Part shown: positions 1-64,000 of the stretch, piece after piece
How the letters are laid out: each line of letters opens with the position of its first letter
How positions within the stretch are numbered: the first letter of the stretch is position 1
Assembly: GCF_039555335.1 (NCBI RefSeq)
Contig: NC_092647.1
Span: 17,641,993-17,705,992 of the forward strand
Length of the DNA: 64,000 nucleotides
Origin: Amphiura filiformis
Taxonomy: Eukaryota; Echinodermata; Ophiuroidea; Amphilepidida; Amphiuridae
Direction of reading: 5' to 3'
Position numbers and translations under genes: made by a program
Notes under the pieces: generated by a model
Seen by the model: the letters and a program-made list of their open reading frames with translations, nothing else
The model's database searches: none
What the model was told of the DNA's origin: nothing

Positions 1-381
1 ACAGAACTTTGTGTAAAGGGTCAATTTTAAACTTGCTCAAATTGTTATTAAAACCATACTAATATAAGCCTACTGTCACAAGGAATCAGAAAATGTATAG
101 TTTGACCTATCTAGGATGACCTATGTAGGATGTAGGTCAATTGACCTCAAAAGTTGCAGTAAACCCTCGTTCAAAGCCTGGAAGTCATTCATCTGTGGTC
201 CACCTGTTTGTCAATGACTTTTCAAAATTTAAAAACCAAGTAGTTGAATGACCTGGTATGCATCTTAAGTGATAAAAATCATAAACCAATTGATGCTATC
301 GCAAGTTATGTGCAGCAGTTGAACACAATATATTATACCATGTTTCATAAGTTGCAAAATGATTGTGTACTACAGGCATGT
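1..381. other. AT-rich sequence without recognisable gene
   Basis: No coding pattern, splice-bounded exon or repeat arm was recognised. By position it should be intronic to, or downstream of, the minus-strand TIR gene. Confidence 0.4.
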
Positions 382-1302
382 CCCAGCAAACACAAAACGT
401 TTTCGACATCATTCGCAAAAGGTTATAAAAGGTTGTCAGAAAACGTTTAAATGTCGGGTTATATAAAGGATATATTATTAAGAGTATAAAACGTTTTCAT
501 AACCTTAAAAAACATTTTTTGATAATCTACTGCTCAGCAAACAAAAATGTTTTACAGAAAACGTTTAAATGTCGGGTTATATAAAAGGTATAAAAACGTT
601 TTAATAACATTCCAAAAACATTCTTGAAAACTTGATACAAAACATTCTAAACAGAAAAATATTTTCAGAAACATGTTTGCCCAAAATATTTTCAATAACG
701 TTTTAAAAACGTTTTCATGACCTTTATATAACCCGACATTTAAATGTTATTAAAAGGTTTTGAATAAAAGATTTTAAGAACATTTCTGTGTTTCCTGGGT
801 TCAAATATTTTAACATAATGTTATTCAAGTATTGACACAATATTTGGCAAAAATGTTAGCAAAAATAGTTTATAATAACATTTTTTGAAAACATTTAAAG
901 ATATTGTTGTAGTGTGTTTTCATACAAAACGTTTTAAAAACGTTATCATGACCTTTATATGTGATGCGATCAAGCAAACTCAGTCGGAACTCGGCAATAA
1001 TAAATTTTCAGTTTCCTATGGGATAGTAAAATGCATTTATAAAGCTAGATTTTGCAGAAAACCCCATTGAAATTGAACAACCAGTTCCAAAGATATGAGC
1101 GATTAAAGAGTTTCCAAAACAAGAGGAAACAAAAGGAAAAGTTTCCTTTGTTTGGCTATATCTCAAAATCAATATTTCCGAGTTCCGACTGATTTGGCTT
1201 GATCGCATCACATAAAACCCGACATTTTAATGTTATTAAAACGTTTTTACCTAAACCAAAAGCCAAAATATAACTTTTTAAAACGTTTTTGTGTTTGCTG
1301 GG
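382..1302 (+). mobile_element. Non-autonomous DNA element, CCCAGCAAACAC family, copy 1
   Basis: Starts CCCAGCAAACACAAAACG and ends with the inverted form GTTTTTGTGTTTGCTGGG. The left half has two copies of the module AATGTCGGGTTATATAAA in plus sense; the right half has it in inverted sense (CTTTATATAACCCGACATTT). AAACGTTT blocks recur throughout, so the element is a nest of short inverted modules rather than a simple hairpin. Related copies are at 9412-10092 (opposite orientation) and 49817-50507. A second element (960-1212) is inserted in its right half. No clean target duplication could be read, so the superfamily is left open. Confidence 0.85.
960..1212. mobile_element. 253-bp MITE nested in copy 1 of the CCCAGCAAACAC family
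   Basis: Inverted ends of about 35 bp: TGTGATGCGATCAAGC plus CAGTCGGAACTCGG on the left, and the complementary sequence on the right with about two mismatches. Copy 3 of the host repeat (49817-50507) shows the unoccupied site, CTTTATATAACCCGAC, so the boundaries are supported by comparison inside the window. The flanks fit a TA duplication (Tc1/mariner style), but the site is AT-rich, so this is not certain. Confidence 0.8.
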
Positions 1303-1884
1303 GTGCACAGTGCCACCCTGTGTGCACTCTGTTCATCTTTCATCTTTGACATATTTCAGTGTCAATTTCCTCTTGCGTCCCTCCAAGTGAAAGGAATTCT
1401 TTGCTTGTACAAATTGGAGATTACTGATGCCAACATGGGAACATTTTTTGAGCTGTTTTTCTCTTAACTGCAAGAAAACATCTGAGGCAAACTGAGTGGT
1501 AGTATTTGCCATCTCTGCCAAAAGTATCTGTGATCTCCTCTGAGATACTGGAGAATTGGTCACTTACTCTCCAATTTTTGCCATTTCCTAGTTATCTTTA
1601 AGGAGTCTTCAGGCCCTATTCAATGGCCTCTTTGCAGATAATGCAAATAGCCGGTGTGGGGGTGTTAGTTGTCATGAATGATAGGCCTAAGGAAAACAAA
1701 TATGGCATTAATTGCTAGGTCTATTATTTGCTGAATATAACATAAAACAGCGGCTTGGTTGAGCCCAATAGATGCAGGTTAGGGTGAACTACACGTTTGG
1801 AGGTAACAAAACCAATGAAAATCTAATATTTGACCATAAAAACATGGCTGGAGACTCCATATTGGTAGTATTATTATGTATAGT
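1303..1884. other. Unassigned sequence with one open frame of doubtful status
   Basis: A minus-strand open frame at 1333-1563 (76 codons, ending in a KRKLTLKYVKDER-like tail) has a protein-like composition. I recognise no family, and its splice signals do not tie it to the TIR gene. It could be a transposon remnant next to the end of the element at 1302. The rest shows nothing. Confidence 0.25.
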
Positions 1885-2280
1885 TTTCACGATAATGACG
1901 AAAGTGTGATTTTCTGTAATGGCTTCCTTAATTTGGGCGGTAAAGACACTACCCTGACTAGAAAAAAAGACGATTTACCATGACAACATAGGTGTAGATA
2001 CCTGATTTGTGATTCTACTACATAGAGTTATCCAGATATTGACGAAAATAGGGTTTTTAGTAATGGCGTCCTTTATTGGGCGGTTTTGGGCGGGAAAACA
2101 CTACCCTGACTACTGTCTAGAAAACTGTACATTTTTGAGATGATTATGAAACTATAGGTGTAGATACCTGATTTGTGATTCTACTACATTTATCCAGATA
2201 TTGACGAAAATAGGGTTTTTAGTAATGGCGTCCTTAATTGGGTGGGTTTGGGCGGGAAACCCCCGGCCCTGACCCGGTAG
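1885..2280. repeat. Tandem repeat, about 165-bp unit, 2.5 copies
   Basis: The block TAGGTGTAGATACCTGATTT occurs at 1989 and 2155, and GACGAAAATAGGGTTTTTAG at about 2041 and 2203, with a diverged first copy near 1897. Spacings are 166, 162 and 144. The two right-hand units are nearly identical, so the array is recent. Confidence 0.75.
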
Positions 2281-2388
2281 CGATGCATTTTTGTGATGTG
2301 GGGTATGACACTTTCAACCTATGGGGTCAGTTGTTCTGGCGTTTTTCACTTGAACAAATCTTCTGGGCTCCGGGTCTGTTTTGATATT

Positions 2389-2705
2389 ATGTTTTACAAG
2401 ATTTAAAAAAATCTCTTTATAGCTTATATGAAAACGTATTACTTGGGACACGTGTCATTATCATACCTTTTTTGCAGTTGACACTTTCTTGATATTTCTT
2501 TGAAAAGGGCTAAATTTAAATAATGTAAGATAAGCTGCTCGCATAATTATAGAAAATCAACAAAAAATAATAGGCAATAAAAAATATGTTTTACAAGATT
2601 AAGAAAAATCTCTTTATAGCTTATATGAAAACGTATTACTTCCGGACACGTGTCATTATCATACCTTTTTTGCAGTTGACACTTTCTTGATATTTTTTTG
2701 AAAAG
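2389..2705. repeat. Direct duplication (119 bp, offset 197) covering the end of a TIR exon
   Basis: Sequence 2586-2705 is repeated almost unchanged at 2389-2507, separated by about 78 bp. The 2586-2705 copy contains the last 41 bases of exon 12 (2665-2705), its splice donor and 79 bases of intron. The extra copy lies downstream in the intron (gene on minus strand) and carries a second identical-looking donor, but no acceptor. Confidence 0.85.
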
Positions 2706-2766
2706 CACATCAGAATTGCAGATGCATGTTCAACTCCTTCCGCCATCCTGTCATCCATGTTACCCC
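2665..2766 (-). CDS. TIR domain exon, middle part (exon 12 of the ANK-Roc-COR-Death-TIR gene)
   Basis: 102 bp, phase 1 in and phase 1 out. Acceptor ...TTTCAATATAG before GGGGTAAC; donor AAAAAAG/GTATGA. It reads as the second third of a TIR domain: an RGNMDDRMAEGVEHAS helix, then the buried strand and loop AILMCFSKKYQESVNCK. It continues the first TIR exon (4572-4679) in frame across an intron holding two Penelope fragments. In TIR NADases the catalytic glutamate follows shortly after the motif matching SVNCK; here it would be encoded in the next exon, outside what I can find. The last 41 bases are duplicated downstream (2389-2507). Confidence 0.85.
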
Positions 2767-5700
2767 CTATATTGAAACATATGTTAAATATGTTATATTG
2801 GTATAATCAATAGGAATATCATTAAATATATATCTTTATTTGGGCCAAATTCCTGGTCAGGTTTAGTGCAAATAAAGATTTTAGTCTAAAATAAATGATC
2901 CAAAGACCAAAAAAATTTTCTACCTAGGAATGTTCATATGGATCTCCATCTATCAGCAGCGAGAGTGATACTGTGATGTATATAATTAGATTGTGACCTT
3001 TTTGACCGTAGATTTGATCACATTATCGTAGACTCCTTGAAGTTTGTACCAGCATCCGTCTTTATTTAGAGGTGGCTGGTTAACTTTGATTTGCACTGCT
3101 TCCTTGACGCCTCGATCAAACCATCTCATGTCTCTGTCCAGGATTTTAACATGGTTTAAGCTCACAAATTGCCCAGAAGACTCAATGCGGATGTTGTATG
3201 AAACTTCAGTTTTCGACGAACTAGGCCTTCTGTGTTCCAAAAAGGACATTACTGGTCCTGTATATTGCATCCCTTGCCATAGCTAAACTACGTCCGGTCA
3301 GTGTAAGGAAGCTTAAGGAAGACAACAAGCTCCTTAAAAACGCTGTTTGCGGAACATAGAAGACCACATTCGTCTAAATGTTTCCAACCACATCTACGTT
3401 GAGTCACCTGGACATTTTGTGAACTTAGACCAGGTCCAGATCCTGGACCAGAGACCACGAGGCGTCAACGAGGCAGTTCAGATCAAGTTAACCAGCCATC
3501 TCTAAACAAAGACGGGGGCATATACAAATATCCTGGAATCTACTAGACTGTGACTAAGTCTAAGGTCAAAAAGGTCTCAATCACTTTCGCTGATTAAAGA
3601 TGCAGAGCATCTGAAAATTCAGAGGTAGGAATTTCTTGTGTTTGGATCAAAAGTTTTAAACTTTAATAAAAAATGAACGTTGTCTATAACGGCAACACGG
3701 CATTAATCATTTATCATCAATTATTGTGATTTGAAATCTCAATACATTTTTGAAAATTAAGCATACAACATCAGCATGGGAAGTTTGAATCCGCGTCTTT
3801 ATTTTCTTTCTCCTTCTCCTGCTCCTTGTCCCTACCGTCTCCCGTCAAAAGGTTACTGAACCCCTAATTGTTTTGCTTCTGCAACACGTGCATGAACAGA
3901 GAAGAGTGGAAATTCTTTCTAAGCCACATCTTGGATCCTCTGCTCAAGGCCAACATTGGAGACAGGAATACTTCTGGTAAAAGAGTAACATTCGGCCGGG
4001 ATTCCCGCTCCAAGCAGATGGATCAATAACAACATCAATTGCTTTGAGAAAGCCAGAAGGTTTCTAGCGAAACTGTCAGCAGAAAAACGTAAGTTTATCC
4101 TTTGTTCTTGACAAAGAACTTTAAATAGCTTACATTCTCAGCTTTCGGATGTACTATGCGGTTTCCACCTAGGTATAGGACTTTTTATTTTTTCGGAGAA
4201 GAGCAGGTAGGGCAACTACTTGATTATATGTCTACATGTTCATACTACTGAAAATTTTAGAAAATTCGCACGAGTCCGTTTTTTTAAATCACATTTTTGT
4301 TCCTAAAATGGGTTATAGCGCCCTCAACGGGCACTCTCTCCATAGGGCTACATGTAAAGACCAGTTATAGACAAATGGCCCTAAAATAAAACGGACTCGT
4401 GCGAATTTCCTCAAATTTTGCATATGATGTAGATTTAACATCTGGAATGTAATGCAAGTGATGTCGTTGCTGCTCTCCTAAATTCATTTTTAAAATGTCC
4501 GCCCCAGACCAAGGTGAAATTTCGTCCTAGGATATTTAGTTCCAGAATATGTTTCTTATATTATTACTTACTCATCTCCTCTACGTCCATCCAAATGGAA
4601 AAGCCGTCATGCTCTAATTCATCCTTCAGTCTTTTCATCCTCTCCTGCGAACCCCAGTTGTAGGAGATCATCACATGACCTAGTAAAATAACAAAATGAA
4701 CAAGTGAACGTTATTAGGATATAATACAGAATAGAGTGCTGATGATATGAATGTGTGTACAAAGAGGGTAAAGTATGATATAACAGCATGTCGGAAGTGA
4801 CGAAGTGGTCCGAATTTGAACAAAAATAGATGAGTGAAAGGATAATTGTACAGTGACTACAGGAAAAAGGTATTCTACCAAACATCCTCTCCCTTGTACA
4901 ACTACCAACATCATCTACCTAATCACTTGCAAGAAAAGTGGTAGTCAGTACGTCGGTACGTTATTGTATTGTTGCCTGATAAATGTATCAGTGCCATTTT
5001 AATCCATCCCTTCACTTTATGATTAGAGCTGGCTTCAACATGCTGTATACTGAGAGCTGGTCTCTAATTTTTCCTAGAAAAAGACAAGTTGAATCTTTTC
5101 GAAACGTCCGGTTTTTAACTTTGTTCATCCTTTATTCCACCACTGAATATTATGTCAGACTTGCCATATTGCTACGTTTATCCCTGTGTACGTGTAACAC
5201 AGTTGTATCCAAAAACCTTTGATTCCCTGCTTTTATAGCTTGAAATGTGTTTGAGAAAATATACACTTTCATACTAGTCCGGTATCTACCGGAAGTTAAT
5301 GATAACCCACAGGACTCTGCCAAACCAATTTTTTTAGCTTCCTTTTATGGTCCTATAACACAATCAAGATGTTAACAAAAAATAATTCCCGGCACTCTGG
5401 CCATATTCAAGGTTAAAGGTATGTATATCACCTCAAAAATAAGCGCAGCAGGAAAACGTTATTTAATGTTTCTACATGAATGAGCTTTATTAAAGCATCA
5501 AAAATCAAAAAACGGAATTGAAATCGGTCAATGCATTGTGATGTAGTGTCAATTTTAAGATGCTCGTAAATGGAATTAAAACCTGCCACAAATGGCTATA
5601 ATGACAAAATTGGCACATTTCGAGATTTTGAAGGTTTATTTGGACGCTTTCTTGAAAAAGCAGCGTTAATTTAAGTACCACAGGTTAAATGCCTATCTTT

Positions 5701-8700
5701 CCTAACTTCGTTAAAGAAAACAAAATTAAAAAATCTATCATTGAATAATTATAATAAATTAACCAAATATACTATTTTAGCAAATTCAGCCAATCTGCAG
5801 ACAAATTAAAGGTGAAAAAATGACTAAGTTCAGCTAATTAATTATCCCCTTCGTACATACTGTGTACAATTGTACACATGGACTTCTATTGCTCCCTGTA
5901 TACCAGGAGAAGCTTATTACTGCAAACAAACACCATGTGCACAATTGTGCATTCATATGCTATCCTCCAGTGCAGAGCGCCCTCGCCTAACTGAATGTCA
6001 CTTTTCATAATCTAAGAGGGCATCAACCACTACAGCACGTTGCCAGAAGACATGTACTTTCCCTTTTTAATTTTATATGAAATATCATTGTGGACAAGCT
6101 AAATTCTAGTCAGGGGGTTAGTGTAAGACCTGTAGAAAACATGGGACACTATTTTTGATCAAATGCTTCAAACATATGTGGTGTAGAATTTTTTTTAAAT
6201 GGTGTGTACAATTGTACACAGTGTGTCTCACCTTGTAAATATAAGACTAATATATTGTGTTCAGTTGTACACAGTGTGACTAATCTTATCAATATATAGG
6301 AGTTATTTAGTATACTTTGTACATCATTATAAGTTATTTTTAACTCTTTTGTCAATACTTCCATTCAGTTTATAATTTGCTCTGGATGCATTTTTTGGAA
6401 AAACTACTATGTAGGCCTATTATTACAGGGATAGTTAGGAGTAACTGGTCGTTGATGGGCCCGAAAATGGATCGTGTAGAGTGGAGTAACAAAATTAGTC
6501 GCAGAAATCAAGTTTATTAAGTGTGATGTCTTCTTCGGTCTCTCCAAAGACAAGAACTGTTTATTAGCATTTTATACCAAATTAATGAGAGTTAAGAGCC
6601 TACAGATATGGACGTATGAAGGCAACAGAAAAAAAGAAACAAAGGGTTCAAGTTTGTTGCTTCACATATGTTACCAAGTTTTACTGCCATTACTTAGTCA
6701 TAATGTGTACAATTGTATCCAAAAAATCATTGTAAACATCGTCACTTAGTCACAATGTGTACAATTGTACACATGCCCTAATTTGCATAATTGATGAGGT
6801 AATTTTTTTTTTCAGTTTTTCACAAATTACTATCCAAAATAGTTATAATAAGCATAAAAAATATTTTTTTGATCGAGCCATCTTCCTTCGTGTCCGAAGG
6901 GGTTAATATGCAAAATTGATGCCAATAGAAAACCGTACATGATATCAGGGTGCGGTTTTTTTGCACACATATGTATACAAAGTTATTTCAATTGATAACA
7001 AAAAATACACAAAAAGTAATTAATTATGCAAATTAGCTAATTACAGGTAATTATGTATTCATGGTATTTTTATGTAAATTAGGCATGAGTAATTTTGAGT
7101 TTTTTCAATATTTAATGAAAGTCTATTCATTCACCATAAATATGTCAAGTATGAACCTGTTATGATGTTGAATAAAGAAACTGCAGTTAATTACTTAAAT
7201 ATAATACAAAACATACAAAGTTTGACATTTTGCCGATGTCAGGAATAAAATTTTCATTTTTTTCTGTAAACATGGTATGTGTCACCATTGCTCAAAGCCA
7301 AATCCGAAAAGTAAAAATCATAATCCATTTGCAATGAGACTTTAAATGAACATTTTGTTATCTGGATTAACATGGGATGACAAATGGTAAACGGAAAAGT
7401 CATTCCCACTGTACCGCGTATACAAAAATAGTATGGCCTTGGACACACACAATGGCTTAGAGCTATTGTGGTTTGGAAAATTACTCCCTAGAAATATCTT
7501 TGATATAATGGGTTTTTTTTCCAACCAGTTTTCTCGAAGTCTTTCATTCGTTGTCGACGGAAATAATTTACACGCTAAGACAGATTAGTATTTCAGCTAA
7601 ATGGTGGTAGGTCCCTTTATTTCAATAGGCCTATATTTACTGATTTATGAGCGATCTTCAAAAATCCATAAAAACAGGCAGTAGTTCTTAAACAGACAAT
7701 TTTTAATTTTGGGGACCCGATGGTAGCCTCGGGAAGTCGTCTTCTTCTTCTTCTTCTTCTTCTTCTTCTTCTTCTTCTTCTTCTTCTTCTTCTTCTACCG
7801 CTCGCTTTTCGGCAATATTCAACATGAATTTTCACTTTTATTGGGTGACATCCCCTACCAATGCCGCTGCATGGGAGCGGGAATGGGAGGGGGGATAACT
7901 GGCAGTTGTTTTACGGTAATTCTTTACAGTGTACAATGTCTATCATGATCTTACCTCCCTTTCCTGGGGCATCATTCGTATCGTCATTTCTGCTTCCAGA
8001 TGTATCACGTACAACTTCTAAAGGATACAGAAAACAAATCGATATTTAAGCAAGTTAAGTAGTAACCCTAATCGTAAATTTATATGCTTATAATTGTGTA
8101 AATTGAAACCGAAAATGTCAGTCCAAAGACGACGTTCATATTCATTACTCGCTCCCGGGGTGTCATGTGCGTTATTTTAACCTAGGGTGCGTAATGGAGA
8201 CTCTAATGATAAAAATGTCCTTTTGCGGGAAAAACCAATTTTCTACCCTTTCTGCAACATTCACATCATCATGAAACTGATCACAGCTATCTGTCAATAG
8301 CCCTGGGAACAGTAGGAAGAACCACATCTTGCAGTGTTATTAACATTTAAAAGGAGCTATAAAAAGGCCCTCTGCGCTCCCGTTACTTTTAGAGACTATA
8401 ATTCATGAATAAACCCACAAAGCCCGAATACTAGACGCCGACTCTTCATGGATCGGCAGTGGCATCCAAGAGGCAGGGACGGCAGTAGGTACTACCTACT
8501 AGCAATTTATAATTCAATATTGAGACTCTCACTCTCAATAGTACGTTAACCTCCAAGAGCGCCCCCACTACTTATTGGGGCTGAAAAGGTCAGATGGGTT
8601 TTAAAAAAGCGCTTAAAACTTATTTGTTCCCATAACATGTTCTTATTGATATTGTAATTTGTATTATTTTTAAGATGCACCTTCAAAATGTAGTTTTAAG

Positions 8701-11700
8701 TTGTAGTATTAAGGTATTTTGTAAGCGCTCTGAGCCTTATGGAAATGGCGCAAATGCTCTTTGTATTGTATTGTACTGTATTGTATTGTATTGTATTGTA
8801 TTGGGTTGGTGACAAAAAGTTACCTACAGGTGAGCTAAACTTAACTGTTTCAGAAAGAAGAATCGGTTGGTATTATGATAAACATTACTTCAAGTATCGA
8901 TATAGTGTTGATCATGACTAACGTGAACATAAAGGGTGTCCCAATAAAAATAAGAACCCTTCATTGCGCCCTATTTTTCTTCTATTTCTGAAAAGTTAAT
9001 CAAATATATTTTGGTATGTAAAGAAAACTTTTTTCGTTAGCGTTAACAAACCGAAAGAAATATTTCAATCGGCTTACAACCTGTGAAGATATGCTCTTTT
9101 AAAGAAATGTGCCCGTTTTTCACTCTGTCCACGGAAGAGGTTTCGCTACTTCAAGATTGAAATAGAGTATGCATTCCTCAATGATAACTTTAATAACGAA
9201 CTTTATTAAAGGAATGGGCTTTACCGGTGGGCCTATAGGCTATGGATTGTTGTTAAGTGTCATTAACTTGTCGGCAAAATGGATGTGTTATGGGATAGCA
9301 AGAGAATTAAAATTCTCTTGCTATATTCTTGGTTATGTATCCCTGTTTTGTTTTATTATGTTTCTTACTTTCTTATTTTGTTGTTTCTTGCTTTCTTTTT
9401 ATTTACAACATCCCAGCAAACACAAAACGTTTTAAAAACGTTTTAAATAAGTTATATTTTGGCTTTTGGTTTAAGTAAAAACGTTTTAATAACATTAAAA
9501 TGTCGGGTTATATAAAGGTCATGATAACGTTTTAAAACGTTTTGTATGAAAACACACTACAACAATATTTTTAAATGTTCTCAAAAAATGTTATTGTAAA
9601 CTATTTTTGCAAACATTTTTGCCAAATATTGTGTCAATACTTAAATAACATTATGTTAAAATATTTGAACCCAGCAAACACAGAAATGTTCTAAAATGTT
9701 TTTCAAAACCTTTTAAGAACATTTTAATGTCGGGTTATATAAAGGTCATGAAAACGTTTTTAAAACGTTATTGAAAATATTTTGGGCAAAAGTTTTTCGC
9801 AAAATATTTTTTCAACCCCCAAATAACATTCTGTTTAGAATGTTTTGTATCAAGTTTTCAGGAATGTTTGTGGAATGTTATTAAAACGTTTTTATACCCT
9901 ATCCGACATTTAAACGTTTTCTGTAAAACATTTTGTTTGCTGAGCAGTAGATTATCAAAAAATGTTTTTTAAGGTTATGAAAACGTTTTATACTCTTAAT
10001 ATACCCTTTATACAACCCGACATTTAAACGTTTTCTGACAACTTTTTATCACCTTTTGCGAATGATGTCGAAAACGTTTTGTGTTTGCTGGGATGTCATT
10101 TTCTCCTTTTTGGATAAAGGGTAGCCTGAAAAGGGCTGTTTGGTATGTCCTTGGTTCTTCTGAAGTGAGTTTACTGTGCAGCTTTGCCCTCAACCTGGTT
10201 GCCTCCTTGACGAATACATGTTTCAGCCCTGGTCCTAATTGCATCAATTGCATTGCGTCCTTCCTTGTGCGCCGTATACTTGCGAATGCAGCAGTTATGC
10301 GGTTACGAAGATGTTAGAGGCTAGCTGGTGATCCTCGCTCAGAGTGAACGCGTTCCAAAGCCTAATGCTATTATCTATCCATGTCATTAACCGTGTGTTT
10401 CGTTTTAATCTTTGATGTAGCCAAACCGCATCCGTGGAGTGAAAAACGGGTACATTTCTTAAAGAGGGCACATCTTAAAAAATTGTGAGCCGATTGAAAT
10501 AATTGTTTTGGTTTATTAAAGCCAACGATTTAAAGTTTCTTTACATACCAAATTTTTTAGAAACAGGAGAAAAAGAGAGCGCAATGAGGGTTCAGTTTTA
10601 TTGGGACACCCTGTATCTCTTCAGGTCATATATATAAAATGCTCACAACAATTTGACATGACACGTCACATATGAATTAAACCAATCCAGCGCCAGACCT
10701 GTGATTCAAGTAACCACTTACCCGGTTCAAATGCTTCAATACTAGAACCATCTTCTGAATGCTGTAAAAAGAAAATAATTCGTAAGTTCCATTTAATGGC
10801 GCTGATGGGAAACAACATGGCGGTGCCCAGTCATTTGAACAACTGCAACATTAATTAATGTAATTCAAATACATTTTACATTCTAATATTAATGTAGCAA
10901 GTAATAACATGTACTTTGTAACAGCTGTAGTCTGTCATGTCTCACAATCTGTAAAATATGATCGTATAATATTTAATTTATACCCGTAAATATGAAGCAC
11001 GATAATTTATCAATGACTTTATACGCAATGCAACATAAAAGAGAGCATGCTAAATGCAGTTTACAAATCTACTTCTACGTCAACTATATCGATTGATTTT
11101 CTTGCCCAGTTATTCCCTGTACTTGGGACTGGTGGGTGAAAAAGACATACGACAGAGATGTAAGCCATGAAAAAACTCATGTGAAAAGCATGAAAATGCT
11201 CGAAAAAGAACCAAACCAAAACAAACCCAGGATATTTCCCGAAAACTTACATCTTTGGTACAAAGATAAAAACCACCAGCCCCCTGCTGCCCAGTTCTAC
11301 TTAAACGTGAATTGGTTATCTGCACCAACAACATCTTGACGCTTAAACTCGGGACGTGTGTATCTATCAGCGTGTTTAAAGTGGGAGCAGATGTACGGTA
11401 CATTGGCGTGTAAATTCTATCCAGTCAGAAATTGTCCGGTAACTTGCTCACTATAAACACAAGACGCAGAGGAGGCTTAAAGGCATTTATACAATGCACT
11501 ATGATTGGGAAATTTGATCAATATAACCTAATTTTAAACCCATTGCCACACACACAAAATGGTAATTTTAAAACTGCAGCCAACGAGCTAATAGTTGAGA
11601 CTTAGGAATGATATTTGATTTTCTTACAGGAAACATTCATATTATCCCACTGCATTAATTTTATTCATAAGTCTCGATGTTTTGAATGTTAAATAATAGG

Positions 11701-14700
11701 ATGAAAACACCAGATATTTGCACACAATCCCAATGCAAGGTATGATCAACTGTACCACATGTGTACAAAAGCCAGACATACAAGGTCAGAAACCCCATTG
11801 GGTTGTGGGAATTTCTTTAAACATCCTCTGCACTAGACGTAACGACTATGTACCGTAAATCGATATCCTTCTCAACCAGAGGATATTGGCGCGAGATATT
11901 TGCGCCATACAGTGATGTACCTTAACACCCGCCCGAAAGGGTCCACATTTTGAAAGTCCCGCACCCTCCCAATAAATATGCACGATAAGTCACCACAAAA
12001 TGCCATTTTGCAAGCTGATATTTTTTACACAATGATCACAACAAAAGTATATACAGTAGGGTGTGGCGAAAAACACTTCTCAGATCAACTTGGAACTCTC
12101 GGAGAATTTTACTGGGGTGCATGCTACTATTTTGCTGAAATATCAGTAAGATCGGAGCATGTTTCGCCCAGGCATAAGATTTTCAACAAAAAAACACCCT
12201 ATTTATTTGCTATTTCTTACTGTATAACTCTATATAACGGAATCAGTAGGAACAACCAGGGAAAATAGGCATTCAGATAACACCATAGCCAATATTTAAC
12301 ACTATGGGTAGTTTTTTTGGACCCTCCAAAACATCACCAGGTAGTTAATAATCTCAACTTTGTTACAATTATTGTTCGCTACAGACAGGTATGTAGATAA
12401 ATTAAGGGGTAGTATAATGGAGCATTTCCCCAGTTTTACTCCACCAATTCCCATAGTTGTGGTATTTATTTTGCATATATATGAACTTCAACAGTACAAA
12501 AAATAAATGAAATAACATGTTTGAGTAGCTCTGACTTGACTAGGGATTAAAAGGTCTGTTGGGACACCTGATTTGCAGTAATTTTCAAGGCCATGTGACC
12601 TTTTGATCTCTGGTCAAAACATGGCTACCCGAAAAGCATATAATTTATCATTTATTTTTGGTAATGCTTCAGGTCATATCTATGTAACAAGACCAAAATT
12701 GTGAAATTTGACTCATTAGAACTGGGGATATGCTCCATAATACTACCCCTACCCCTTTCTTTAGCAACTCAAATATCATCAATATTTAACTACATAACTG
12801 TCTTTAGCAAAAACTAATGGTACCTAACATAGACTGCTTGCTATTTTGTGATGTTCTAGAGGGTCCCAGCCAACTACCCAAAGTGTTTAATATTGGCTGA
12901 GGGGTCATCTGGATGGCTACTTTCACCAGGCTGTTCCTACTGATTTCTCTATATAGAGTTATACAGTAAGAAATAGCAAATAAGTAGGGATTTTATGAAA
13001 ATCTACTGCCATGCTTCAATCTTTCTGATATTTCAGCACAATAGTAGTATGTAAAATTCTCCGAGAGTTCCAAGGTGATCCGGGAAAACAAATTTCGCCA
13101 CACCCTAATATACAGCAATGACGTTAGGAACAGAAAATTATTTTAACCTAATTCAATCACTAATTTTCAACAACATGTGGCGTGCCTTTTACCCGAACCA
13201 CAACAGATTTCGTATTCTATTCATTTGAATAGATAAACCTCTATACGTTCAATAATATAGTCCGAGCAAAATATTTGGTGTCAAAGCACATAATTTTAAT
13301 GGCATAGCAAATATTACACGAATTTTCATAAATATTTTGCTGGGACTATGATTGATTATTTTTCAAACATCCAGCAGCCACTTTTTGTTAACCTCTATAC
13401 GTTGATGTTTAGGCTTAAAAAAATAAGCTGACTTACCCTTATCGACCGACCAAAAAATCTGAAAAACTTTTTTTTTTAAATTTGACTATAGGGAAATGTC
13501 ATATTTTGGTTTATAATATTCAAATTAATGTGTTTTATTTATCTTAAACTGCGGTATAAAACGCATAAAATCGTCAATTACTCACAAATTCTGACTCGAT
13601 TTCTGCATTTGTTTCGTTAATTTCGGCAGCTTAAACATATGCTGTAACTTTAACAGGATGGAAATTTGTGTTTAGTCGTGTATCCTGCCTGCAATGATTT
13701 GATTCACATTTCCTAATAAATACGCACCTGAAGACGCGTACATTTTTAAAGCCCATACTGTCTCTAAATATTTCTTTAAAATTCTCTATGCAAAGTATTA
13801 GGCGTCACATCATATTGGGCAGAAATTACAACAAAAAATCAACAACAAAAAATTCGACCGACCGACCCAGGTGTTGGTACCCAAAGGGTAAGTCAACTTA
13901 TTTTTTAAGCCTATTTCGCAATGTCTCTAATATCGTAAACGTTACGTATATTCATACCTTTGCTTCTAATGCCTGTATCACCTCCTCTACGGCTCTCAAG
14001 GCGTCTTCATTGGCTGCAAGACTGGGCCGACTTAGCAACTTTTGTAGCATGCCTATTGTCATCTTCCTTTTGTTCTTTTTGCACCATCTCTTGATGATGT
14101 TGTCGGTTGGAGATTCCTTATGTCTTTTGCTATCTTCTGCAATGTCATTTATCACGTCTGATTCGATCCGTAGGGCCTTGCCTACTGCTCTGTAGTCTCC
14201 GTCCATAATTCTGAAGCATCTTGTGATTGTATCCATCGGGAGCCACTCATATCGACAGTCTACTCCAAATTCTTGTAAGAACATCTTGTCGTAGCCTGGA
14301 AACAAGATCTTGGTTGTTACATCAGCAGGGTTTCTCAATCGTGCTACGAATCCATCATCATCCTTTTCTGCTTGCATAAGACTGTCTTTAGAATATGTCA
14401 AAACATCTTCAAGATTCGTGCTTGTCTGTAACGACTCATGACTGATGTAGTTAACATTTAGGTCGGTACCTGGAGATCTGTCGAAGATTTCTGATTGGAT
14501 AAGATCACTAGCTTCATGTAGACTTTCGTAGCAAGCTCCAACAGAGTCCTTGTCAGGACACTTGGCAGCGATATTGATAGAGCGCTTATGCTTCGTAAGT
14601 CGAACCAGAACCGTCACAGAACCCCTAGCATATTTTACAGTTGACCGTGATACTGCCGAGGACCTCCTGTTTGCATCAAGGATCTTCTTTTGGACAGACG

Positions 14701-17700
14701 GGTATAAATTTGGATTGAATATGTCTGTTTCACTAGCACATTCAATGCTTATACCCTTTACGTCATCGCGTTGCGGATCCCATTCAACCTCTGAACCTTC
14801 GCTTGGCAACTTTCCCGGCAGCAAGTATTTCTGGTCTTCCGTCTCGTGGACTAGACCCATAAGATCTAATATGGCAAGTAGTCGTGGGGTGTCTATTTTC
14901 TTCATAAAGAAAGCACGCAGCTCTTCCAATGTATAATATGGCTGGTCTGGTAAGTGTACCTGCTGCTTTGCGAACTCTTTACCAGCAAATGCGGCTCCAA
15001 TTATATTGGTCATGAACCAATTGGTGTTGAGGATCACTTGGTCGTCGTGTTCATCGAACTCGGCCAAGTATACCTTAATGATAGCATAGATAAAAGAATA
15101 ATAACGTAATGTTAAAACAGACTACTAAACTTTACGAGAGATCATGTTGCAACTTTATCATGTTTTGGAAATAGCTGTGTTTCACCATGTCAGTTTTAAG
15201 CAGCCACATGGTTCAGCACATCTTTATAACTAGGGCAACGTTTGGAGAAGGTCTCAAACAAATAATATAGACACTGACATAAGTCGGGAAATATATGAAT
15301 CGCAATGTTTTGTTTTAGTTTTTGGAATTTGACCTTAAAATTCACGACTTTATCATTCGAAATCAACAAAAGATATTTCAACAATATAAAACCTTATTCT
15401 TTCTCTGGAGTTTTTTTTAACATGTATGTGAAATAGCTTCAACCAATAGTTCGATATATGATAGTAAAAACAGCCTTTACGGATTCAAATTCAAAAATTG
15501 ATCGATTACGAAAATTAAATTTTGCCATTGATTGAAATTGTGTCTGTCTATCATTACACTACAATTTTTACTCCAGGGGCTTGATATTTTCAAATAATAT
15601 TTTATAATAATAGCGTGAATACCCTTAAAGTGATCCTCCTTTTCAAGAAAGGTGAAAAAACAGACATCAAAAACTACAGACCTATCAGCCTGTTATCACA
15701 TGTTTACAAAATTTTCACAAGGATAATACAGAACAGAATTAAAGGAGTGCTTGATGAAAACCAACCAAGAGAACAGGCAGGCTTCAGAAGTGGATATTCA
15801 ACAGTAGACCATCTGCATGCCATCAACCAACTTATTGAGAAGGCAAATGAATATAATTTGAAGCTATGCATTGGATATATAGACTATGAGAAGGCCTTTG
15901 ACTCAGTGGAACATAAAGACCTCTTTACAGCACTACGTAAAGTTGGAGTCAACGAAGGTTATGTCCAAATTCTCGAGGACATATACACAAATGCCACAGC
16001 CAAAATCCACATTGAAAACGATGTTTCAAAAACAATCCAAATTCAGCGTGGTGTGAGACAGGGAGACACAATATCCCCAAAATATTCACTACAGCAATGG
16101 AAGATATATTCAGAAAGCTGAACCTACAGGAGAGAGGGATCAACATAGATGGCGAGAAGCTAACAGATCTGAGATTCGCAGATGATGTAGCTTTGGTGAC
16201 AAGATCAGTAAAGGATATGGAGGTCCAGTTAAATGATCTGAATAAAGGAAGTAAAAAGATTGGACTGAACATACACAAGGGAAAAACAAAATATATGACA
16301 AACTACCAGTCAGAGGATGTCATTGAAGTTGAAGGCGATGTTATCGAAAAGGTGGATGGTTACAAATATCTCGGCCAAACAGTGAAGATGGAGGACAACA
16401 CCAGGGAAGAAGCTTTGATCAGAATAAAGGCAGGTTGGAGTTGCTTTGTAAGATTCAAGGACATTCTATGTGACAAAAAGTTACCAATGTATCTGAGAAG
16501 TAGAATGTTCAACCAGTGTGTATTGCCAACAATGACATATGGGGCAGAAACATGGACAACAACCAAGTACCTGGAACAGAAATTACAAACAGCCCAAAGA
16601 GCAATGGAAAGGAAGATGCTTCACATTACCTTAAGGGATAAAATTAAGAACACTGAAATAAGACGTCAAACTCAAGTCAAAGACATTATGGTGAAACTCA
16701 AAGAAGCGAAATGGAGATGGGCAGGTCACCTTGCACGAAGGGAAGATAACAGATGGACTAAACGGCTTACAGAATGGCAACCAAGAACAGGGAAAAGATC
16801 AAGAGGAAGACAGAAGAGGAGGTGGCGTGATGACATTACTGCCTACATGGGACCTACATGGACAAGAAATGCAAGAGACAGAAAACAGTGGAAGAATCAT
16901 GAAGAGGGCTACGTCCAACAATGGTCGAACACAGCCTGGTGAGGTGAGGTGAGGAATACCCTTGCCCTCTATAATTACGCAGAAATGATCACGCCGCCTT
17001 AATGTATGTTAGCGGATCGTGCCGTGCAACGGTACGATGTACTTAATATCACTGCTGCCTACTAGGGAATCATCGAAAGTTCTAACAGCATGATCAATTG
17101 TTTCTTTGCTATCTAAGCCACAGTCAACTTACCTCGCCCATTAAGTGGAGATATGACGTGACAGTTCTTAATTCACTTTCATCCATTCCAGGGTACTTTT
17201 TTCTCACCCTGTCACTATATTCTTGCCAAGAGATCACTGGAACATCTTCCTCACGCCAAGGTTTGATTATCTTCTCCATCTTATCACACACTTTGGGAAG
17301 CTTTTTGGTTCCCTAAGTGTTGAAAAAAGAAAGCACATGTTGCAATCATTGACAAGACCAATAATGGCAATGAAACTGTTTACACACTCAATTGCTACCG
17401 ATGTTACAATAATGGTTTGGTGACATACTTAAAGATTATAAAACAATCTTACCACAATACATTCTCTCCTTTCTTTTAAGACTTTTTTCAGAGTTTCTAC
17501 TCCTTTACAACGTTCATCCCTTGCGTCCACAACAATCACAGAGTCCTCGATATCTAGAAGCCCATCAAACATCTTTTTCGATTGCCGAAGAAGAAATTCT
17601 GCTGCTTTCTCTCCTAATATAAAAGTATTTTTAATATAAAAATATATCTGATTAACGAGTTTGACTTAGAAATACTGATCGATCCTTAATTCATTCAAGA

Positions 17701-20700
17701 AATTTTAGTGTCTATACGTGTGTAATAAATGTCTTTACTTTTCTTCTAAGCATTCATTATTCATGAAATGTTGGTGTCTGTAGTACATGGCGCTATGGGT
17801 TTTTATTTTCCTACATTAGTGGCAGGAACCAATGTTTCTTGGCATCCTTAAACCTAAAATGATCAACATTTGTTTGATTCCATTTTTTTCTATGCCCACT
17901 GTGGTTCCCACGAGAAGTAGAAGGTCACAGTGGGGCCTAAACTTAAGAATAGTCACACCATGTTGTATCTCAAATTGTTCCTCTCATCACATGGTTTAAA
18001 AAGATAATTGTGATAATTTCCTACTACTTAATTCTGGAGTTATAAATTCGAATAGGTCAAATGTCATCAATTTCATATACAGGTCAAAATTTTAAAAAAA
18101 TTGGTCCGATTTCATCTCAATTTACTCAATTCACAATTTAGTGTAATTTTGTATTGTCATGTCCCCCTTCAGAGTTAGTGCAGCCAAAGTTGAATAGAAA
18201 TATGTACAAGCATAACTTTTGACCCATGATTCCATCCGATTCTGAGGTTACATTTCTCAAATAAATATTTTCCTATTTGGTTTGCCGAGAGGATTAATTT
18301 ATTAAAGCAAATTTCAATTGAATTGGTGCATTTTGATAATTTGGCTCATGTGCATGAGATATTTGACATTTGACCTTGCTTACTCTATAGCTTCTGAACT
18401 AAGCACCCTAGTGCAATATGACAATTGACTATGTTTTATTCCTAGCAATGAGAGGAACAATTTGAGGTATTTTACAACATTAAATAACATTAATTATATA
18501 CCTAAGTGGAAGAATGGCCCAACTCCACCATTTTGGCCAAATTGAGTTATAGTTATACCCAGCATTGTATTATTAGGCAGTATGTGTGAAAGGGCGCAAG
18601 TTCACACTCTATAATTATAGTATTATCAAGAGTTTTCAACCATGATATTCATAGAAGAAGGTCCCAACGACATGGAGTTGGGCCCGGGAGTTGGGCCTTT
18701 CTTCCACAATATTGTTTTAACACCATCGCAACCTCCACCCTCAGTAATGGGATCTATGCAATATTTAATTGAAAAAAACGTAGAAATGAGGATGAATTGA
18801 AGCAGAATAACAAAAAGAAGTAGAAAGCAGAGGATAAAGAATACATTAGTACCAGTGGAAAAAATGTGCCAGCCAGAGACAGTGTCCACTTAATGCATGT
18901 GCATGCACTACGTAGCTCCATGGTGATCATGGTGATCCAAGAAACATTGTCAATTCAAGTTTGGAAAGGTTATTACATGCATGATAAGGAAAGTACTATG
19001 GTATAATAATAAAACCCCTGTTTAGAGAGGTTAGAGGAGTTAGATGATAAACTTTAATAAAACATAGAATGGTACTTTTTTATTGAGTTGCAATGCAAGT
19101 ATGCCTAATATTGAATATGCGGGTGAGTGTGTTAAAGAGGTTTTCATTATCTTCTTTGTTATTAAATATAAAAACATGCGTGTAAACAAATCCCATGCCA
19201 CTTTCTGAGCTATCTATAACACTTTGGCTAAAAGAACAAACATTTTCAGTTATTCTTAGTGGAAGAAGGGCCCAACTCCAGCACGAACAAAGACGGTACC
19301 GGAATATTGCATATTATATGGATGTATAAATGTAGTTTCATATTAAACATGTTAAATGTCCCCTGAAGATTGAAAGATTCTGCCTGGATTCAGTTTTTTG
19401 TGTATTTCTCAAAAGCTATTTTGGTGGAGTTGGGCTCTTCTTTCACTTAGGTATTCAATGAAATGTGGGGCCCAATTATGACCAGGCTTCGACCCGTCGT
19501 GGGAAGCATAGGGGGCATAGAAAAAAATCAAACCAATTTTAGTTTTATCCTTTGAGGTGTAAGGATGCCAAAAAAACATTGTTTCCACTATCGTAGGATA
19601 ACTTGATGCTGACTAAAAAATCAGCCTATAGTGCCATATACGTGTAAAGTGTATTTCTTTTCTTTTATATATATAAAAAAAGAATAATTATAAAGAAAAA
19701 AGTGTCACAAGACATAATAAAAAGATTAATGTGGGCTACACAAGTCAATGAAAAATGGATACCTTCTGGTTTGTTGTGTATTCGATCAAGATGGCTTCCA
19801 ACAAGTACAACCTGAGTTTTATCCTCACTTTTTCGGGCGGCTTTCAGAAAGGGTAACCAGTATTCAGTGGTTGACTAACATGGAAAAAATAAATTGTATA
19901 ATTTACAAGTGTCATATCAATTGAATTTATTTACCCGGTATTAGTTCATCTGTACTGAAACCTAGTGGAACCTACTAAAACTGGTGTAAAATATGCCATA
20001 TAGCCGATTTTCCTAAGGAGCTTAGTGCTTTTTTTTCTTCACGAGTTGATGAATTGGGCATTTTTCACCCTTGCCAGAACTACATGTTCGCAGTCAGAAC
20101 GGTGGTCATCAGTTCTTTTGGTATGCATAGTCGCGCTAAAAGTCGATGGATACATGTTAAAATCAGCACAATTCAGAGATACACCTTTTTGCTATGAAAT
20201 TAATTTCTCGTTCAATTATAAAGCAATATTTTTTTCCCTTCAAAAATGTCAGGTAAAAACATAGTGCTTGGATATACATTATTTTTAAATCCTGGTGATA
20301 AAATTAGGCACATCGTGTGGGTCTACATATTATAGTTTGGTCAGAATTTCCGTTTTGATTATTCACTTTTTTTCACTTGCGACTGCCAAAATGTTTAACC
20401 AGTACTTCATTTATAATATAACAGCAGAAATAATCGATGTCGGTGGTCTGCCTGAATCAATGAATTATAGAAAGTTCGGAAATATCTTTCGTTAGCGAAT
20501 TATGTTACTTTGAAAAGCAAAATCGTTGACCCCCAAAAAAGCTCGCGGGGCAACTTGAATCCTGTGAAAATCGAAAATCTTACACTAGAAGCCTAATTCA
20601 CACATAAGTTTAACATCAGGGGTTGAAAAAAAATTATACAGTACCAAGTATTATAGTTTTCTTCTGACATTTACTGAAAAAAATTGCTTTTCATTTGGCC

Positions 20701-23700
20701 GAGATAATTAATATTACATTGAAAAGGTATAACTCAAAATTTTGCTCATTTCAGCACCAAATTCGATCGTTTGTATTGCCTCATTAAATGACTAAGTGAG
20801 CTTTGACCACCGTTCTGAAGCTCAGGACGATGGTCACCAGTTCTTTTGTTATGATAAAGTTGCGCAAAAACTCGATCGATACATGTTAAAATCAGCACAA
20901 TTCAGAGATGCACCTTTTTGCTATGAAATGAATTTCTTCGGTCAAATATAAAGCAATTTTTTTTTTCTTTCAGAAATATCAGTTAAAAACATAGTGCTTG
21001 GATATACATTAAAAAAAATCCTGATGTTAAAATTGTGTCTTTTAGTGTAATATTTTTGATTTTTATAGGCCTTATGTTCGCCCGCGAGTTTTTTTTCGGA
21101 ATTCATTAATTTTTGAAAGCCTCAAACTAATATAGTTTGCTGGAGAAAGATATTTCCCACCTCTGTAAGGCACATTGTGTGGGTCTATATTATATTAAAT
21201 TGATTTTACCTTTTTTCACTTGCGAGTGCCAAAAAGTACTTCATTTCTAATGCAACCGGCAGAAATAATCGATATTTCTATTGTGGCTTGCAAATCATCC
21301 ATCCATGGGTACATTTTGGTAGTCGGAATTGTAAAATGGTGCAGCAATCAAAACCGAAATTCTGACAAAATTATGACATATAGCTTTATATGATGTGCTT
21401 TAGAAAGTTGGGAAATATCTTTCGTTAGCGAATTATGTTACTTTGAAAAGCAAAAATTTTGACCCCTCCCCCTCCCAAAAAAAGCTCGCGGAGCAACTTT
21501 AAGCCTGTGAAAATCGTCAATCTTACACTAGAAGTCTAAATTTCACACCTAATATTAACATCAGGGTTCGAAAAATATATACAGTGCCAAACATTTGGCC
21601 AAGAAAATGAATTTTACATTGAAAAGGTGTAACTCAAAATTTTGCTCATTTCAACACCAAATTCGATCGTTTGTATTGCCTTATTAAATGACTGAGTGAG
21701 CCTTGCACAACAAAAGATATCGGTTGACCACCGTTGTAAGTACTGAGTGTTTGAAAACGTATCACAAATCAAGTGATCTCAGACCATCAGATTTGATGTT
21801 ATGGTCAGGATTTGTTCGGGCATTACTGGGTCCCACTTGGACCAAACTGGTGTTTTGACCCCCAAATTATGCGAATAAAAGCCGCCTAACGCCTAGAGAA
21901 GATGCAAGGACAAAGGAGGGTTAATAATAGAGATAATTCCGTAGGTAATCCCGTTGCACCTATTCATACATAGTCCTTTTGTTTGCAAGTACTAGACATC
22001 CATTTGAAGTACCGTTTGATATGGCGTATGACTTTATTTTCTTTGTACCGCACGTAAAAGGCAATAGACCATGTAGAAGCTGTGTTTTGCCGAAGGGAAT
22101 TCTATTGTGTTGTAAACTTTCATCTTTCTTTTGTCTACGTGTGTTTTAGCCGCAGGTATAAAACGGGTGATGGAATGCAATTTAAAATTCCCGCCAAGGC
22201 CGAATCATTTCACATTTTGGGTGCATTGTAGCCATCGGGGACCCAGTTATGGCTGCCAGTGAGGTTTAGGAATCCGTGAAATGAGATACGTCTGTAGTAA
22301 TCAACGATCGACAACCAAAGAGGCAACTCGCAGAACCACTGTTTGCATGCATGCACCTGCGCTAGGTTTTGACGCAGCAGTGCACGGATAAGATGCATGC
22401 ATCAAACCACGATATTTAGATGAGATAATTATATTGGTTAATATATTCAATGGTTTGAAGCACCCGCTTTTCTTCCATTTATTGTCGGCTTATAAATATC
22501 TTGCCATAATTTCCATGGTGTGTACGTGAGCCCAGTGGCGGAACTGGGGGAGGGATACAAACTTTTTTATGTACCTGTACCCAAAATAAGGGACTTTATA
22601 AACGAACAAAATTAATGTGGCTTTAGATTATATTAAGCCTCTATTTAGACCATATTAGAACACATATCAACATACCTGGTCTCCATTGGACAATTCCACA
22701 AGATCATATACCACGACAAACAGACATTGATCGACTCCCAGGAACATGCCATGTGTTATGGCATATTCCACTTGCCCGGCAAGGTCCCAAATGAGGAACT
22801 CGCCGGCACCCTGCACTTTCGTCTTCACAACATTTATACCTGGTGTCATATCGTAGTCAGTGCTGCATTGCTCTTCCTGTGAGTTACAAATTTGATGACG
22901 AATGTATATTAATTATTTATAGCCAACACACATGCAACCTCTCCCAATTTCTGCCGACACAAGATGTTTTGCATACCCATTCAAACTGGCCTGCCTGAGC
23001 GACGACACTGAATATCTGACTGTCATGAGTAGACACTGACAGGGGTGACACCAATTTGCAACGCAAACCTATGATAAAATCCGTTGATTTGCCAGCTACA
23101 AAGTGAGGCACCTATCGTTGATCTAGGAAAGTCACGGGACACCGGATACGGGCCGGCAGGCATCAGTGATTAGTTTTTAAAAGAAAATCTACTGTGGGTC
23201 TTTTTATCTTTTCAGTTTCTGTTTCCGTATCCGTATCCGTTTTTGTATGTCATTGTTATTCTGAAGTGTTAGCCTCCCAGGTGCGACCAATCTTTTATTC
23301 TAGCATTTTGTCACTTAGGCGACGAAAAAAAGAAACCCTGTTCTACGGGCGGACGGACCTTTCAAGTAGGGTCGGTCGGTCGGACTTTTTGAAAACCTGA
23401 GATGAGAGAGGATTGGTGCTAATCTATACAAAAAAGAGTCTAAATTTTACCATACGGTCCTAAATTCGCGGTAAGTTGTACGGCTTCAATTGACTTGTGT
23501 TTGGTGTATATGCACTTACGCCTAGGCGTGAGTGGCTTGTAAAAATAGTTTAGCATTGAAATATATACTAACCATGTTGCCAAGTTATAAGCAAATGCCT
23601 TTCATATTGGCGATGAAACGAGCGTCTGAAATAGTCAACTATCTCCCAATGAGGCGCGTACAAGTGGCGAATCATGTTTGGTAATCATGTTTTATATTGA

Positions 23701-26700
23701 AATGCAATACAAAAGAATTGCATTCTGACAAGTGCTTGGGCATATATGCAAGACACGGGTTTATTTTAAATGTTTATTTTTGCAGAGCTTATTTTCAGTC
23801 ATGGATCATACTGATAAAATAAAGTTAAAACTACTGAAAAGCATATTTTTTAAAGTTATGTGGTATCAGTATTACTCATACCACCTTTTATGTCCTAATG
23901 CATAATCCCCCCGAAGTTGTAAAAAATTACGTTTAAGCTCACTTTGGACAACTACATTTTACCCTGACCACGACCCCTGCAATAAATTTAGTAACTCCCC
24001 AGAAGGAATGCCCTGTATACTCTTGCTAAATGTTTGTATTGAATATATTATCGTTATGCAATGTTTTAACCTTTTTTTTATATTTAGGGTGAGCTTACTC
24101 CACCATATGGGCGAAACTGCCCCAACATGGGGCTAGTTCGCCACTTTGCAAAAAAATTTTTGCTTGCTCTATCCTGTTGCTATTGTGTAAGGCCGATAGT
24201 TCTGAGATTGTGGTTGTATATAGCCAAGACATAGGGCTTTCACATGGGTTAATCAGGTCATCCCTAACCGCAAAATTGACATCGCTAGGCTGGTCAGAAA
24301 AACATAGGGCGAACACTCCCCGCTCTCCCCCTCTATGTGACTGTTTTATTTCGTGTATAGAAAATATGTATCCTCATCATGCAGTTATTGTTAACTACAT
24401 GTATGCACACAACACAGGGGCACTCACAATAGGCAATTGACCCGTACTGGTAGCGCTGTGTTGTAGATATAGGAGATGAACTAGTTAGCGTCATATATCA
24501 AAAAGTATAAAAGGTATGATTTTAGTACTTGCTCTATGTTTCAATTACTTATTCTGTTCAAATATCTAAATTTTTAACCCGGTACAAGCTTTAATACCGG
24601 GGAACATACATTTCTATGAGAAAGCAAATCTACATCTTATCAAAACTCCCGTGTTAATCCAATGCACGTTTTGCTTCACCGGGCCGCCTTGACTTGGTTG
24701 CATTTGGAAGATGGGTGCCACGAAACCGTAATAGGTACAAATTTAGTACTTTCTGTCAATCAAGTATGGTTTATTCTCTACATGTCAATCTTTAAATTAT
24801 TAGCATAGTCCTTATAATAACGGGGGACCGCCTTGATAAGTAAATGATAGCAAACCAGTGAAAAATACCCCAAAACTCAGTCAGTGGAGCTCCGCCCGTA
24901 CATGTCAATAGCTTCATTATCGATTGGATTAGTCGACCGTAGCGGTAAGAAATTAGCATTGGACAATCGATTACTATAATGGTTTAGTACTGCATATTTC
25001 GGTTTAATCTTCACTAAAGCCGGTCTATGGCTGAAAAGGTCACGGCGAATTTGCCGTGGACAAAACTGCACTATGTACGCTTTAAAATGGTATATAATTT
25101 GACTTCAAACGATATCCAGAAGCGGGGTTATGGTTTGTTGAACTTTGCTCCTTCAACAAAATGGTACCTTTTTTCGTTTTTACATGTGTCTCTTTTTCCA
25201 CATTGCTGGTAATAAATACAAACAGTCATAATTGGCGGTCATTGAACCCAAAGAGCTTTTAATAGAAATAGAGTCGCAATAGATTATATAATGCTTTGTT
25301 CGTTTGATGCCGATTAGAAGTTGCGACAGGCTATTCATAAAAGTGGTACCATTGTTTTGAACAAAGGGGTTCCGTCATTAAATTGGTCACTGATCCGGCA
25401 TCATATTAACGCTCTACACAACAGGCGAGTATCAATAAGTGACCACAATACAGTCATGTGTAAGGGCAGTCATGTGTTAAGTGGTACCATTGTTCCCACG
25501 TATCCCAAATGTGTGCTTGTGTGGGTCTGAAGTCTATAAAGGAGGCTTTAGCTGTCGATGCAATCATCTTTACCACCCACCTGACTTTAGGCGCTTCATT
25601 TAAATAAATTAAATGCTCTTGCTGATCGATTACACATTAGAATGTATGAAGGCTGCCATTTCCACATATCTATATTACACTATAATGGTAATCGCTATAC
25701 GTATACATGTAATTATGTATAGGCCTATAAAGGTTGTTTTTAAGAAATTTCCATTTAATTTTATTTTAAGAAGGAGATTGGTATAGAAATAGTGGCGTAT
25801 CCAAAGAGGGGAGGGGGTTGGGAAGGGGCAGATTCACCCCTGTGAGAAGTCTTGGGAGAGGAGGAGAGAGGAAGAGGGGAGGAGGGATATGGAGAATGAG
25901 AGAGGGCTGGAGGAAGGGAGAAGTGAAAAGATATAATAAAGACAAGTAGATAAATAGAAATATAAGGAAAATTATGGGAATGAGAGAGGGAGGGTGAGAG
26001 GGGACAAGGAGAGCGAGGGAGTGATAAAGTGTAGGCCTAGGAAGGAATAAGTACAGAGAAGGGAAAAGAAAGGAATGATGAATTCATTTAATAATAATTA
26101 TTAGGCCTATTATAATAACTAAACACATAACAGCACTGGGCAGCCATTCGATGATGTCAATGCCTTTATTCGTTACGTAATTAAAACGCCCAGTCAGATG
26201 TATTTCACACCTGCCAAACACAAGTCACCCAATTTCGAAAACTGGACGTTGAATGTACACTCTCATGAATATTGATTGGCAACATTTTCCAATATGTCAG
26301 CGCTCTAATCGGAAACAATAGAACAATAGACCCTGCAGAGCGTTGATTGAACCCACCACTTGAACAGGATTTAGCCAAAGCAAACAAAGACCAGCGCTAT
26401 TAAGAATAGACATCTAAGGCAGAAGCTTATTATCCTCTTCAACAATAGGATTATTGATTGGTTTAAAAGGTGTTTGACTATATAAATGAGATACTTGTCG
26501 AAGCAACTTCAGGTACCGATGAATACGACCGTGCACATTACACTGCAACTCAGAATACAATTAGGACATTTACGGCTCATTCGTGCTGTACGGTCACATA
26601 TTTTCTCTCTTTTTTTCAAAACCAGGGTATGCAATTCACTGGAAAATTTTAAGGGAACCATTTTCTTGGCCCTATATATTACACAGCAGGCACTTCTGTT

Positions 26701-29262
26701 AATAGCATGATAACTATGTTTATGACACCAGAGTTACAATATTAAAAAAAAAGAAAAAAAGTCACGGGATCATTTTTAATAACAATACGCTAATCTAATA
26801 ACGATTGGACACATGCTAATGAGGAATTGTCGTGTTCCTTGACACTGCAAATGAAGGTGATCTGATTTAAAATGCCAAAAATAATTGTGGTGATGCCATC
26901 CCAAGCCTTTTTTTATAAAACTAACTCAACCTGTTGGGCACAATCTTTTTAGCGAACGCGAGGGATCGGGTAATAGGCTAGGAGGCATCTTTTGTGGGGT
27001 TTTTTTGTTGCTCTTTTTATGATGAAAAAATCATTTGTTAAAAAGAAATTAAAAGATATAGTAAAATTGGGATTTCGACCTAATGCCTGTATATTTAACG
27101 TGAATTAACGATCAATATACACAAGATAGGCCTACAAAATTATAGCCAGTTAGAGAACATATTACTGCTCTTTGTTTGGTAAGAAATAATTCGGGTGAAT
27201 GTAAAATTTTAACTCATGGGCAATTCGAGAATTTCAAGGTCAAAGTTTACACATGGGTAAAAATCCAAAACCGGTCGTAGGCCGGTTTGATCTTTACACA
27301 TCCCGCCGAGTTATGAGCAAACAGGTCAAAAGTTATACAGGCATGACAGGGGTCAAAACAGAGAAAAATAAATATTATGATGAAATGTTGTTACCTGTTA
27401 TAATAATAAACACAGCAGATCTAGTGGACAACACAGAGAACTGACAGCCAATTGCGATAGCCCAGGATCCCGGGCCCATAGCACGAAAATTCAACATCAA
27501 CAGGACTCAACAGGCAAAAACATAATTATCTTTCTGTGTTACTAAGGTAACGAGTCATTCTAGGTAGTAAAAACTATTATTTCTTTGACGGTATGATGGG
27601 ACAATAACTTTGAGACCACTTTTTGGCATTGCATCAAAATCGGGACATTCTGTTATTTTGACCCCTGAATAGCCAAAAATATTACTTTTGACCGTTTTGC
27701 TTGAAAATAATATGTTGTGGATATATGTCGAATCTATAAAGAATACTTATTATATTCATATAACTATACAATTTTAAATCGTTGGCCCCGACGTAAATTG
27801 ACTTTGAAATTCTCTAATTGCCCAAAGCTGACAATTGACACTCATCCGAATCTTACATAGTACCACCAAAGAACAATAATCAGCAAAATAAACGCGCTTT
27901 TTAAAAGTACAAAGGAAAACTACATATTTGATTGACAAAAACAAACTAACAAATGTAAGAAAATTATACAGATGATGTAACATACCTGTGCCTTTCCTCT
28001 TGGTCCTTTTCTTAGTTTCGAAAGCCATGAAAGTTGCTGTTTGTATTGAAAGAAAGTTATTTACTGAAAGTTAATAAGCAGTGTAAATTATGTACATCAT
28101 AAAATATTTAAAGGAGCTGTGTCCGATTTCGAGCTAGTTTTGTCTTTTGTTGAATCGTGTTTTAGATAAGCCCTTTGAAAAACATCAACATTAGGCTGAT
28201 CATTTAATTCACTCGATCAGCATGCTCATGTGTCAAAAATGTTCTGATCATAATACATTATAATGAATAACTGCATTATACCATACATTTTCGTATCACA
28301 TTTCTCCTTAAAGATTAATTAACGTTAGACTCCTTGGTTGTACCAGTCTGTAATGTTACAAAAATTCGAGAACATACCATGTGACCCTCTCAGTCCTGAA
28401 GTTGTTTAATAAGGCAAGAAATCATTGGTAATTAAAAGGCAGAGTTTTTTTGTGTTCAGGTTCAGGATCCGGAATAAAAATAAAATATAGCGAATAAGTA
28501 ATGTCATATACCCGCTTCATAAAATCTGATATATCACTTGGTATATCTGTTTTAATCCTAGTCAGAAATAGGGGGGGGGGGGGGGGGTAAATTTTTTCCC
28601 CCCTTCCCCCACCCCCCAAAAAGGGTGACCCATTTTTTTTCGGTGGTTTGAAAAAGTGAAAAAAAAAGGATTATAGGCGCTAGCGCCCTAAAGTACCATT
28701 TTTCACAATTTTTTAATACTTTTTTTTATACTTACAAATTTTTTCCGCCCTTTTTTCTTTACTAATTCTTTTTGCCGCCCCTTCTTCTTCCGCCGCCCCT
28801 CTTTTTGCCGCCCCTTCTTCTTCTTCCACCACCCCTTCGTTTTGGCCGCCCCCTGCTTTTACCCCGGGGGGCTTACGCCCCCAAAGCCCCCCCCCCCAAA
28901 TACGCGCATGCGGGTAGGTGCTAACTTCTTCCAGATCTTTTTTCTGCCGCTGTAAAACACTCGAACAACCTCAATATGTAAATTATCATGAAAACCGCAT
29001 TTACTTCAAACCGATTGGCTTAAAATAAAAAAGCATATTAATCAGTATACTTCACCATTTATTACTATACTGCGCCAAAAAGTGTCCTTACACCTGGATA
29101 ATAATCCTAAATTTAAAACTAAACCGTATTTGGGTGAAATTTTATTCTTTTTTTTTAAATTTTTAAATTTTTTGCAAAAAAAAATATGAACAAAATCTAG
29201 GGTCGGGCCTTTTTTTAGGGTCGGTCGGGTTACCCTAATCAAACAGTAACAGGTCAGGTTTG

Positions 29263-29300
<38 letters not shown>

Positions 29301-30949
29301 TAAATTTAAGGGACGCTATCCGGATATGACGGGACATGGATATGGGAAGAGGTCCGATTTTAGATGCAGGAGGAAAACCGGAGCACCCGGAGAAAAACCT
29401 GCGAGGACGAGCATGAACCGGCAACCAAACTCACATGTGGCGCCGCGGGGAATTGAACCCGTGCCACAGTGGTGAGAAGCGAGTAAGAAGACCACTACAC
29501 TAACCCGCCCTCCCTTACGTTTTGGCTGCCTAAATAAAATGACTATCTAGTGTCTACTTCTTAAATTGTATTTCCCAAAGGAGTATTTTGTGATTCTAAT
29601 ATCTACGAAAAAAAGCTTCTTCCCAAAAGTTCAGTTGATTCCGATTTTGCTCCACATAGGCCACTCTGTTGTAATTTCGTTCTAAACATTTGACGCTATA
29701 TTTGCTAAAGGAATTAATCTGAAAGATAGTTTTTGTACATAAACAGTATGTAACCAAAGGTTTTTTGAGAAATGAAATCATGAAATGCCCTTGAACCGGG
29801 TATTTTTAAAAGTTAAAACTTTTGTGGCCAAGATATATACGTGAATTTTCACAAAGCACCTTCAAGAGATAAGCTTCGCGGAAATAACATATTTTCTGAG
29901 AGCAATAGTGATACTTATTCTGAGAATACTCGGGAATTATTCCCAATTGTGTGCGTTTACGTGTTCGTCAAATAAAGGTATGGATTTTAAGGAATTTCAA
30001 ATATGAAAATATCAAATATTTTTTTATCCCTTTTCAAAACAAGCCACTTTTTCAAAAGGATTACACTGGAAATGTATACCGTACTATTGATAGAAATAGC
30101 AGTAAATATTAACACTTACAACGTAATTCAAATTTAAAATTTATTTCATTCAGTATTATAAACAAGAAAAGATGATTAAAAAAAGTTGAAGTGGACAAAA
30201 AAAGGCAAAAGGAAACGCCAATACATAAAACAATAAACCACAATACAACTCAGGTTGCTAAACCTTCGGTTTTTTTCTAATAAAAATGAATTTGTCTTTT
30301 TCCAAAAGTTGTCATTGGCCAAATTTAAAATTTTTGGTTCAAATGTAAATTGTATATTTTGTCAGCTATTATAAAATGACTGCCGAACTGAGCCTTTTCG
30401 ATATCCTAATATCATGAATATTAATGCTAAGTTAATGACATACATACAAGTTATGAATGACCTGACACATTATTATGATCAATCTCCCCTGGTTTTATTT
30501 TTTCTGTTCTTTTAGTTCTTAGCATTAAATTTCGTTCTTAACAACAAATAAGATAATATGTAGTAAGATTTAATTATTTCACAAAATATTTATTATCCTT
30601 GACAACAACGCTATTTGAATAATTTAAAAAGTAATAAAGGACACAAATCTGTTTGTATTGTTCTAACCTTAGTCAATGTATCTTTGATGGTTGACTTTCC
30701 GGCAGCAGGATTACCACAGATGATTACCTTGATTACACTGACAGGGCGACTTCCTTGTGCCATCAACTTGCGATGCAGTGTCAACTCCTGTTATAGTAAG
30801 AAGGTTTATAAACCAAGGCTATTTGGGGGTCGTAATTTTATATTTGATTAAATATTTACACGTTTCAAATAGCTGGATCATGCTACAAATGGCAACAACG
30901 TGCCAGTTAAGTCAAATAAAAGACATATAAAAATCATTTAAAACATTGA

Positions 30950-31044
<95 letters not shown>

Positions 31045-34000
31045 ATTAATTAATTAATTTATATTCTCGGGGGATCCAGCTACTAGAAATATAAAACCAA
31101 TGTTTTATATTTTTTAACAATTCATTAAACACTCACACTTATAAAGGACAGCATTAAACTTGCAAGGCTTCTGGACACTTTAAAGTATACTTTAACCTCA
31201 TTTAACTCAAATCTTGTACAAATCCTCATGAATCCTGTCTCTATGTTTAATCAAAAATCAAACTTCATTGATTTTCAAATAATTACGTATGTTTCACTAT
31301 AAAATAATAGCAATCGATCCATACATGTCAAATATTCAGTGTGTGGAATTATGTAAGGGCATTAAGGGGTACTACACCCTGGCCAATTTTTTGCCTATTT
31401 TTACATTTTTCTCAAAAATTATAGCACATTGGTGACAAGTAAGATATGTATATGGTCGAATCCAACCAAAAGTGTCCACGGGCCAAAAATGTAAGTCCGA
31501 AATAAAAATGTCTCCACAATTTTTTCCTTTCGCCCATTGATTGATGACATATTGGCCTTATAGGAACCAAACGTGCCATTACTAATCTTGAAAAATAAAT
31601 CCAGGACGTGTGATAGTAAATGTGATATCAAAACCCAATGTTACTTACGAATACCACTAGGATGCTTTCACTATCGCAATACTAATCAACCTAAAACAAA
31701 TGGAATATTCCCATTAACGCTTTTTTTCGTGTAATGTAGACCACAGGGTGTCAGGAAAATGCTAGCTCAACCAGAAAATATTTGTTTTTATTTTTATAAC
31801 GCGATCAATATGATCTTAGTCAATGTATGCTAATTTATTTTTGAAAATGAAGTTTAGGTCAGTTTCTGTATTTTATTTATCAAATGAGTATGAATCAATT
31901 TACACATTGTATTAGAACGAGTAGGATATATGTTTTCAAGAATATTAGGAATTATACGCATACACCTAACGCTTTATACAATGAAAATGTGAAGAAACCC
32001 GGGTATTCGTAGGTAACATGGGCGATTTAACAATATCTATATTGAGTTTAGAGGTTTAAATTTTGCTATTATGGTAATGAATTAATAAAATGGTAGTTTT
32101 AGATCTCTTTCAGATGGTACGTCCAAATGAATAAATGCTATTACCTTAGATCAAAATTTTGATGCCTTTATTAAGCACTTTGAATGTCTTATTTTTTTAT
32201 GTGCGTTTATTGATACTTGAGACCCTATCATGTATTAATAATGTCGGTTCACAGCGGTTGAAAGAGGATTGAAGTAAGAAACAAAGGCACTAAAGTGACT
32301 TTAATTTGCTTAATTGCACACAAATCGCTTAAAACCGTTATTGCAGACTTGTGAAGTCCATCTTGGAGTCAGTTACGTCTTGTGGCCTTTCGTTTGAGGA
32401 CAACTACAATTAGCTTTATACCAGGGTCCATCAATGTGTTGTCTAGATCATGAGACAATGAGAACAGTCGTGTTTTCCATAGTATTCGTAGGTAACCTTA
32501 GCGAAAACGTCAAAAGTTACCTTCGAATAAATCAATTTGGACTGTGATGTGCCCTGAGTAATTTAATTTAATTTGATTATTTAACTTTGTTTACAAGCTG
32601 AGAGTATTTCATGAGATGGGAAACCCCCTTGTACGTGCAAGACAATGGTGTGGAAAGTCATTTTGGTATTCCCCAAATTATTGTAAACAAAGTCAGAGCT
32701 ATGTTTGGAACTTGGAAAGCCCCAGTTCATTATTGCACCGTCAGGAAAACCCCCCAGGAAGTGATGTAATGTGAAAGGTGAATGTGTATAATTAATCTTG
32801 GGAAATCCCAAGATTGCAGCAATGTTGTGAAAATGTGATTGAAGTAATGGTTTTATTTATAGATGATGGGTTTTTGCATGAGTACTGATATAAAAAGCTG
32901 GAGGTTTTGTTGGGACTTTACAGAATGCCATGGGAGATTGAAAACTCCACATGTGTGTGATGGTCTTCGTGCTTCAAAAAAGAAGTACATTTTAACCAGT
33001 TTATATAGCCAATAATTGAGCTAATTTTAATACAGCAACGAAGAAGACAGCGAGCACACAAAAGTGCTCTTCCTCATCAAAGGATTAAAAGTTCTTCTGT
33101 CAAATTGCTGGAGTTTGCTGGGTTTGTGAAGGCCACGCATCTGTCAAGAAACAGTGGAGCTGTGTTAAAGAAACCGGTTCCCTGGAAAAAGAGTGATTGG
33201 TGAAAGAAACACCATTTTTGGAGAAAGCAGCGCAAGGAGATATATTTTTGGAGAAAGCAGCGCAAGGAGATATATTTGTGGAGATAGCAGCGCAAAGGAG
33301 ATTGGAGGAAGCATCATCATTTTCGTATGAGGATTTTATACGCAAGGATTTATAAATGCAAGTGTACTATGGACTCCGCTGATTTTCGCAGGACAAGTGA
33401 ATAAGGATATATTACATCAGTCGTCCAGAACATTGCAAGAACTCTAGGATCACCAACAAGAAGACAGCTGGTTAAGTAGTCATAGAGTAAAACTGTCATT
33501 GTGTGATTTTATTGTATATGCGATATTGTTATTATATGTACCAATCATACTCTGTTTTCAATTAAAGACTTAGATTTTGTTAGCTTAAATAAACAGTGTA
33601 TTTGTGTTGTGCATTCGTGTGAGTTTGGGTAAAAGGTGATTTTGGCCTTGAGTCAAGAGCAACTCGTAACAAAATTGGGGGCTCGTCGTCCGGGAGATAC
33701 ACTGTAAAAAAGTTAACATTAATTTACTAAAGTCTTGAACGTGAAAGTACAGTATGACAGAGTTTAAAGCAGAAGAGTTTCTTGAAACTATAAATTGGGA
33801 GAAGTTTGATGAGTTGAAGAAGCCTGATTTATTAGCATTTGCTAAACATTATGACTTGAAAGTAAAGCAAGCTACAAGAAAGCAAATAATCAAAAATGCC
33901 TTGATTGATGTTTTGGTCGGGGAAGATATTTTTGATGATTCCTATTTGGAAGAGAAACGTACGTAGAAACTGAAATTGGTGGGGACTCAGCATTTAAATT

Positions 34001-37000
34001 GAAAGAGTTGGAAATTCAATTAGAACTGAGGAAAATGGAAATGGACCAAAAAGAAAAACTGGAAATGATCAAGTTAGAGAATGAAAATAAAGAAAAACAA
34101 GAACGGCTAGACATTGAAAAACAAAAACTAGCAATGGAAGAAAAAGCACGCTAAGAAAAGATGGCGCTTGAGCACCACAAATTAGAAATGGAAGAAAAGG
34201 AAAAACTAGCAAAAATTCAAATGGAAGCACATTTGAAAGAAAAAGAAATTGAGTTTGAACAAGAGAAGTTGGCTAAGCTAGGTGACAAATACTCATCAAG
34301 TTTCTCCTCAAAGTCAAAGTCAGGCTTTGATGTTACAAAGTATGTAAAGCTTGTGCCTAAATTCAAAGAGAAAGAAGTTGACGAGTACTTTCAACATTTT
34401 GAAAAGGTAGCTACAAATTTGAAATGGCCTCCAGAGCATTGGACCCTACTGTTACAAAGTAGTTTTGTGGGGAAGGCCAGGAGACTTACTCAGCTCTACC
34501 AATAGAGAAGTGTAATAATTATGAAGAAGTCAAACAGGCAGTCCTTAAGGCCTATGAACTGGTGCCTGAAGCATACAGACAAAAGTTCAGAGATTCAAGA
34601 AAGCAAGCAGATCAAACCCATGTAGAATTTGCTAGAGTAAAAGAACAAATGTTTGACAGATGGCTTGGGTCAAAAGAAGTCAAAGATGATTTCGGCCAAC
34701 TAAAGCAATTAGTTCTTATAGAAGAGTTCAAGAAATGTGTCCACGTTGACATAAAAACTCATTTGGATGAAAGCGCTAGCAAAATTAAGACGCTAAATGA
34801 AGCGGCGACAATGGCGGACGACTATGGCTTAACTCACAAATTGAATGGGAGTAAATTTAGTCATAACAGAAGTTATTCAAACAGGTTCAGCCATAACCAA
34901 CCTAGAGCAAATCAGGGTGGTACACAAGAAGGGAGATCTCAGTCTAATTCACAGCATAGTGCTGGTGGTAGAGGGACCCCAGGGAGTTCAGGTAACAGAG
35001 CAAAATTTGGGACTGAATTTAAAGCCAAAGTAACTTGTACTCATTGTAAGAGACCAGGGCATACGATGACCCAGTGTTATTTCTTAAAAGACAGACAAGA
35101 CGCACAAAAACAGCAGCAAACTGCTAGTAATACTGTGGGATGTGCAGTGTCGCTTGAGTCAAAGGAAAAAGTCAGTCAAATCAAGAAACAAGAATTCCCA
35201 CAAAAGGGAGGTGAGACCGACAAGGTGTGTGAAGAATTTGAACCATTTGTGTTAGAGGGAGTGGTATCACTTGGTGAGAATGGTAGTCCAAAGCCCATCA
35301 AGATTGTGCGAGATACGTGTTGTGCACGGTCTATGATTCTGGAAGGGACTTTACCCTTTAATGAGGATAGTTCAGCAGGTAATGCTTTGATCCAGGGTAT
35401 TGGGATGGAAATAATTAGTGTACCTCTCCACAAAATTAACTTGACATCTGACTTAGTTTCTGGTCATGTAACCATAGGAGTTAGACATGAATTGCCAGTC
35501 AAGGGAGTGTCCATGTTGCTAGGAAATGATCTGGCAGGGGGGAAGGTTTTTCCTGACCCAATAGTCACAGATAAGCCCTGTATACAGGCTGATAATAGTG
35601 AGGAAGAGGAGATATTTCCTGCATGTGCAGTGACACGGGCAATGAGTAAGAAGGCCTCATTAGAAACAATTGAGGACAACCAAATTGATGACTTAGGCTA
35701 CAATTTGGAAGACACATTTGTGTCAAAGTTGAATGAGAAAGAAGATAAACTTCCTTCTCCTGGGGATAAAAATACCCCTAAAAGTGACACAGCCTCTGAG
35801 CATGAACAAATTGGGGAAACCATGAAAGACCCATTAAGTCATGACAAGCTGATTCTTGAGCAACAAAATGACCCAGAACTCAAAGAGATCAATCAAAGGG
35901 CATTGACCCTAGAAGAAGCAGAACAAAATTCTGTCTGTTTTTACAAACAAGATGGTGTGCTAATGAGAAAATGGCGCCCCTGATTTACCTGCCGATGAAG
36001 AGAGGAAGGTAGTGCACCAAATTGTGGTACCAAAAGTCTACCACACTGAAGTTATTAACATAGCGCATGATAGTCCCATGGCAGGGCATTTGGGTGTTAA
36101 GAAAACTCATGAAAGAATTCTGAGACATTTCTGGTGGCCCACTCTCAGAAAAGATGTTTCTGAATATTGCAAAACATGTCACATATGCCAAGTAGTAGGG
36201 AAGCCAAATCAGAAAATACCTCCTGCTCCATTAAAGCCAATTCCAGCCTTTGATGAACCATTTAGTAGGGTTATTATTGATCGTGTAGGCTTCCTACCAA
36301 AGACTAAGTCAGGTAATCAATACCTTCTGACAATTATGTGCGCGTCAACACGCTTTCCTGAAGCCATACCCTTGAGAAATATTAAAGCAGTGACTATAGT
36401 GAAAGCTTTAACCAAGTTCTTCACATTTGTGGGGCTCCCCAAGTCCATACAGTCAGACCAAGGATCAAACTTTACTTCTGGAGTATTTCAGCAGGTCATG
36501 TATCAATTAGGTATAGAACAGTATACCTCAAGTGCTTACCATCCAGAATCACAAGGTGCACTAGAAAGGTTCCACCAAACATTGAAAAACATGATCAGAA
36601 CATACTGTTTGGAATTTCAGAGGGACTGGGATGAGGGAGTACACTTGTTGTTGTTTGCTGCTAGGGAAGCTGTTCAGGAAACTTTAGGATTTAGTCCTTT
36701 TGAGTTAGTGTTTGGACACACAGTGCGCGGGCCCTTAAAGTTGTTGAAAGAAAAGTGGCTCAATGAGAAATCAGATATCAATTTATTGGACTATGTCTCC
36801 AATTTTAAGCATAGGCTTAACAGAGCAACTGATATCGCCAAGGAAAACTTGAAACAGGGTCAGGCCAAAATGAAACAATGGTACGATAAACATGCCAAAG
36901 AGAGAGTGTTCAAACCAGGTGACAAAGTTCTAGTACTGTTTCCAATTCCAGGACACCCATTGCAAGCCAGATATCATGGCCCATGTGAAGTAGAGTCAAA

Positions 37001-40000
37001 AGTGGGTGAAGTAGATTATATTATCAAGACTCCTGGTAGACGCAAGAGCAGGCAGCTATGCCACATAAATATGCTCAAAGAGTATGTTGAAAGAAGTGAC
37101 AGTGGCATTCCAAAACCTGTGTGTACAGTAAAACATGCTGATAATGTAGACAAACATGCCGATGTAGACAAAATCGCCAATGTAGACAAGAGTAAAGATG
37201 ACAATTCTGATGTCACATTTGACCAGGATAAAGAGCTGGAGCACAAAGAGTATAATGTAAAATTGAACAATTCTGATGTGCTCACTAATTTGGACTCAAA
37301 GTTAGGTCATCTTTCTCAAGATCAACAAAGTCAAATTGCAAATTTGATTCACAAATTTGACAATATATTTCCTGATACGCCAAGTAGAACAAATGCTGCA
37401 TTTCATGATGTAGATGTTGGTGATACAAAACCAATCAAGCAGCATCCTTACAGAGTCAATCCATTGAAAATGGAACATCTCAAAAATGAGATTAATTATA
37501 TGCTAGACAATGATATCATAGAACCAAGTAGTAGTGAGTGGAGTTCACCATGTATTCTTGTTCCCAAGCCTGATGGTTCATACCGATTGGTCGCAGACAT
37601 GAGAGCTGCAAATGTTCATTCAAAGACAGACTCGTACCCAATTCCAAGAATTGATGATTGCATAGACAAAATTGGGAATGCAAAATTTGTTAGCAAATTT
37701 GATCTTTTGAAAGGGTACTGGCAGGTTCCACTCACAGACCGTGCCAAAGAGATTTCTGCTTTTTGTACACCATTTGGTCTTTACCAATACAAAGTTATGC
37801 CATTCGGGTTGAAAAACGCCCCAGCAACATTTCAGAGAATGGTGAACCAAATTGTGGCAGACATAGAGGGATGTGAAGCATATGTAGATGATTTGATTGT
37901 TTACAGTCAAACTTGGGAACAACACATGGAACAACTCCATCAATTGTTTAAGAAGCTGTCTGAAGTACAGTTGACAGTCAATCTGGTAAAAAGTGAGTTT
38001 TGCCATGCCACAGTCACATACTTGGGATATGTTGTAGGTCAAGGTCAGGTGAAACCTATCAAAGCCAAAGTTGAAGCAATTGAGCAATACCCACACCTGT
38101 AAACAAGAAGGCACTCATGAGATTTCTAGGAATGGTTGGCTATTATAGAAAGTTCTGCCCAAACTTTTCAGAGATAGCAAGTCCTTTGACTGATTTGTTG
38201 AAGAAAGATGCAAAATTCATTTGGTCAGAACAGTGTGAAAATGCTTTTCACAAAGTCAAATCGATACTCATGAGTTCACCAGTGCTTACTGCACCTGATT
38301 TTCAGAAGCAGTTCAAGTTGACTGTTGATGCCAGTGACATAGGCTGTGGAGGTGTTGTGATGCAAGAGGGTGAAGATCAAATAGATCACCCCATTTGTTA
38401 CTTTTCAAGGAAGTTCAACAAGCACCAGAGAAATTACTCCACAATTGAGAAGGAGTGTCTAGCATTGCTATTAGCATTGCTACATTTTGATGTGTATTTG
38501 GGTACCACAGTATACCCTGTGCTTGTTTTCACAGATCACAATCCCTCACCTTCATCAACAGGATGAAGAACAAAAACCAAAGACTGGTGAGGTGGAGTTT
38601 GACCTTGCAAGAGTACAATCTGGACATCAAAAATAATAAGGGAAAAGACAAGGTAATGGCTGATGCCCTGTCCAGAATTGCATAAAAACTGACAAAAAAA
38701 CATTTCCTTTTAAAGGGAAGTTGTGTGTGACAAGTAGTCACTGTGTATGATGAGTTAAATACTCAAAGTTAATAATATGTTGAAGTTGAAAAAAAAAAAA
38801 AAAAACACTTAAGAAAGTTTTCATTACATTCGAACTTTCTTCTTTTAAGGGGAGGTGTGATGTGCCCTGAGTAATTTAATTTAATTTGATTATTTAACTT
38901 TGTTTACAAGCTGAAAGTATTTCATGAGATGGGAAACCCCTTGTACGTGCAAGACAATGGTGTGGAAAGTCATTTTGGTATTCCCCCAAATTATTGTAAA
39001 CAAAGTCAGAGCTATGTTTGGAACTTGGAAAGCCCCAGTTCATTATTGCACCGTCAGGAAAACCCCCCAGGAAGTGATGTAATGTGAAAGGTGAATGTGT
39101 ATAATTAATCTTGGGAAATCCCAAGATTGCAGCAATGTTGTGAAAATGTGATTGAAGTAATGGTTTTATTTATAGATGATGGGTTTTTTGCATGAGTACT
39201 GATATAAAAAGCTGGAGGTTTTTGTTGGGACTTTACAGAATGCCATGGGAGATTGAAAACTCCACATGTGTGTGATGGTCTTCGTGCTTCAAAAAAGAAG
39301 TACATTTTAACCAGTTTATATAGCCAATAATTGAGCTAATTTTAATACAGCAACGAAGAAGACAGCGAGCACACAAAAGTGCTCTTCCTCATCAAAGGAT
39401 TAAAAGTTCTTCTGTCAAATTGCTGGAGTTTGCTGGGTTTGTGAAGGCCACGCATCTGTCAAGAAACAGTGGAGCTGTGTTAAAGAAACCGGTTCCCTGG
39501 AAAAAGAGTGATTGGTGAAAGAAACACCATTTTTGGAGAAAGCAGCGCAAGGAGATATATTTTTGGAGAAAGCAGCGCAAGGAGATATATTTGTGGAGAT
39601 AGCAGCGCAAAGGAGATTGGAGGAAGCATCATCATTTTCGTATGAGGATTTTATACGCAAGGATTTATAAATGCAAGTGTACTATGGACTTCGCTGATTT
39701 TCGCAGGACAAGTGAATAAGGATATATTACATCAGTCGTCCAGAACATTGCAAGAACTCTAGGATCACCAACAAGAAGACAGCTGGTTAAGTAGTCATAG
39801 AGTAAAACTGTCATTGTGTGATTTTATTGTATATGCGATATTGTTATTATATGTACCAATCATACTCTGTTTTCAATTAAAGACTTAGATTTTGTTAGCT
39901 TAAATAAACAGTGTATTTGTGTTGTGCATTCGTGTGAGTTTGGGTAAAAGGTGATTTTGGCCTTGAGTCAAGAGCAACTCGTAACAGGACACAAATTACT

Positions 40001-41107
40001 CAGAAACCAGAAGGTCGGTAAACATTTAAAATGAAGCACACATGACAGTTGACAAATCCAAGTATTTATCCCCTACTAATCTTCTTTGAATCTGATTTTT
40101 CTTTCAAATGAGCAGACCGTCGTCTATTTCAGTACATATTTTTCACCAATTAAGCCGTATTCAGTTTTGCATGGTGGGCATGTATGTGAATTCGCAACTT
40201 TCATCGACATATGATTTGATAGCAAACATACAGGCCTTTGTTATGTACCAATATGGGCATTGGCATGAATGGCGGTGTTTCACAATACTGCCATGATGTC
40301 AAATTGTATTCGTAGGTAACATTCGGTTACCGAAATTTACCTACGAATACTTGCTTTTATTGTTGACATCTCAGAAATATTTAAACGCAGGCTATTGAAA
40401 CTTGGTAGAAATAAAGAGTGTATTACCCTGCACCTATTGCTTAACTATTGTTTACTATTCTCTCACTTTGTGGAAATGGCACAGCTTTTAACATGTATTC
40501 GGAGGTAATGCATATTTTTTACCAAACCTACCTTTGTGCCATTTAGAATTTCTGGCAGCTAAACACAATAATAAAGATGTTCGAATGCAATGCATTTCAG
40601 TATTGGACATATCAAAGCTTGTATCAATTGCGCATTTATTAGTGATTTCCATTTTTTAAAGATATATATAGTGCTATGTGCTATGTAAAAAATTCATAAT
40701 TATGTACAAATATGTGAAAAATTGAACAGGCAATCTTTGAATACACACCTTTCAGGAAATCAATTTAGATTCAATCCAATGACTTCTTTTCATAACTGAT
40801 TTATATGTTTTTAAAAATACTTTAAGAAATATTTTGAAAAAATGGGTAAAAAAAGCATGTTTTGGGGTCTCTGTGTCTAAGTTTTTCACAGAAGGGGTCT
40901 TATTATATATGGCGCGAAGCGTATATGATCAAGGCGAATAAACACAATACAAAAACGAATGCCAATTGATTAATACTTTTAAGGTATGGCCATGAACATG
41001 CCGTGTACACTTTTCGTTGGATTCGACCATATGTATATGTATATGTATATGGTATATATGTATGTGAACAAACCGTATTTATTTTATGGGTATTTAATCC
41101 ACAGATG

Positions 41108-41152
<45 letters not shown>

Positions 41153-42045
41153 GGGCAAGGACTACAACTACTGTACTGAAAATTCAGCAACTCAAAGCAA
41201 GTAGTTATTGATTTATTGATCAAATATTGGTTTTCCCTCATTTTTGACTGTAACTCCACAAATGTTGTCTATGCTGAAATAAAATTTCCAGTGCAGTAGT
41301 TGTAGTTCTTGCCCCTATAATATACATATCTAATTACTTGTCCCCAATGCGCTATAATTTTGAGAAAAATGCAAAAATACGCACAAAATTGGGCAGGGGT
41401 GTAATACCCCCTTAATTACTCTGTGCTAGAAATCTTAATTTGGGCACCTATTAACCATGAATAACCAATATTCTTGGATCATTTTTGACAACCTTTACAG
41501 ACGTATCATTTTACCTTATACTGTTTCTGTACTTTGCTCTTTTGAAGTCCAGTAAGCAAGTCAAATGGTAGTTGGCCCAACTAAATTAAAAAAAAACCAC
41601 CAAAACATGCGGAATAACATTGTAATACGTAATGAAACCTTGATGAGATTCAAAATATCATATATGACAATCAGATCCGCATGACAATTAAAATGGAATA
41701 TGTATATATTAATATGTGATAGAAACCGTGTTGTTTATAATAGCTTGACTGAAATGACTAGAAAATATATGTATAATGCCGACATTTGTGATATACAACA
41801 CTATAGTAGTATAGTGATAAAGTCATATCGTCTATATAGATATAGTAGTATAATGATAAAGTCATATCGTCTAGATATCGTACGATTTTATATTTTTAAA
41901 TGTATAATAATAGTAAATAGAGTCTAACCTTGTCTTTTAATGTTGGATCCGCGCCACGCCGGATCAACATTAGTATGATATTGTAGTATTTCACATCATC
42001 ATTGTTGCCGTATGTACTACACGAATAGTGAAGTGGAGTCCATCC
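2665..42045 (-). CDS. ANK-Roc-COR-Death-TIR multidomain gene, 12 exons seen, both ends incomplete
   Basis: Gene-level entry; exons are listed separately. Twelve minus-strand exons total 2371 bp of coding sequence inside 39.4 kb. All have AG acceptors and GT donors, and each exon's end phase fits the next exon's start phase (0,0,0,0,1,0,0,0,1,1,1,1). Domain order is ankyrin repeat, Roc GTPase, COR, Death, TIR. ROCO proteins (LRRK, DAPK1 and MFHAS1 families) are GTPases whose COR domain dimerises; Death domains recruit death-fold partners; TIR domains are either adaptors or NAD-cleaving enzymes. A role in intracellular defence or cell-death signalling is inferred from the domains only. The kinase of LRRK or DAPK1 is not seen here. 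The 3' end leaves the window inside the TIR domain. Upstream exons (more ankyrin repeats, start codon) were not found up to 64000. Introns carry most of the mobile DNA of the window. Confidence 0.88.
2986..3285 (-). mobile_element. Penelope-like element remnant, GIY-YIG endonuclease tail
   Basis: Minus-strand open frame whose protein has the signature of the Penelope C-terminal endonuclease region: EHRRPSS, VKILDRDMRWFDRGVKEAV, NQPPLNKDG, LQGVYDN. Only the last 80 or so residues are present; the RT domain and the GIY-YIG core are missing, so it is a truncated inactive copy. It lies in the intron between the two TIR exons. A second diverged copy starts about 50 bases away in the opposite orientation, with their 5' truncation points facing each other. 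Confidence 0.8.
3335..3600 (+). mobile_element. Second Penelope-like endonuclease tail, opposite strand, decayed
   Basis: Plus strand, in shifting frames, shows AEHRRPHSSK, then HIYVESPGHFVNLDQVQIL, RGVNEAVQIK, NQPSLNKDGG and KSKVKKVSI. This is the same endonuclease tail as the minus-strand fragment at 2986-3285, with frameshifts and stops. The two form an inverted head-to-head pair around 3290-3330. Confidence 0.72.
3892..4092 (+). pseudogene. Possible TIR-like remnant, opposite strand to the host gene
   Basis: A plus-strand ATG frame reads MNREEWKFFLSHILDPLLKA, then FGRDSRSKQMDQ and a stop. After a frame change it continues NINCFEKARRFLAKLSAEK. The spacing (EEW, FGRD, then an R-R-F-L-x-x-L-S helix/strand) resembles the first half of a TLR-type TIR domain with a frameshift. 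It is a weak family call from pattern alone; a chance reading or a fragment of another family is possible. It lies in the intron between TIR exons but is on the opposite strand and of a different TIR subtype. Confidence 0.3.
4259..4412. mobile_element. 154-bp MITE with 23-bp inverted ends
   Basis: Ends AATTCGCACGAGTCCGTTTT (left) and AAAACGGACTCGTGCGAATT (right) are perfect inverted repeats around a 110-bp centre that includes GGGTTATAGCGCCCTCAACG. No open frame. Confidence 0.8.
4572..4679 (-). CDS. TIR domain exon, first part (exon 11)
   Basis: 108 bp, phase 1 to phase 1. Acceptor TTATTTTACTAG/GTCATG; donor GATGA/GTAAGT. Encodes the start of a TIR domain: strand A as HVMISYNWGSQE, the amphipathic helix RMKRLKDELEHDGF, then strand B SIWMDVEEM. 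The ISYxWxSQ opening and WMDVE motif are typical of the TIR_2-like type found in many invertebrate and bacterial TIR proteins, rather than the Toll-receptor type. It follows directly on the glycine-rich linker exon at 7955-8017. Confidence 0.88.
4680..5845. other. Intronic sequence, nothing recognised
   Basis: Part of the intron between exons 10 and 11. Short open frames here (for example 4983-5222) have no family resemblance or splice context. Confidence 0.4.
5846..6902. mobile_element. TTAA-flanked non-autonomous DNA element carrying repeated palindromes
   Basis: Inverted ends CCCCTTCGTACATAC (left) and TGTCCGAAGGGG (right), flanked by TTAT and TTAA, as expected of a TTAA-targeting (piggyBac-like) element with one mutated flank. 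Inside are three exact copies of the 18-bp palindrome TGTGTACAATTGTACACA (5861, 6203, 6756) and diverged versions near 5936, 6258 and 6699. No transposase frame. Confidence 0.55.
6903..7740. other. Intronic sequence, nothing recognised
   Basis: AT-rich; no exon with matching phase and no repeat arm recognised. Confidence 0.35.
7741..7796. repeat. (CTT)n microsatellite
   Basis: Uninterrupted CTT triplets over about 56 bp. The long arginine run seen in one minus-strand frame is a by-product. Confidence 0.98.
7955..8017 (-). CDS. Linker exon between Death and TIR domains (exon 10)
   Basis: 63 bp, phase 1 to phase 1. Acceptor ATCCTTTAG/AAGTTG; donor GGGAG/GTAAGA. Encodes a polar flexible segment (VVRDTSGSRNDDTNDAPGKG). 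Recognised because its phase fits both neighbours and its splice sites are strong. A linker of this kind is expected between the Death domain and the TIR domain. No motif of its own. Confidence 0.75.
8018..8559. other. Intronic sequence, nothing firm
   Basis: No coding signal recognised. Sequence near 8440-8520 may belong to the LINE 3' end that follows. Confidence 0.35.
8560..8805 (+). mobile_element. 3' end of an L2/CR1-type LINE with pentanucleotide tail
   Basis: A short frame resembling a LINE C-terminus (FKKALKTYLFP) is followed by an AGCGCTCTGAGCC...GGCGCAAATGC segment, typical of LINE 3' UTRs of this group. It ends in (TTGTA)n at about 8758-8803. Heavily 5'-truncated. Family call from general pattern only. 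Confidence 0.5.
8932..10613. mobile_element. Mariner-type element with 200-bp inverted arms, interrupted by another element
   Basis: Left end AAGGGTGTCCCAATAAAA and right end TTTTATTGGGACACCCTG, flanked by TA on both sides (8930-8931, 10614-10615). The arms match over about 200 bp (8932-9150 against 10395-10613) at perhaps 80 percent. CAGGGTGTCCC ends with TA duplication are typical of mariner-like elements. The centre holds a CCCAGCAAACAC-family element (9412-10092) and unassigned sequence; no DDE transposase frame was seen. Confidence 0.75.
9412..10092 (-). mobile_element. CCCAGCAAACAC family, copy 2 (inverted relative to copies 1 and 3)
   Basis: Bounded by CCCAGCAAACACAAAACG and the inverted form CGTTTTGTGTTTGCTGGG, 681 bp. 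Same internal modules as copy 1 but in reverse order. The flanks ACAT and ATGT extend the inverted repeat by four bases. Inserted inside the mariner-type hairpin, so it is younger than that element. Confidence 0.85.
10722..10761 (-). CDS. 40-bp microexon after the Death domain (exon 9)
   Basis: Acceptor TTCTTTTTACAG/CATTCAG; donor GAACCGG/GTAAGT. Phase 0 in, phase 1 out, encoding HSEDGSSIEAFEP. Too short to be found by open-frame search; it is supported by strong splice sites and by joining exon 8 to exon 10 in frame. Exon 8 could alternatively end at its own in-frame TGA three bases into the putative intron, in which case exons 9 to 12 would be an alternative or separate transcript. Confidence 0.7.
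10762..12048. other. Intronic sequence, nothing recognised
   Basis: No repeat arms or exon-like segments recognised. Short frames at 11110-11403 look like chance. Confidence 0.35.
12057..13107. mobile_element. hAT-like non-autonomous hairpin element
   Basis: Ends TAGGGTGTGGCGAAA and TTTCGCCACACCCTA, with an exact 8-bp target duplication ATATACAG (12049-12056 and 13108-13115). The arms are inverted copies over about 390 bp each, around a loop near 12445-12720. An 8-bp duplication with short TAGGG-type ends is the hAT pattern. No transposase. Lies in the intron between exons 8 and 9. Confidence 0.82.
13411..13912. mobile_element. AGGCTT/GGTCGGTCG MITE, copy 1
   Basis: Inverted ends AGGCTTAAAAAAATAAGC...TGACTTACCC and GGGTAAGTCA...TATTTTTTAAGCCT, with inner CGACCGACC blocks near both ends. 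About 500 bp, with no coding content. A diverged second copy is at 43161-43604 and loose GGTCGGTCG fragments are near 23370 and 29215. Confidence 0.75.
13958..15073 (-). CDS. COR and Death domain exon (exon 8)
   Basis: 1116 bp, 372 codons, phase 0 at both ends. Acceptor TATCATTAAG/GTATAC; putative donor GCAAAG/GTATGA. The N-terminal part continues the Roc-COR junction (VILNTNWFMTNIIGAAFAG, then YYTLEELRAFFMKK and ILDLMGLVHE), the winged-helix part of COR. A middle region follows (LYPSVQKKIL, YARGSVTVLVRLT, IAAKCPDKD). The last 90 residues form a Death domain (CFRIMDGDYRAVGKALRI, DNIIKRWCKKN, GMLQKLLSR). An in-frame TGA lies just past the donor, so a transcript that does not splice here would end after Death. 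The frame is fully open, so it is under coding constraint or very young. Confidence 0.9.
15074..15616. other. Intronic sequence left of the LINE
   Basis: Part of the intron between exons 7 and 8; nothing recognised. Confidence 0.4.
15627..16953 (+). mobile_element. 5'-truncated RTE-like LINE (reverse transcriptase part)
   Basis: Flanked by an exact 10-bp duplication GAATACCCTT (15617-15626 and 16954-16963). The coding part starts inside the RT (KKGEKTDIKNYRPISLL), continues with EQAGFRSGYST, YEKAFDSVEH and GVRQGDTISPK, and after one frameshift near 16077 shows the catalytic LRFADDVALV box. It ends with a C-terminal WAGHLARREDNRWTKRLTEW segment. Endonuclease and 5' end are missing. The 3' end is a short GGTGA repeat rather than poly(A), as in RTE-clade elements. 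Inserted antisense in the intron between exons 7 and 8. Confidence 0.9.
17133..17312 (-). CDS. Roc-COR junction exon (exon 7)
   Basis: 180 bp, 60 codons, phase 0 to 0. Acceptor TTCAACACTTAG/GGAACC; donor GGCGAG/GTAAGT. Encodes KKLPKVCDKMEKIIKPWREE, then VPVISWQEYSDRVRKKYPGM and LRTVTSYLHLMGE. In ROCO proteins this segment is the end of Roc leading into the first COR helices; the YLHLMGE motif followed by V-x-L-N in the next exon is characteristic. It joins exon 8 in frame as MGE-VYLAEFD. Confidence 0.88.
17453..17613 (-). CDS. Roc GTPase exon, C-terminal half (exon 6)
   Basis: 161 bp, phase 1 in, phase 0 out. Acceptor TTTTATATTAG/GAGAGA; donor ATTGTG/GTAAGA. Encodes EKAAEFLLRQSKKMFDGLLD, then IEDSVIVVDARDERCKGVET and a KKVLKERRECIV helix. 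The VIVVDARD strand is the expected core strand after the G4 motif of the Roc fold. Confidence 0.82.
17788..19635. mobile_element. Outer hairpin-type element with a second element nested in it
   Basis: Left arm from TGGCGCTATGGG (about 17788) and right arm ending CCTATAGTGCCA (about 19635) are inverted copies over about 150 bp; both carry CCTACxxTAGTGG, AATGTTT...GGCATCCTTA and a TTTTTTTCTATGCCC block. The element at 18501-19451 lies between the arms, close to the right arm. It occupies the intron between exons 5 and 6. Boundaries are approximate and no clear target duplication was read. Confidence 0.6.
18501..19451. mobile_element. Inner TA-flanked MITE
   Basis: Ends CCTAAGTGGAAGAATGGCCC and GGGCTCTTCTTTCACTTAGG, inverted over more than 30 bp, flanked by TA on both sides. 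Further GGCCCAACTCC blocks occur inside near 18660-18710 and 19260-19275 in both orientations, giving extra internal hairpins. 951 bp, no coding content. Confidence 0.75.
19763..19874 (-). CDS. Roc GTPase exon with G4-like motif (exon 5)
   Basis: 112 bp, phase 0 in, phase 1 out. Acceptor CATGTTAG/TCAACC; donor CCAGAAG/GTATCC. Encodes STTEYWLPFLKAARKSEDKT, then QVVLVGSHLDRIHNKPE. VVLVGSHLD sits where the guanine-specificity motif (usually TKxD-like, here SHLD, as in several Roc proteins) is expected. In frame with exons 4 and 6. Confidence 0.85.
20099..20814. mobile_element. ACGGTGGTCA element, first of two tandem copies
   Basis: Begins ACGGTGGTCATCAGTTC and ends TGACCACCGTT in inverted sense, about 716 bp. 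It shares long blocks in the same order with the next copy (20827-21735), including AAATCAGCACAATTCAGAGA and ATTCGATCGTTTGTATTGCC. No coding frame recognised. Confidence 0.7.
20827..21735. mobile_element. ACGGTGGTCA element, second tandem copy
   Basis: Begins ACGATGGTCACCAGTTC, twelve bases after the first copy ends, and finishes TTGACCACCGTT. About 190 bp longer than the first copy through extra sequence in the middle. Both copies point the same way, so this is a tandem duplication or a double insertion. Confidence 0.7.
21736..22675. other. Intronic sequence, nothing recognised
   Basis: Between the tandem elements and exon 4. No repeats or exons recognised. Confidence 0.35.
22676..22876 (-). 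CDS. Roc GTPase exon with switch I/II region (exon 4)
   Basis: 201 bp, 67 codons, phase 0 to 0. Acceptor TTGTAACTCACAG/GAAGAG; donor GACCAG/GTATGT. Encodes a T-P-G-I-N-V segment (the switch I threonine context), then FLIWDLAGQVEYAITHGMFL with the D-x-A-G-Q G3 motif, then CLFVVVYDLVEL. In Roc domains DxxGQ contacts magnesium and the gamma phosphate. The glutamine that supports hydrolysis in Ras-like GTPases is present. Confidence 0.9.
22877..25801. other. Large intron part, no gene or clear repeat family
   Basis: About 2.9 kb. A possible decayed fragment of the GGTCGGTCG MITE family lies at 23330-23400, and a short TATCCG run at about 23220. Otherwise nothing recognised. Confidence 0.35.
25802..26075 (+). 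repeat. Polypurine (GA-rich) tract
   Basis: About 270 bases of plus strand are strongly purine-biased (runs of GAGAGAGG, GGGAGGA, AGAAGGGAAAAG), broken by short AT-rich pieces. Such tracts can form triplex or non-B structures. No coding content. Confidence 0.8.
26076..27985. other. Intronic sequence, nothing recognised
   Basis: Only short A-runs (about 26742-26760) and dispersed TAGGCCTA octamers. No exon fits the phase here. Confidence 0.35.
27986..28036 (-). CDS. 51-bp Roc exon (exon 3)
   Basis: Acceptor TTTCAATACAAACAG/CAACTT; donor GCACAG/GTATGT. 17 codons, phase 0 to 0, encoding QLSWLSKLRKGPRGKAQ. It falls between the P-loop exon and the switch exon, where Roc proteins have a variable basic loop before switch I. 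An ATG frame on top of it is in a different frame and is not used in this model. Confidence 0.7.
28569..28900. repeat. Low-complexity G-run, C-run and CCGCCCCTTCTTC repeats
   Basis: A run of about 18 G at 28570 is followed by T-rich sequence and imperfect repeats of TTTTTGCCGCCCCTTCTTC at about 28760-28850, then CCCCGGGGGG and a C-run. Very GC-rich and pyrimidine-biased for this window. It could be the degenerate end of a mobile element; no coding content. Confidence 0.7.
29264..29299. repeat. (AT)n microsatellite
   Basis: Uninterrupted AT dinucleotides directly next to the 3' end of the SINE at 29300-29515; probably derived from the SINE tail. Confidence 0.95.
29300..29515 (-). mobile_element. 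tRNA-derived SINE with conserved central domain
   Basis: On the minus strand the element starts with a tRNA-like head: box A-like TTAGTGTAGTGG and a good box B GGTTCAATTCC about 40 bases later. Next comes a central block containing TTCTCCGGGTGCTCCGGTTT, a segment known from widely shared SINE central domains in animals. The tail ends near 29300 and is followed by (AT)n. About 215 bp. SINEs of this type are copied by partner LINEs; the tail gives no clear partner. Confidence 0.82.
29577..29795. mobile_element. AAAGGAGTATTT MITE family, diverged copy
   Basis: Begins AAAGGAGTATTTTGTGATTC and ends ATGAAATGCCCTT. It shares GTTCAGTTGATTCCGATTTT and AATTAATCTG blocks with the better copy at 53165-53459. 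Flanking TTAA is not preserved here. Confidence 0.6.
29796..30667. other. Intronic sequence, nothing recognised
   Basis: AT-rich part of the intron between exons 2 and 3. Confidence 0.35.
30668..30787 (-). CDS. Roc GTPase P-loop exon (exon 2)
   Basis: 120 bp, 40 codons, phase 0 to 0. Acceptor TACTATAACAG/GAGTTG; donor ACTAAG/GTTAGA. Encodes a helix ELTLHRKLMAQGSRPVSVIK, then the first strand and Walker A loop VIICGNPAAGKSTIKDTL. GNPAAGKST fits the GxxxxGK[ST] P-loop with all binding residues present, so nucleotide binding is expected. It follows the ankyrin exon in phase across an 11-kb intron that holds the Gmr1-like element. Confidence 0.92.
30948..31046. repeat. (AAAT)n microsatellite
   Basis: About 100 bp of AAAT/ATAA tetranucleotides with a slightly different end (TTAATTAATTAA). 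Confidence 0.97.
32003..32530. repeat. GTATTCGTAGGTAAC motifs in the left part of the TTAA element
   Basis: GTATTCGTAGGTAAC occurs at 32003-32017 and 32482-32496; the second is followed by the inverted form GTTACCTTCGAATA at about 32516-32530. The same unit recurs on the other side of the LTR element (40306-40350, 40495-40540). Confidence 0.75.
32543..33671 (+). repeat. 5' LTR of the Gmr1-like element
   Basis: 1129 bp, TG...CA ends. A TATA-like ATATAAAAAGC lies near 32889 and an AATAAA near 33587, so promoter and polyadenylation signals can be placed. Three tandem copies of a ~31-bp unit (TTTTGGAGAAAGCAGCGCAA core) lie at about 33212-33300. Confidence 0.95.
33676..33696 (+). promoter_or_regulatory. 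Primer binding site, tRNA-Pro type with a 3-base insertion
   Basis: Four bases after the LTR comes TGGGGGCTCGTC, complementary to the 3' end of tRNA-Pro, then GTCCGGGA. The usual tRNA-Pro site reads TGGGGGCTCGTCCGGGA, so GTC appears duplicated in the middle. The first 12 bases could still pair. Confidence 0.8.
33754..35983 (+). pseudogene. gag and protease region of the Gmr1-like element, frame-broken
   Basis: Starts at an ATG (33754) with a conserved N-terminal domain (FLETINWEKFDELKKPDLLA), breaks near 33960, and continues as a charged coiled coil with a stop at 34152. A capsid part follows (34161-34505, break near 34480, 34562 onward) with the pattern EAYRQKFRDSRKQADQTHVE and IEEFKKCV, the region related to vertebrate SCAN domains. 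A C-x2-C-x4-H-x4-C zinc knuckle (CTHCKRPGHTMTQC) follows. The protease active site reads RDTCCARSMI, with C where the DTG/DSG glycine is expected, so it is probably inactive. It ends at 35983 in a stop next to a C-run; the integrase frame starts immediately after in another frame. Confidence 0.9.
35984..38685 (+). pseudogene. pol region: integrase, reverse transcriptase, RNase H, frame-broken
   Basis: Open 36012-38102 in one frame. Integrase comes first: the zinc-binding H-H-C-C part (HLGVKKTHERIL, CKTCHICQ), then a core with D (VIIDRVGF), D (SIQSDQGSNF) and E (ESQGALERFHQ), and a C-terminal GDKVLVLFP...RKSRQLCHINMLKEY module. A linker with repeated VDK units leads into the RT: VPKPDGSYRLVADMRAAN, FDLLKGYWQVPL, MPFGLKNAPATFQRM and the catalytic YVDDLIVY. 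The frame changes near 38100; RNase H follows (TVDASDIGCGGVV, IEKECLALLLAL, FTDHNP), changes frame again near 38540 and ends at 38685 (ADALSRIA). All catalytic acids of integrase and RT are present. Confidence 0.93.
38847..38855 (+). promoter_or_regulatory. Polypurine tract (plus-strand primer)
   Basis: AAGGGGAGG ends exactly where the 3' LTR begins, the usual position of the plus-strand primer of LTR elements. Confidence 0.88.
38856..39986 (+). repeat. 3' LTR of the Gmr1-like element
   Basis: 1131 bp. It differs from the 5' LTR by A for G and T for C substitutions and by run-length changes in two C-runs and two T-runs. The three-unit ~31-bp tandem repeat is conserved at about 39529-39616. 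Confidence 0.95.
40306..40540. repeat. GTATTCGTAGGTAAC hairpin motifs, right part of the TTAA element
   Basis: GTATTCGTAGGTAAC at 40306-40320 pairs with TTTACCTACGAATAC at 40336-40350 over a 15-base loop. A diverged pair starts at 40495. Same motif as at 32003 and 32482 on the other side of the LTR insertion. Confidence 0.75.
41028..41150. repeat. (GTATAT)n microsatellite in two blocks
   Basis: Two GTATAT arrays at about 41028-41062 and 41105-41150, inside the right arm of the TTAA element. The YTYTYT and MYMYMY frames are by-products. Confidence 0.95.
41412..41928. other. Intronic sequence next to the ankyrin exon
   Basis: Between the right end of the TTAA element and the ankyrin exon. A short direct repeat (about 35 bp, AGTAGTATAGTGATAAAGTC type) lies at 41805-41880; nothing else seen. 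Confidence 0.4.
41929..42045 (-). CDS. Ankyrin repeat exon (exon 1 of those seen)
   Basis: 117 bp, 39 codons, phase 0 to 0. Acceptor TTTATTGATGCAG/GGATGG; donor GACAAG/GTTAGA. Encodes GWTPLHYSCSTYG, a variable NNDDVKYYN insert, then ILMLIRRGADPTLKDK. The GWTPLH opening and the GADPTLKD end are the two most conserved parts of an ankyrin repeat. Ankyrin repeats are protein-interaction modules; upstream of Roc they would act as the sensor or partner-binding part. Further repeats must lie upstream but were not found. Joining to exon 2 is in phase, though other exons could lie between. Confidence 0.85.
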
Positions 42046-43160
42046 CTGCATCAATAAAGATATAGATAAGTAAAGAAGTAAAAAGAATATAGAAGAAATA
42101 TAAACAAATAGAAATTAGCATTAACATCGATTAAAAATAAATAGTAATCTTTTTGGATATGGACACCAGATGCAGGGCCGGATTTACCATTGGGCCAGAT
42201 GGACCCGGGCACAGGACCCCCAACATCTGGGGGCCCCAAACCAGATAAGTAAAGAAATAAAAAGAATATAGAAGAAATAAAAACAAATACAAAGCATTAA
42301 CATCGATTAAAATTAATAAGGAATCTTTTCGGATATGGACACCAGATGGTTGCGATGTGATATCAATACAATGAGACTTTCTACAAATACCATCGCCTTT
42401 TTTAATACAAATTTATTTATTTATTTATTCATTCATTCATCTATATATTCATTTATTCATTCATGTTTTATTCATCAATCATCAAAAAATACATTTATCA
42501 TAATACTATCAATTTATAATAAATAATACTAATAGTAATTTTCTATAACATTTACAAGATTAAATGAACGATACATTGTTCTTTATAATCAAAGATCCTA
42601 AAAACAAAACTATAGGATCTTTGCTTATAATGTAGATCAAGATATTATACAATTGCAAAATACATTTAATATAATTTCGCATGCATAAAGAAAAGTACAA
42701 TCAATCTGAAAGAAAATCGTAGAGAATATTCAAATCGAATAAATTATAATAATTATAATATAAAATAAATATAGTGTGATAAACTGAGATAGATTATAAA
42801 ATAAACATTTATTCCAATAAATAGGAATGTATTGGCATACATAACATTTTACAATTATTTACAATTCAAATGTGCCTATAACTTTAATCAAGCATGAGGA
42901 TTAAGATGAAGACTGACGAGGTCCTTGCTAAACGCGGAGAGTGGGCTGGAGAGACCTCTTTAATTATTACAATTTTAGAAAAGAGGTAGAGAAAGAGGAA
43001 GAAGTAGAAGTTTAGCTACTGATTATGGTTTTGTTGAGATTTAATTTGAAGGATATGTGCAGGATGGCGATTTTTTTTTATAGAAGGATTAAGTTCATGC
43101 CACAATTTAGGCCCCTTGGATTTTGTGGTATTATTAGCAAAAGTGGTTCTGATGGGCGTA
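42046..43160. other. Intron with a direct duplication and a hAT-end-like fragment
   Basis: About 105 bp at 42062-42172 is repeated at 42243-42348 (AGAATATAGAAGAAAT core, ending GGATATGGACACCAGATG). Between them lies a GC-rich piece with CAGGGCCGGATTTACCATTG and CTGGGGGCCCCAAA, resembling the terminal sequence of a widespread hAT-type family. Then AT-rich sequence with TTTATTCATTCA runs at 42410-42470. No exon recognised. Confidence 0.5.
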
Positions 43161-43604
43161 AGGCTTTTAAAAAAAAAAAGAAGTTGACTTGCCCTTTCGA
43201 CCGACCCAAAAAACTAGAAAAACAGGGTCGCCATTTTTTTTCTTTTTTTTAATGTCAGATTTTGGTTTATACTTTCAAAATATTTGTTTTATTTATGTTT
43301 AACTGGGTATATAAACACATTCTGCCTCGATTTCTGCGTTTGTGTTTCATATAAACCCTGTGACTAAGTTGAAAACATGCTCTATTTTATTTGTTGAAAG
43401 ATTAGTAATCACAACACATTTCTGTAAATGATGATCTGAGTATCTAAGGCATTGAATGAAAAATAACACCACGACTTTATAAAGAGTTGCAGCATTACGT
43501 ATCATGTTGTTTTTTGCAGAAATTAAAAAAGAAAAAAAACTTTAATTGACCGACCTACCCAGGTGTTGGCACCTATAAGGGACAGTCAACTATTTTTAGA
43601 GCCT
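43161..43604. mobile_element. AGGCTT/GGTCGGTCG MITE, copy 2
   Basis: Starts AGGCTTTTAAAAAAAAAAAG then GTTGACTTGCCCTTTCGACC, and ends with the inverted GACAGTCAAC...AGAGCCT. It shares ATTTTGGTTTATA, CTCGATTTCTGC and CCCAGGTGTTGG blocks with copy 1 at 13411-13912. Confidence 0.75.
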
Positions 43605-43799
43605 AATAATAACTTATATGTATCATGTGAATGTCGGATGGCTTACCGGTATTAAAGAGGTTGTCATGTATCTGGTTGGAGCAGGTTATTGTGATATTGA
43701 TACATGAAGTTACATGAAGTTGTAGTTTGTAAATGTCTTTAATTTCAAGTGTGTGTACAGAAGAGAAATCAGACCATCCGGGGGCACTTAACACAAATG

Positions 43800-44140
43800 A
43801 CCATACGGGTATGTTCTCCCGGAAAGGCCCCCCTTTTTGGATTTCGCAGCTCCGAAAGACCCCCTATATTTGACCAAAGCTCCGAAAGACACTTGATATT
43901 GATAATTTCAGCTCTTAAAGACCCAAAAATTGCTCATTCCTCATATTTCTGATTTTTTTTCAGGCGATTTTCAACAACAAAAAAACAAGAAAGACCCTTG
44001 ATTTTGACTGTTCGCAGCTCCAAAAGTCCTCATTTTACTTGTTCGCACCCCGGTTCGCAGTTCCAAAATACCCCCTTTTACCGGTACACCGTCAGCTCCC
44101 AAAGACCCACCATCTCAAAATTCCGGGGGAACATACCCAT
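43800..44140. mobile_element. MITE with GGGTATGTTC ends, copy 1
   Basis: Left end ATACGGGTATGTTCTCCCGG and right end CCGGGGGAACATACCCAT are inverted. Inside, CAGCTCCGAAAGACCCC-type blocks repeat four to five times. A diverged copy lies at 49268-49575. No reading frame. Confidence 0.7.
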
Positions 44141-44578
44141 CAAAATTTGTTGATGTGCTCCCCACCGGATACCATGCCACCGCTTATCACGTGTTATTGA
44201 CCCCCTTCATCCCGTGAGTCCCCTGACTAACAACTTTGTCGCTAAACATAGGGTCTACTACTCTCTGTCTGATGAAGTCCGATTATTTTAATGACGAAAT
44301 ATAAAGTAATTTCGCTGTTGTGCTGAAAATGTTTTTAATTTAAATTGAAAAAGGTCTAAAAAAGTGATGCATAAAAAGAAAAATGTAACATGTTTTGGCC
44401 AAACATTTCATAAAAGGCTCTATTTCTCAGTGAAGATGATATAGTCAGCCTCTCAGCCACGCGCAATTGGGAAATGGTGTTCACTTTGTGTTTGAAGTCG
44501 ATTCTAGACCAACATTTTCCGAGGAACACGATCCCGGTGGGCCTTTTTTGAAAAAATGTGCCCAAAGTGTCCTTTTCC

Positions 44579-45110
44579 GGGGGTGCTCCCATTTTAGGGG
44601 TCCAAATTTGTTTTTTAAGTATTTTCTGGCCAAATATGGTATATTTGGTGTCTTTTTATATGTTTTCGAGCATGGAAAATCTATTCTGATAGTTTTTAAA
44701 ATCAAAAATAGCTGCCTTCTGCTCAAAAAAATCCAAAATGGCGCCCAAACTGCCTTTTTCCAGGAGTGCTCCCATTTTGGCCGTCAAAATTTGTTTTTAA
44801 GCATACTCTGGCCAAATATGGTATATTTGGTGTCTATTTATATGTTTTCAAGCATGGAAAATCTATTCTGGTAGTTTTAAAAATAGCTGCCTTATGCTCA
44901 AAAATCCAAAATGGCGCCCAAAATGCCTTTTTTCGGGGTGCTCCCATTTTGTGGGTCAAAATTTGTTTTAAGCATTCTCTGGCCACAAATGGTATATTTG
45001 GTGTCTCTTTATATGTTTTCGAGCATGATACATCTATTCTGATCGTTTTTAAAATAAAAAATAGCTGCCTTATGCTCAAAAATCCAAAATGGCGCCTAAA
45101 ATGCAATATT
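44579..45110. repeat. Tandem repeat in the left arm, 3 units of 170-180 bp
   Basis: TGCTCCCATTTT recurs at about 44585, 44767 and 44938, each followed by CTGGCCAAATATGGTATATT (or a close variant), GAGCATG and CCAAAATGGCGCC. The right arm of the element has only one unit. The plus- and minus-strand frames here are by-products of the array. Confidence 0.85.
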
Positions 45111-46029
45111 TGTCCAAATCGAAATATTTCCCCATGTATGAACATTTTTAAAATGATTTTAGTACCTATTTGCATTGTGTGGGGTACAAAGATCACAATC
45201 AATCTATTTTTAAAATTCAAAATGGTTGCTGCATACCCAAAACTCAAAATGGCCTCCAAAACGATGTATATAGTAATGTGGCCAAAAGAAAACAATGTTC
45301 CACAACTTTAGTGTTGAAAATTAAGTATTAGTTTAAATATAATTATGTAGTAATGTGTTGGTAGCAGTTTATGAAAGCTCAAAATGGTTGCTATTGGTTT
45401 GAAATCATACTAGTAATGTCCGTCACATAGCTCATAATGACTGTTTGTACTAGTATATGATAATGATCTTTGGTTCAATTTGCATTTTCTTGATTTAAAC
45501 TTATATTACAGCTCCCTTCAAAATCCAAAATAGCTGCAAGAACTAAAACACCACCTAATAGTGACTTGCTGTTCGCAGGTCATTTTGATCGCCATTTTGA
45601 ACACCAATTACCTTAATTACCGTTACATTCAAGATGGCCGATAAAGTTTATTTCGTATTTTCCTATTTCATATAGTTATTAATTGTCATTTTTACGAGTC
45701 CTCTTCTGAACTCTCTTCACTCAACGAGACTTCTTCGTCCTCTTAATCTTCAGAGTCGCTGATCAGATCATATCCCCTTAGTTATGTTGGGATTTCTGAA
45801 GTCGGCATGACTGCTTCTGGAGGTTCATCCCTTCCTCCTCTTCCACCATCTATCTCACGTCACCTCATCTTCATTTGGAAGTGCCGAGCCACGGTACCAA
45901 ACGGGCTTAAGAACATCATCATCATCAAGTTCCCGGCCGTAGTATAGAGGATTCTGTTGTTTGAACATACCAACCAGGCAATTAATCATACAGTTTACTA
46001 CAAAGTTTGCAGGTTGGATGTGGCATTTC

Positions 46030-46860
46030 ATTTATTTACCGTCAGGGGGAAGCCTCTGAGACGGGGTTACCTTCCGCTTCTTTCCATTTCCACACATTCT
46101 CATTGCATAGCGACTATACCCTGCCGTCTCGTCCCTCCTTGGCCTGTTGTAAACTATGTGAAGTATGAAGACTGTAACTTCATTAACATTGGCTGCAGTT
46201 CCTTCAAGGTTAGATAGAAGTTCTAGGCTTTCTGGATTCTGTTGTATCTTGGTAAAGGCTCTCATTTTAGACCGGCCATAGAAAGGTTGCATGAAGTCGC
46301 TGCCTGTTACTACATAAAAAGCAGGTAGGCTCTTGCAAATATCTCTTCCAATGTGATTTGCAAGAGACTTGATATCATGGTACGTTATGCCTGCTCTTGG
46401 CAGCCTGGTCTCTTGTCTGAAATACAGGTTCTTAGCAGCATTTTCTGCTACAAATAGTAACAGAATAAATACATCTGTGTCATCAGCTTCCACACAAGTA
46501 TTATGTGTTGCAGTAGAATACGCTACGTGGAAAGCCAGGCGAGGGTCAGCTTCTCTTTGATAGGAAAACAGCTCTGGGATTTCTCGTATTACTGAGTCTG
46601 GTTCTGACGGAAGGCAAAAACACACATGACCCTTTGTGACAAAAACATCTCTTCCTAGAGTAGATTCATCAGATAAGATGAAATCAGCTAGAAGTTGCGT
46701 TAGATGTTGCGTTTGTTGGATTCATTTGAAGTCATTCCATTCACCAAGCTGTGGTAACTGTTGGGCAAGGTGAGTTAATCTTCTTTCTCTTCCTTTTTCT
46801 GGACGACCCTTAGACAGGTACAATGTTGAATCATCGGGTCGACGACATACAGGCATAGCG
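46030..46860 (-). pseudogene. Transposon-encoded nuclease-like protein, C-terminal part
   Basis: Open frame 46625-46032 plus an upstream frame-broken part to about 46860. Conserved blocks: VIREIPELFSYQREADPRLA, then EADDTDVFILLLF, then FYVVTGSDFMQPFYGRSKMR. The order E-A-D, D-T-D, T-G-x-D, F-x-G resembles a FEN/PIN-type nuclease core and matches a family of uncharacterised repeat-borne proteins I have seen in marine invertebrate genomes; this is inference from motif spacing. The upstream part is interrupted by a stop after the EWNDF motif. Confidence 0.6.
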
Positions 46861-47091
46861 GTGATGTGAGTGTGGGTAGTCAACCAACAAAATAGTATAC
46901 TTTCATCAATCTTTCATTCAATCAATCAGGGATACTTTGTAGTGAAGTGAAGTTTGGCACCAAGAGTGTTTGTGATCTTAAAAGGCCATAGGGCCTCGGC
47001 AAATTTTTAAGGACCATGCAGTGTGGTTTTTGTGATAAGTGTGGGTGGGCAAAAATAAGACTATAGTCTTACCAGGAGCCCGTAAAGACAG

Positions 47092-47660
47092 GTGAAAAGT
47101 AGATCAAATCCAAAGCCATTGTTCAGAAATAGCTTACAACTCCTGTCACCTGCATCCTCAGCGCCGAATTGCTCAGCACCAATTGACATCGAGTGTTGTG
47201 TCGTCGATGCCATGCGTATCGTCAGTATGATGCCAATAAATGGTCTCAAGCCATTTACCTTTAGATCGTGGGTGAAAAGAGTCATCGACCACCTCAAGTT
47301 GCTTCCAGGTAGAATTCTTCATATAGCGTTCGACGACAATCGTCGACCCGATAATTCAACACTGTATCTGTCTAAGGGTCGTCCAGACAAAGGAAGAGAA
47401 AGAAGATTAACTCACATTGACCAACAGTTACCAGAGCTTGGTGAATGGAATGACATCCTTACAAAGGAATACAACAAACTGCAGCTAACGCAACTTCTAG
47501 CTGATTTCATCTTATCCGATGAATCTACTCTAGGAAGAGATGTTTTTTTGTCACAAAGGGTCATGCGTATTTTTGCCTTCCGTCAGAACCAGAGTCAGTA
47601 ATACGAGAAATCCCAGAGCTGTTCTCCTATCAAAGAGAAGCTGACCCTCTCCTGACTTTC
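47092..47660 (+). pseudogene. Same transposon protein, N-terminal part on the opposite strand
   Basis: Frame 47092-47601 encodes a region with IECCVVDAMRIVSMMP, then VKRVIDHLKLLPGRILHIAF and STLYLSKGRPDKGRERRLTH, continuing into LLADFILSDESTLGRDVF. From 47340 on it is the inverted duplicate of 46540-46860. After a frame change it shows EIPxLFSYQREAD-like remnants, then stops at 47660 directly at the inverted arm. This half therefore holds the upstream part of the protein that the minus-strand half lacks. Confidence 0.6.
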
Positions 47661-47993
47661 CACGCAGTGTATTCTCGGAAAAAAGGCATTTTGGGCGCCA
47701 TTTTGGATTTTGAGCAGAAGGCAGCTATTTTTTATTTGAAAAACTATCAGAATAGATTTTCCATGCTCGAAAACATATTAATAGACACCAAATATACCAT
47801 ATTTGGCCAGAGAATACTTAAAAACAAATTTGGACCCCTAAAATGGGAGCACCCCCGGAAAAGGGCACTTTGGGCACATTTGTTCAAAAACGGCCCACCG
47901 GGATCGTGTTCCTCGGAAAATTTTGGTCTAGAATCGACTTCAAACACAAAGTGAACACCATTTCCCAATTGCGCGTGGCTGAGAGGCTGACTA

Positions 47994-49262
47994 AAAATAA
48001 AGGTAGCAACAAAACCCACTCACTTTATGCATAACTAATGTGTTCCAAACTTTAAAGCAAGGGAAATGATCGATTGGTTTTTGGATTATACCAAAATGTC
48101 TTAGAGGGGGAACTTACTTCTATGGTATATATACACAGATTTGGTGTAAAAATGTAAATTTTGGGGCAAATTACACCCCAACCACACACACATTTACAGT
48201 TTATTTTAGTTCAATTAAGTGGATTACAATGGAGTAAACTGTCTTAAAACATGAACGAATGGGTATAATAGTGAAATAGACAAATTCATGTCTTATAGGT
48301 TTTATTGGTAAGTTTGTTATGCAGGTTGTGACTATCATTAATTTTTAAATCTTGTCCATTCTTATCTTGTATGATGCAAGTGAGTATGAAATCATCTTCA
48401 AACTACATATTTTGATCAATGCTTCCATGAATCAGTCAAGGGATCAAAGGATAAGTCAAGAGAGGTTGGGCCCTGCTTCCACAGTTGGTTCGCTCTTCAG
48501 CTTACTTTAATGGTTTGCCTTGCCTAAACTTATAACTAGCTGCATGATTTGATTCTCTAAAATTGATAAATGAGCACTTTTAAACATAACTTGCATTTTG
48601 CCCTTCAAAAAAACCCATAGATTTACCACTAACAACCAATTACAGCATTGCGAAATCATTAATATGCATGAATCCCTCGATACAGCTCGATACGTTGCTC
48701 GCGGAGGTCATTGATGAATATCAAATCTCCTCCGCGTGCATGTGCGCATATCATCTGACGAGCAATTTGATTGGGACGCACATAAAGTTAACGCGCACAC
48801 TACAGAAGGAAGTTTAAATGATGCTAAAAGTTGACTTCCATGAAGTATGTAATAATGTAATGTAGCAAGGTTGTGATTCAACACCCTAAAAATGTATCCT
48901 AATTAATACCACCGTGTGTTGTCCGGAATGTGGTCCATTCACAATACATCGAACAAAGTGTGACTCACACAGAATTTGATTAATAATATTTGGTGAAATT
49001 TGTCATCGTTTATTAAATCAGAAAAAATACAGTTTTCTACTAATATGATACGTTCCGAGACTCAGACTGACGAAACACAATAAGTCAGCATAATATCCTT
49101 TGATCAAAATTATTCACTAATTATTCTCTCGTTTCAGAGAATTACCTATGGTCTTGTAAAGTCTGTAAAAGGTTTTCAATTGGTTGAGTATCTGCCAGGC
49201 TTATGTCGCCATTTCTGAGTTTTAGGGTTGGACGAGCGGCATAGTCGGGGGAGGGGTGGGTG
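47994..49262. other. Sequence without recognised content
   Basis: No repeat arms, exons or protein similarity recognised. A CpG-richer patch lies at about 48680-48800. Confidence 0.35.
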
Positions 49263-49267
49263 GCAAT

Positions 49268-49575
49268 AAACACAGAGATGACCATACCGGTATGCCCCCC
49301 CAAAAAAGTACTACCCACTTCAAAAAACCTCTTAAATTTTTACCTAGACAGAGTGCTCTTTTTGATTTTTTTAGCTCTAAAAGACAACCCAAATTGCTCA
49401 TTCGTCTTATTTCTGGTTTTTAAGTCAATTTTGAACCAGATATCCAAGAAAGGCTCTTGCTTTTAACAATGTGCTGCTCCCAAGGGCCCCTTTACCGATA
49501 CACCGTCAGTTCAGTCCTAAAGCCCTAGTATTTTTTAGTTCCGTGGGGAGCACACCCACCAAATATTATGATGTA
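49268..49575. mobile_element. MITE with GGGTATGTTC ends, diverged copy 2
   Basis: It shares GATGACCATACCGGTATG, AAATTGCTCATTCGTCTTAT and TACACCGTCAG blocks, in order, with 43800-44140. Confidence 0.6.
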
Positions 49576-49816
49576 CCCCCTCGAGCATAGTAAAGAACTG
49601 CTCTATGTTACCCGTCATCGGTAACATCAGCATGATCAGGGGTCTCGTTGATCTCGTAATGATGGTATGGCATATAGCTGCATATGGTATAGTTTGCCCT
49701 TATTCTAGCATTGGTTTTGTCACACGTATAATTTCTCCTTGCTCATTATCTTGCTCCCGTCTATGTGAACTTATTAGAGAGATTGCTATGTTCCAAACGC
49801 AGCACGTGGACCGTAC

Positions 49817-50507
49817 CCCAGCAAACACAAAACGTTTTCGACATCATTCGCAAAAGGTTATAAAAGGTTGTTAGAAAACGTTTAAATGTCGGGTTATATA
49901 AAGGGTATATTAAGAGTATAAAACCCTCTAAAACCTTTTCATAACCTTAAAAAACATTTTTGATAATCTACTGCTCAGCAAACAAAAATGTTTTACAGAA
50001 AACGTTTAAATGTCGGGTTATATAAAGGGTATAAAAACGTTTTAATAACATTCCAAAAACATTCTTGAAAACTTGATACAAAACAATTTAAATAGAATGT
50101 TATTTTGGGGTTGAAAAATATTTTGCCCAAAATATTTTCAATAACGTTTTAAAAACGTTTTCATGACCTTTATATAACCCGACATTTAAATGTTATTAAT
50201 AGGTTTTGAAAAAAAAAACATTTTAAGAACATTTCTGTGTTTGGTGGGTTCAAATATTTTAACATAATGTTATTTAAGTATTGACACAATATTTGGCAAA
50301 AATGTTTTCAAAAATAGTTTACAATAACATATTTTGAAAACATTTAAAAATATTGTTGTAGTGTGTTTTCATACAAAACGTTTTAAAACGTTATCATGAC
50401 CTTTATATAACCCGACATTTTAATGTTATTAAAACGTTTTTACCTAAACCAAAAGCCAAAATATAACTTATTTAAAACGTTTTTAAAACGTTTTTGTGTT
50501 TGCTGGG
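49817..50507 (+). mobile_element. CCCAGCAAACAC family, copy 3 (uninterrupted)
   Basis: 691 bp from CCCAGCAAACAC to GTGTTTGCTGGG. Same orientation and module order as copy 1, without the 253-bp insertion, so it shows the empty site. Flanks GTAC and ACGT do not form a direct repeat. Confidence 0.87.
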
Positions 50508-52342
50508 ACGTTATCACATACGTTTTTACGTACTTTAATACGGTGTTAAATATTGCTAGTATCGGTTCCAAACTGGATTGTGCTCATTCGTCACGAAGGA
50601 GAACAAGTCGGCTGGAATAAAGACTATAATGTTTGATCTAATCTAATCTAGGTCGATAGAGGGCATAGTGATTGAAAAATTAACAGTAAGCGCAGGCTAC
50701 TGAGTCTCTGCCTAATTCAAACAGCCCGCTTTTGATTTTGACTAAAATTTTGACTTAACATGCTGCTTAAACTTAATTGTATTTTTGTGCTACCCAAATA
50801 TTATAGTTGCCCAAAAACATATATTTTGGCAGATTAAAGATCACTACATCCATATATCATGACTTTACTTGGGCGCGTTGCATGAACTTCGACATGAGGT
50901 AAAATCAGCATATTTCAACGTAGCATCTGCGTTTTATACTACGTTGGAATCCAAAATTGGAAATCGCAATGTCATTATTTGTACGCAAAGTATCACACAC
51001 ATTTCAATGAGTAATCTCTGCGTATGGACATCGTGTATAAATTTAGTCGATTTTCAACACATCGCTGTACCTTTATTATAATGATTTGTACAAACAAAAA
51101 GGATCATAATAGTAATTAGACTTTCCTTCGTATGTTCATCATTGACTGTCTTTAACATATTGTAAAATGGACACATTTTGTGCATTTTCAACTATGTATC
51201 TACGTTTATTTCGCACGTGGAAAATACGTGACCTCGCTTCGATACAGGAGGTTTTGAATAGATCAACGTACGTCTGATACCTACGTTTGGAAATCGCAAT
51301 CTCTCTATTATCTTCCTGGAATAAGATGCTGTCTACTCACTGAATATATTTTTATACGAGAATTGTTCAAGTGGTCAAAAGAAGTCCTAAGGTGTTGTGA
51401 TAGACTTGCCCATTTGTTCAACATGGGTATAGACATCAGAATCGTTCTGCTGGGTATTTCTCTGACCAAGTTATGGTGATTTTAAGGGATTTTGGAGGTC
51501 ATTTTGAAAAACGCCCTCTAGCAAGAGTTCCCCACATTTTTCGATGGTTCAGACCTCTTTCATTGTATTCAGCATCCTCAAATCTATTTTAAAAAAAAAC
51601 ACCTTCAAAACTTCTTGTACTCAACCGAGAACAGGACTTCCATTCTGGACCTACTATATGATGGTGTATGGTGTGAAATCTGTTATTTCCTTTTCTTTAT
51701 TTCTCTCTGTTTATTTGTTTCTCTTTCTCTCTCCCTCCAGACTCCCCTCCAGACTCCCCTCCACTCTCTTCCTCCAGACTCCTCTCCCGCCCTCCCTTGT
51801 TTCTGTCTTGTTTGATTGTTTGCTTCTTTATGGCTTGCTTGCTTAAATGAATATACCAATCTCCTTCTTAAAATAAAATGGAAATTCGTGAAATTGAAGA
51901 CAAATCTCTCATATGTCTTAAATTTAAAGGTACACGTGGCGATTATCACTATCCAGATAGGGCTACAGATCATACGTAAAAAGTCGAAATTGAGGTAGAT
52001 GTAGGCTGTTTTTATCTTAAATTATTGTATCTGAGGTATCCCATATGTTTCTTAAAGTCTTTACATGAATGGATCAAGAGATATGACTTCATTGATAAAC
52101 AATGTGCACATCTGTGTACTTGATTTACAGCTGACTCAAATCAATGCAGCATGTGCATTGCTAACCACATGCTATCTACTGAAGATAGCAACATTTATAT
52201 ATGATAATCTGGCAGGGCCTCATTCTTTGTATTTCAATCTTTTAGATGTTTCTGAATGAAACAGGAGACATTTAAAGGTTGATACAAAATGTTAATATAT
52301 CCAGATCAATTGTAAAGTAGGCAAGGTCATAGGTAGACTTAC
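50508..52342. other. No gene recognised; CT-rich stretch and a duplicated segment
   Basis: CT-rich sequence at 51695-51800 (CTCCCTCCAGACTCCCCTCC repeats) recurs in shorter form at 52905-52995. The segment at about 52035-52125 (TCTTTACATGAATGGATCAA) recurs at 55385-55450. Nothing else recognised. Confidence 0.4.
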
Positions 52343-52536
52343 TCATGAAACCAAGCATCCCCTTTTAAAGGCTTTTTTGTGGGGGGTTTTCTTGGTTCAT
52401 CTTGATTGTAAATAGTCAAAAATGCTTGAGGGATGTCTTTCACTTCATGCATGATGCCATGATGGTCATACAAATCAGAGCCATGGAGCCAACCATGTTG
52501 CCGTGAATAGAGCCAGCAAAAGGTAAACCCAGTCAT
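52343..52536 (-). CDS. Possible coding exon of unknown function
   Basis: Minus-strand frame from an ATG with an in-frame stop just upstream, ending at a strong donor TTTCATGA/GTAAGTC. It encodes a protein-like sequence without low complexity: FCWLYSRQHGWLHGSDLYDH, then GIMHEVKDIPQAFLTIYNQD and KPLKGDAWFHE. I do not recognise the family. It could be the first coding exon of a host gene (next exon outside the window or unrecognised) or a transposon piece. End phase 2 does not fit the ankyrin exon directly. Confidence 0.4.
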
Positions 52537-53164
52537 GAATTATAAGCAGACTATGGGTCAGTCTCTCACGATCTGATCAATCTTGCGCTTCAACTTTAAA
52601 ACCACTTTCAGTCTGAGATTTAGACCCAAAAAGTTTGCTGAGCTTAATGGTCGTGTTACCACAGAGCAGTGGTCATCTAAAGCGTTCCAATTCCAAAGAC
52701 TTCCTCCAGGGCGACCTGTTTATTTTATTCTTTACTTTACGTTATTTAATCTTTGGAACACGATCTTCGTAACGGATGATCTGCAAAACACTTAGAACAT
52801 TTTGCAAATAATATGTGTCTTATTACTTGTAACAAAAGAATAAACAAATCTCTGATCAAACTTAATCCATGTGGTTTAAACTGCTTTACTTCTGTCCTGA
52901 TATTTATTTCTCTTTATTTCTCTCTGTTTATTTGTTTCTCTTTCTCTCTCCCTCCAGGCTCCCCTCTTACTCTTCATCTTCCCTCCACTCTCTTCCTCCC
53001 ACGGGCTAAATATTAATTGGGGTGTGTCGGGAGATGGTGCTCATAATATAGCATATTTGCCTAAAGTGGCGGATTTAGGGAGGCTGATTTTGAGCTTTCA
53101 AATTATTTTAAAATAAAAAATGTACATGTAAGGTGAGTTTATATTATGTTATATGGCGAATTAA

Positions 53165-53459
53165 AGGAGTATTTCGTGATCCTAGCATCCTCTTTTTATG
53201 ACATTTTTCAGTAGATATCCACAAAAAAGCTTATTCTAAAAATTTCAGTTGATTCCGATTTTGCCTTTACGAGTTATGCATGGTTATGTGTAGACAATGT
53301 GTTTTGGTATACCAGAACGAAATTCAAATTTCACGATTACTTTGCTAAACGAATTAATCTGCAAGAAATATAATGTAGCCAGAGGTTTCCAGTGATATAA
53401 AAATCTCAACTTTTTTTGAGAAAAGTTGGGGATGATGCTGTGGATCACGAAATGCCCTT
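53165..53459. mobile_element. TTAA-flanked MITE, AGGAGTATTTCGTG family
   Basis: Exact TTAA on both sides (53161-53164 and 53460-53463). Ends AGGAGTATTTCGTGATC and GATCACGAAATGCCCTT inverted. Diverged sister at 29577-29795. Confidence 0.78.
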
Positions 53460-53754
53460 TTAACTAAAACCTGCAGTCAGTGCAGTGTAGTATTTGTGAC
53501 GTGGTATATCGAAAGCAGACACTTTTGGGCAGGATCGTAAATGGAGAAATAGCCAAAAATCTACCCGGGGTGATTTTTTCACGATTTGGGTTTATGATGT
53601 TATTAATGTTTAAAATATTGTCTGATCGTTTCAGACAGGAATATAACTGGCATCTTTTGGCATCTGGCATTTTTGAGACATTTTACAAGGTAATTCCTAC
53701 TCTCAACATTGTCAATAATATTTTTAAAGGCAGCTTATCTATTATTAATATTAA

Positions 53755-54111
53755 AGGCCCATTCAGTGATTTGCTCATCCGGACGATCGTAAAAATCATC
53801 AAAATTTTGGTACCGTTGTTATTACATAGATGTGCTAAGCCGAAAGCCGTGTAGGCCTATTTAAGACAAAATAAGACATTTTACACGAATCTGTATTTTT
53901 AGATACTGACAGTATCTAAAATTAGCTACAAGTATTTGAATGGCGGGGCTTGAACTTCGTCAGTACTGCTGTTTTCTTAATTTTTTGCCAAATTTGGCAT
54001 TTCAAAAATACCAAATGACAATTTGAATGACTTAGGCCTATCCTTCTCTTTTAAGCAATTTATAAACAATTTTAATTTTTTACTCTTGCGCTGGGATCAC
54101 TGAATGGGTCT
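53755..54111. mobile_element. TTAA-flanked MITE, AGGCCCATTCAGTGA family
   Basis: TTAA at 53751-53754 and 54112-54115. Ends AGGCCCATTCAGTGAT and ATCACTGAATGGGTCT inverted. 357 bp. Confidence 0.75.
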
Positions 54112-54739
54112 TTAAGAAATGTGGCGTATCATGTCAAAAACAGACATCTTTTGGACAGCTTATACATAAAGAGCTATTTTGCTCCACAACGCCGTTTTCC
54201 CCAATAAAATCGGACATTCCTAAGCGAAGATATTGAGTTCGTAAGTTATGGTATTAAAAAATTTGGAAATTGAAATATCGTGGGTAAAAAGCTGAAAAGA
54301 CAAATAAAACCAGAACAGAACAATTTAGAGAACAATAATGAATTAATAATAATGAACAATAATGAATTAAAGAGTTGACAGGAGATTAGGAGTTAATGTT
54401 TTCTGCAGTTTCAGTGTACATCTTCTCACCGTTGATGGTTTGGTGGACTGTCATGTAACATGGATATTGATGTAGTAAGCCGTGATCCTAAAAATGCCTT
54501 TCACATTGACCAAAACTAATTACAAGACCTCTTCTACATTGAGGCTGGCTTTCCCTTTTAAAGGGAATTTTTATAGGCTAATTCACTACATTACGAGCGC
54601 CATAATGTAAACTAATGGAAAGCACATTTTCTGTCAAACAATTATTTTACACCAACTCCCGACACACCCCAAACAATATTTAGCCCGTGCGGTTTATGCA
54701 GACCACTTCCAGACCAGTCTTGGAATTTTGCAAACAAAT

Positions 54740-55324
54740 CGTCGCATTTACAGCATAGTGACCTATGTCAAAAAACAGTGTTTCTTGAAATTCAGTGTTT
54801 AAATATTAACCATGTGTAAAAATTGTTCCTACTCAGTCAGTTAATGCTTTTGATTAATAACATCAATCATATAGTTGACTGATGTTTAAAGATTATATCA
54901 ATTATAAAATTGAATTAATTCAAACATATTAATTATTTAAATTTAACGGTTAAAGTTATATGCCGGTATGTCCTAGACTTATTTTGACAGTTATGACATA
55001 GGTCACCTTTGACATAGACCGCATTTTCTATTTGTTACATTGTGTGCTAAGTTGAGTTTTGCAATAAAACGTCCACGAGATAGTGGCATATCTCAGGTCC
55101 TATGGCATATCATAAGTCACTATGTCCTGAAATGTGTGGTATTGACCAATATTTTGTAGGTTATTATTTTCACAGTATTTAAATTGTGGAATAATATGAA
55201 TTAAACAATTGCTTGTTGATCTCATCATGTGTACAATAAAAGCGAATGATTCATAGATTATGAATTTCAACGTAACTCATTTTGTGAAAAAATGCTCATA
55301 GGTCACTATGCTGTAAATGCGACG
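54740..55324. mobile_element. AAAT-flanked MITE, CGTCGCATTTACAGC family
   Basis: Ends CGTCGCATTTACAGCATAGT and the exact inverted ACTATGCTGTAAATGCGACG, flanked by AAAT on both sides. 585 bp. Inserted in the right arm of element A; copy B at 56830-56888 shows the matching unoccupied sequence. Confidence 0.8.
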
Positions 55325-55455
55325 AAATATTCCATATTATATATCAAGTCTGTATATGATGTTCTATTTTAAATTATTATTGTCTTTACATGAATGGAGC
55401 AAGAGATATGACATCATTGACATACAATGTGTACATTTGTGTACTTGATAATATA

Positions 55456-56888
55456 CAGACTTGGCATTAAGGGCTGGGTTATGAACGTTTGGGCAGTATT
55501 TATTGTGGGACATTAGAGCACATCAGACATATCGAATCGCATTCTGAATACGAAGAATGTCCTTATTGAAATTCGCAATGTAATACACATTTTATGGCAA
55601 ATCATTAAAAATTTATATTTTTGATATTTATCAGTACTCGAAGTAAACTTTATAAATCTGATGATTTATATTTAAAGTGTATGTAGGTGGGATGAAAAGC
55701 AGACGATCAATTGAAAATTTTGACCGTTTGTATTGAAGATATGGATTTTTTCCCAAAACACCAACAAAAAATAGGTCTTTTTGGGAAAAAAATCCATATC
55801 TTCAATATGAAAGGTCAAAATTTTCAATTGATCGTCGGCTTTTCCTCCCAGCTACATACACTTTAAGAATATATCATTAAATTTATAAAATTTACTTCGA
55901 GGACTGTTATATCTCAAAATGTGAAAAATATCAAATTTTATTAATTTGTCATAAAATTTGTATTATATCGTAAATTTCATAAAATGAAAATTATTTGATA
56001 TCAGAAAGACATTCTTCGTATTCAGAATGCAACTCGATATGTCTGATGTGCTCTCATGTCCCACAAAAAATACTGTCGAAACGCTCAAAACGCTCATTCC
56101 AGTTCCCTTAAGTATGGAATATTTATTCACGAAGTGACAATACTAGTCTGAAAGGGGTCTACATAAATCACACGGGCTAAGTATTAATTGGGATGTTTTT
56201 TGAAAAAAATTGTGCTTTCTATGGGATTACATTATGGCGTTCCTAATTTAGTGAATTTACCTAAAATGGCGGATTTAAGGAGGCTGAATTAAAGCTTTGT
56301 AGGCCCAAAAATGTCAAAATTTATGCAAGATTGGTCTGTTAGTCTTAAATTTATTGAGGCTTTAGGTGTTATTTCCTAACATCGTCAGCGTTTGTGAATG
56401 AACTCACGCTGTTTGATTGTGCACAGTAAGTTAATATAACATTTTGATCCCAGGGGAGCAATCAAACATTCTGAGGGCGTACCACTTTTAAGAGCCATGT
56501 TTTAAGGCTCCTCTTTCATTTTCAAAACTGGTACATTACAAGTGCATTTTAGTTCTGACGAACCTTATTGGTGTTTGAGTTAAGGAAATATCAACCCAAA
56601 CTCCAATAAATTGGATAAAAAACAAAACAATATTGCCCAAATTCAGACATTTTCCCCCCAAAAAATCTGAAATTCAGCCTCATTGAATCCGCCATCTTAG
56701 ACAAATTCACAACATATGAGCACCATAATGTAAACTCATGGAAAGCACATTTTCTATCAAACAAATCTTTGACCCCATCTCCCGATACACCCCAACTAAT
56801 TTTTAGGCCGTGCGGTTTATGCAGAACCCCTTTTAGACGAGACTTGGCACTTCGTGAAAAAAATATTCAATACTAAGTGTCAAGTCTG
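55456..56888. mobile_element. CGGGCTAAATATTAATTGGG element, copy B, split by a hairpin MITE
   Basis: Left arm begins ACAGACTTGGCATT, is interrupted by the TTAA hairpin 55471-56107, and resumes AGTATGGAATATTTATTCAC...ACACGGGCTAAGTATTAATT. The right arm shows the inverse (TTTAGGCCGTGCGG...CACTTCGTG...CAAGTCTGT). About 800 bp without the insertion. Same family as 53000-55350. Confidence 0.68.
55471..56107. mobile_element. TTAA-flanked hairpin MITE with 300-bp arms
   Basis: TTAA at 55467-55470 and 56108-56111. The whole 637 bp is an imperfect palindrome centred near 55770; both halves contain GAGCACATCAGACATATCGA, ATTCTGAATACGAAGAATGT and AATTGAAAATTTTGACC in inverted form. No coding content. 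Confidence 0.85.
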
Positions 56889-56959
56889 TACTTTAATTCA
56901 ACAGCGCATAACGTTAATGTACATTCCCACATAAGTGTAGTTTTAGTTGTAATTTGTAC

Positions 56960-58061
56960 TGTTACGAGCCGTAATGACTCAAGGCCAAAGTCACCTTTTA
57001 CCAAAATTCACTCCAATGCACAACAACAATACACTGTTTTATTAAGTTAACAATATCTGGTCTTTAATTAAAAGTAAAGTAAAATGTGCTTGCTACATGA
57101 ACAATAAATGCACATACAATATAATCACACTTTTCAATTATCACTACTTTACTTAGCCGGCAGTCTTCTTCTACTTTACTTAGCCGGCAGTCTTCTTCTT
57201 GGTGATCATATAGTTCTGTTGCAATGTTCTGGAAAGCTGATGTATATATCCTTGTTCAATTGTCCTGCAAAAATCATTGTTCAGCAAAGTCCACTGTACA
57301 CTTGCATTTATATATATCCTTTGCGTATAAAATCCTCGCACAGTAACGGTACTGCTTTCTCCAAACACTTTTAACTCCTTGCACAGATGACGATCTCCAA
57401 AAACGATGCTTCTTTCGCCAAATCACTCTCTTTCTCCAGGAAACAGGTTTCTTTCTGCACTGCCCCACTGTATTTGTTTAATAAACCAGACTCCAGCAAG
57501 TCGACAGGAGAATCTTAATCCCTTGGGGAGGAGGAGCACCTTAATGTACTCAAAATCTATGTTGCTGTATTAAAATAGCACATTATTGGCTGTGTAAACT
57601 GGTTCAAATGTGCCTCTTTTTTAAGCACGACGACCAACACATAGAGAGCCTACAAACTCTCTTCATATTCTGTAAAGAGCAAACTCAATTGCTTTCCACT
57701 TTTATACTCACAAAAACACAATCTAATAATAGACCATTCTGTCACATTTACTTATTATTAAACAATTTTTTTAGCATTAGGTAATGCACTTAGATGAGCA
57801 ATCTGGGAATTTCCAAGATTAATTTATAAACATTAACCTTTCTCATTACATCACTTCCTGGGGGAATTCCAATATGATGTCATATTCACTTCACTTTTTA
57901 GGGGAATACCCAATCCATAACTAGTCCTGACTTTGTTTACAGTGATTACATCACAAAGGCACCAACTCCTGCAAAAGGTGTTTCCCATCTCACATGGAAG
58001 TAACTCTATTATTGTAAGCAAAGATAAATAATCAAATTAGATTACTCAGGACACATCACAG
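56960..58061 (-). mobile_element. Solo LTR related to the Gmr1-like element
   Basis: Minus strand begins TGTGATGTGTCCTGAGTAAT and ends GGCTCGTAACA, matching both ends of the LTR at 32543-33671, with lower similarity in between. Flanked by a GTAC duplication (56956-56959 and 58062-58065). Contains a 27-bp internal duplication (TACTTTACTTAGCCGGCAGT, about 57145-57198). It is a different, older subfamily than the full element. No internal region, so it arose by LTR-LTR recombination. Confidence 0.88.
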
Positions 58062-58166
58062 TACCAAAACAATATATCTACTAAAAATTATAATGAGATT
58101 GCCATTATGATTATACTTAATCCCATTATTTTGAATAAATTATCCAAATTTTTGACTTTTTTGTTT

Positions 58167-58572
58167 AATTCTCGCTATTCGCAATAAGGGCGCCGCCAGC
58201 GGTTTGCGATGTAATCGTGATGTATCATGGGAAAAGGTCGACATCCAAGTCCGCGCAATACGAAAATTATCATGCTATTACATAGGAACACGTGACAATA
58301 TTTTTTAGTTTGTCAATATAACGGTATTACACGCAAATCGATAGAGGAAAAATTAATTGTGCACATTTCAAATCACATTATTAAGTATTATTGAGCATCG
58401 ATTCGCGTGTAACACCTTTATTTTGACAAACTAAAAAATATTGTCACGTGTTCCTATGTAATAGCATGGTAATATTCGTATTGCGCGGACTTGGATGTCG
58501 ACCTTTTCCCATGATACTTCACGATTACATCGCAAACCGCTGGCGGCGCCCTTATTGCGAATAGCGAGAATT
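58167..58572. mobile_element. 406-bp near-perfect hairpin element
   Basis: Arms of about 180 bp, over 95 percent identical, starting AATTCTCGCTATTCGCAATA and ending in the inverted form. They include GGGCGCCGCCAGCGGTTTGC and AACACGTGACAATATTTTTT. The loop is short. No clear target duplication. CpG-rich compared with the surroundings. Confidence 0.82.
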
Positions 58573-58662
58573 GACCAACTTTCATTCACGTTTCTAGCCA
58601 AATGCAAGATTAATATAGCTATTGAACTGAAGCCCTATACATAATAACATTACTGCTCTCCT

Positions 58663-58710
58663 CCATCATTAGCTCAGTTGGTAGAGCATCTGTCCGATGA
58701 CCCGGATGGT
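58663..58710 (+). tRNA. tRNA-like fragment, box A only (pseudo-tRNA or SINE head)
   Basis: TAGCTCAGTTGGTAGAGC is a perfect D-arm/box A sequence, followed by an anticodon-arm-like CATCTGTCCGATGACCCGGATG. No box B or acceptor 3' half follows, so it is not a functional tRNA; it is a truncated tRNA copy. Confidence 0.4.
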
Positions 58711-59904
58711 GAGTAAATTCTTTTGCTGCCTGTCATTTATCTATGTGGAGACTTGTGATTCATAAGATTAATATACATAGCTTTTTTAGCAATACTTTGT
58801 CTAAACTGTTTTTATCTCCCATATGCGTTTTAGCAACAAAGTATCAAAATAAGGATTTAGTGAAAAAAAAATCAAGAAACTTGTTTTTTGGGGGCAAATG
58901 ACGCTCAAGATTGTAATGTTATTTTTATGTGTCGCATGTGGCTTTCTGTGCGATGTCTAGCCTGCGTGTTTTCCATGCCTTGCGAAAATTTCGTTACGGA
59001 CTCGTGGACACAATAAACGTACTACGCTGGTTTACTAACATGTTGCAGTAACAACAGTGACACAATTACAGCGCACACGTAATATATCGTATTGAATGTA
59101 CCGCCCTACAAGGGACTTTCAACTTAGTACCTTGGAGCATCTTAATGTTAAGTTTTGATTGATTTATTGTGGGTTTTTTTTTAATAATTAAAATGAGTTA
59201 CATGTCTTGTAAACATGGTAAAAGCAATTTATAAAACTTTACAAATAACAGGTGACAAGGTTTGATTTCACGGTATGAATGAACGGTGTTTTTATTTTTT
59301 TCAAAGAGTCTAAGTTAAAGGATACTGCCAATAGGTGGAATTAATGCTACAAAATAGTAGAGCGGCGGTTCCCATTGAACACACGCTTAAGCATGACCCG
59401 CAACAGTGCGCCCGATTGTTAAGGTCTGAAATTATATTCATTAAATATTTTAATTATTAAAATGGTATATTTCATTTGTTTGAAGTGTGCACGCGATAAA
59501 TTAGCTTAAAACAACGAATTTCGTCGCCCCATATTTCATAAAACAAGCTAACTTCGGCCATTCATCCAATCTGACAACGTATAATCCGCACACAAAGGAC
59601 ATTTCTAAAGCGGTTCTGGTTGGTGTTGCTAGATCATTTAACAATACCCTAGCTAGTTATGACAGTTCCCCAAGTGGAATGTCAAAGCTATCTTTGCGAA
59701 GTGAAAGGTGTGTTATAATCTTAACCTGAGCAATGGATAAAGAAAAAATATTCATGATGAAGAAAATTAAACTGTTACTCAAAGCGGAAATTAGCTCACC
59801 TGAGAGCTTTCGGAATGTAGTATATTCCTTGTTCACTCGGTAGATGGACTGGTGAAAGATGCTTGTTACTGGTCAGAGACCGTCGGACCGTGACGTGAGT
59901 CACG
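58711..59904. other. No recognised content
   Basis: AT-rich, with a slightly CpG-richer part near 58920-59100. No exon, repeat arm or RNA gene recognised. Confidence 0.35.
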
Positions 59905-60775
59905 TGACATGCTCTGACGCAGTAAGGAGTTGTAAGCTCTGGGAAATCTGTGGCCCTGGTCGTTGTTCAAATCGCTTTTGCTTGTCCTGATGTAAATGGA
60001 TCCTTTCACACCCCTCCGGAACCAATCAGTTTCTCTGACAAGAATTTTGACGTCTTTTCAATCAATGTTGTGACCTGCCTTTTGGTGGTCCAACAGGAGA
60101 GGTGGTGGTGCTAGGTCTGCGATGTTCTACGATCCTAGTGTTAAGAGGTCTAGCGGATTCACAGTCATTGCAGCTGACCTGGTACACCGTGCAGCAACAT
60201 TTACCAAGGGGGAACCTTGTCCTTTGCAAACAGTGCCGAGCGGAGTGTGTTGGTAGGTTTGAAGTAGACTGACACTCCACGCTTGCTGAAGATTCCCTAA
60301 GGGCTTCTGACGCACCACGGTCATTTGGAACTACAATGCTCCCCACTTATATCTAATGTCATGTAGTCTGTGTGGAGCTGAGACAGGTTGGGCGACATTT
60401 TAAACCCAATCCCCGTAGCCGAACAGTCTGAGAGATTTCTTAATGTTATCCTTCTCATTGATCTTGCCAGCTTTCTTCGTTATGCAGGTATCGGCATGGT
60501 GCATGAGTGTGCGAACGACGGAAAGTTTGCGTTGGAGCGCGGGTGGTGCGAGTCAACGGACAAGTATTGGTTGGTGTGGGTTGGCTTCTGGTAAACTGTC
60601 ACTTTGATGGACCCATCCAGCTTGCGGTGTAGCAATGTGTCTAGCATCTGAAGTTTCCCATTCTCTTCTCTCTCGATGGTAAATTTAATCGCCGGGTTGA
60701 CGCTATTTGGGTGATGTGTGCAAGTGATACTCATGTCGAAGCTGTAGCCTGTTGGTTTTGGTTTGTGGATGTGTG
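59905..60775 (-). pseudogene. Penelope-like element remnant, RT end to endonuclease
   Basis: Minus strand, from 60734 downward: AIKFTIEREENGKLQMLDTL, then VYQKPTHTNQYLSVDSHHP, the conserved end of the Penelope RT. Then in broken frames VYFKPTNTLRSALFAKDKVP, the VYQVSCNDC endonuclease start, EHRRPSTT, and about 60010-59920 ILVRETDWFRRGVKGSIYIR and LNNDQGHRFPRAYNSLL. Several stops and frameshifts, so inactive. Different subfamily from the fragments at 2986-3600. Confidence 0.8.
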
Positions 60776-62269
60776 GTAATAGGATGCTAAAATGTTACTC
60801 AAAATCATACCACTTAACGGGAAAAAGACAAATTTTGACCAGGTATGATTCCAAACTTAAACTTTGTGTGTAAAAAGTTCGGAAGATTAACACTATTTGA
60901 AAATCTTAGAGCACGATAATGCTCATTTGCACACATTCACATATTATACCGTTCACTAAAAATCATCATGTGGGTTGTTTTTTTTCCTTCTAGGACGTGG
61001 TACATTATTTTATATATGTTTTTAATTCGAATACATTTTGATCAAGATCTTAATATTAAACAAAATGTTTGGTATTATCTGGATCGAGATAAATCATTGA
61101 GATAAATATGCCATTTTTAGTTTTGATCTTCATATAAAATGTTAAGTTGCATCAAGCTTTGTAAGATCACAATTTGTATGTATATTGATTCCAGGTTTTT
61201 ATAATGCTTCAAACAGATATGTTCAGTAGTCATTTTTGTAAAAGTTCATGAATACCGACATCTTGTTTTCCTATTCATTTGTATAGAGTGTATGCTTATC
61301 TAGGTACCTTTTGCTGACACGATGTTGTGTAAATAAGGAATACAGGACTGTCAAAGGTTGTAATGATAAGTCCAGGAAGAATTGAAGAGGTCAATATCTA
61401 GTTTTATCTACATGGATATGTAAAATCAGTTTAGTCGTTTTAGAGACAAATCATATCAGCCCTAATTGTTCACAGAAGAGAAAAACCAAGATATTTTAAG
61501 GCGAGTGGGATGGCAGGAGACATATTTTTCAAGTTGTAGTTATTTAACTAAAAAATGCAGTGAACATATTAATATAAATTCATTGCTCTTATAGGAATCG
61601 AGTTTAGAAAGGCAGTAATCGCATTTGTATTTCAATAGAATTGGTCTTGAGTTAAAGACATATTTCAAAACGAAAGTTTTCCCCTGCCCTAGAAAAAACG
61701 TGCACATGAGGCAGAAATTACACCCCTTATATCAAGCCTTGGGACGTCTTTTATATAATCATACCATTCATCTTGAGTGTCAGCTTTATCTGTCTCAATA
61801 TTTAAATGCAAACTCCGCTATGCCATGCTATCATCCGACCCGCTTTAACATAACATTAGAATGAAAAGTTAAAATATAACATATTTGCACAACCTAAAGA
61901 ATTAAAGTTGGAAAGCTTCCAATTGCAGAAATCAAAGTTTTATTATTATTTATCTTCAGTGAAAGCATGAATAACACCGTCGCATTATAATATATATAGA
62001 TAATGTGGACTAAATTTAATGAGATACACAAACTTAAGAAAGCGGTGAGCGAGTATGAAAACAACGCCTGTTGATCAAACTTGGAATGAACTGCATTGAT
62101 GCGTGCATTATGTAATCGTTAATTTCTTCGCAACCAGTCAACCGATTCAAATAAAATGTTCGTATGTGATGTACAATAAAAAAGGCTATGCGCTACATTT
62201 TTAATTTTTTGATTCTGATGTCTATTTCTCGACTTACGTTCAATTATATTCACTCGGTAATTTTTTCTG
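60776..62269. other. No recognised content
   Basis: AT-rich sequence without recognisable repeat arms or exons. Confidence 0.35.
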
Positions 62270-63063
62270 GGACATCATATTGGAATTCCCCCAGGAAGTT
62301 GTGTAATGTGAAAAAGGTTAATGTTTATAATTATTCTTGGGAATTCCTGATTACATCATATGTTTTGAAAGTAGGAATTGACTATTAATATAATGTGATT
62401 GTTTTCAGTGTTTGGTATATAAGAAGATGTAAACACAATTCTTCACAGTTACCAGTGTTGTTGTAGGCTAATCAATGTGCTAACAGCCCATTTCCCTTCA
62501 AAGAAAGGAAATTGCGAACCAGATATATTTTATGTAGTCAATGTACTACTATCCAGTAATATCGGAGTAGATCTAGAATACGCCAAAGTGCGTACCTCTT
62601 CCAAGAAAGGAATTATACTCTTCTGTCGATTTGCCGAGGTCTGGTTTAAGAAACAACACATTGCCAATATTAGTGGAAACAGAGCGGATAAGGAGGCAGG
62701 CCTGTGAAAGGTGAAAATAGCACAATTTTGGAGATAGTCAACTGTGCGAGGATTTTATGCAAAGGATATAGAAGTCTTCAGTGGACGCCACTGAGTGAGC
62801 AATGATCTTCGCAGGACAAGTGAATCAGATATACATCAAGAACATTGAGAAATCGAACTTTACAGTCAACAACAAGAAGAAGGCTGCTGGATAAGTAAAA
62901 CTACTCAAGAGTGTATTTGATTGATTCTATCTGATTGTATGTATGTATATTCACTCACAAAATAATTGTTAAATTATACCTTACTTTTGATTAAAGACTT
63001 TGACAATGTGTTTATCGTGCATTCTGAAGTGAATTTGGGAAAAAGGTGTTTTGGTCTTGAGTC
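62270..63063 (+). mobile_element. Truncated LTR fragment of the Gmr1-like family
   Basis: Matches LTR sequence from ACATCATATTGGAATTCCCC to TTTTGGTCTTGAGTC in the same order as the solo LTR and the full element (AATGTTTATAATTATTCTTG, TCTTCGCAGGACAAGTGAAT, TTGATTAAAGACTTTGACAA). Both termini are missing, so neither end shows a target duplication. Confidence 0.75.
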
Positions 63064-64000
63064 GTTATTATGGAAGTCGGCGGCATCAGCCCGGCTTGCA
63101 GGCTTTATTGTTCAAGCTAAAAAAAAACTTAACGTAACCTTTGTTTTTTTTTCATTCAAAAAATCTTGCGTAGTCTTAAATACACTAAAAAACCAACAGA
63201 AGCGATATCAACCGATCAAACTAAATCCTTAAAAGTACATTCCAAAAACTGTTTTGTTTTTTAAAGTTCATTCTTGCTATAACCCAGTGCTATTACTATG
63301 TGAACATGTTTCTAAACTAGACTTCATGTCAAATTCCTGAAAGGCAATGCTCTATTGCTAAACATTATCCATCATTTGACCATCAATATTTTAAACAGGC
63401 CCAATTTATTTTTAACTGGTTACCTGAAGCACCTCTTTTTCTAATATTGTTTGTGGTGTCACACTAACAGTCAAATAACAAAGATGTATAAAAGTTGCAT
63501 TTATAATCTTTGCCCCCCCCCGCCTTGCACATGTCATACTTTTTGGATCCCAATTTGCAAAACTTAAATGGTATAAATATAATAACTTGCGAGTGCAGCA
63601 GGCAGGAGAATTTGCATATTTATGCGTTTCCGTATTATTTTCCTAAACCTCTTTAGAGAGTTATATTATAAAGGCGCCGCACGAATGTGTGCCAAATATC
63701 GCTTCCTCTCCCCCCTCTCGGCTTGCCAAAATTACTTCCCTCTCTTTTGGCTGGCCAACTCCTCCCCCATTTTAGCCTCCACACAGGGCTCGGAATTATT
63801 TCACAGCCCCTTAAAATCTTAAAATAAAGAATAACGACTCTTATGCTAATGACATTGGCTAAGGGTCGTGCTCTGGGAGCACAATGGACTCTAGTTATAA
63901 ATTGTTTTTTTCCGCCATATGTTTGCTTGTACTTCAATTTGGCAATGCCCACCTTTGGTCTAATTGGATGAGATCGTATCACACTCTGTGATGAACAAAA
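63064..64000. other. No recognised content to the right edge
   Basis: A short C-run at about 63512-63522 and CT-rich sequence at 63700-63790. No exon or repeat arm recognised. Confidence 0.35.

Follow-up and report, generated by a model that had tools for sequence, protein, structure and literature searches.

A predicted ROCO gene with ankyrin, Roc, COR, Death and TIR parts, and its paralogues, in the brittle star Amphiura filiformis

Does the minus strand of this 64,000-nucleotide stretch of Amphiura filiformis DNA (the whole of which is called the window here) encode a single ROCO GTPase in which a nucleotide switch is followed by both a Death domain and a TIR domain? An earlier note on the window had read such a gene from twelve phase-compatible minus-strand exons of about 790 residues. 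We consider it reasonably probable that positions 42045-2665 of the minus strand are most of one ROCO gene with the order ankyrin, Roc, COR, Death and TIR, and that its product acts in immunity or cell death by the mechanism proposed below. The architecture itself is likely to be real on present evidence, which comes from sequence comparison.

Exon chain on the minus strand

Thirteen minus-strand exons were rebuilt from the sequence into a stop-free open reading of 812 residues, with AG before and GT after each exon and with matching phases. Ten exons were read directly from the DNA, and their direct join gives 752 residues with no stop. Two short exons were predicted via paralogues, at places where the A. 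filiformis models P0011, P0004 and P0003 have extra residues, and one (8017-7955) was taken from the public protein model P0001. When 8017-7955 is subtracted the set comes to 791 residues, in agreement with the earlier count of exons and residues, which makes no mention of this linker exon. The chain has no secure start and no stop inside the window.

The first exon (42045-41929; GWTPLHY...GADPTLKDK) encodes the last ankyrin repeat (Pfam Ank, 6.7e-5), and 18 of its 39 residues are identical to P0011. An in-frame ATG (MQGWTPLHY) is located at 42051-42049, directly ahead of the acceptor of this exon. The predicted post-ankyrin tail exon (41580-41515; LGQLPFDLLTGLQKSKVQKQYK) was the top phase-0 candidate of 36-120 nt with AG and GT ends within 30800-41925; its score was 40, while the second-ranked unrelated candidate reached 24. 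The intron between 41515 and 30787 contains an LTR retrotransposon on the plus strand (32543-39610), whose end repeats are 95-100% identical in matched pieces and which has a SCAN-like match upstream of pol. In its pol frame the integrase lies ahead of the reverse transcriptase, the order of Gmr1-like elements.

Roc is spread over several exons. The P-loop exon (30787-30668; GNPAAGKST) was found from sequence and Pfam, and 24 to 26 of its 40 residues are the same in P0003, P0004 and P0011. The segment between the P-loop and switch I (28036-27986; QLSWLSKLRKGPRGKAQ) is a tentative assignment, being a narrow top candidate (26 versus 22), and the reading stays in frame with or without it. The switch I/II exon (22876-22676; MTPGI and DLAGQ) was identified from sequence, Pfam and P0001, which begins at an internal Met of this exon; the G4 exon (19874-19763; GSHLD) and the Roc end exon (17613-17453) were identified from sequence and P0001. 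The rebuilt protein contains GNPAAGKST, DLAGQ and GSHLD, the three motifs that had been named from the first reading. COR starts in 17312-17133 (sequence and P0001), where COR-A is under the Pfam cut-off and COR was recognized via fold comparison, and its remainder shares an exon of 372 codons with the Death domain (15073-13958). LINE-like reverse transcriptase pieces lie at 15588-16939 on the plus strand, in the intron ahead of this long exon.

After the Death domain come a small exon (10761-10722; HSEDGSSIEAFEP plus G), read from sequence and present in P0001, the linker exon (8017-7955; EVVRDTSGSRNDDTNDAPGKGG) and two TIR exons. TIR part 1 (TIR1; 4679-4572; HVMISYNWGSQ...MDVEEM) was found from sequence, Pfam and P0001, and TIR part 2 (TIR2; 2766-2665; RGNMDDRMAEG...ESVNCKK) from sequence and Pfam. 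The window also contains open frames on the minus strand at 2989-3282 and 59869-60057 that carry motifs of the RGVKEAVQIKVNQPPLNKDG / RGVKGSIYIRTSKSDLNNDQG kind, as in the ends of Penelope-like elements, and a 228-codon frame at 46038-46721 on the same strand. No Pfam match was obtained for the frame 2989-3282, nor at E 0.001 for the 228-codon frame.

The locus is already annotated: P0001 is named 'death-associated protein kinase dapk-1-like' of A. filiformis. It covers eight of the thirteen exons with no mismatch within them, although its match to the most upstream of these begins only at a Met inside the exon. P0001 starts inside Roc and runs through COR, Death, 10761-10722, 8017-7955 and 4679-4572, and then it reads into the intron after TIR1 and ends at MSK with about a third of the TIR. 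It is without the ankyrin part, the P-loop exon and TIR2, and gives no support for those parts. The earlier note had named, as the case that would speak against it, a Death exon that never joins 13958 to 10761; this is contradicted by the gene model P0001, which makes exactly that join.

The exons were further compared with relatives by shuffling. Twelve short exons were aligned to ten proteins with 100 shuffles each, the long COR-Death exon being left out, and 11 of the 12 scored above all 100 with one or more relatives besides P0001. The tentative Roc exon 28036-27986 did so for none of the ten proteins, and 41580-41515 with P0004 alone. The small exon 10761-10722 was above shuffles against P0002, P0005 and P0008. 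The linker exon scored 43 and 38 against the pre-TIR linkers of P0005 and P0009, where the shuffle maxima were 40 and 36, small margins that indicate a weak likeness. The COR-Death exon aligned over its full length to P0002-P0005 with 46-58% identity and an unbroken frame. A chance chain of exons was set aside in view of the mismatch-free exons of P0001 and the shuffle test.

Domains and the half TIR in the window

The Pfam scan was run on the directly read ten-exon version of 752 residues. Roc (1.4e-13), TIR_2 (3.2e-13) and Ank (6.7e-5) were above the cut-offs. COR-A fell short of its threshold (24.4 bits against 35.3), as did Death (19.1 against 22.6), and both are backed by fold comparison and by relatives. 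Pfam and fold comparison together support the order ankyrin, Roc, COR, Death and TIR in the predicted protein, as the first reading had it. The P-loop, switch and G4 motifs of a Roc GTPase can be read, a ROCO-type COR directly follows Roc, and the Death domain sits after Roc-COR as it does in DAPK1. At E up to 1 the 752-residue protein matched 13 Pfam families, and NACHT and NB-ARC were not in this set; protein kinase and SH3 had no Pfam match in this protein or in P0011. The matches given by PADLOC (ankyrin-type, Csx3, bacterial TIR or SEFIR) were uninformative.

The Death-to-TIR join is supported by models of three proteins, P0001 and the paralogues P0009 and P0005, which carry a TIR after the Death region. 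The Death match of P0009 (0.0016, Pfam) is under the cut-off, and the Death region of P0005 is seen by alignment only, with no Pfam Death match. A separate neighbouring gene for the TIR exons would be in line with the 9.3 kb and two small exons between Death and TIR1, and with the presence of the same TIR subtype in other architectures of this species (NACHT with LRR, COR without Death, diacylglycerol kinase, armadillo). However, P0001 joins Death to TIR1 via the linker, the order is repeated in P0009 and P0005, and TIR1 needs phase 1, which is supplied by the preceding exon. Two genes at this locus are therefore very improbable.

TIR1 and TIR2 together score 56.6 bits against the TIR_2 profile (cut-off 28) and cover profile positions 1-69 of 122. 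P0016 of A. filiformis, which has COR-A (1e-21) and TIR_2 (6e-17), has a TIR unbroken through DVDEMRGNMDDRMAE, and the window yields DVEEMRGNMDDRMAE by splicing 4679-4572 onto 2766-2665, in correspondence with this contiguous TIR; 24 of the 34 residues of TIR2 are identical to P0016. P0009 is without the TIR2 segment and goes on with EAEYAYKRN. Since the TIR of P0016 is continuous and P0009 skips TIR2, TIR1, TIR2 and a last part, TIR3, look like separate exons. TIR3 was not found in 1-2664 by local alignment to open stretches of at least 10 codons. The final exon of the TIR lies beyond the window, which contains only half of the domain, a point not mentioned in the first reading. In P0016, P0019, P0024 and P0009 the TIR3 position starts with Glu, which in a profile alignment stands opposite the Glu of SARM1 WVHKE, presumably the catalytic residue. 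TIR2 of the window ends in G, the first base of that codon, which is compatible with Glu and does not show it. Near the end of TIR2 there is a partial tandem duplication, in which 2388-2507 copies 2585-2705 with 96-98% identity in two pieces; the unit takes in the final 41 bases of TIR2 together with the donor of this exon and intron sequence beyond it.

It is also conceivable that the functional product is a Roc-COR-Death protein which terminates shortly beyond the Death exon, a full TIR being produced seldom or not at all. A Death exon left unspliced at 13958 meets a TGA at 13954-13952, P0001 ends at MSK after TIR1 with only a third of the TIR, and six named relatives (P0002, P0003, P0004, P0008, P0011 and P0015) have no TIR match. 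We regard this as unlikely, because TIR1 and TIR2 are in frame and, where they are spliced, correspond to the uninterrupted TIR of P0016, their combined score is well over the profile cut-off, and P0009 reads on into the last TIR part.

Paralogues with different ends

Each search for family proteins scored only those 8000 candidates that had the most words in common with the query. The counts given here are lower bounds, and the family in A. filiformis may be larger than found. It has at least nine named models (P0001-P0005, P0008, P0009, P0011 and P0015) and five unnamed 'ena' entries, and the public names of the paralogues are 'dapk-1-like', 'death-associated protein kinase 1-like' and 'uncharacterized'. 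A Roc-COR-Death core is common to P0002-P0005, P0008, P0009, P0011 and P0015, as far as each model extends. P0002 and P0005 have no Pfam Death match at E up to 0.1; their Death region comes from an alignment that has a gap there. Ankyrin was judged in P0011 and P0004 only, as most other models begin inside or after Roc, and it was seen in both, by Pfam in P0011 and by a weak alignment at the start of P0004.

The TIR part is present in three of the at least nine models (P0001, P0005 and P0009), in all of them under the Pfam cut-off: P0001 and P0005 carry TIR1 only. The models without a TIR match include P0015, a fragment of 245 residues. A CARD-like match was found in seven of the at least nine models, that is, in all but P0001 and the fragment P0015. 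CARD_2 is above the cut-off in P0005, P0008 and P0009, below it in P0003, P0004 and P0011, and reaches only E 0.049 in P0002. P0011 (1368 residues) is the long form with an ankyrin array, Roc, COR, Death and CARD, Death and CARD stretches each occur twice in P0008, and the order in P0009 is Death, CARD, TIR and CARD.

Seven of the eight paralogues have CARD-like parts, which go unmentioned in the first reading, whereas a search of the window copy gave none. CARD and further ankyrin, as well as TIR3, were searched for by the best local alignment to open stretches of at least 10 codons with two-base-block shuffles, a procedure that broken or very short pieces could escape. In 4680-13950 none of five CARD queries stood out from the shuffles, 8 to 45 of 60 being as good, and the same held for two ankyrin queries in 42046-64000 (6 and 12 of 25), whereas three positive controls (Death, TIR2 and ankyrin) beat every shuffle in the same search. 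The small exon 10761-10722 is similar to the stretch just ahead of the CARD in the paralogues, which makes loss of this domain from the window copy the simplest reading.

Alternatively, the locus could be a decaying copy, on its way to becoming a pseudogene, of a gene with the order ankyrin-Roc-COR-Death-CARD-TIR, from which the CARD and most ankyrin repeats have gone. The shuffle-level CARD and ankyrin queries beside successful controls, the young LTR element in an intron, whose long repeats (near 32.5 and 38.9 kb) are almost identical, and the partial duplication of TIR2 (2388-2507 versus 2585-2705) are in line with decay. However, no stop interrupts any of the 13 exons and each has GT/AG borders, the frame of the COR-Death exon is intact against P0002-P0005 at 46-58% identity, and the public record lists the locus as a protein. 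Decay is thus a rather improbable explanation, and a gene that encodes the ankyrin-Roc-COR-Death-TIR protein remains our preferred reading.

The TIR subtype of the window gene also occurs in P0016, P0017, P0018, P0022 and P0024 of A. filiformis. Its partners there are COR without a Death match, diacylglycerol kinase with a weak COR (possibly a fused model), NACHT with LRR, and an armadillo repeat. By comparison of these predicted proteins, TIR appears to have been widely shuffled in this genome.

Proposed signalling role and known systems

The predicted ROCO protein is probably cytosolic, and its likely role is innate immune or cell-death signalling. A possible mechanism is as follows. The ankyrin part would bind a ligand or partner, and binding at this end would change the state of Roc-COR, in which, by analogy with known ROCO proteins, the bound nucleotide would set the assembly state. 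The Death domain would then cluster and nucleate or join a death-domain assembly. The TIRs brought together in this way would be a second output that recruits other TIR proteins or adaptors; alternatively, they could act as a SARM1-like NAD+ hydrolase if the exon off the window has the usual glutamate. More tentatively, brittle stars might use ankyrin-headed ROCO proteins as a receptor family with the function of NLRs, in which a GTPase replaces the NACHT switch and the output end swaps among Death, CARD and TIR, singly or in combination. By model, the output ends are Death-CARD, Death-CARD-Death-CARD, Death-CARD-TIR and Death-CARD-TIR-CARD, and the end in the window is Death-TIR.

DAPK1 has ankyrin before Roc, and MyD88 is not known to have a GTPase or ankyrin part. 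The public name implies a DAPK1 orthologue, which we set aside since P0011 has no kinase match; no DAPK1-type N-terminal calmodulin-dependent kinase was found by Pfam in P0011 (1368 residues) or in the 752 residues seen of the window protein. The DAPK1 group, as described in the consulted part of PMC6337361, resembles the brittle-star family in Roc-COR and a C-terminal Death domain; the family differs from DAPK1 in that P0011 is without the kinase and in that TIR or CARD is added after Death. The same part of that source sorts ROCO proteins into three groups, and ankyrin-Roc-COR-Death with TIR or CARD, without kinase or LRR, fits none of them as described there. For ROCO proteins an effect of nucleotide state on assembly is described in the consulted parts of PMC3995007 and PMC6337361. 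In MyD88, Death is followed by TIR (groups 23 and 32 in the consulted part of PMC7075850), as in the window gene.

A brittle-star family of ankyrin-ROCO proteins with Death, CARD and TIR was not found among the open-access papers searched. The terms TIR, ROCO, death-associated and NLR do not occur in the consulted main text of the A. filiformis genome paper (PMC11310086), and the consulted parts of PMC8195603, PMC2575513 and PMC11797021 describe no closer relative. In the sea urchin only about six TIR combinations were counted, according to the part of PMC2575513 consulted.

The closest counterpart is Novel Gene 3 of the sea anemone, reported in 2016 with kinase, SH3, Roc/COR, Death and TIR (PMC5094078, in part). 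Like the predicted window protein, with its half TIR in the window, it combines in a single chain a Roc/COR centre with Death and with TIR or TIR_2. It differs in its kinase and SH3 and in that ankyrin is not described in that part of the source; the likeness is one of description, the sequences being uncompared. Trichoplax has at least 17 ROCO genes, with parts including CARD and Death and with TIR in the figure key (PMC4104024, in part). This set is like the brittle-star family in combining Roc-COR with Death and CARD, and differs in the TPR, LRR, AAA and Ras-like parts that are named; the likeness is drawn from the text, the domain orders being in the figure. ROC-COR-TIR proteins are reported in Aplysia, with Death in the figure key (PMC9334734, in part). 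They share with the window gene Roc-COR and TIR in one chain, but have LRR, MBT, EF-hand or neuralized parts, and ankyrin is unmentioned in that part of the source.

In conclusion, the idea of a Roc switch, Death and TIR in one chain held up in content and order, but it does not define a novel class: Roc/COR with Death and TIR has been known in sea anemones since 2016, and related sets are known in Trichoplax and Aplysia. What is new, by the papers searched, is the predicted kinase-less, ankyrin-headed form in a brittle star, with Death, CARD and TIR endings spread among paralogues. A GTP switch, death-fold docking and TIR would stand in one echinoderm chain, beside paralogues that differ in the output domains they have retained. 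This makes it testable whether ROCO GTPases, mostly studied in human LRRK2, DAPK1 and MFHAS1, gate death-fold and TIR signalling.
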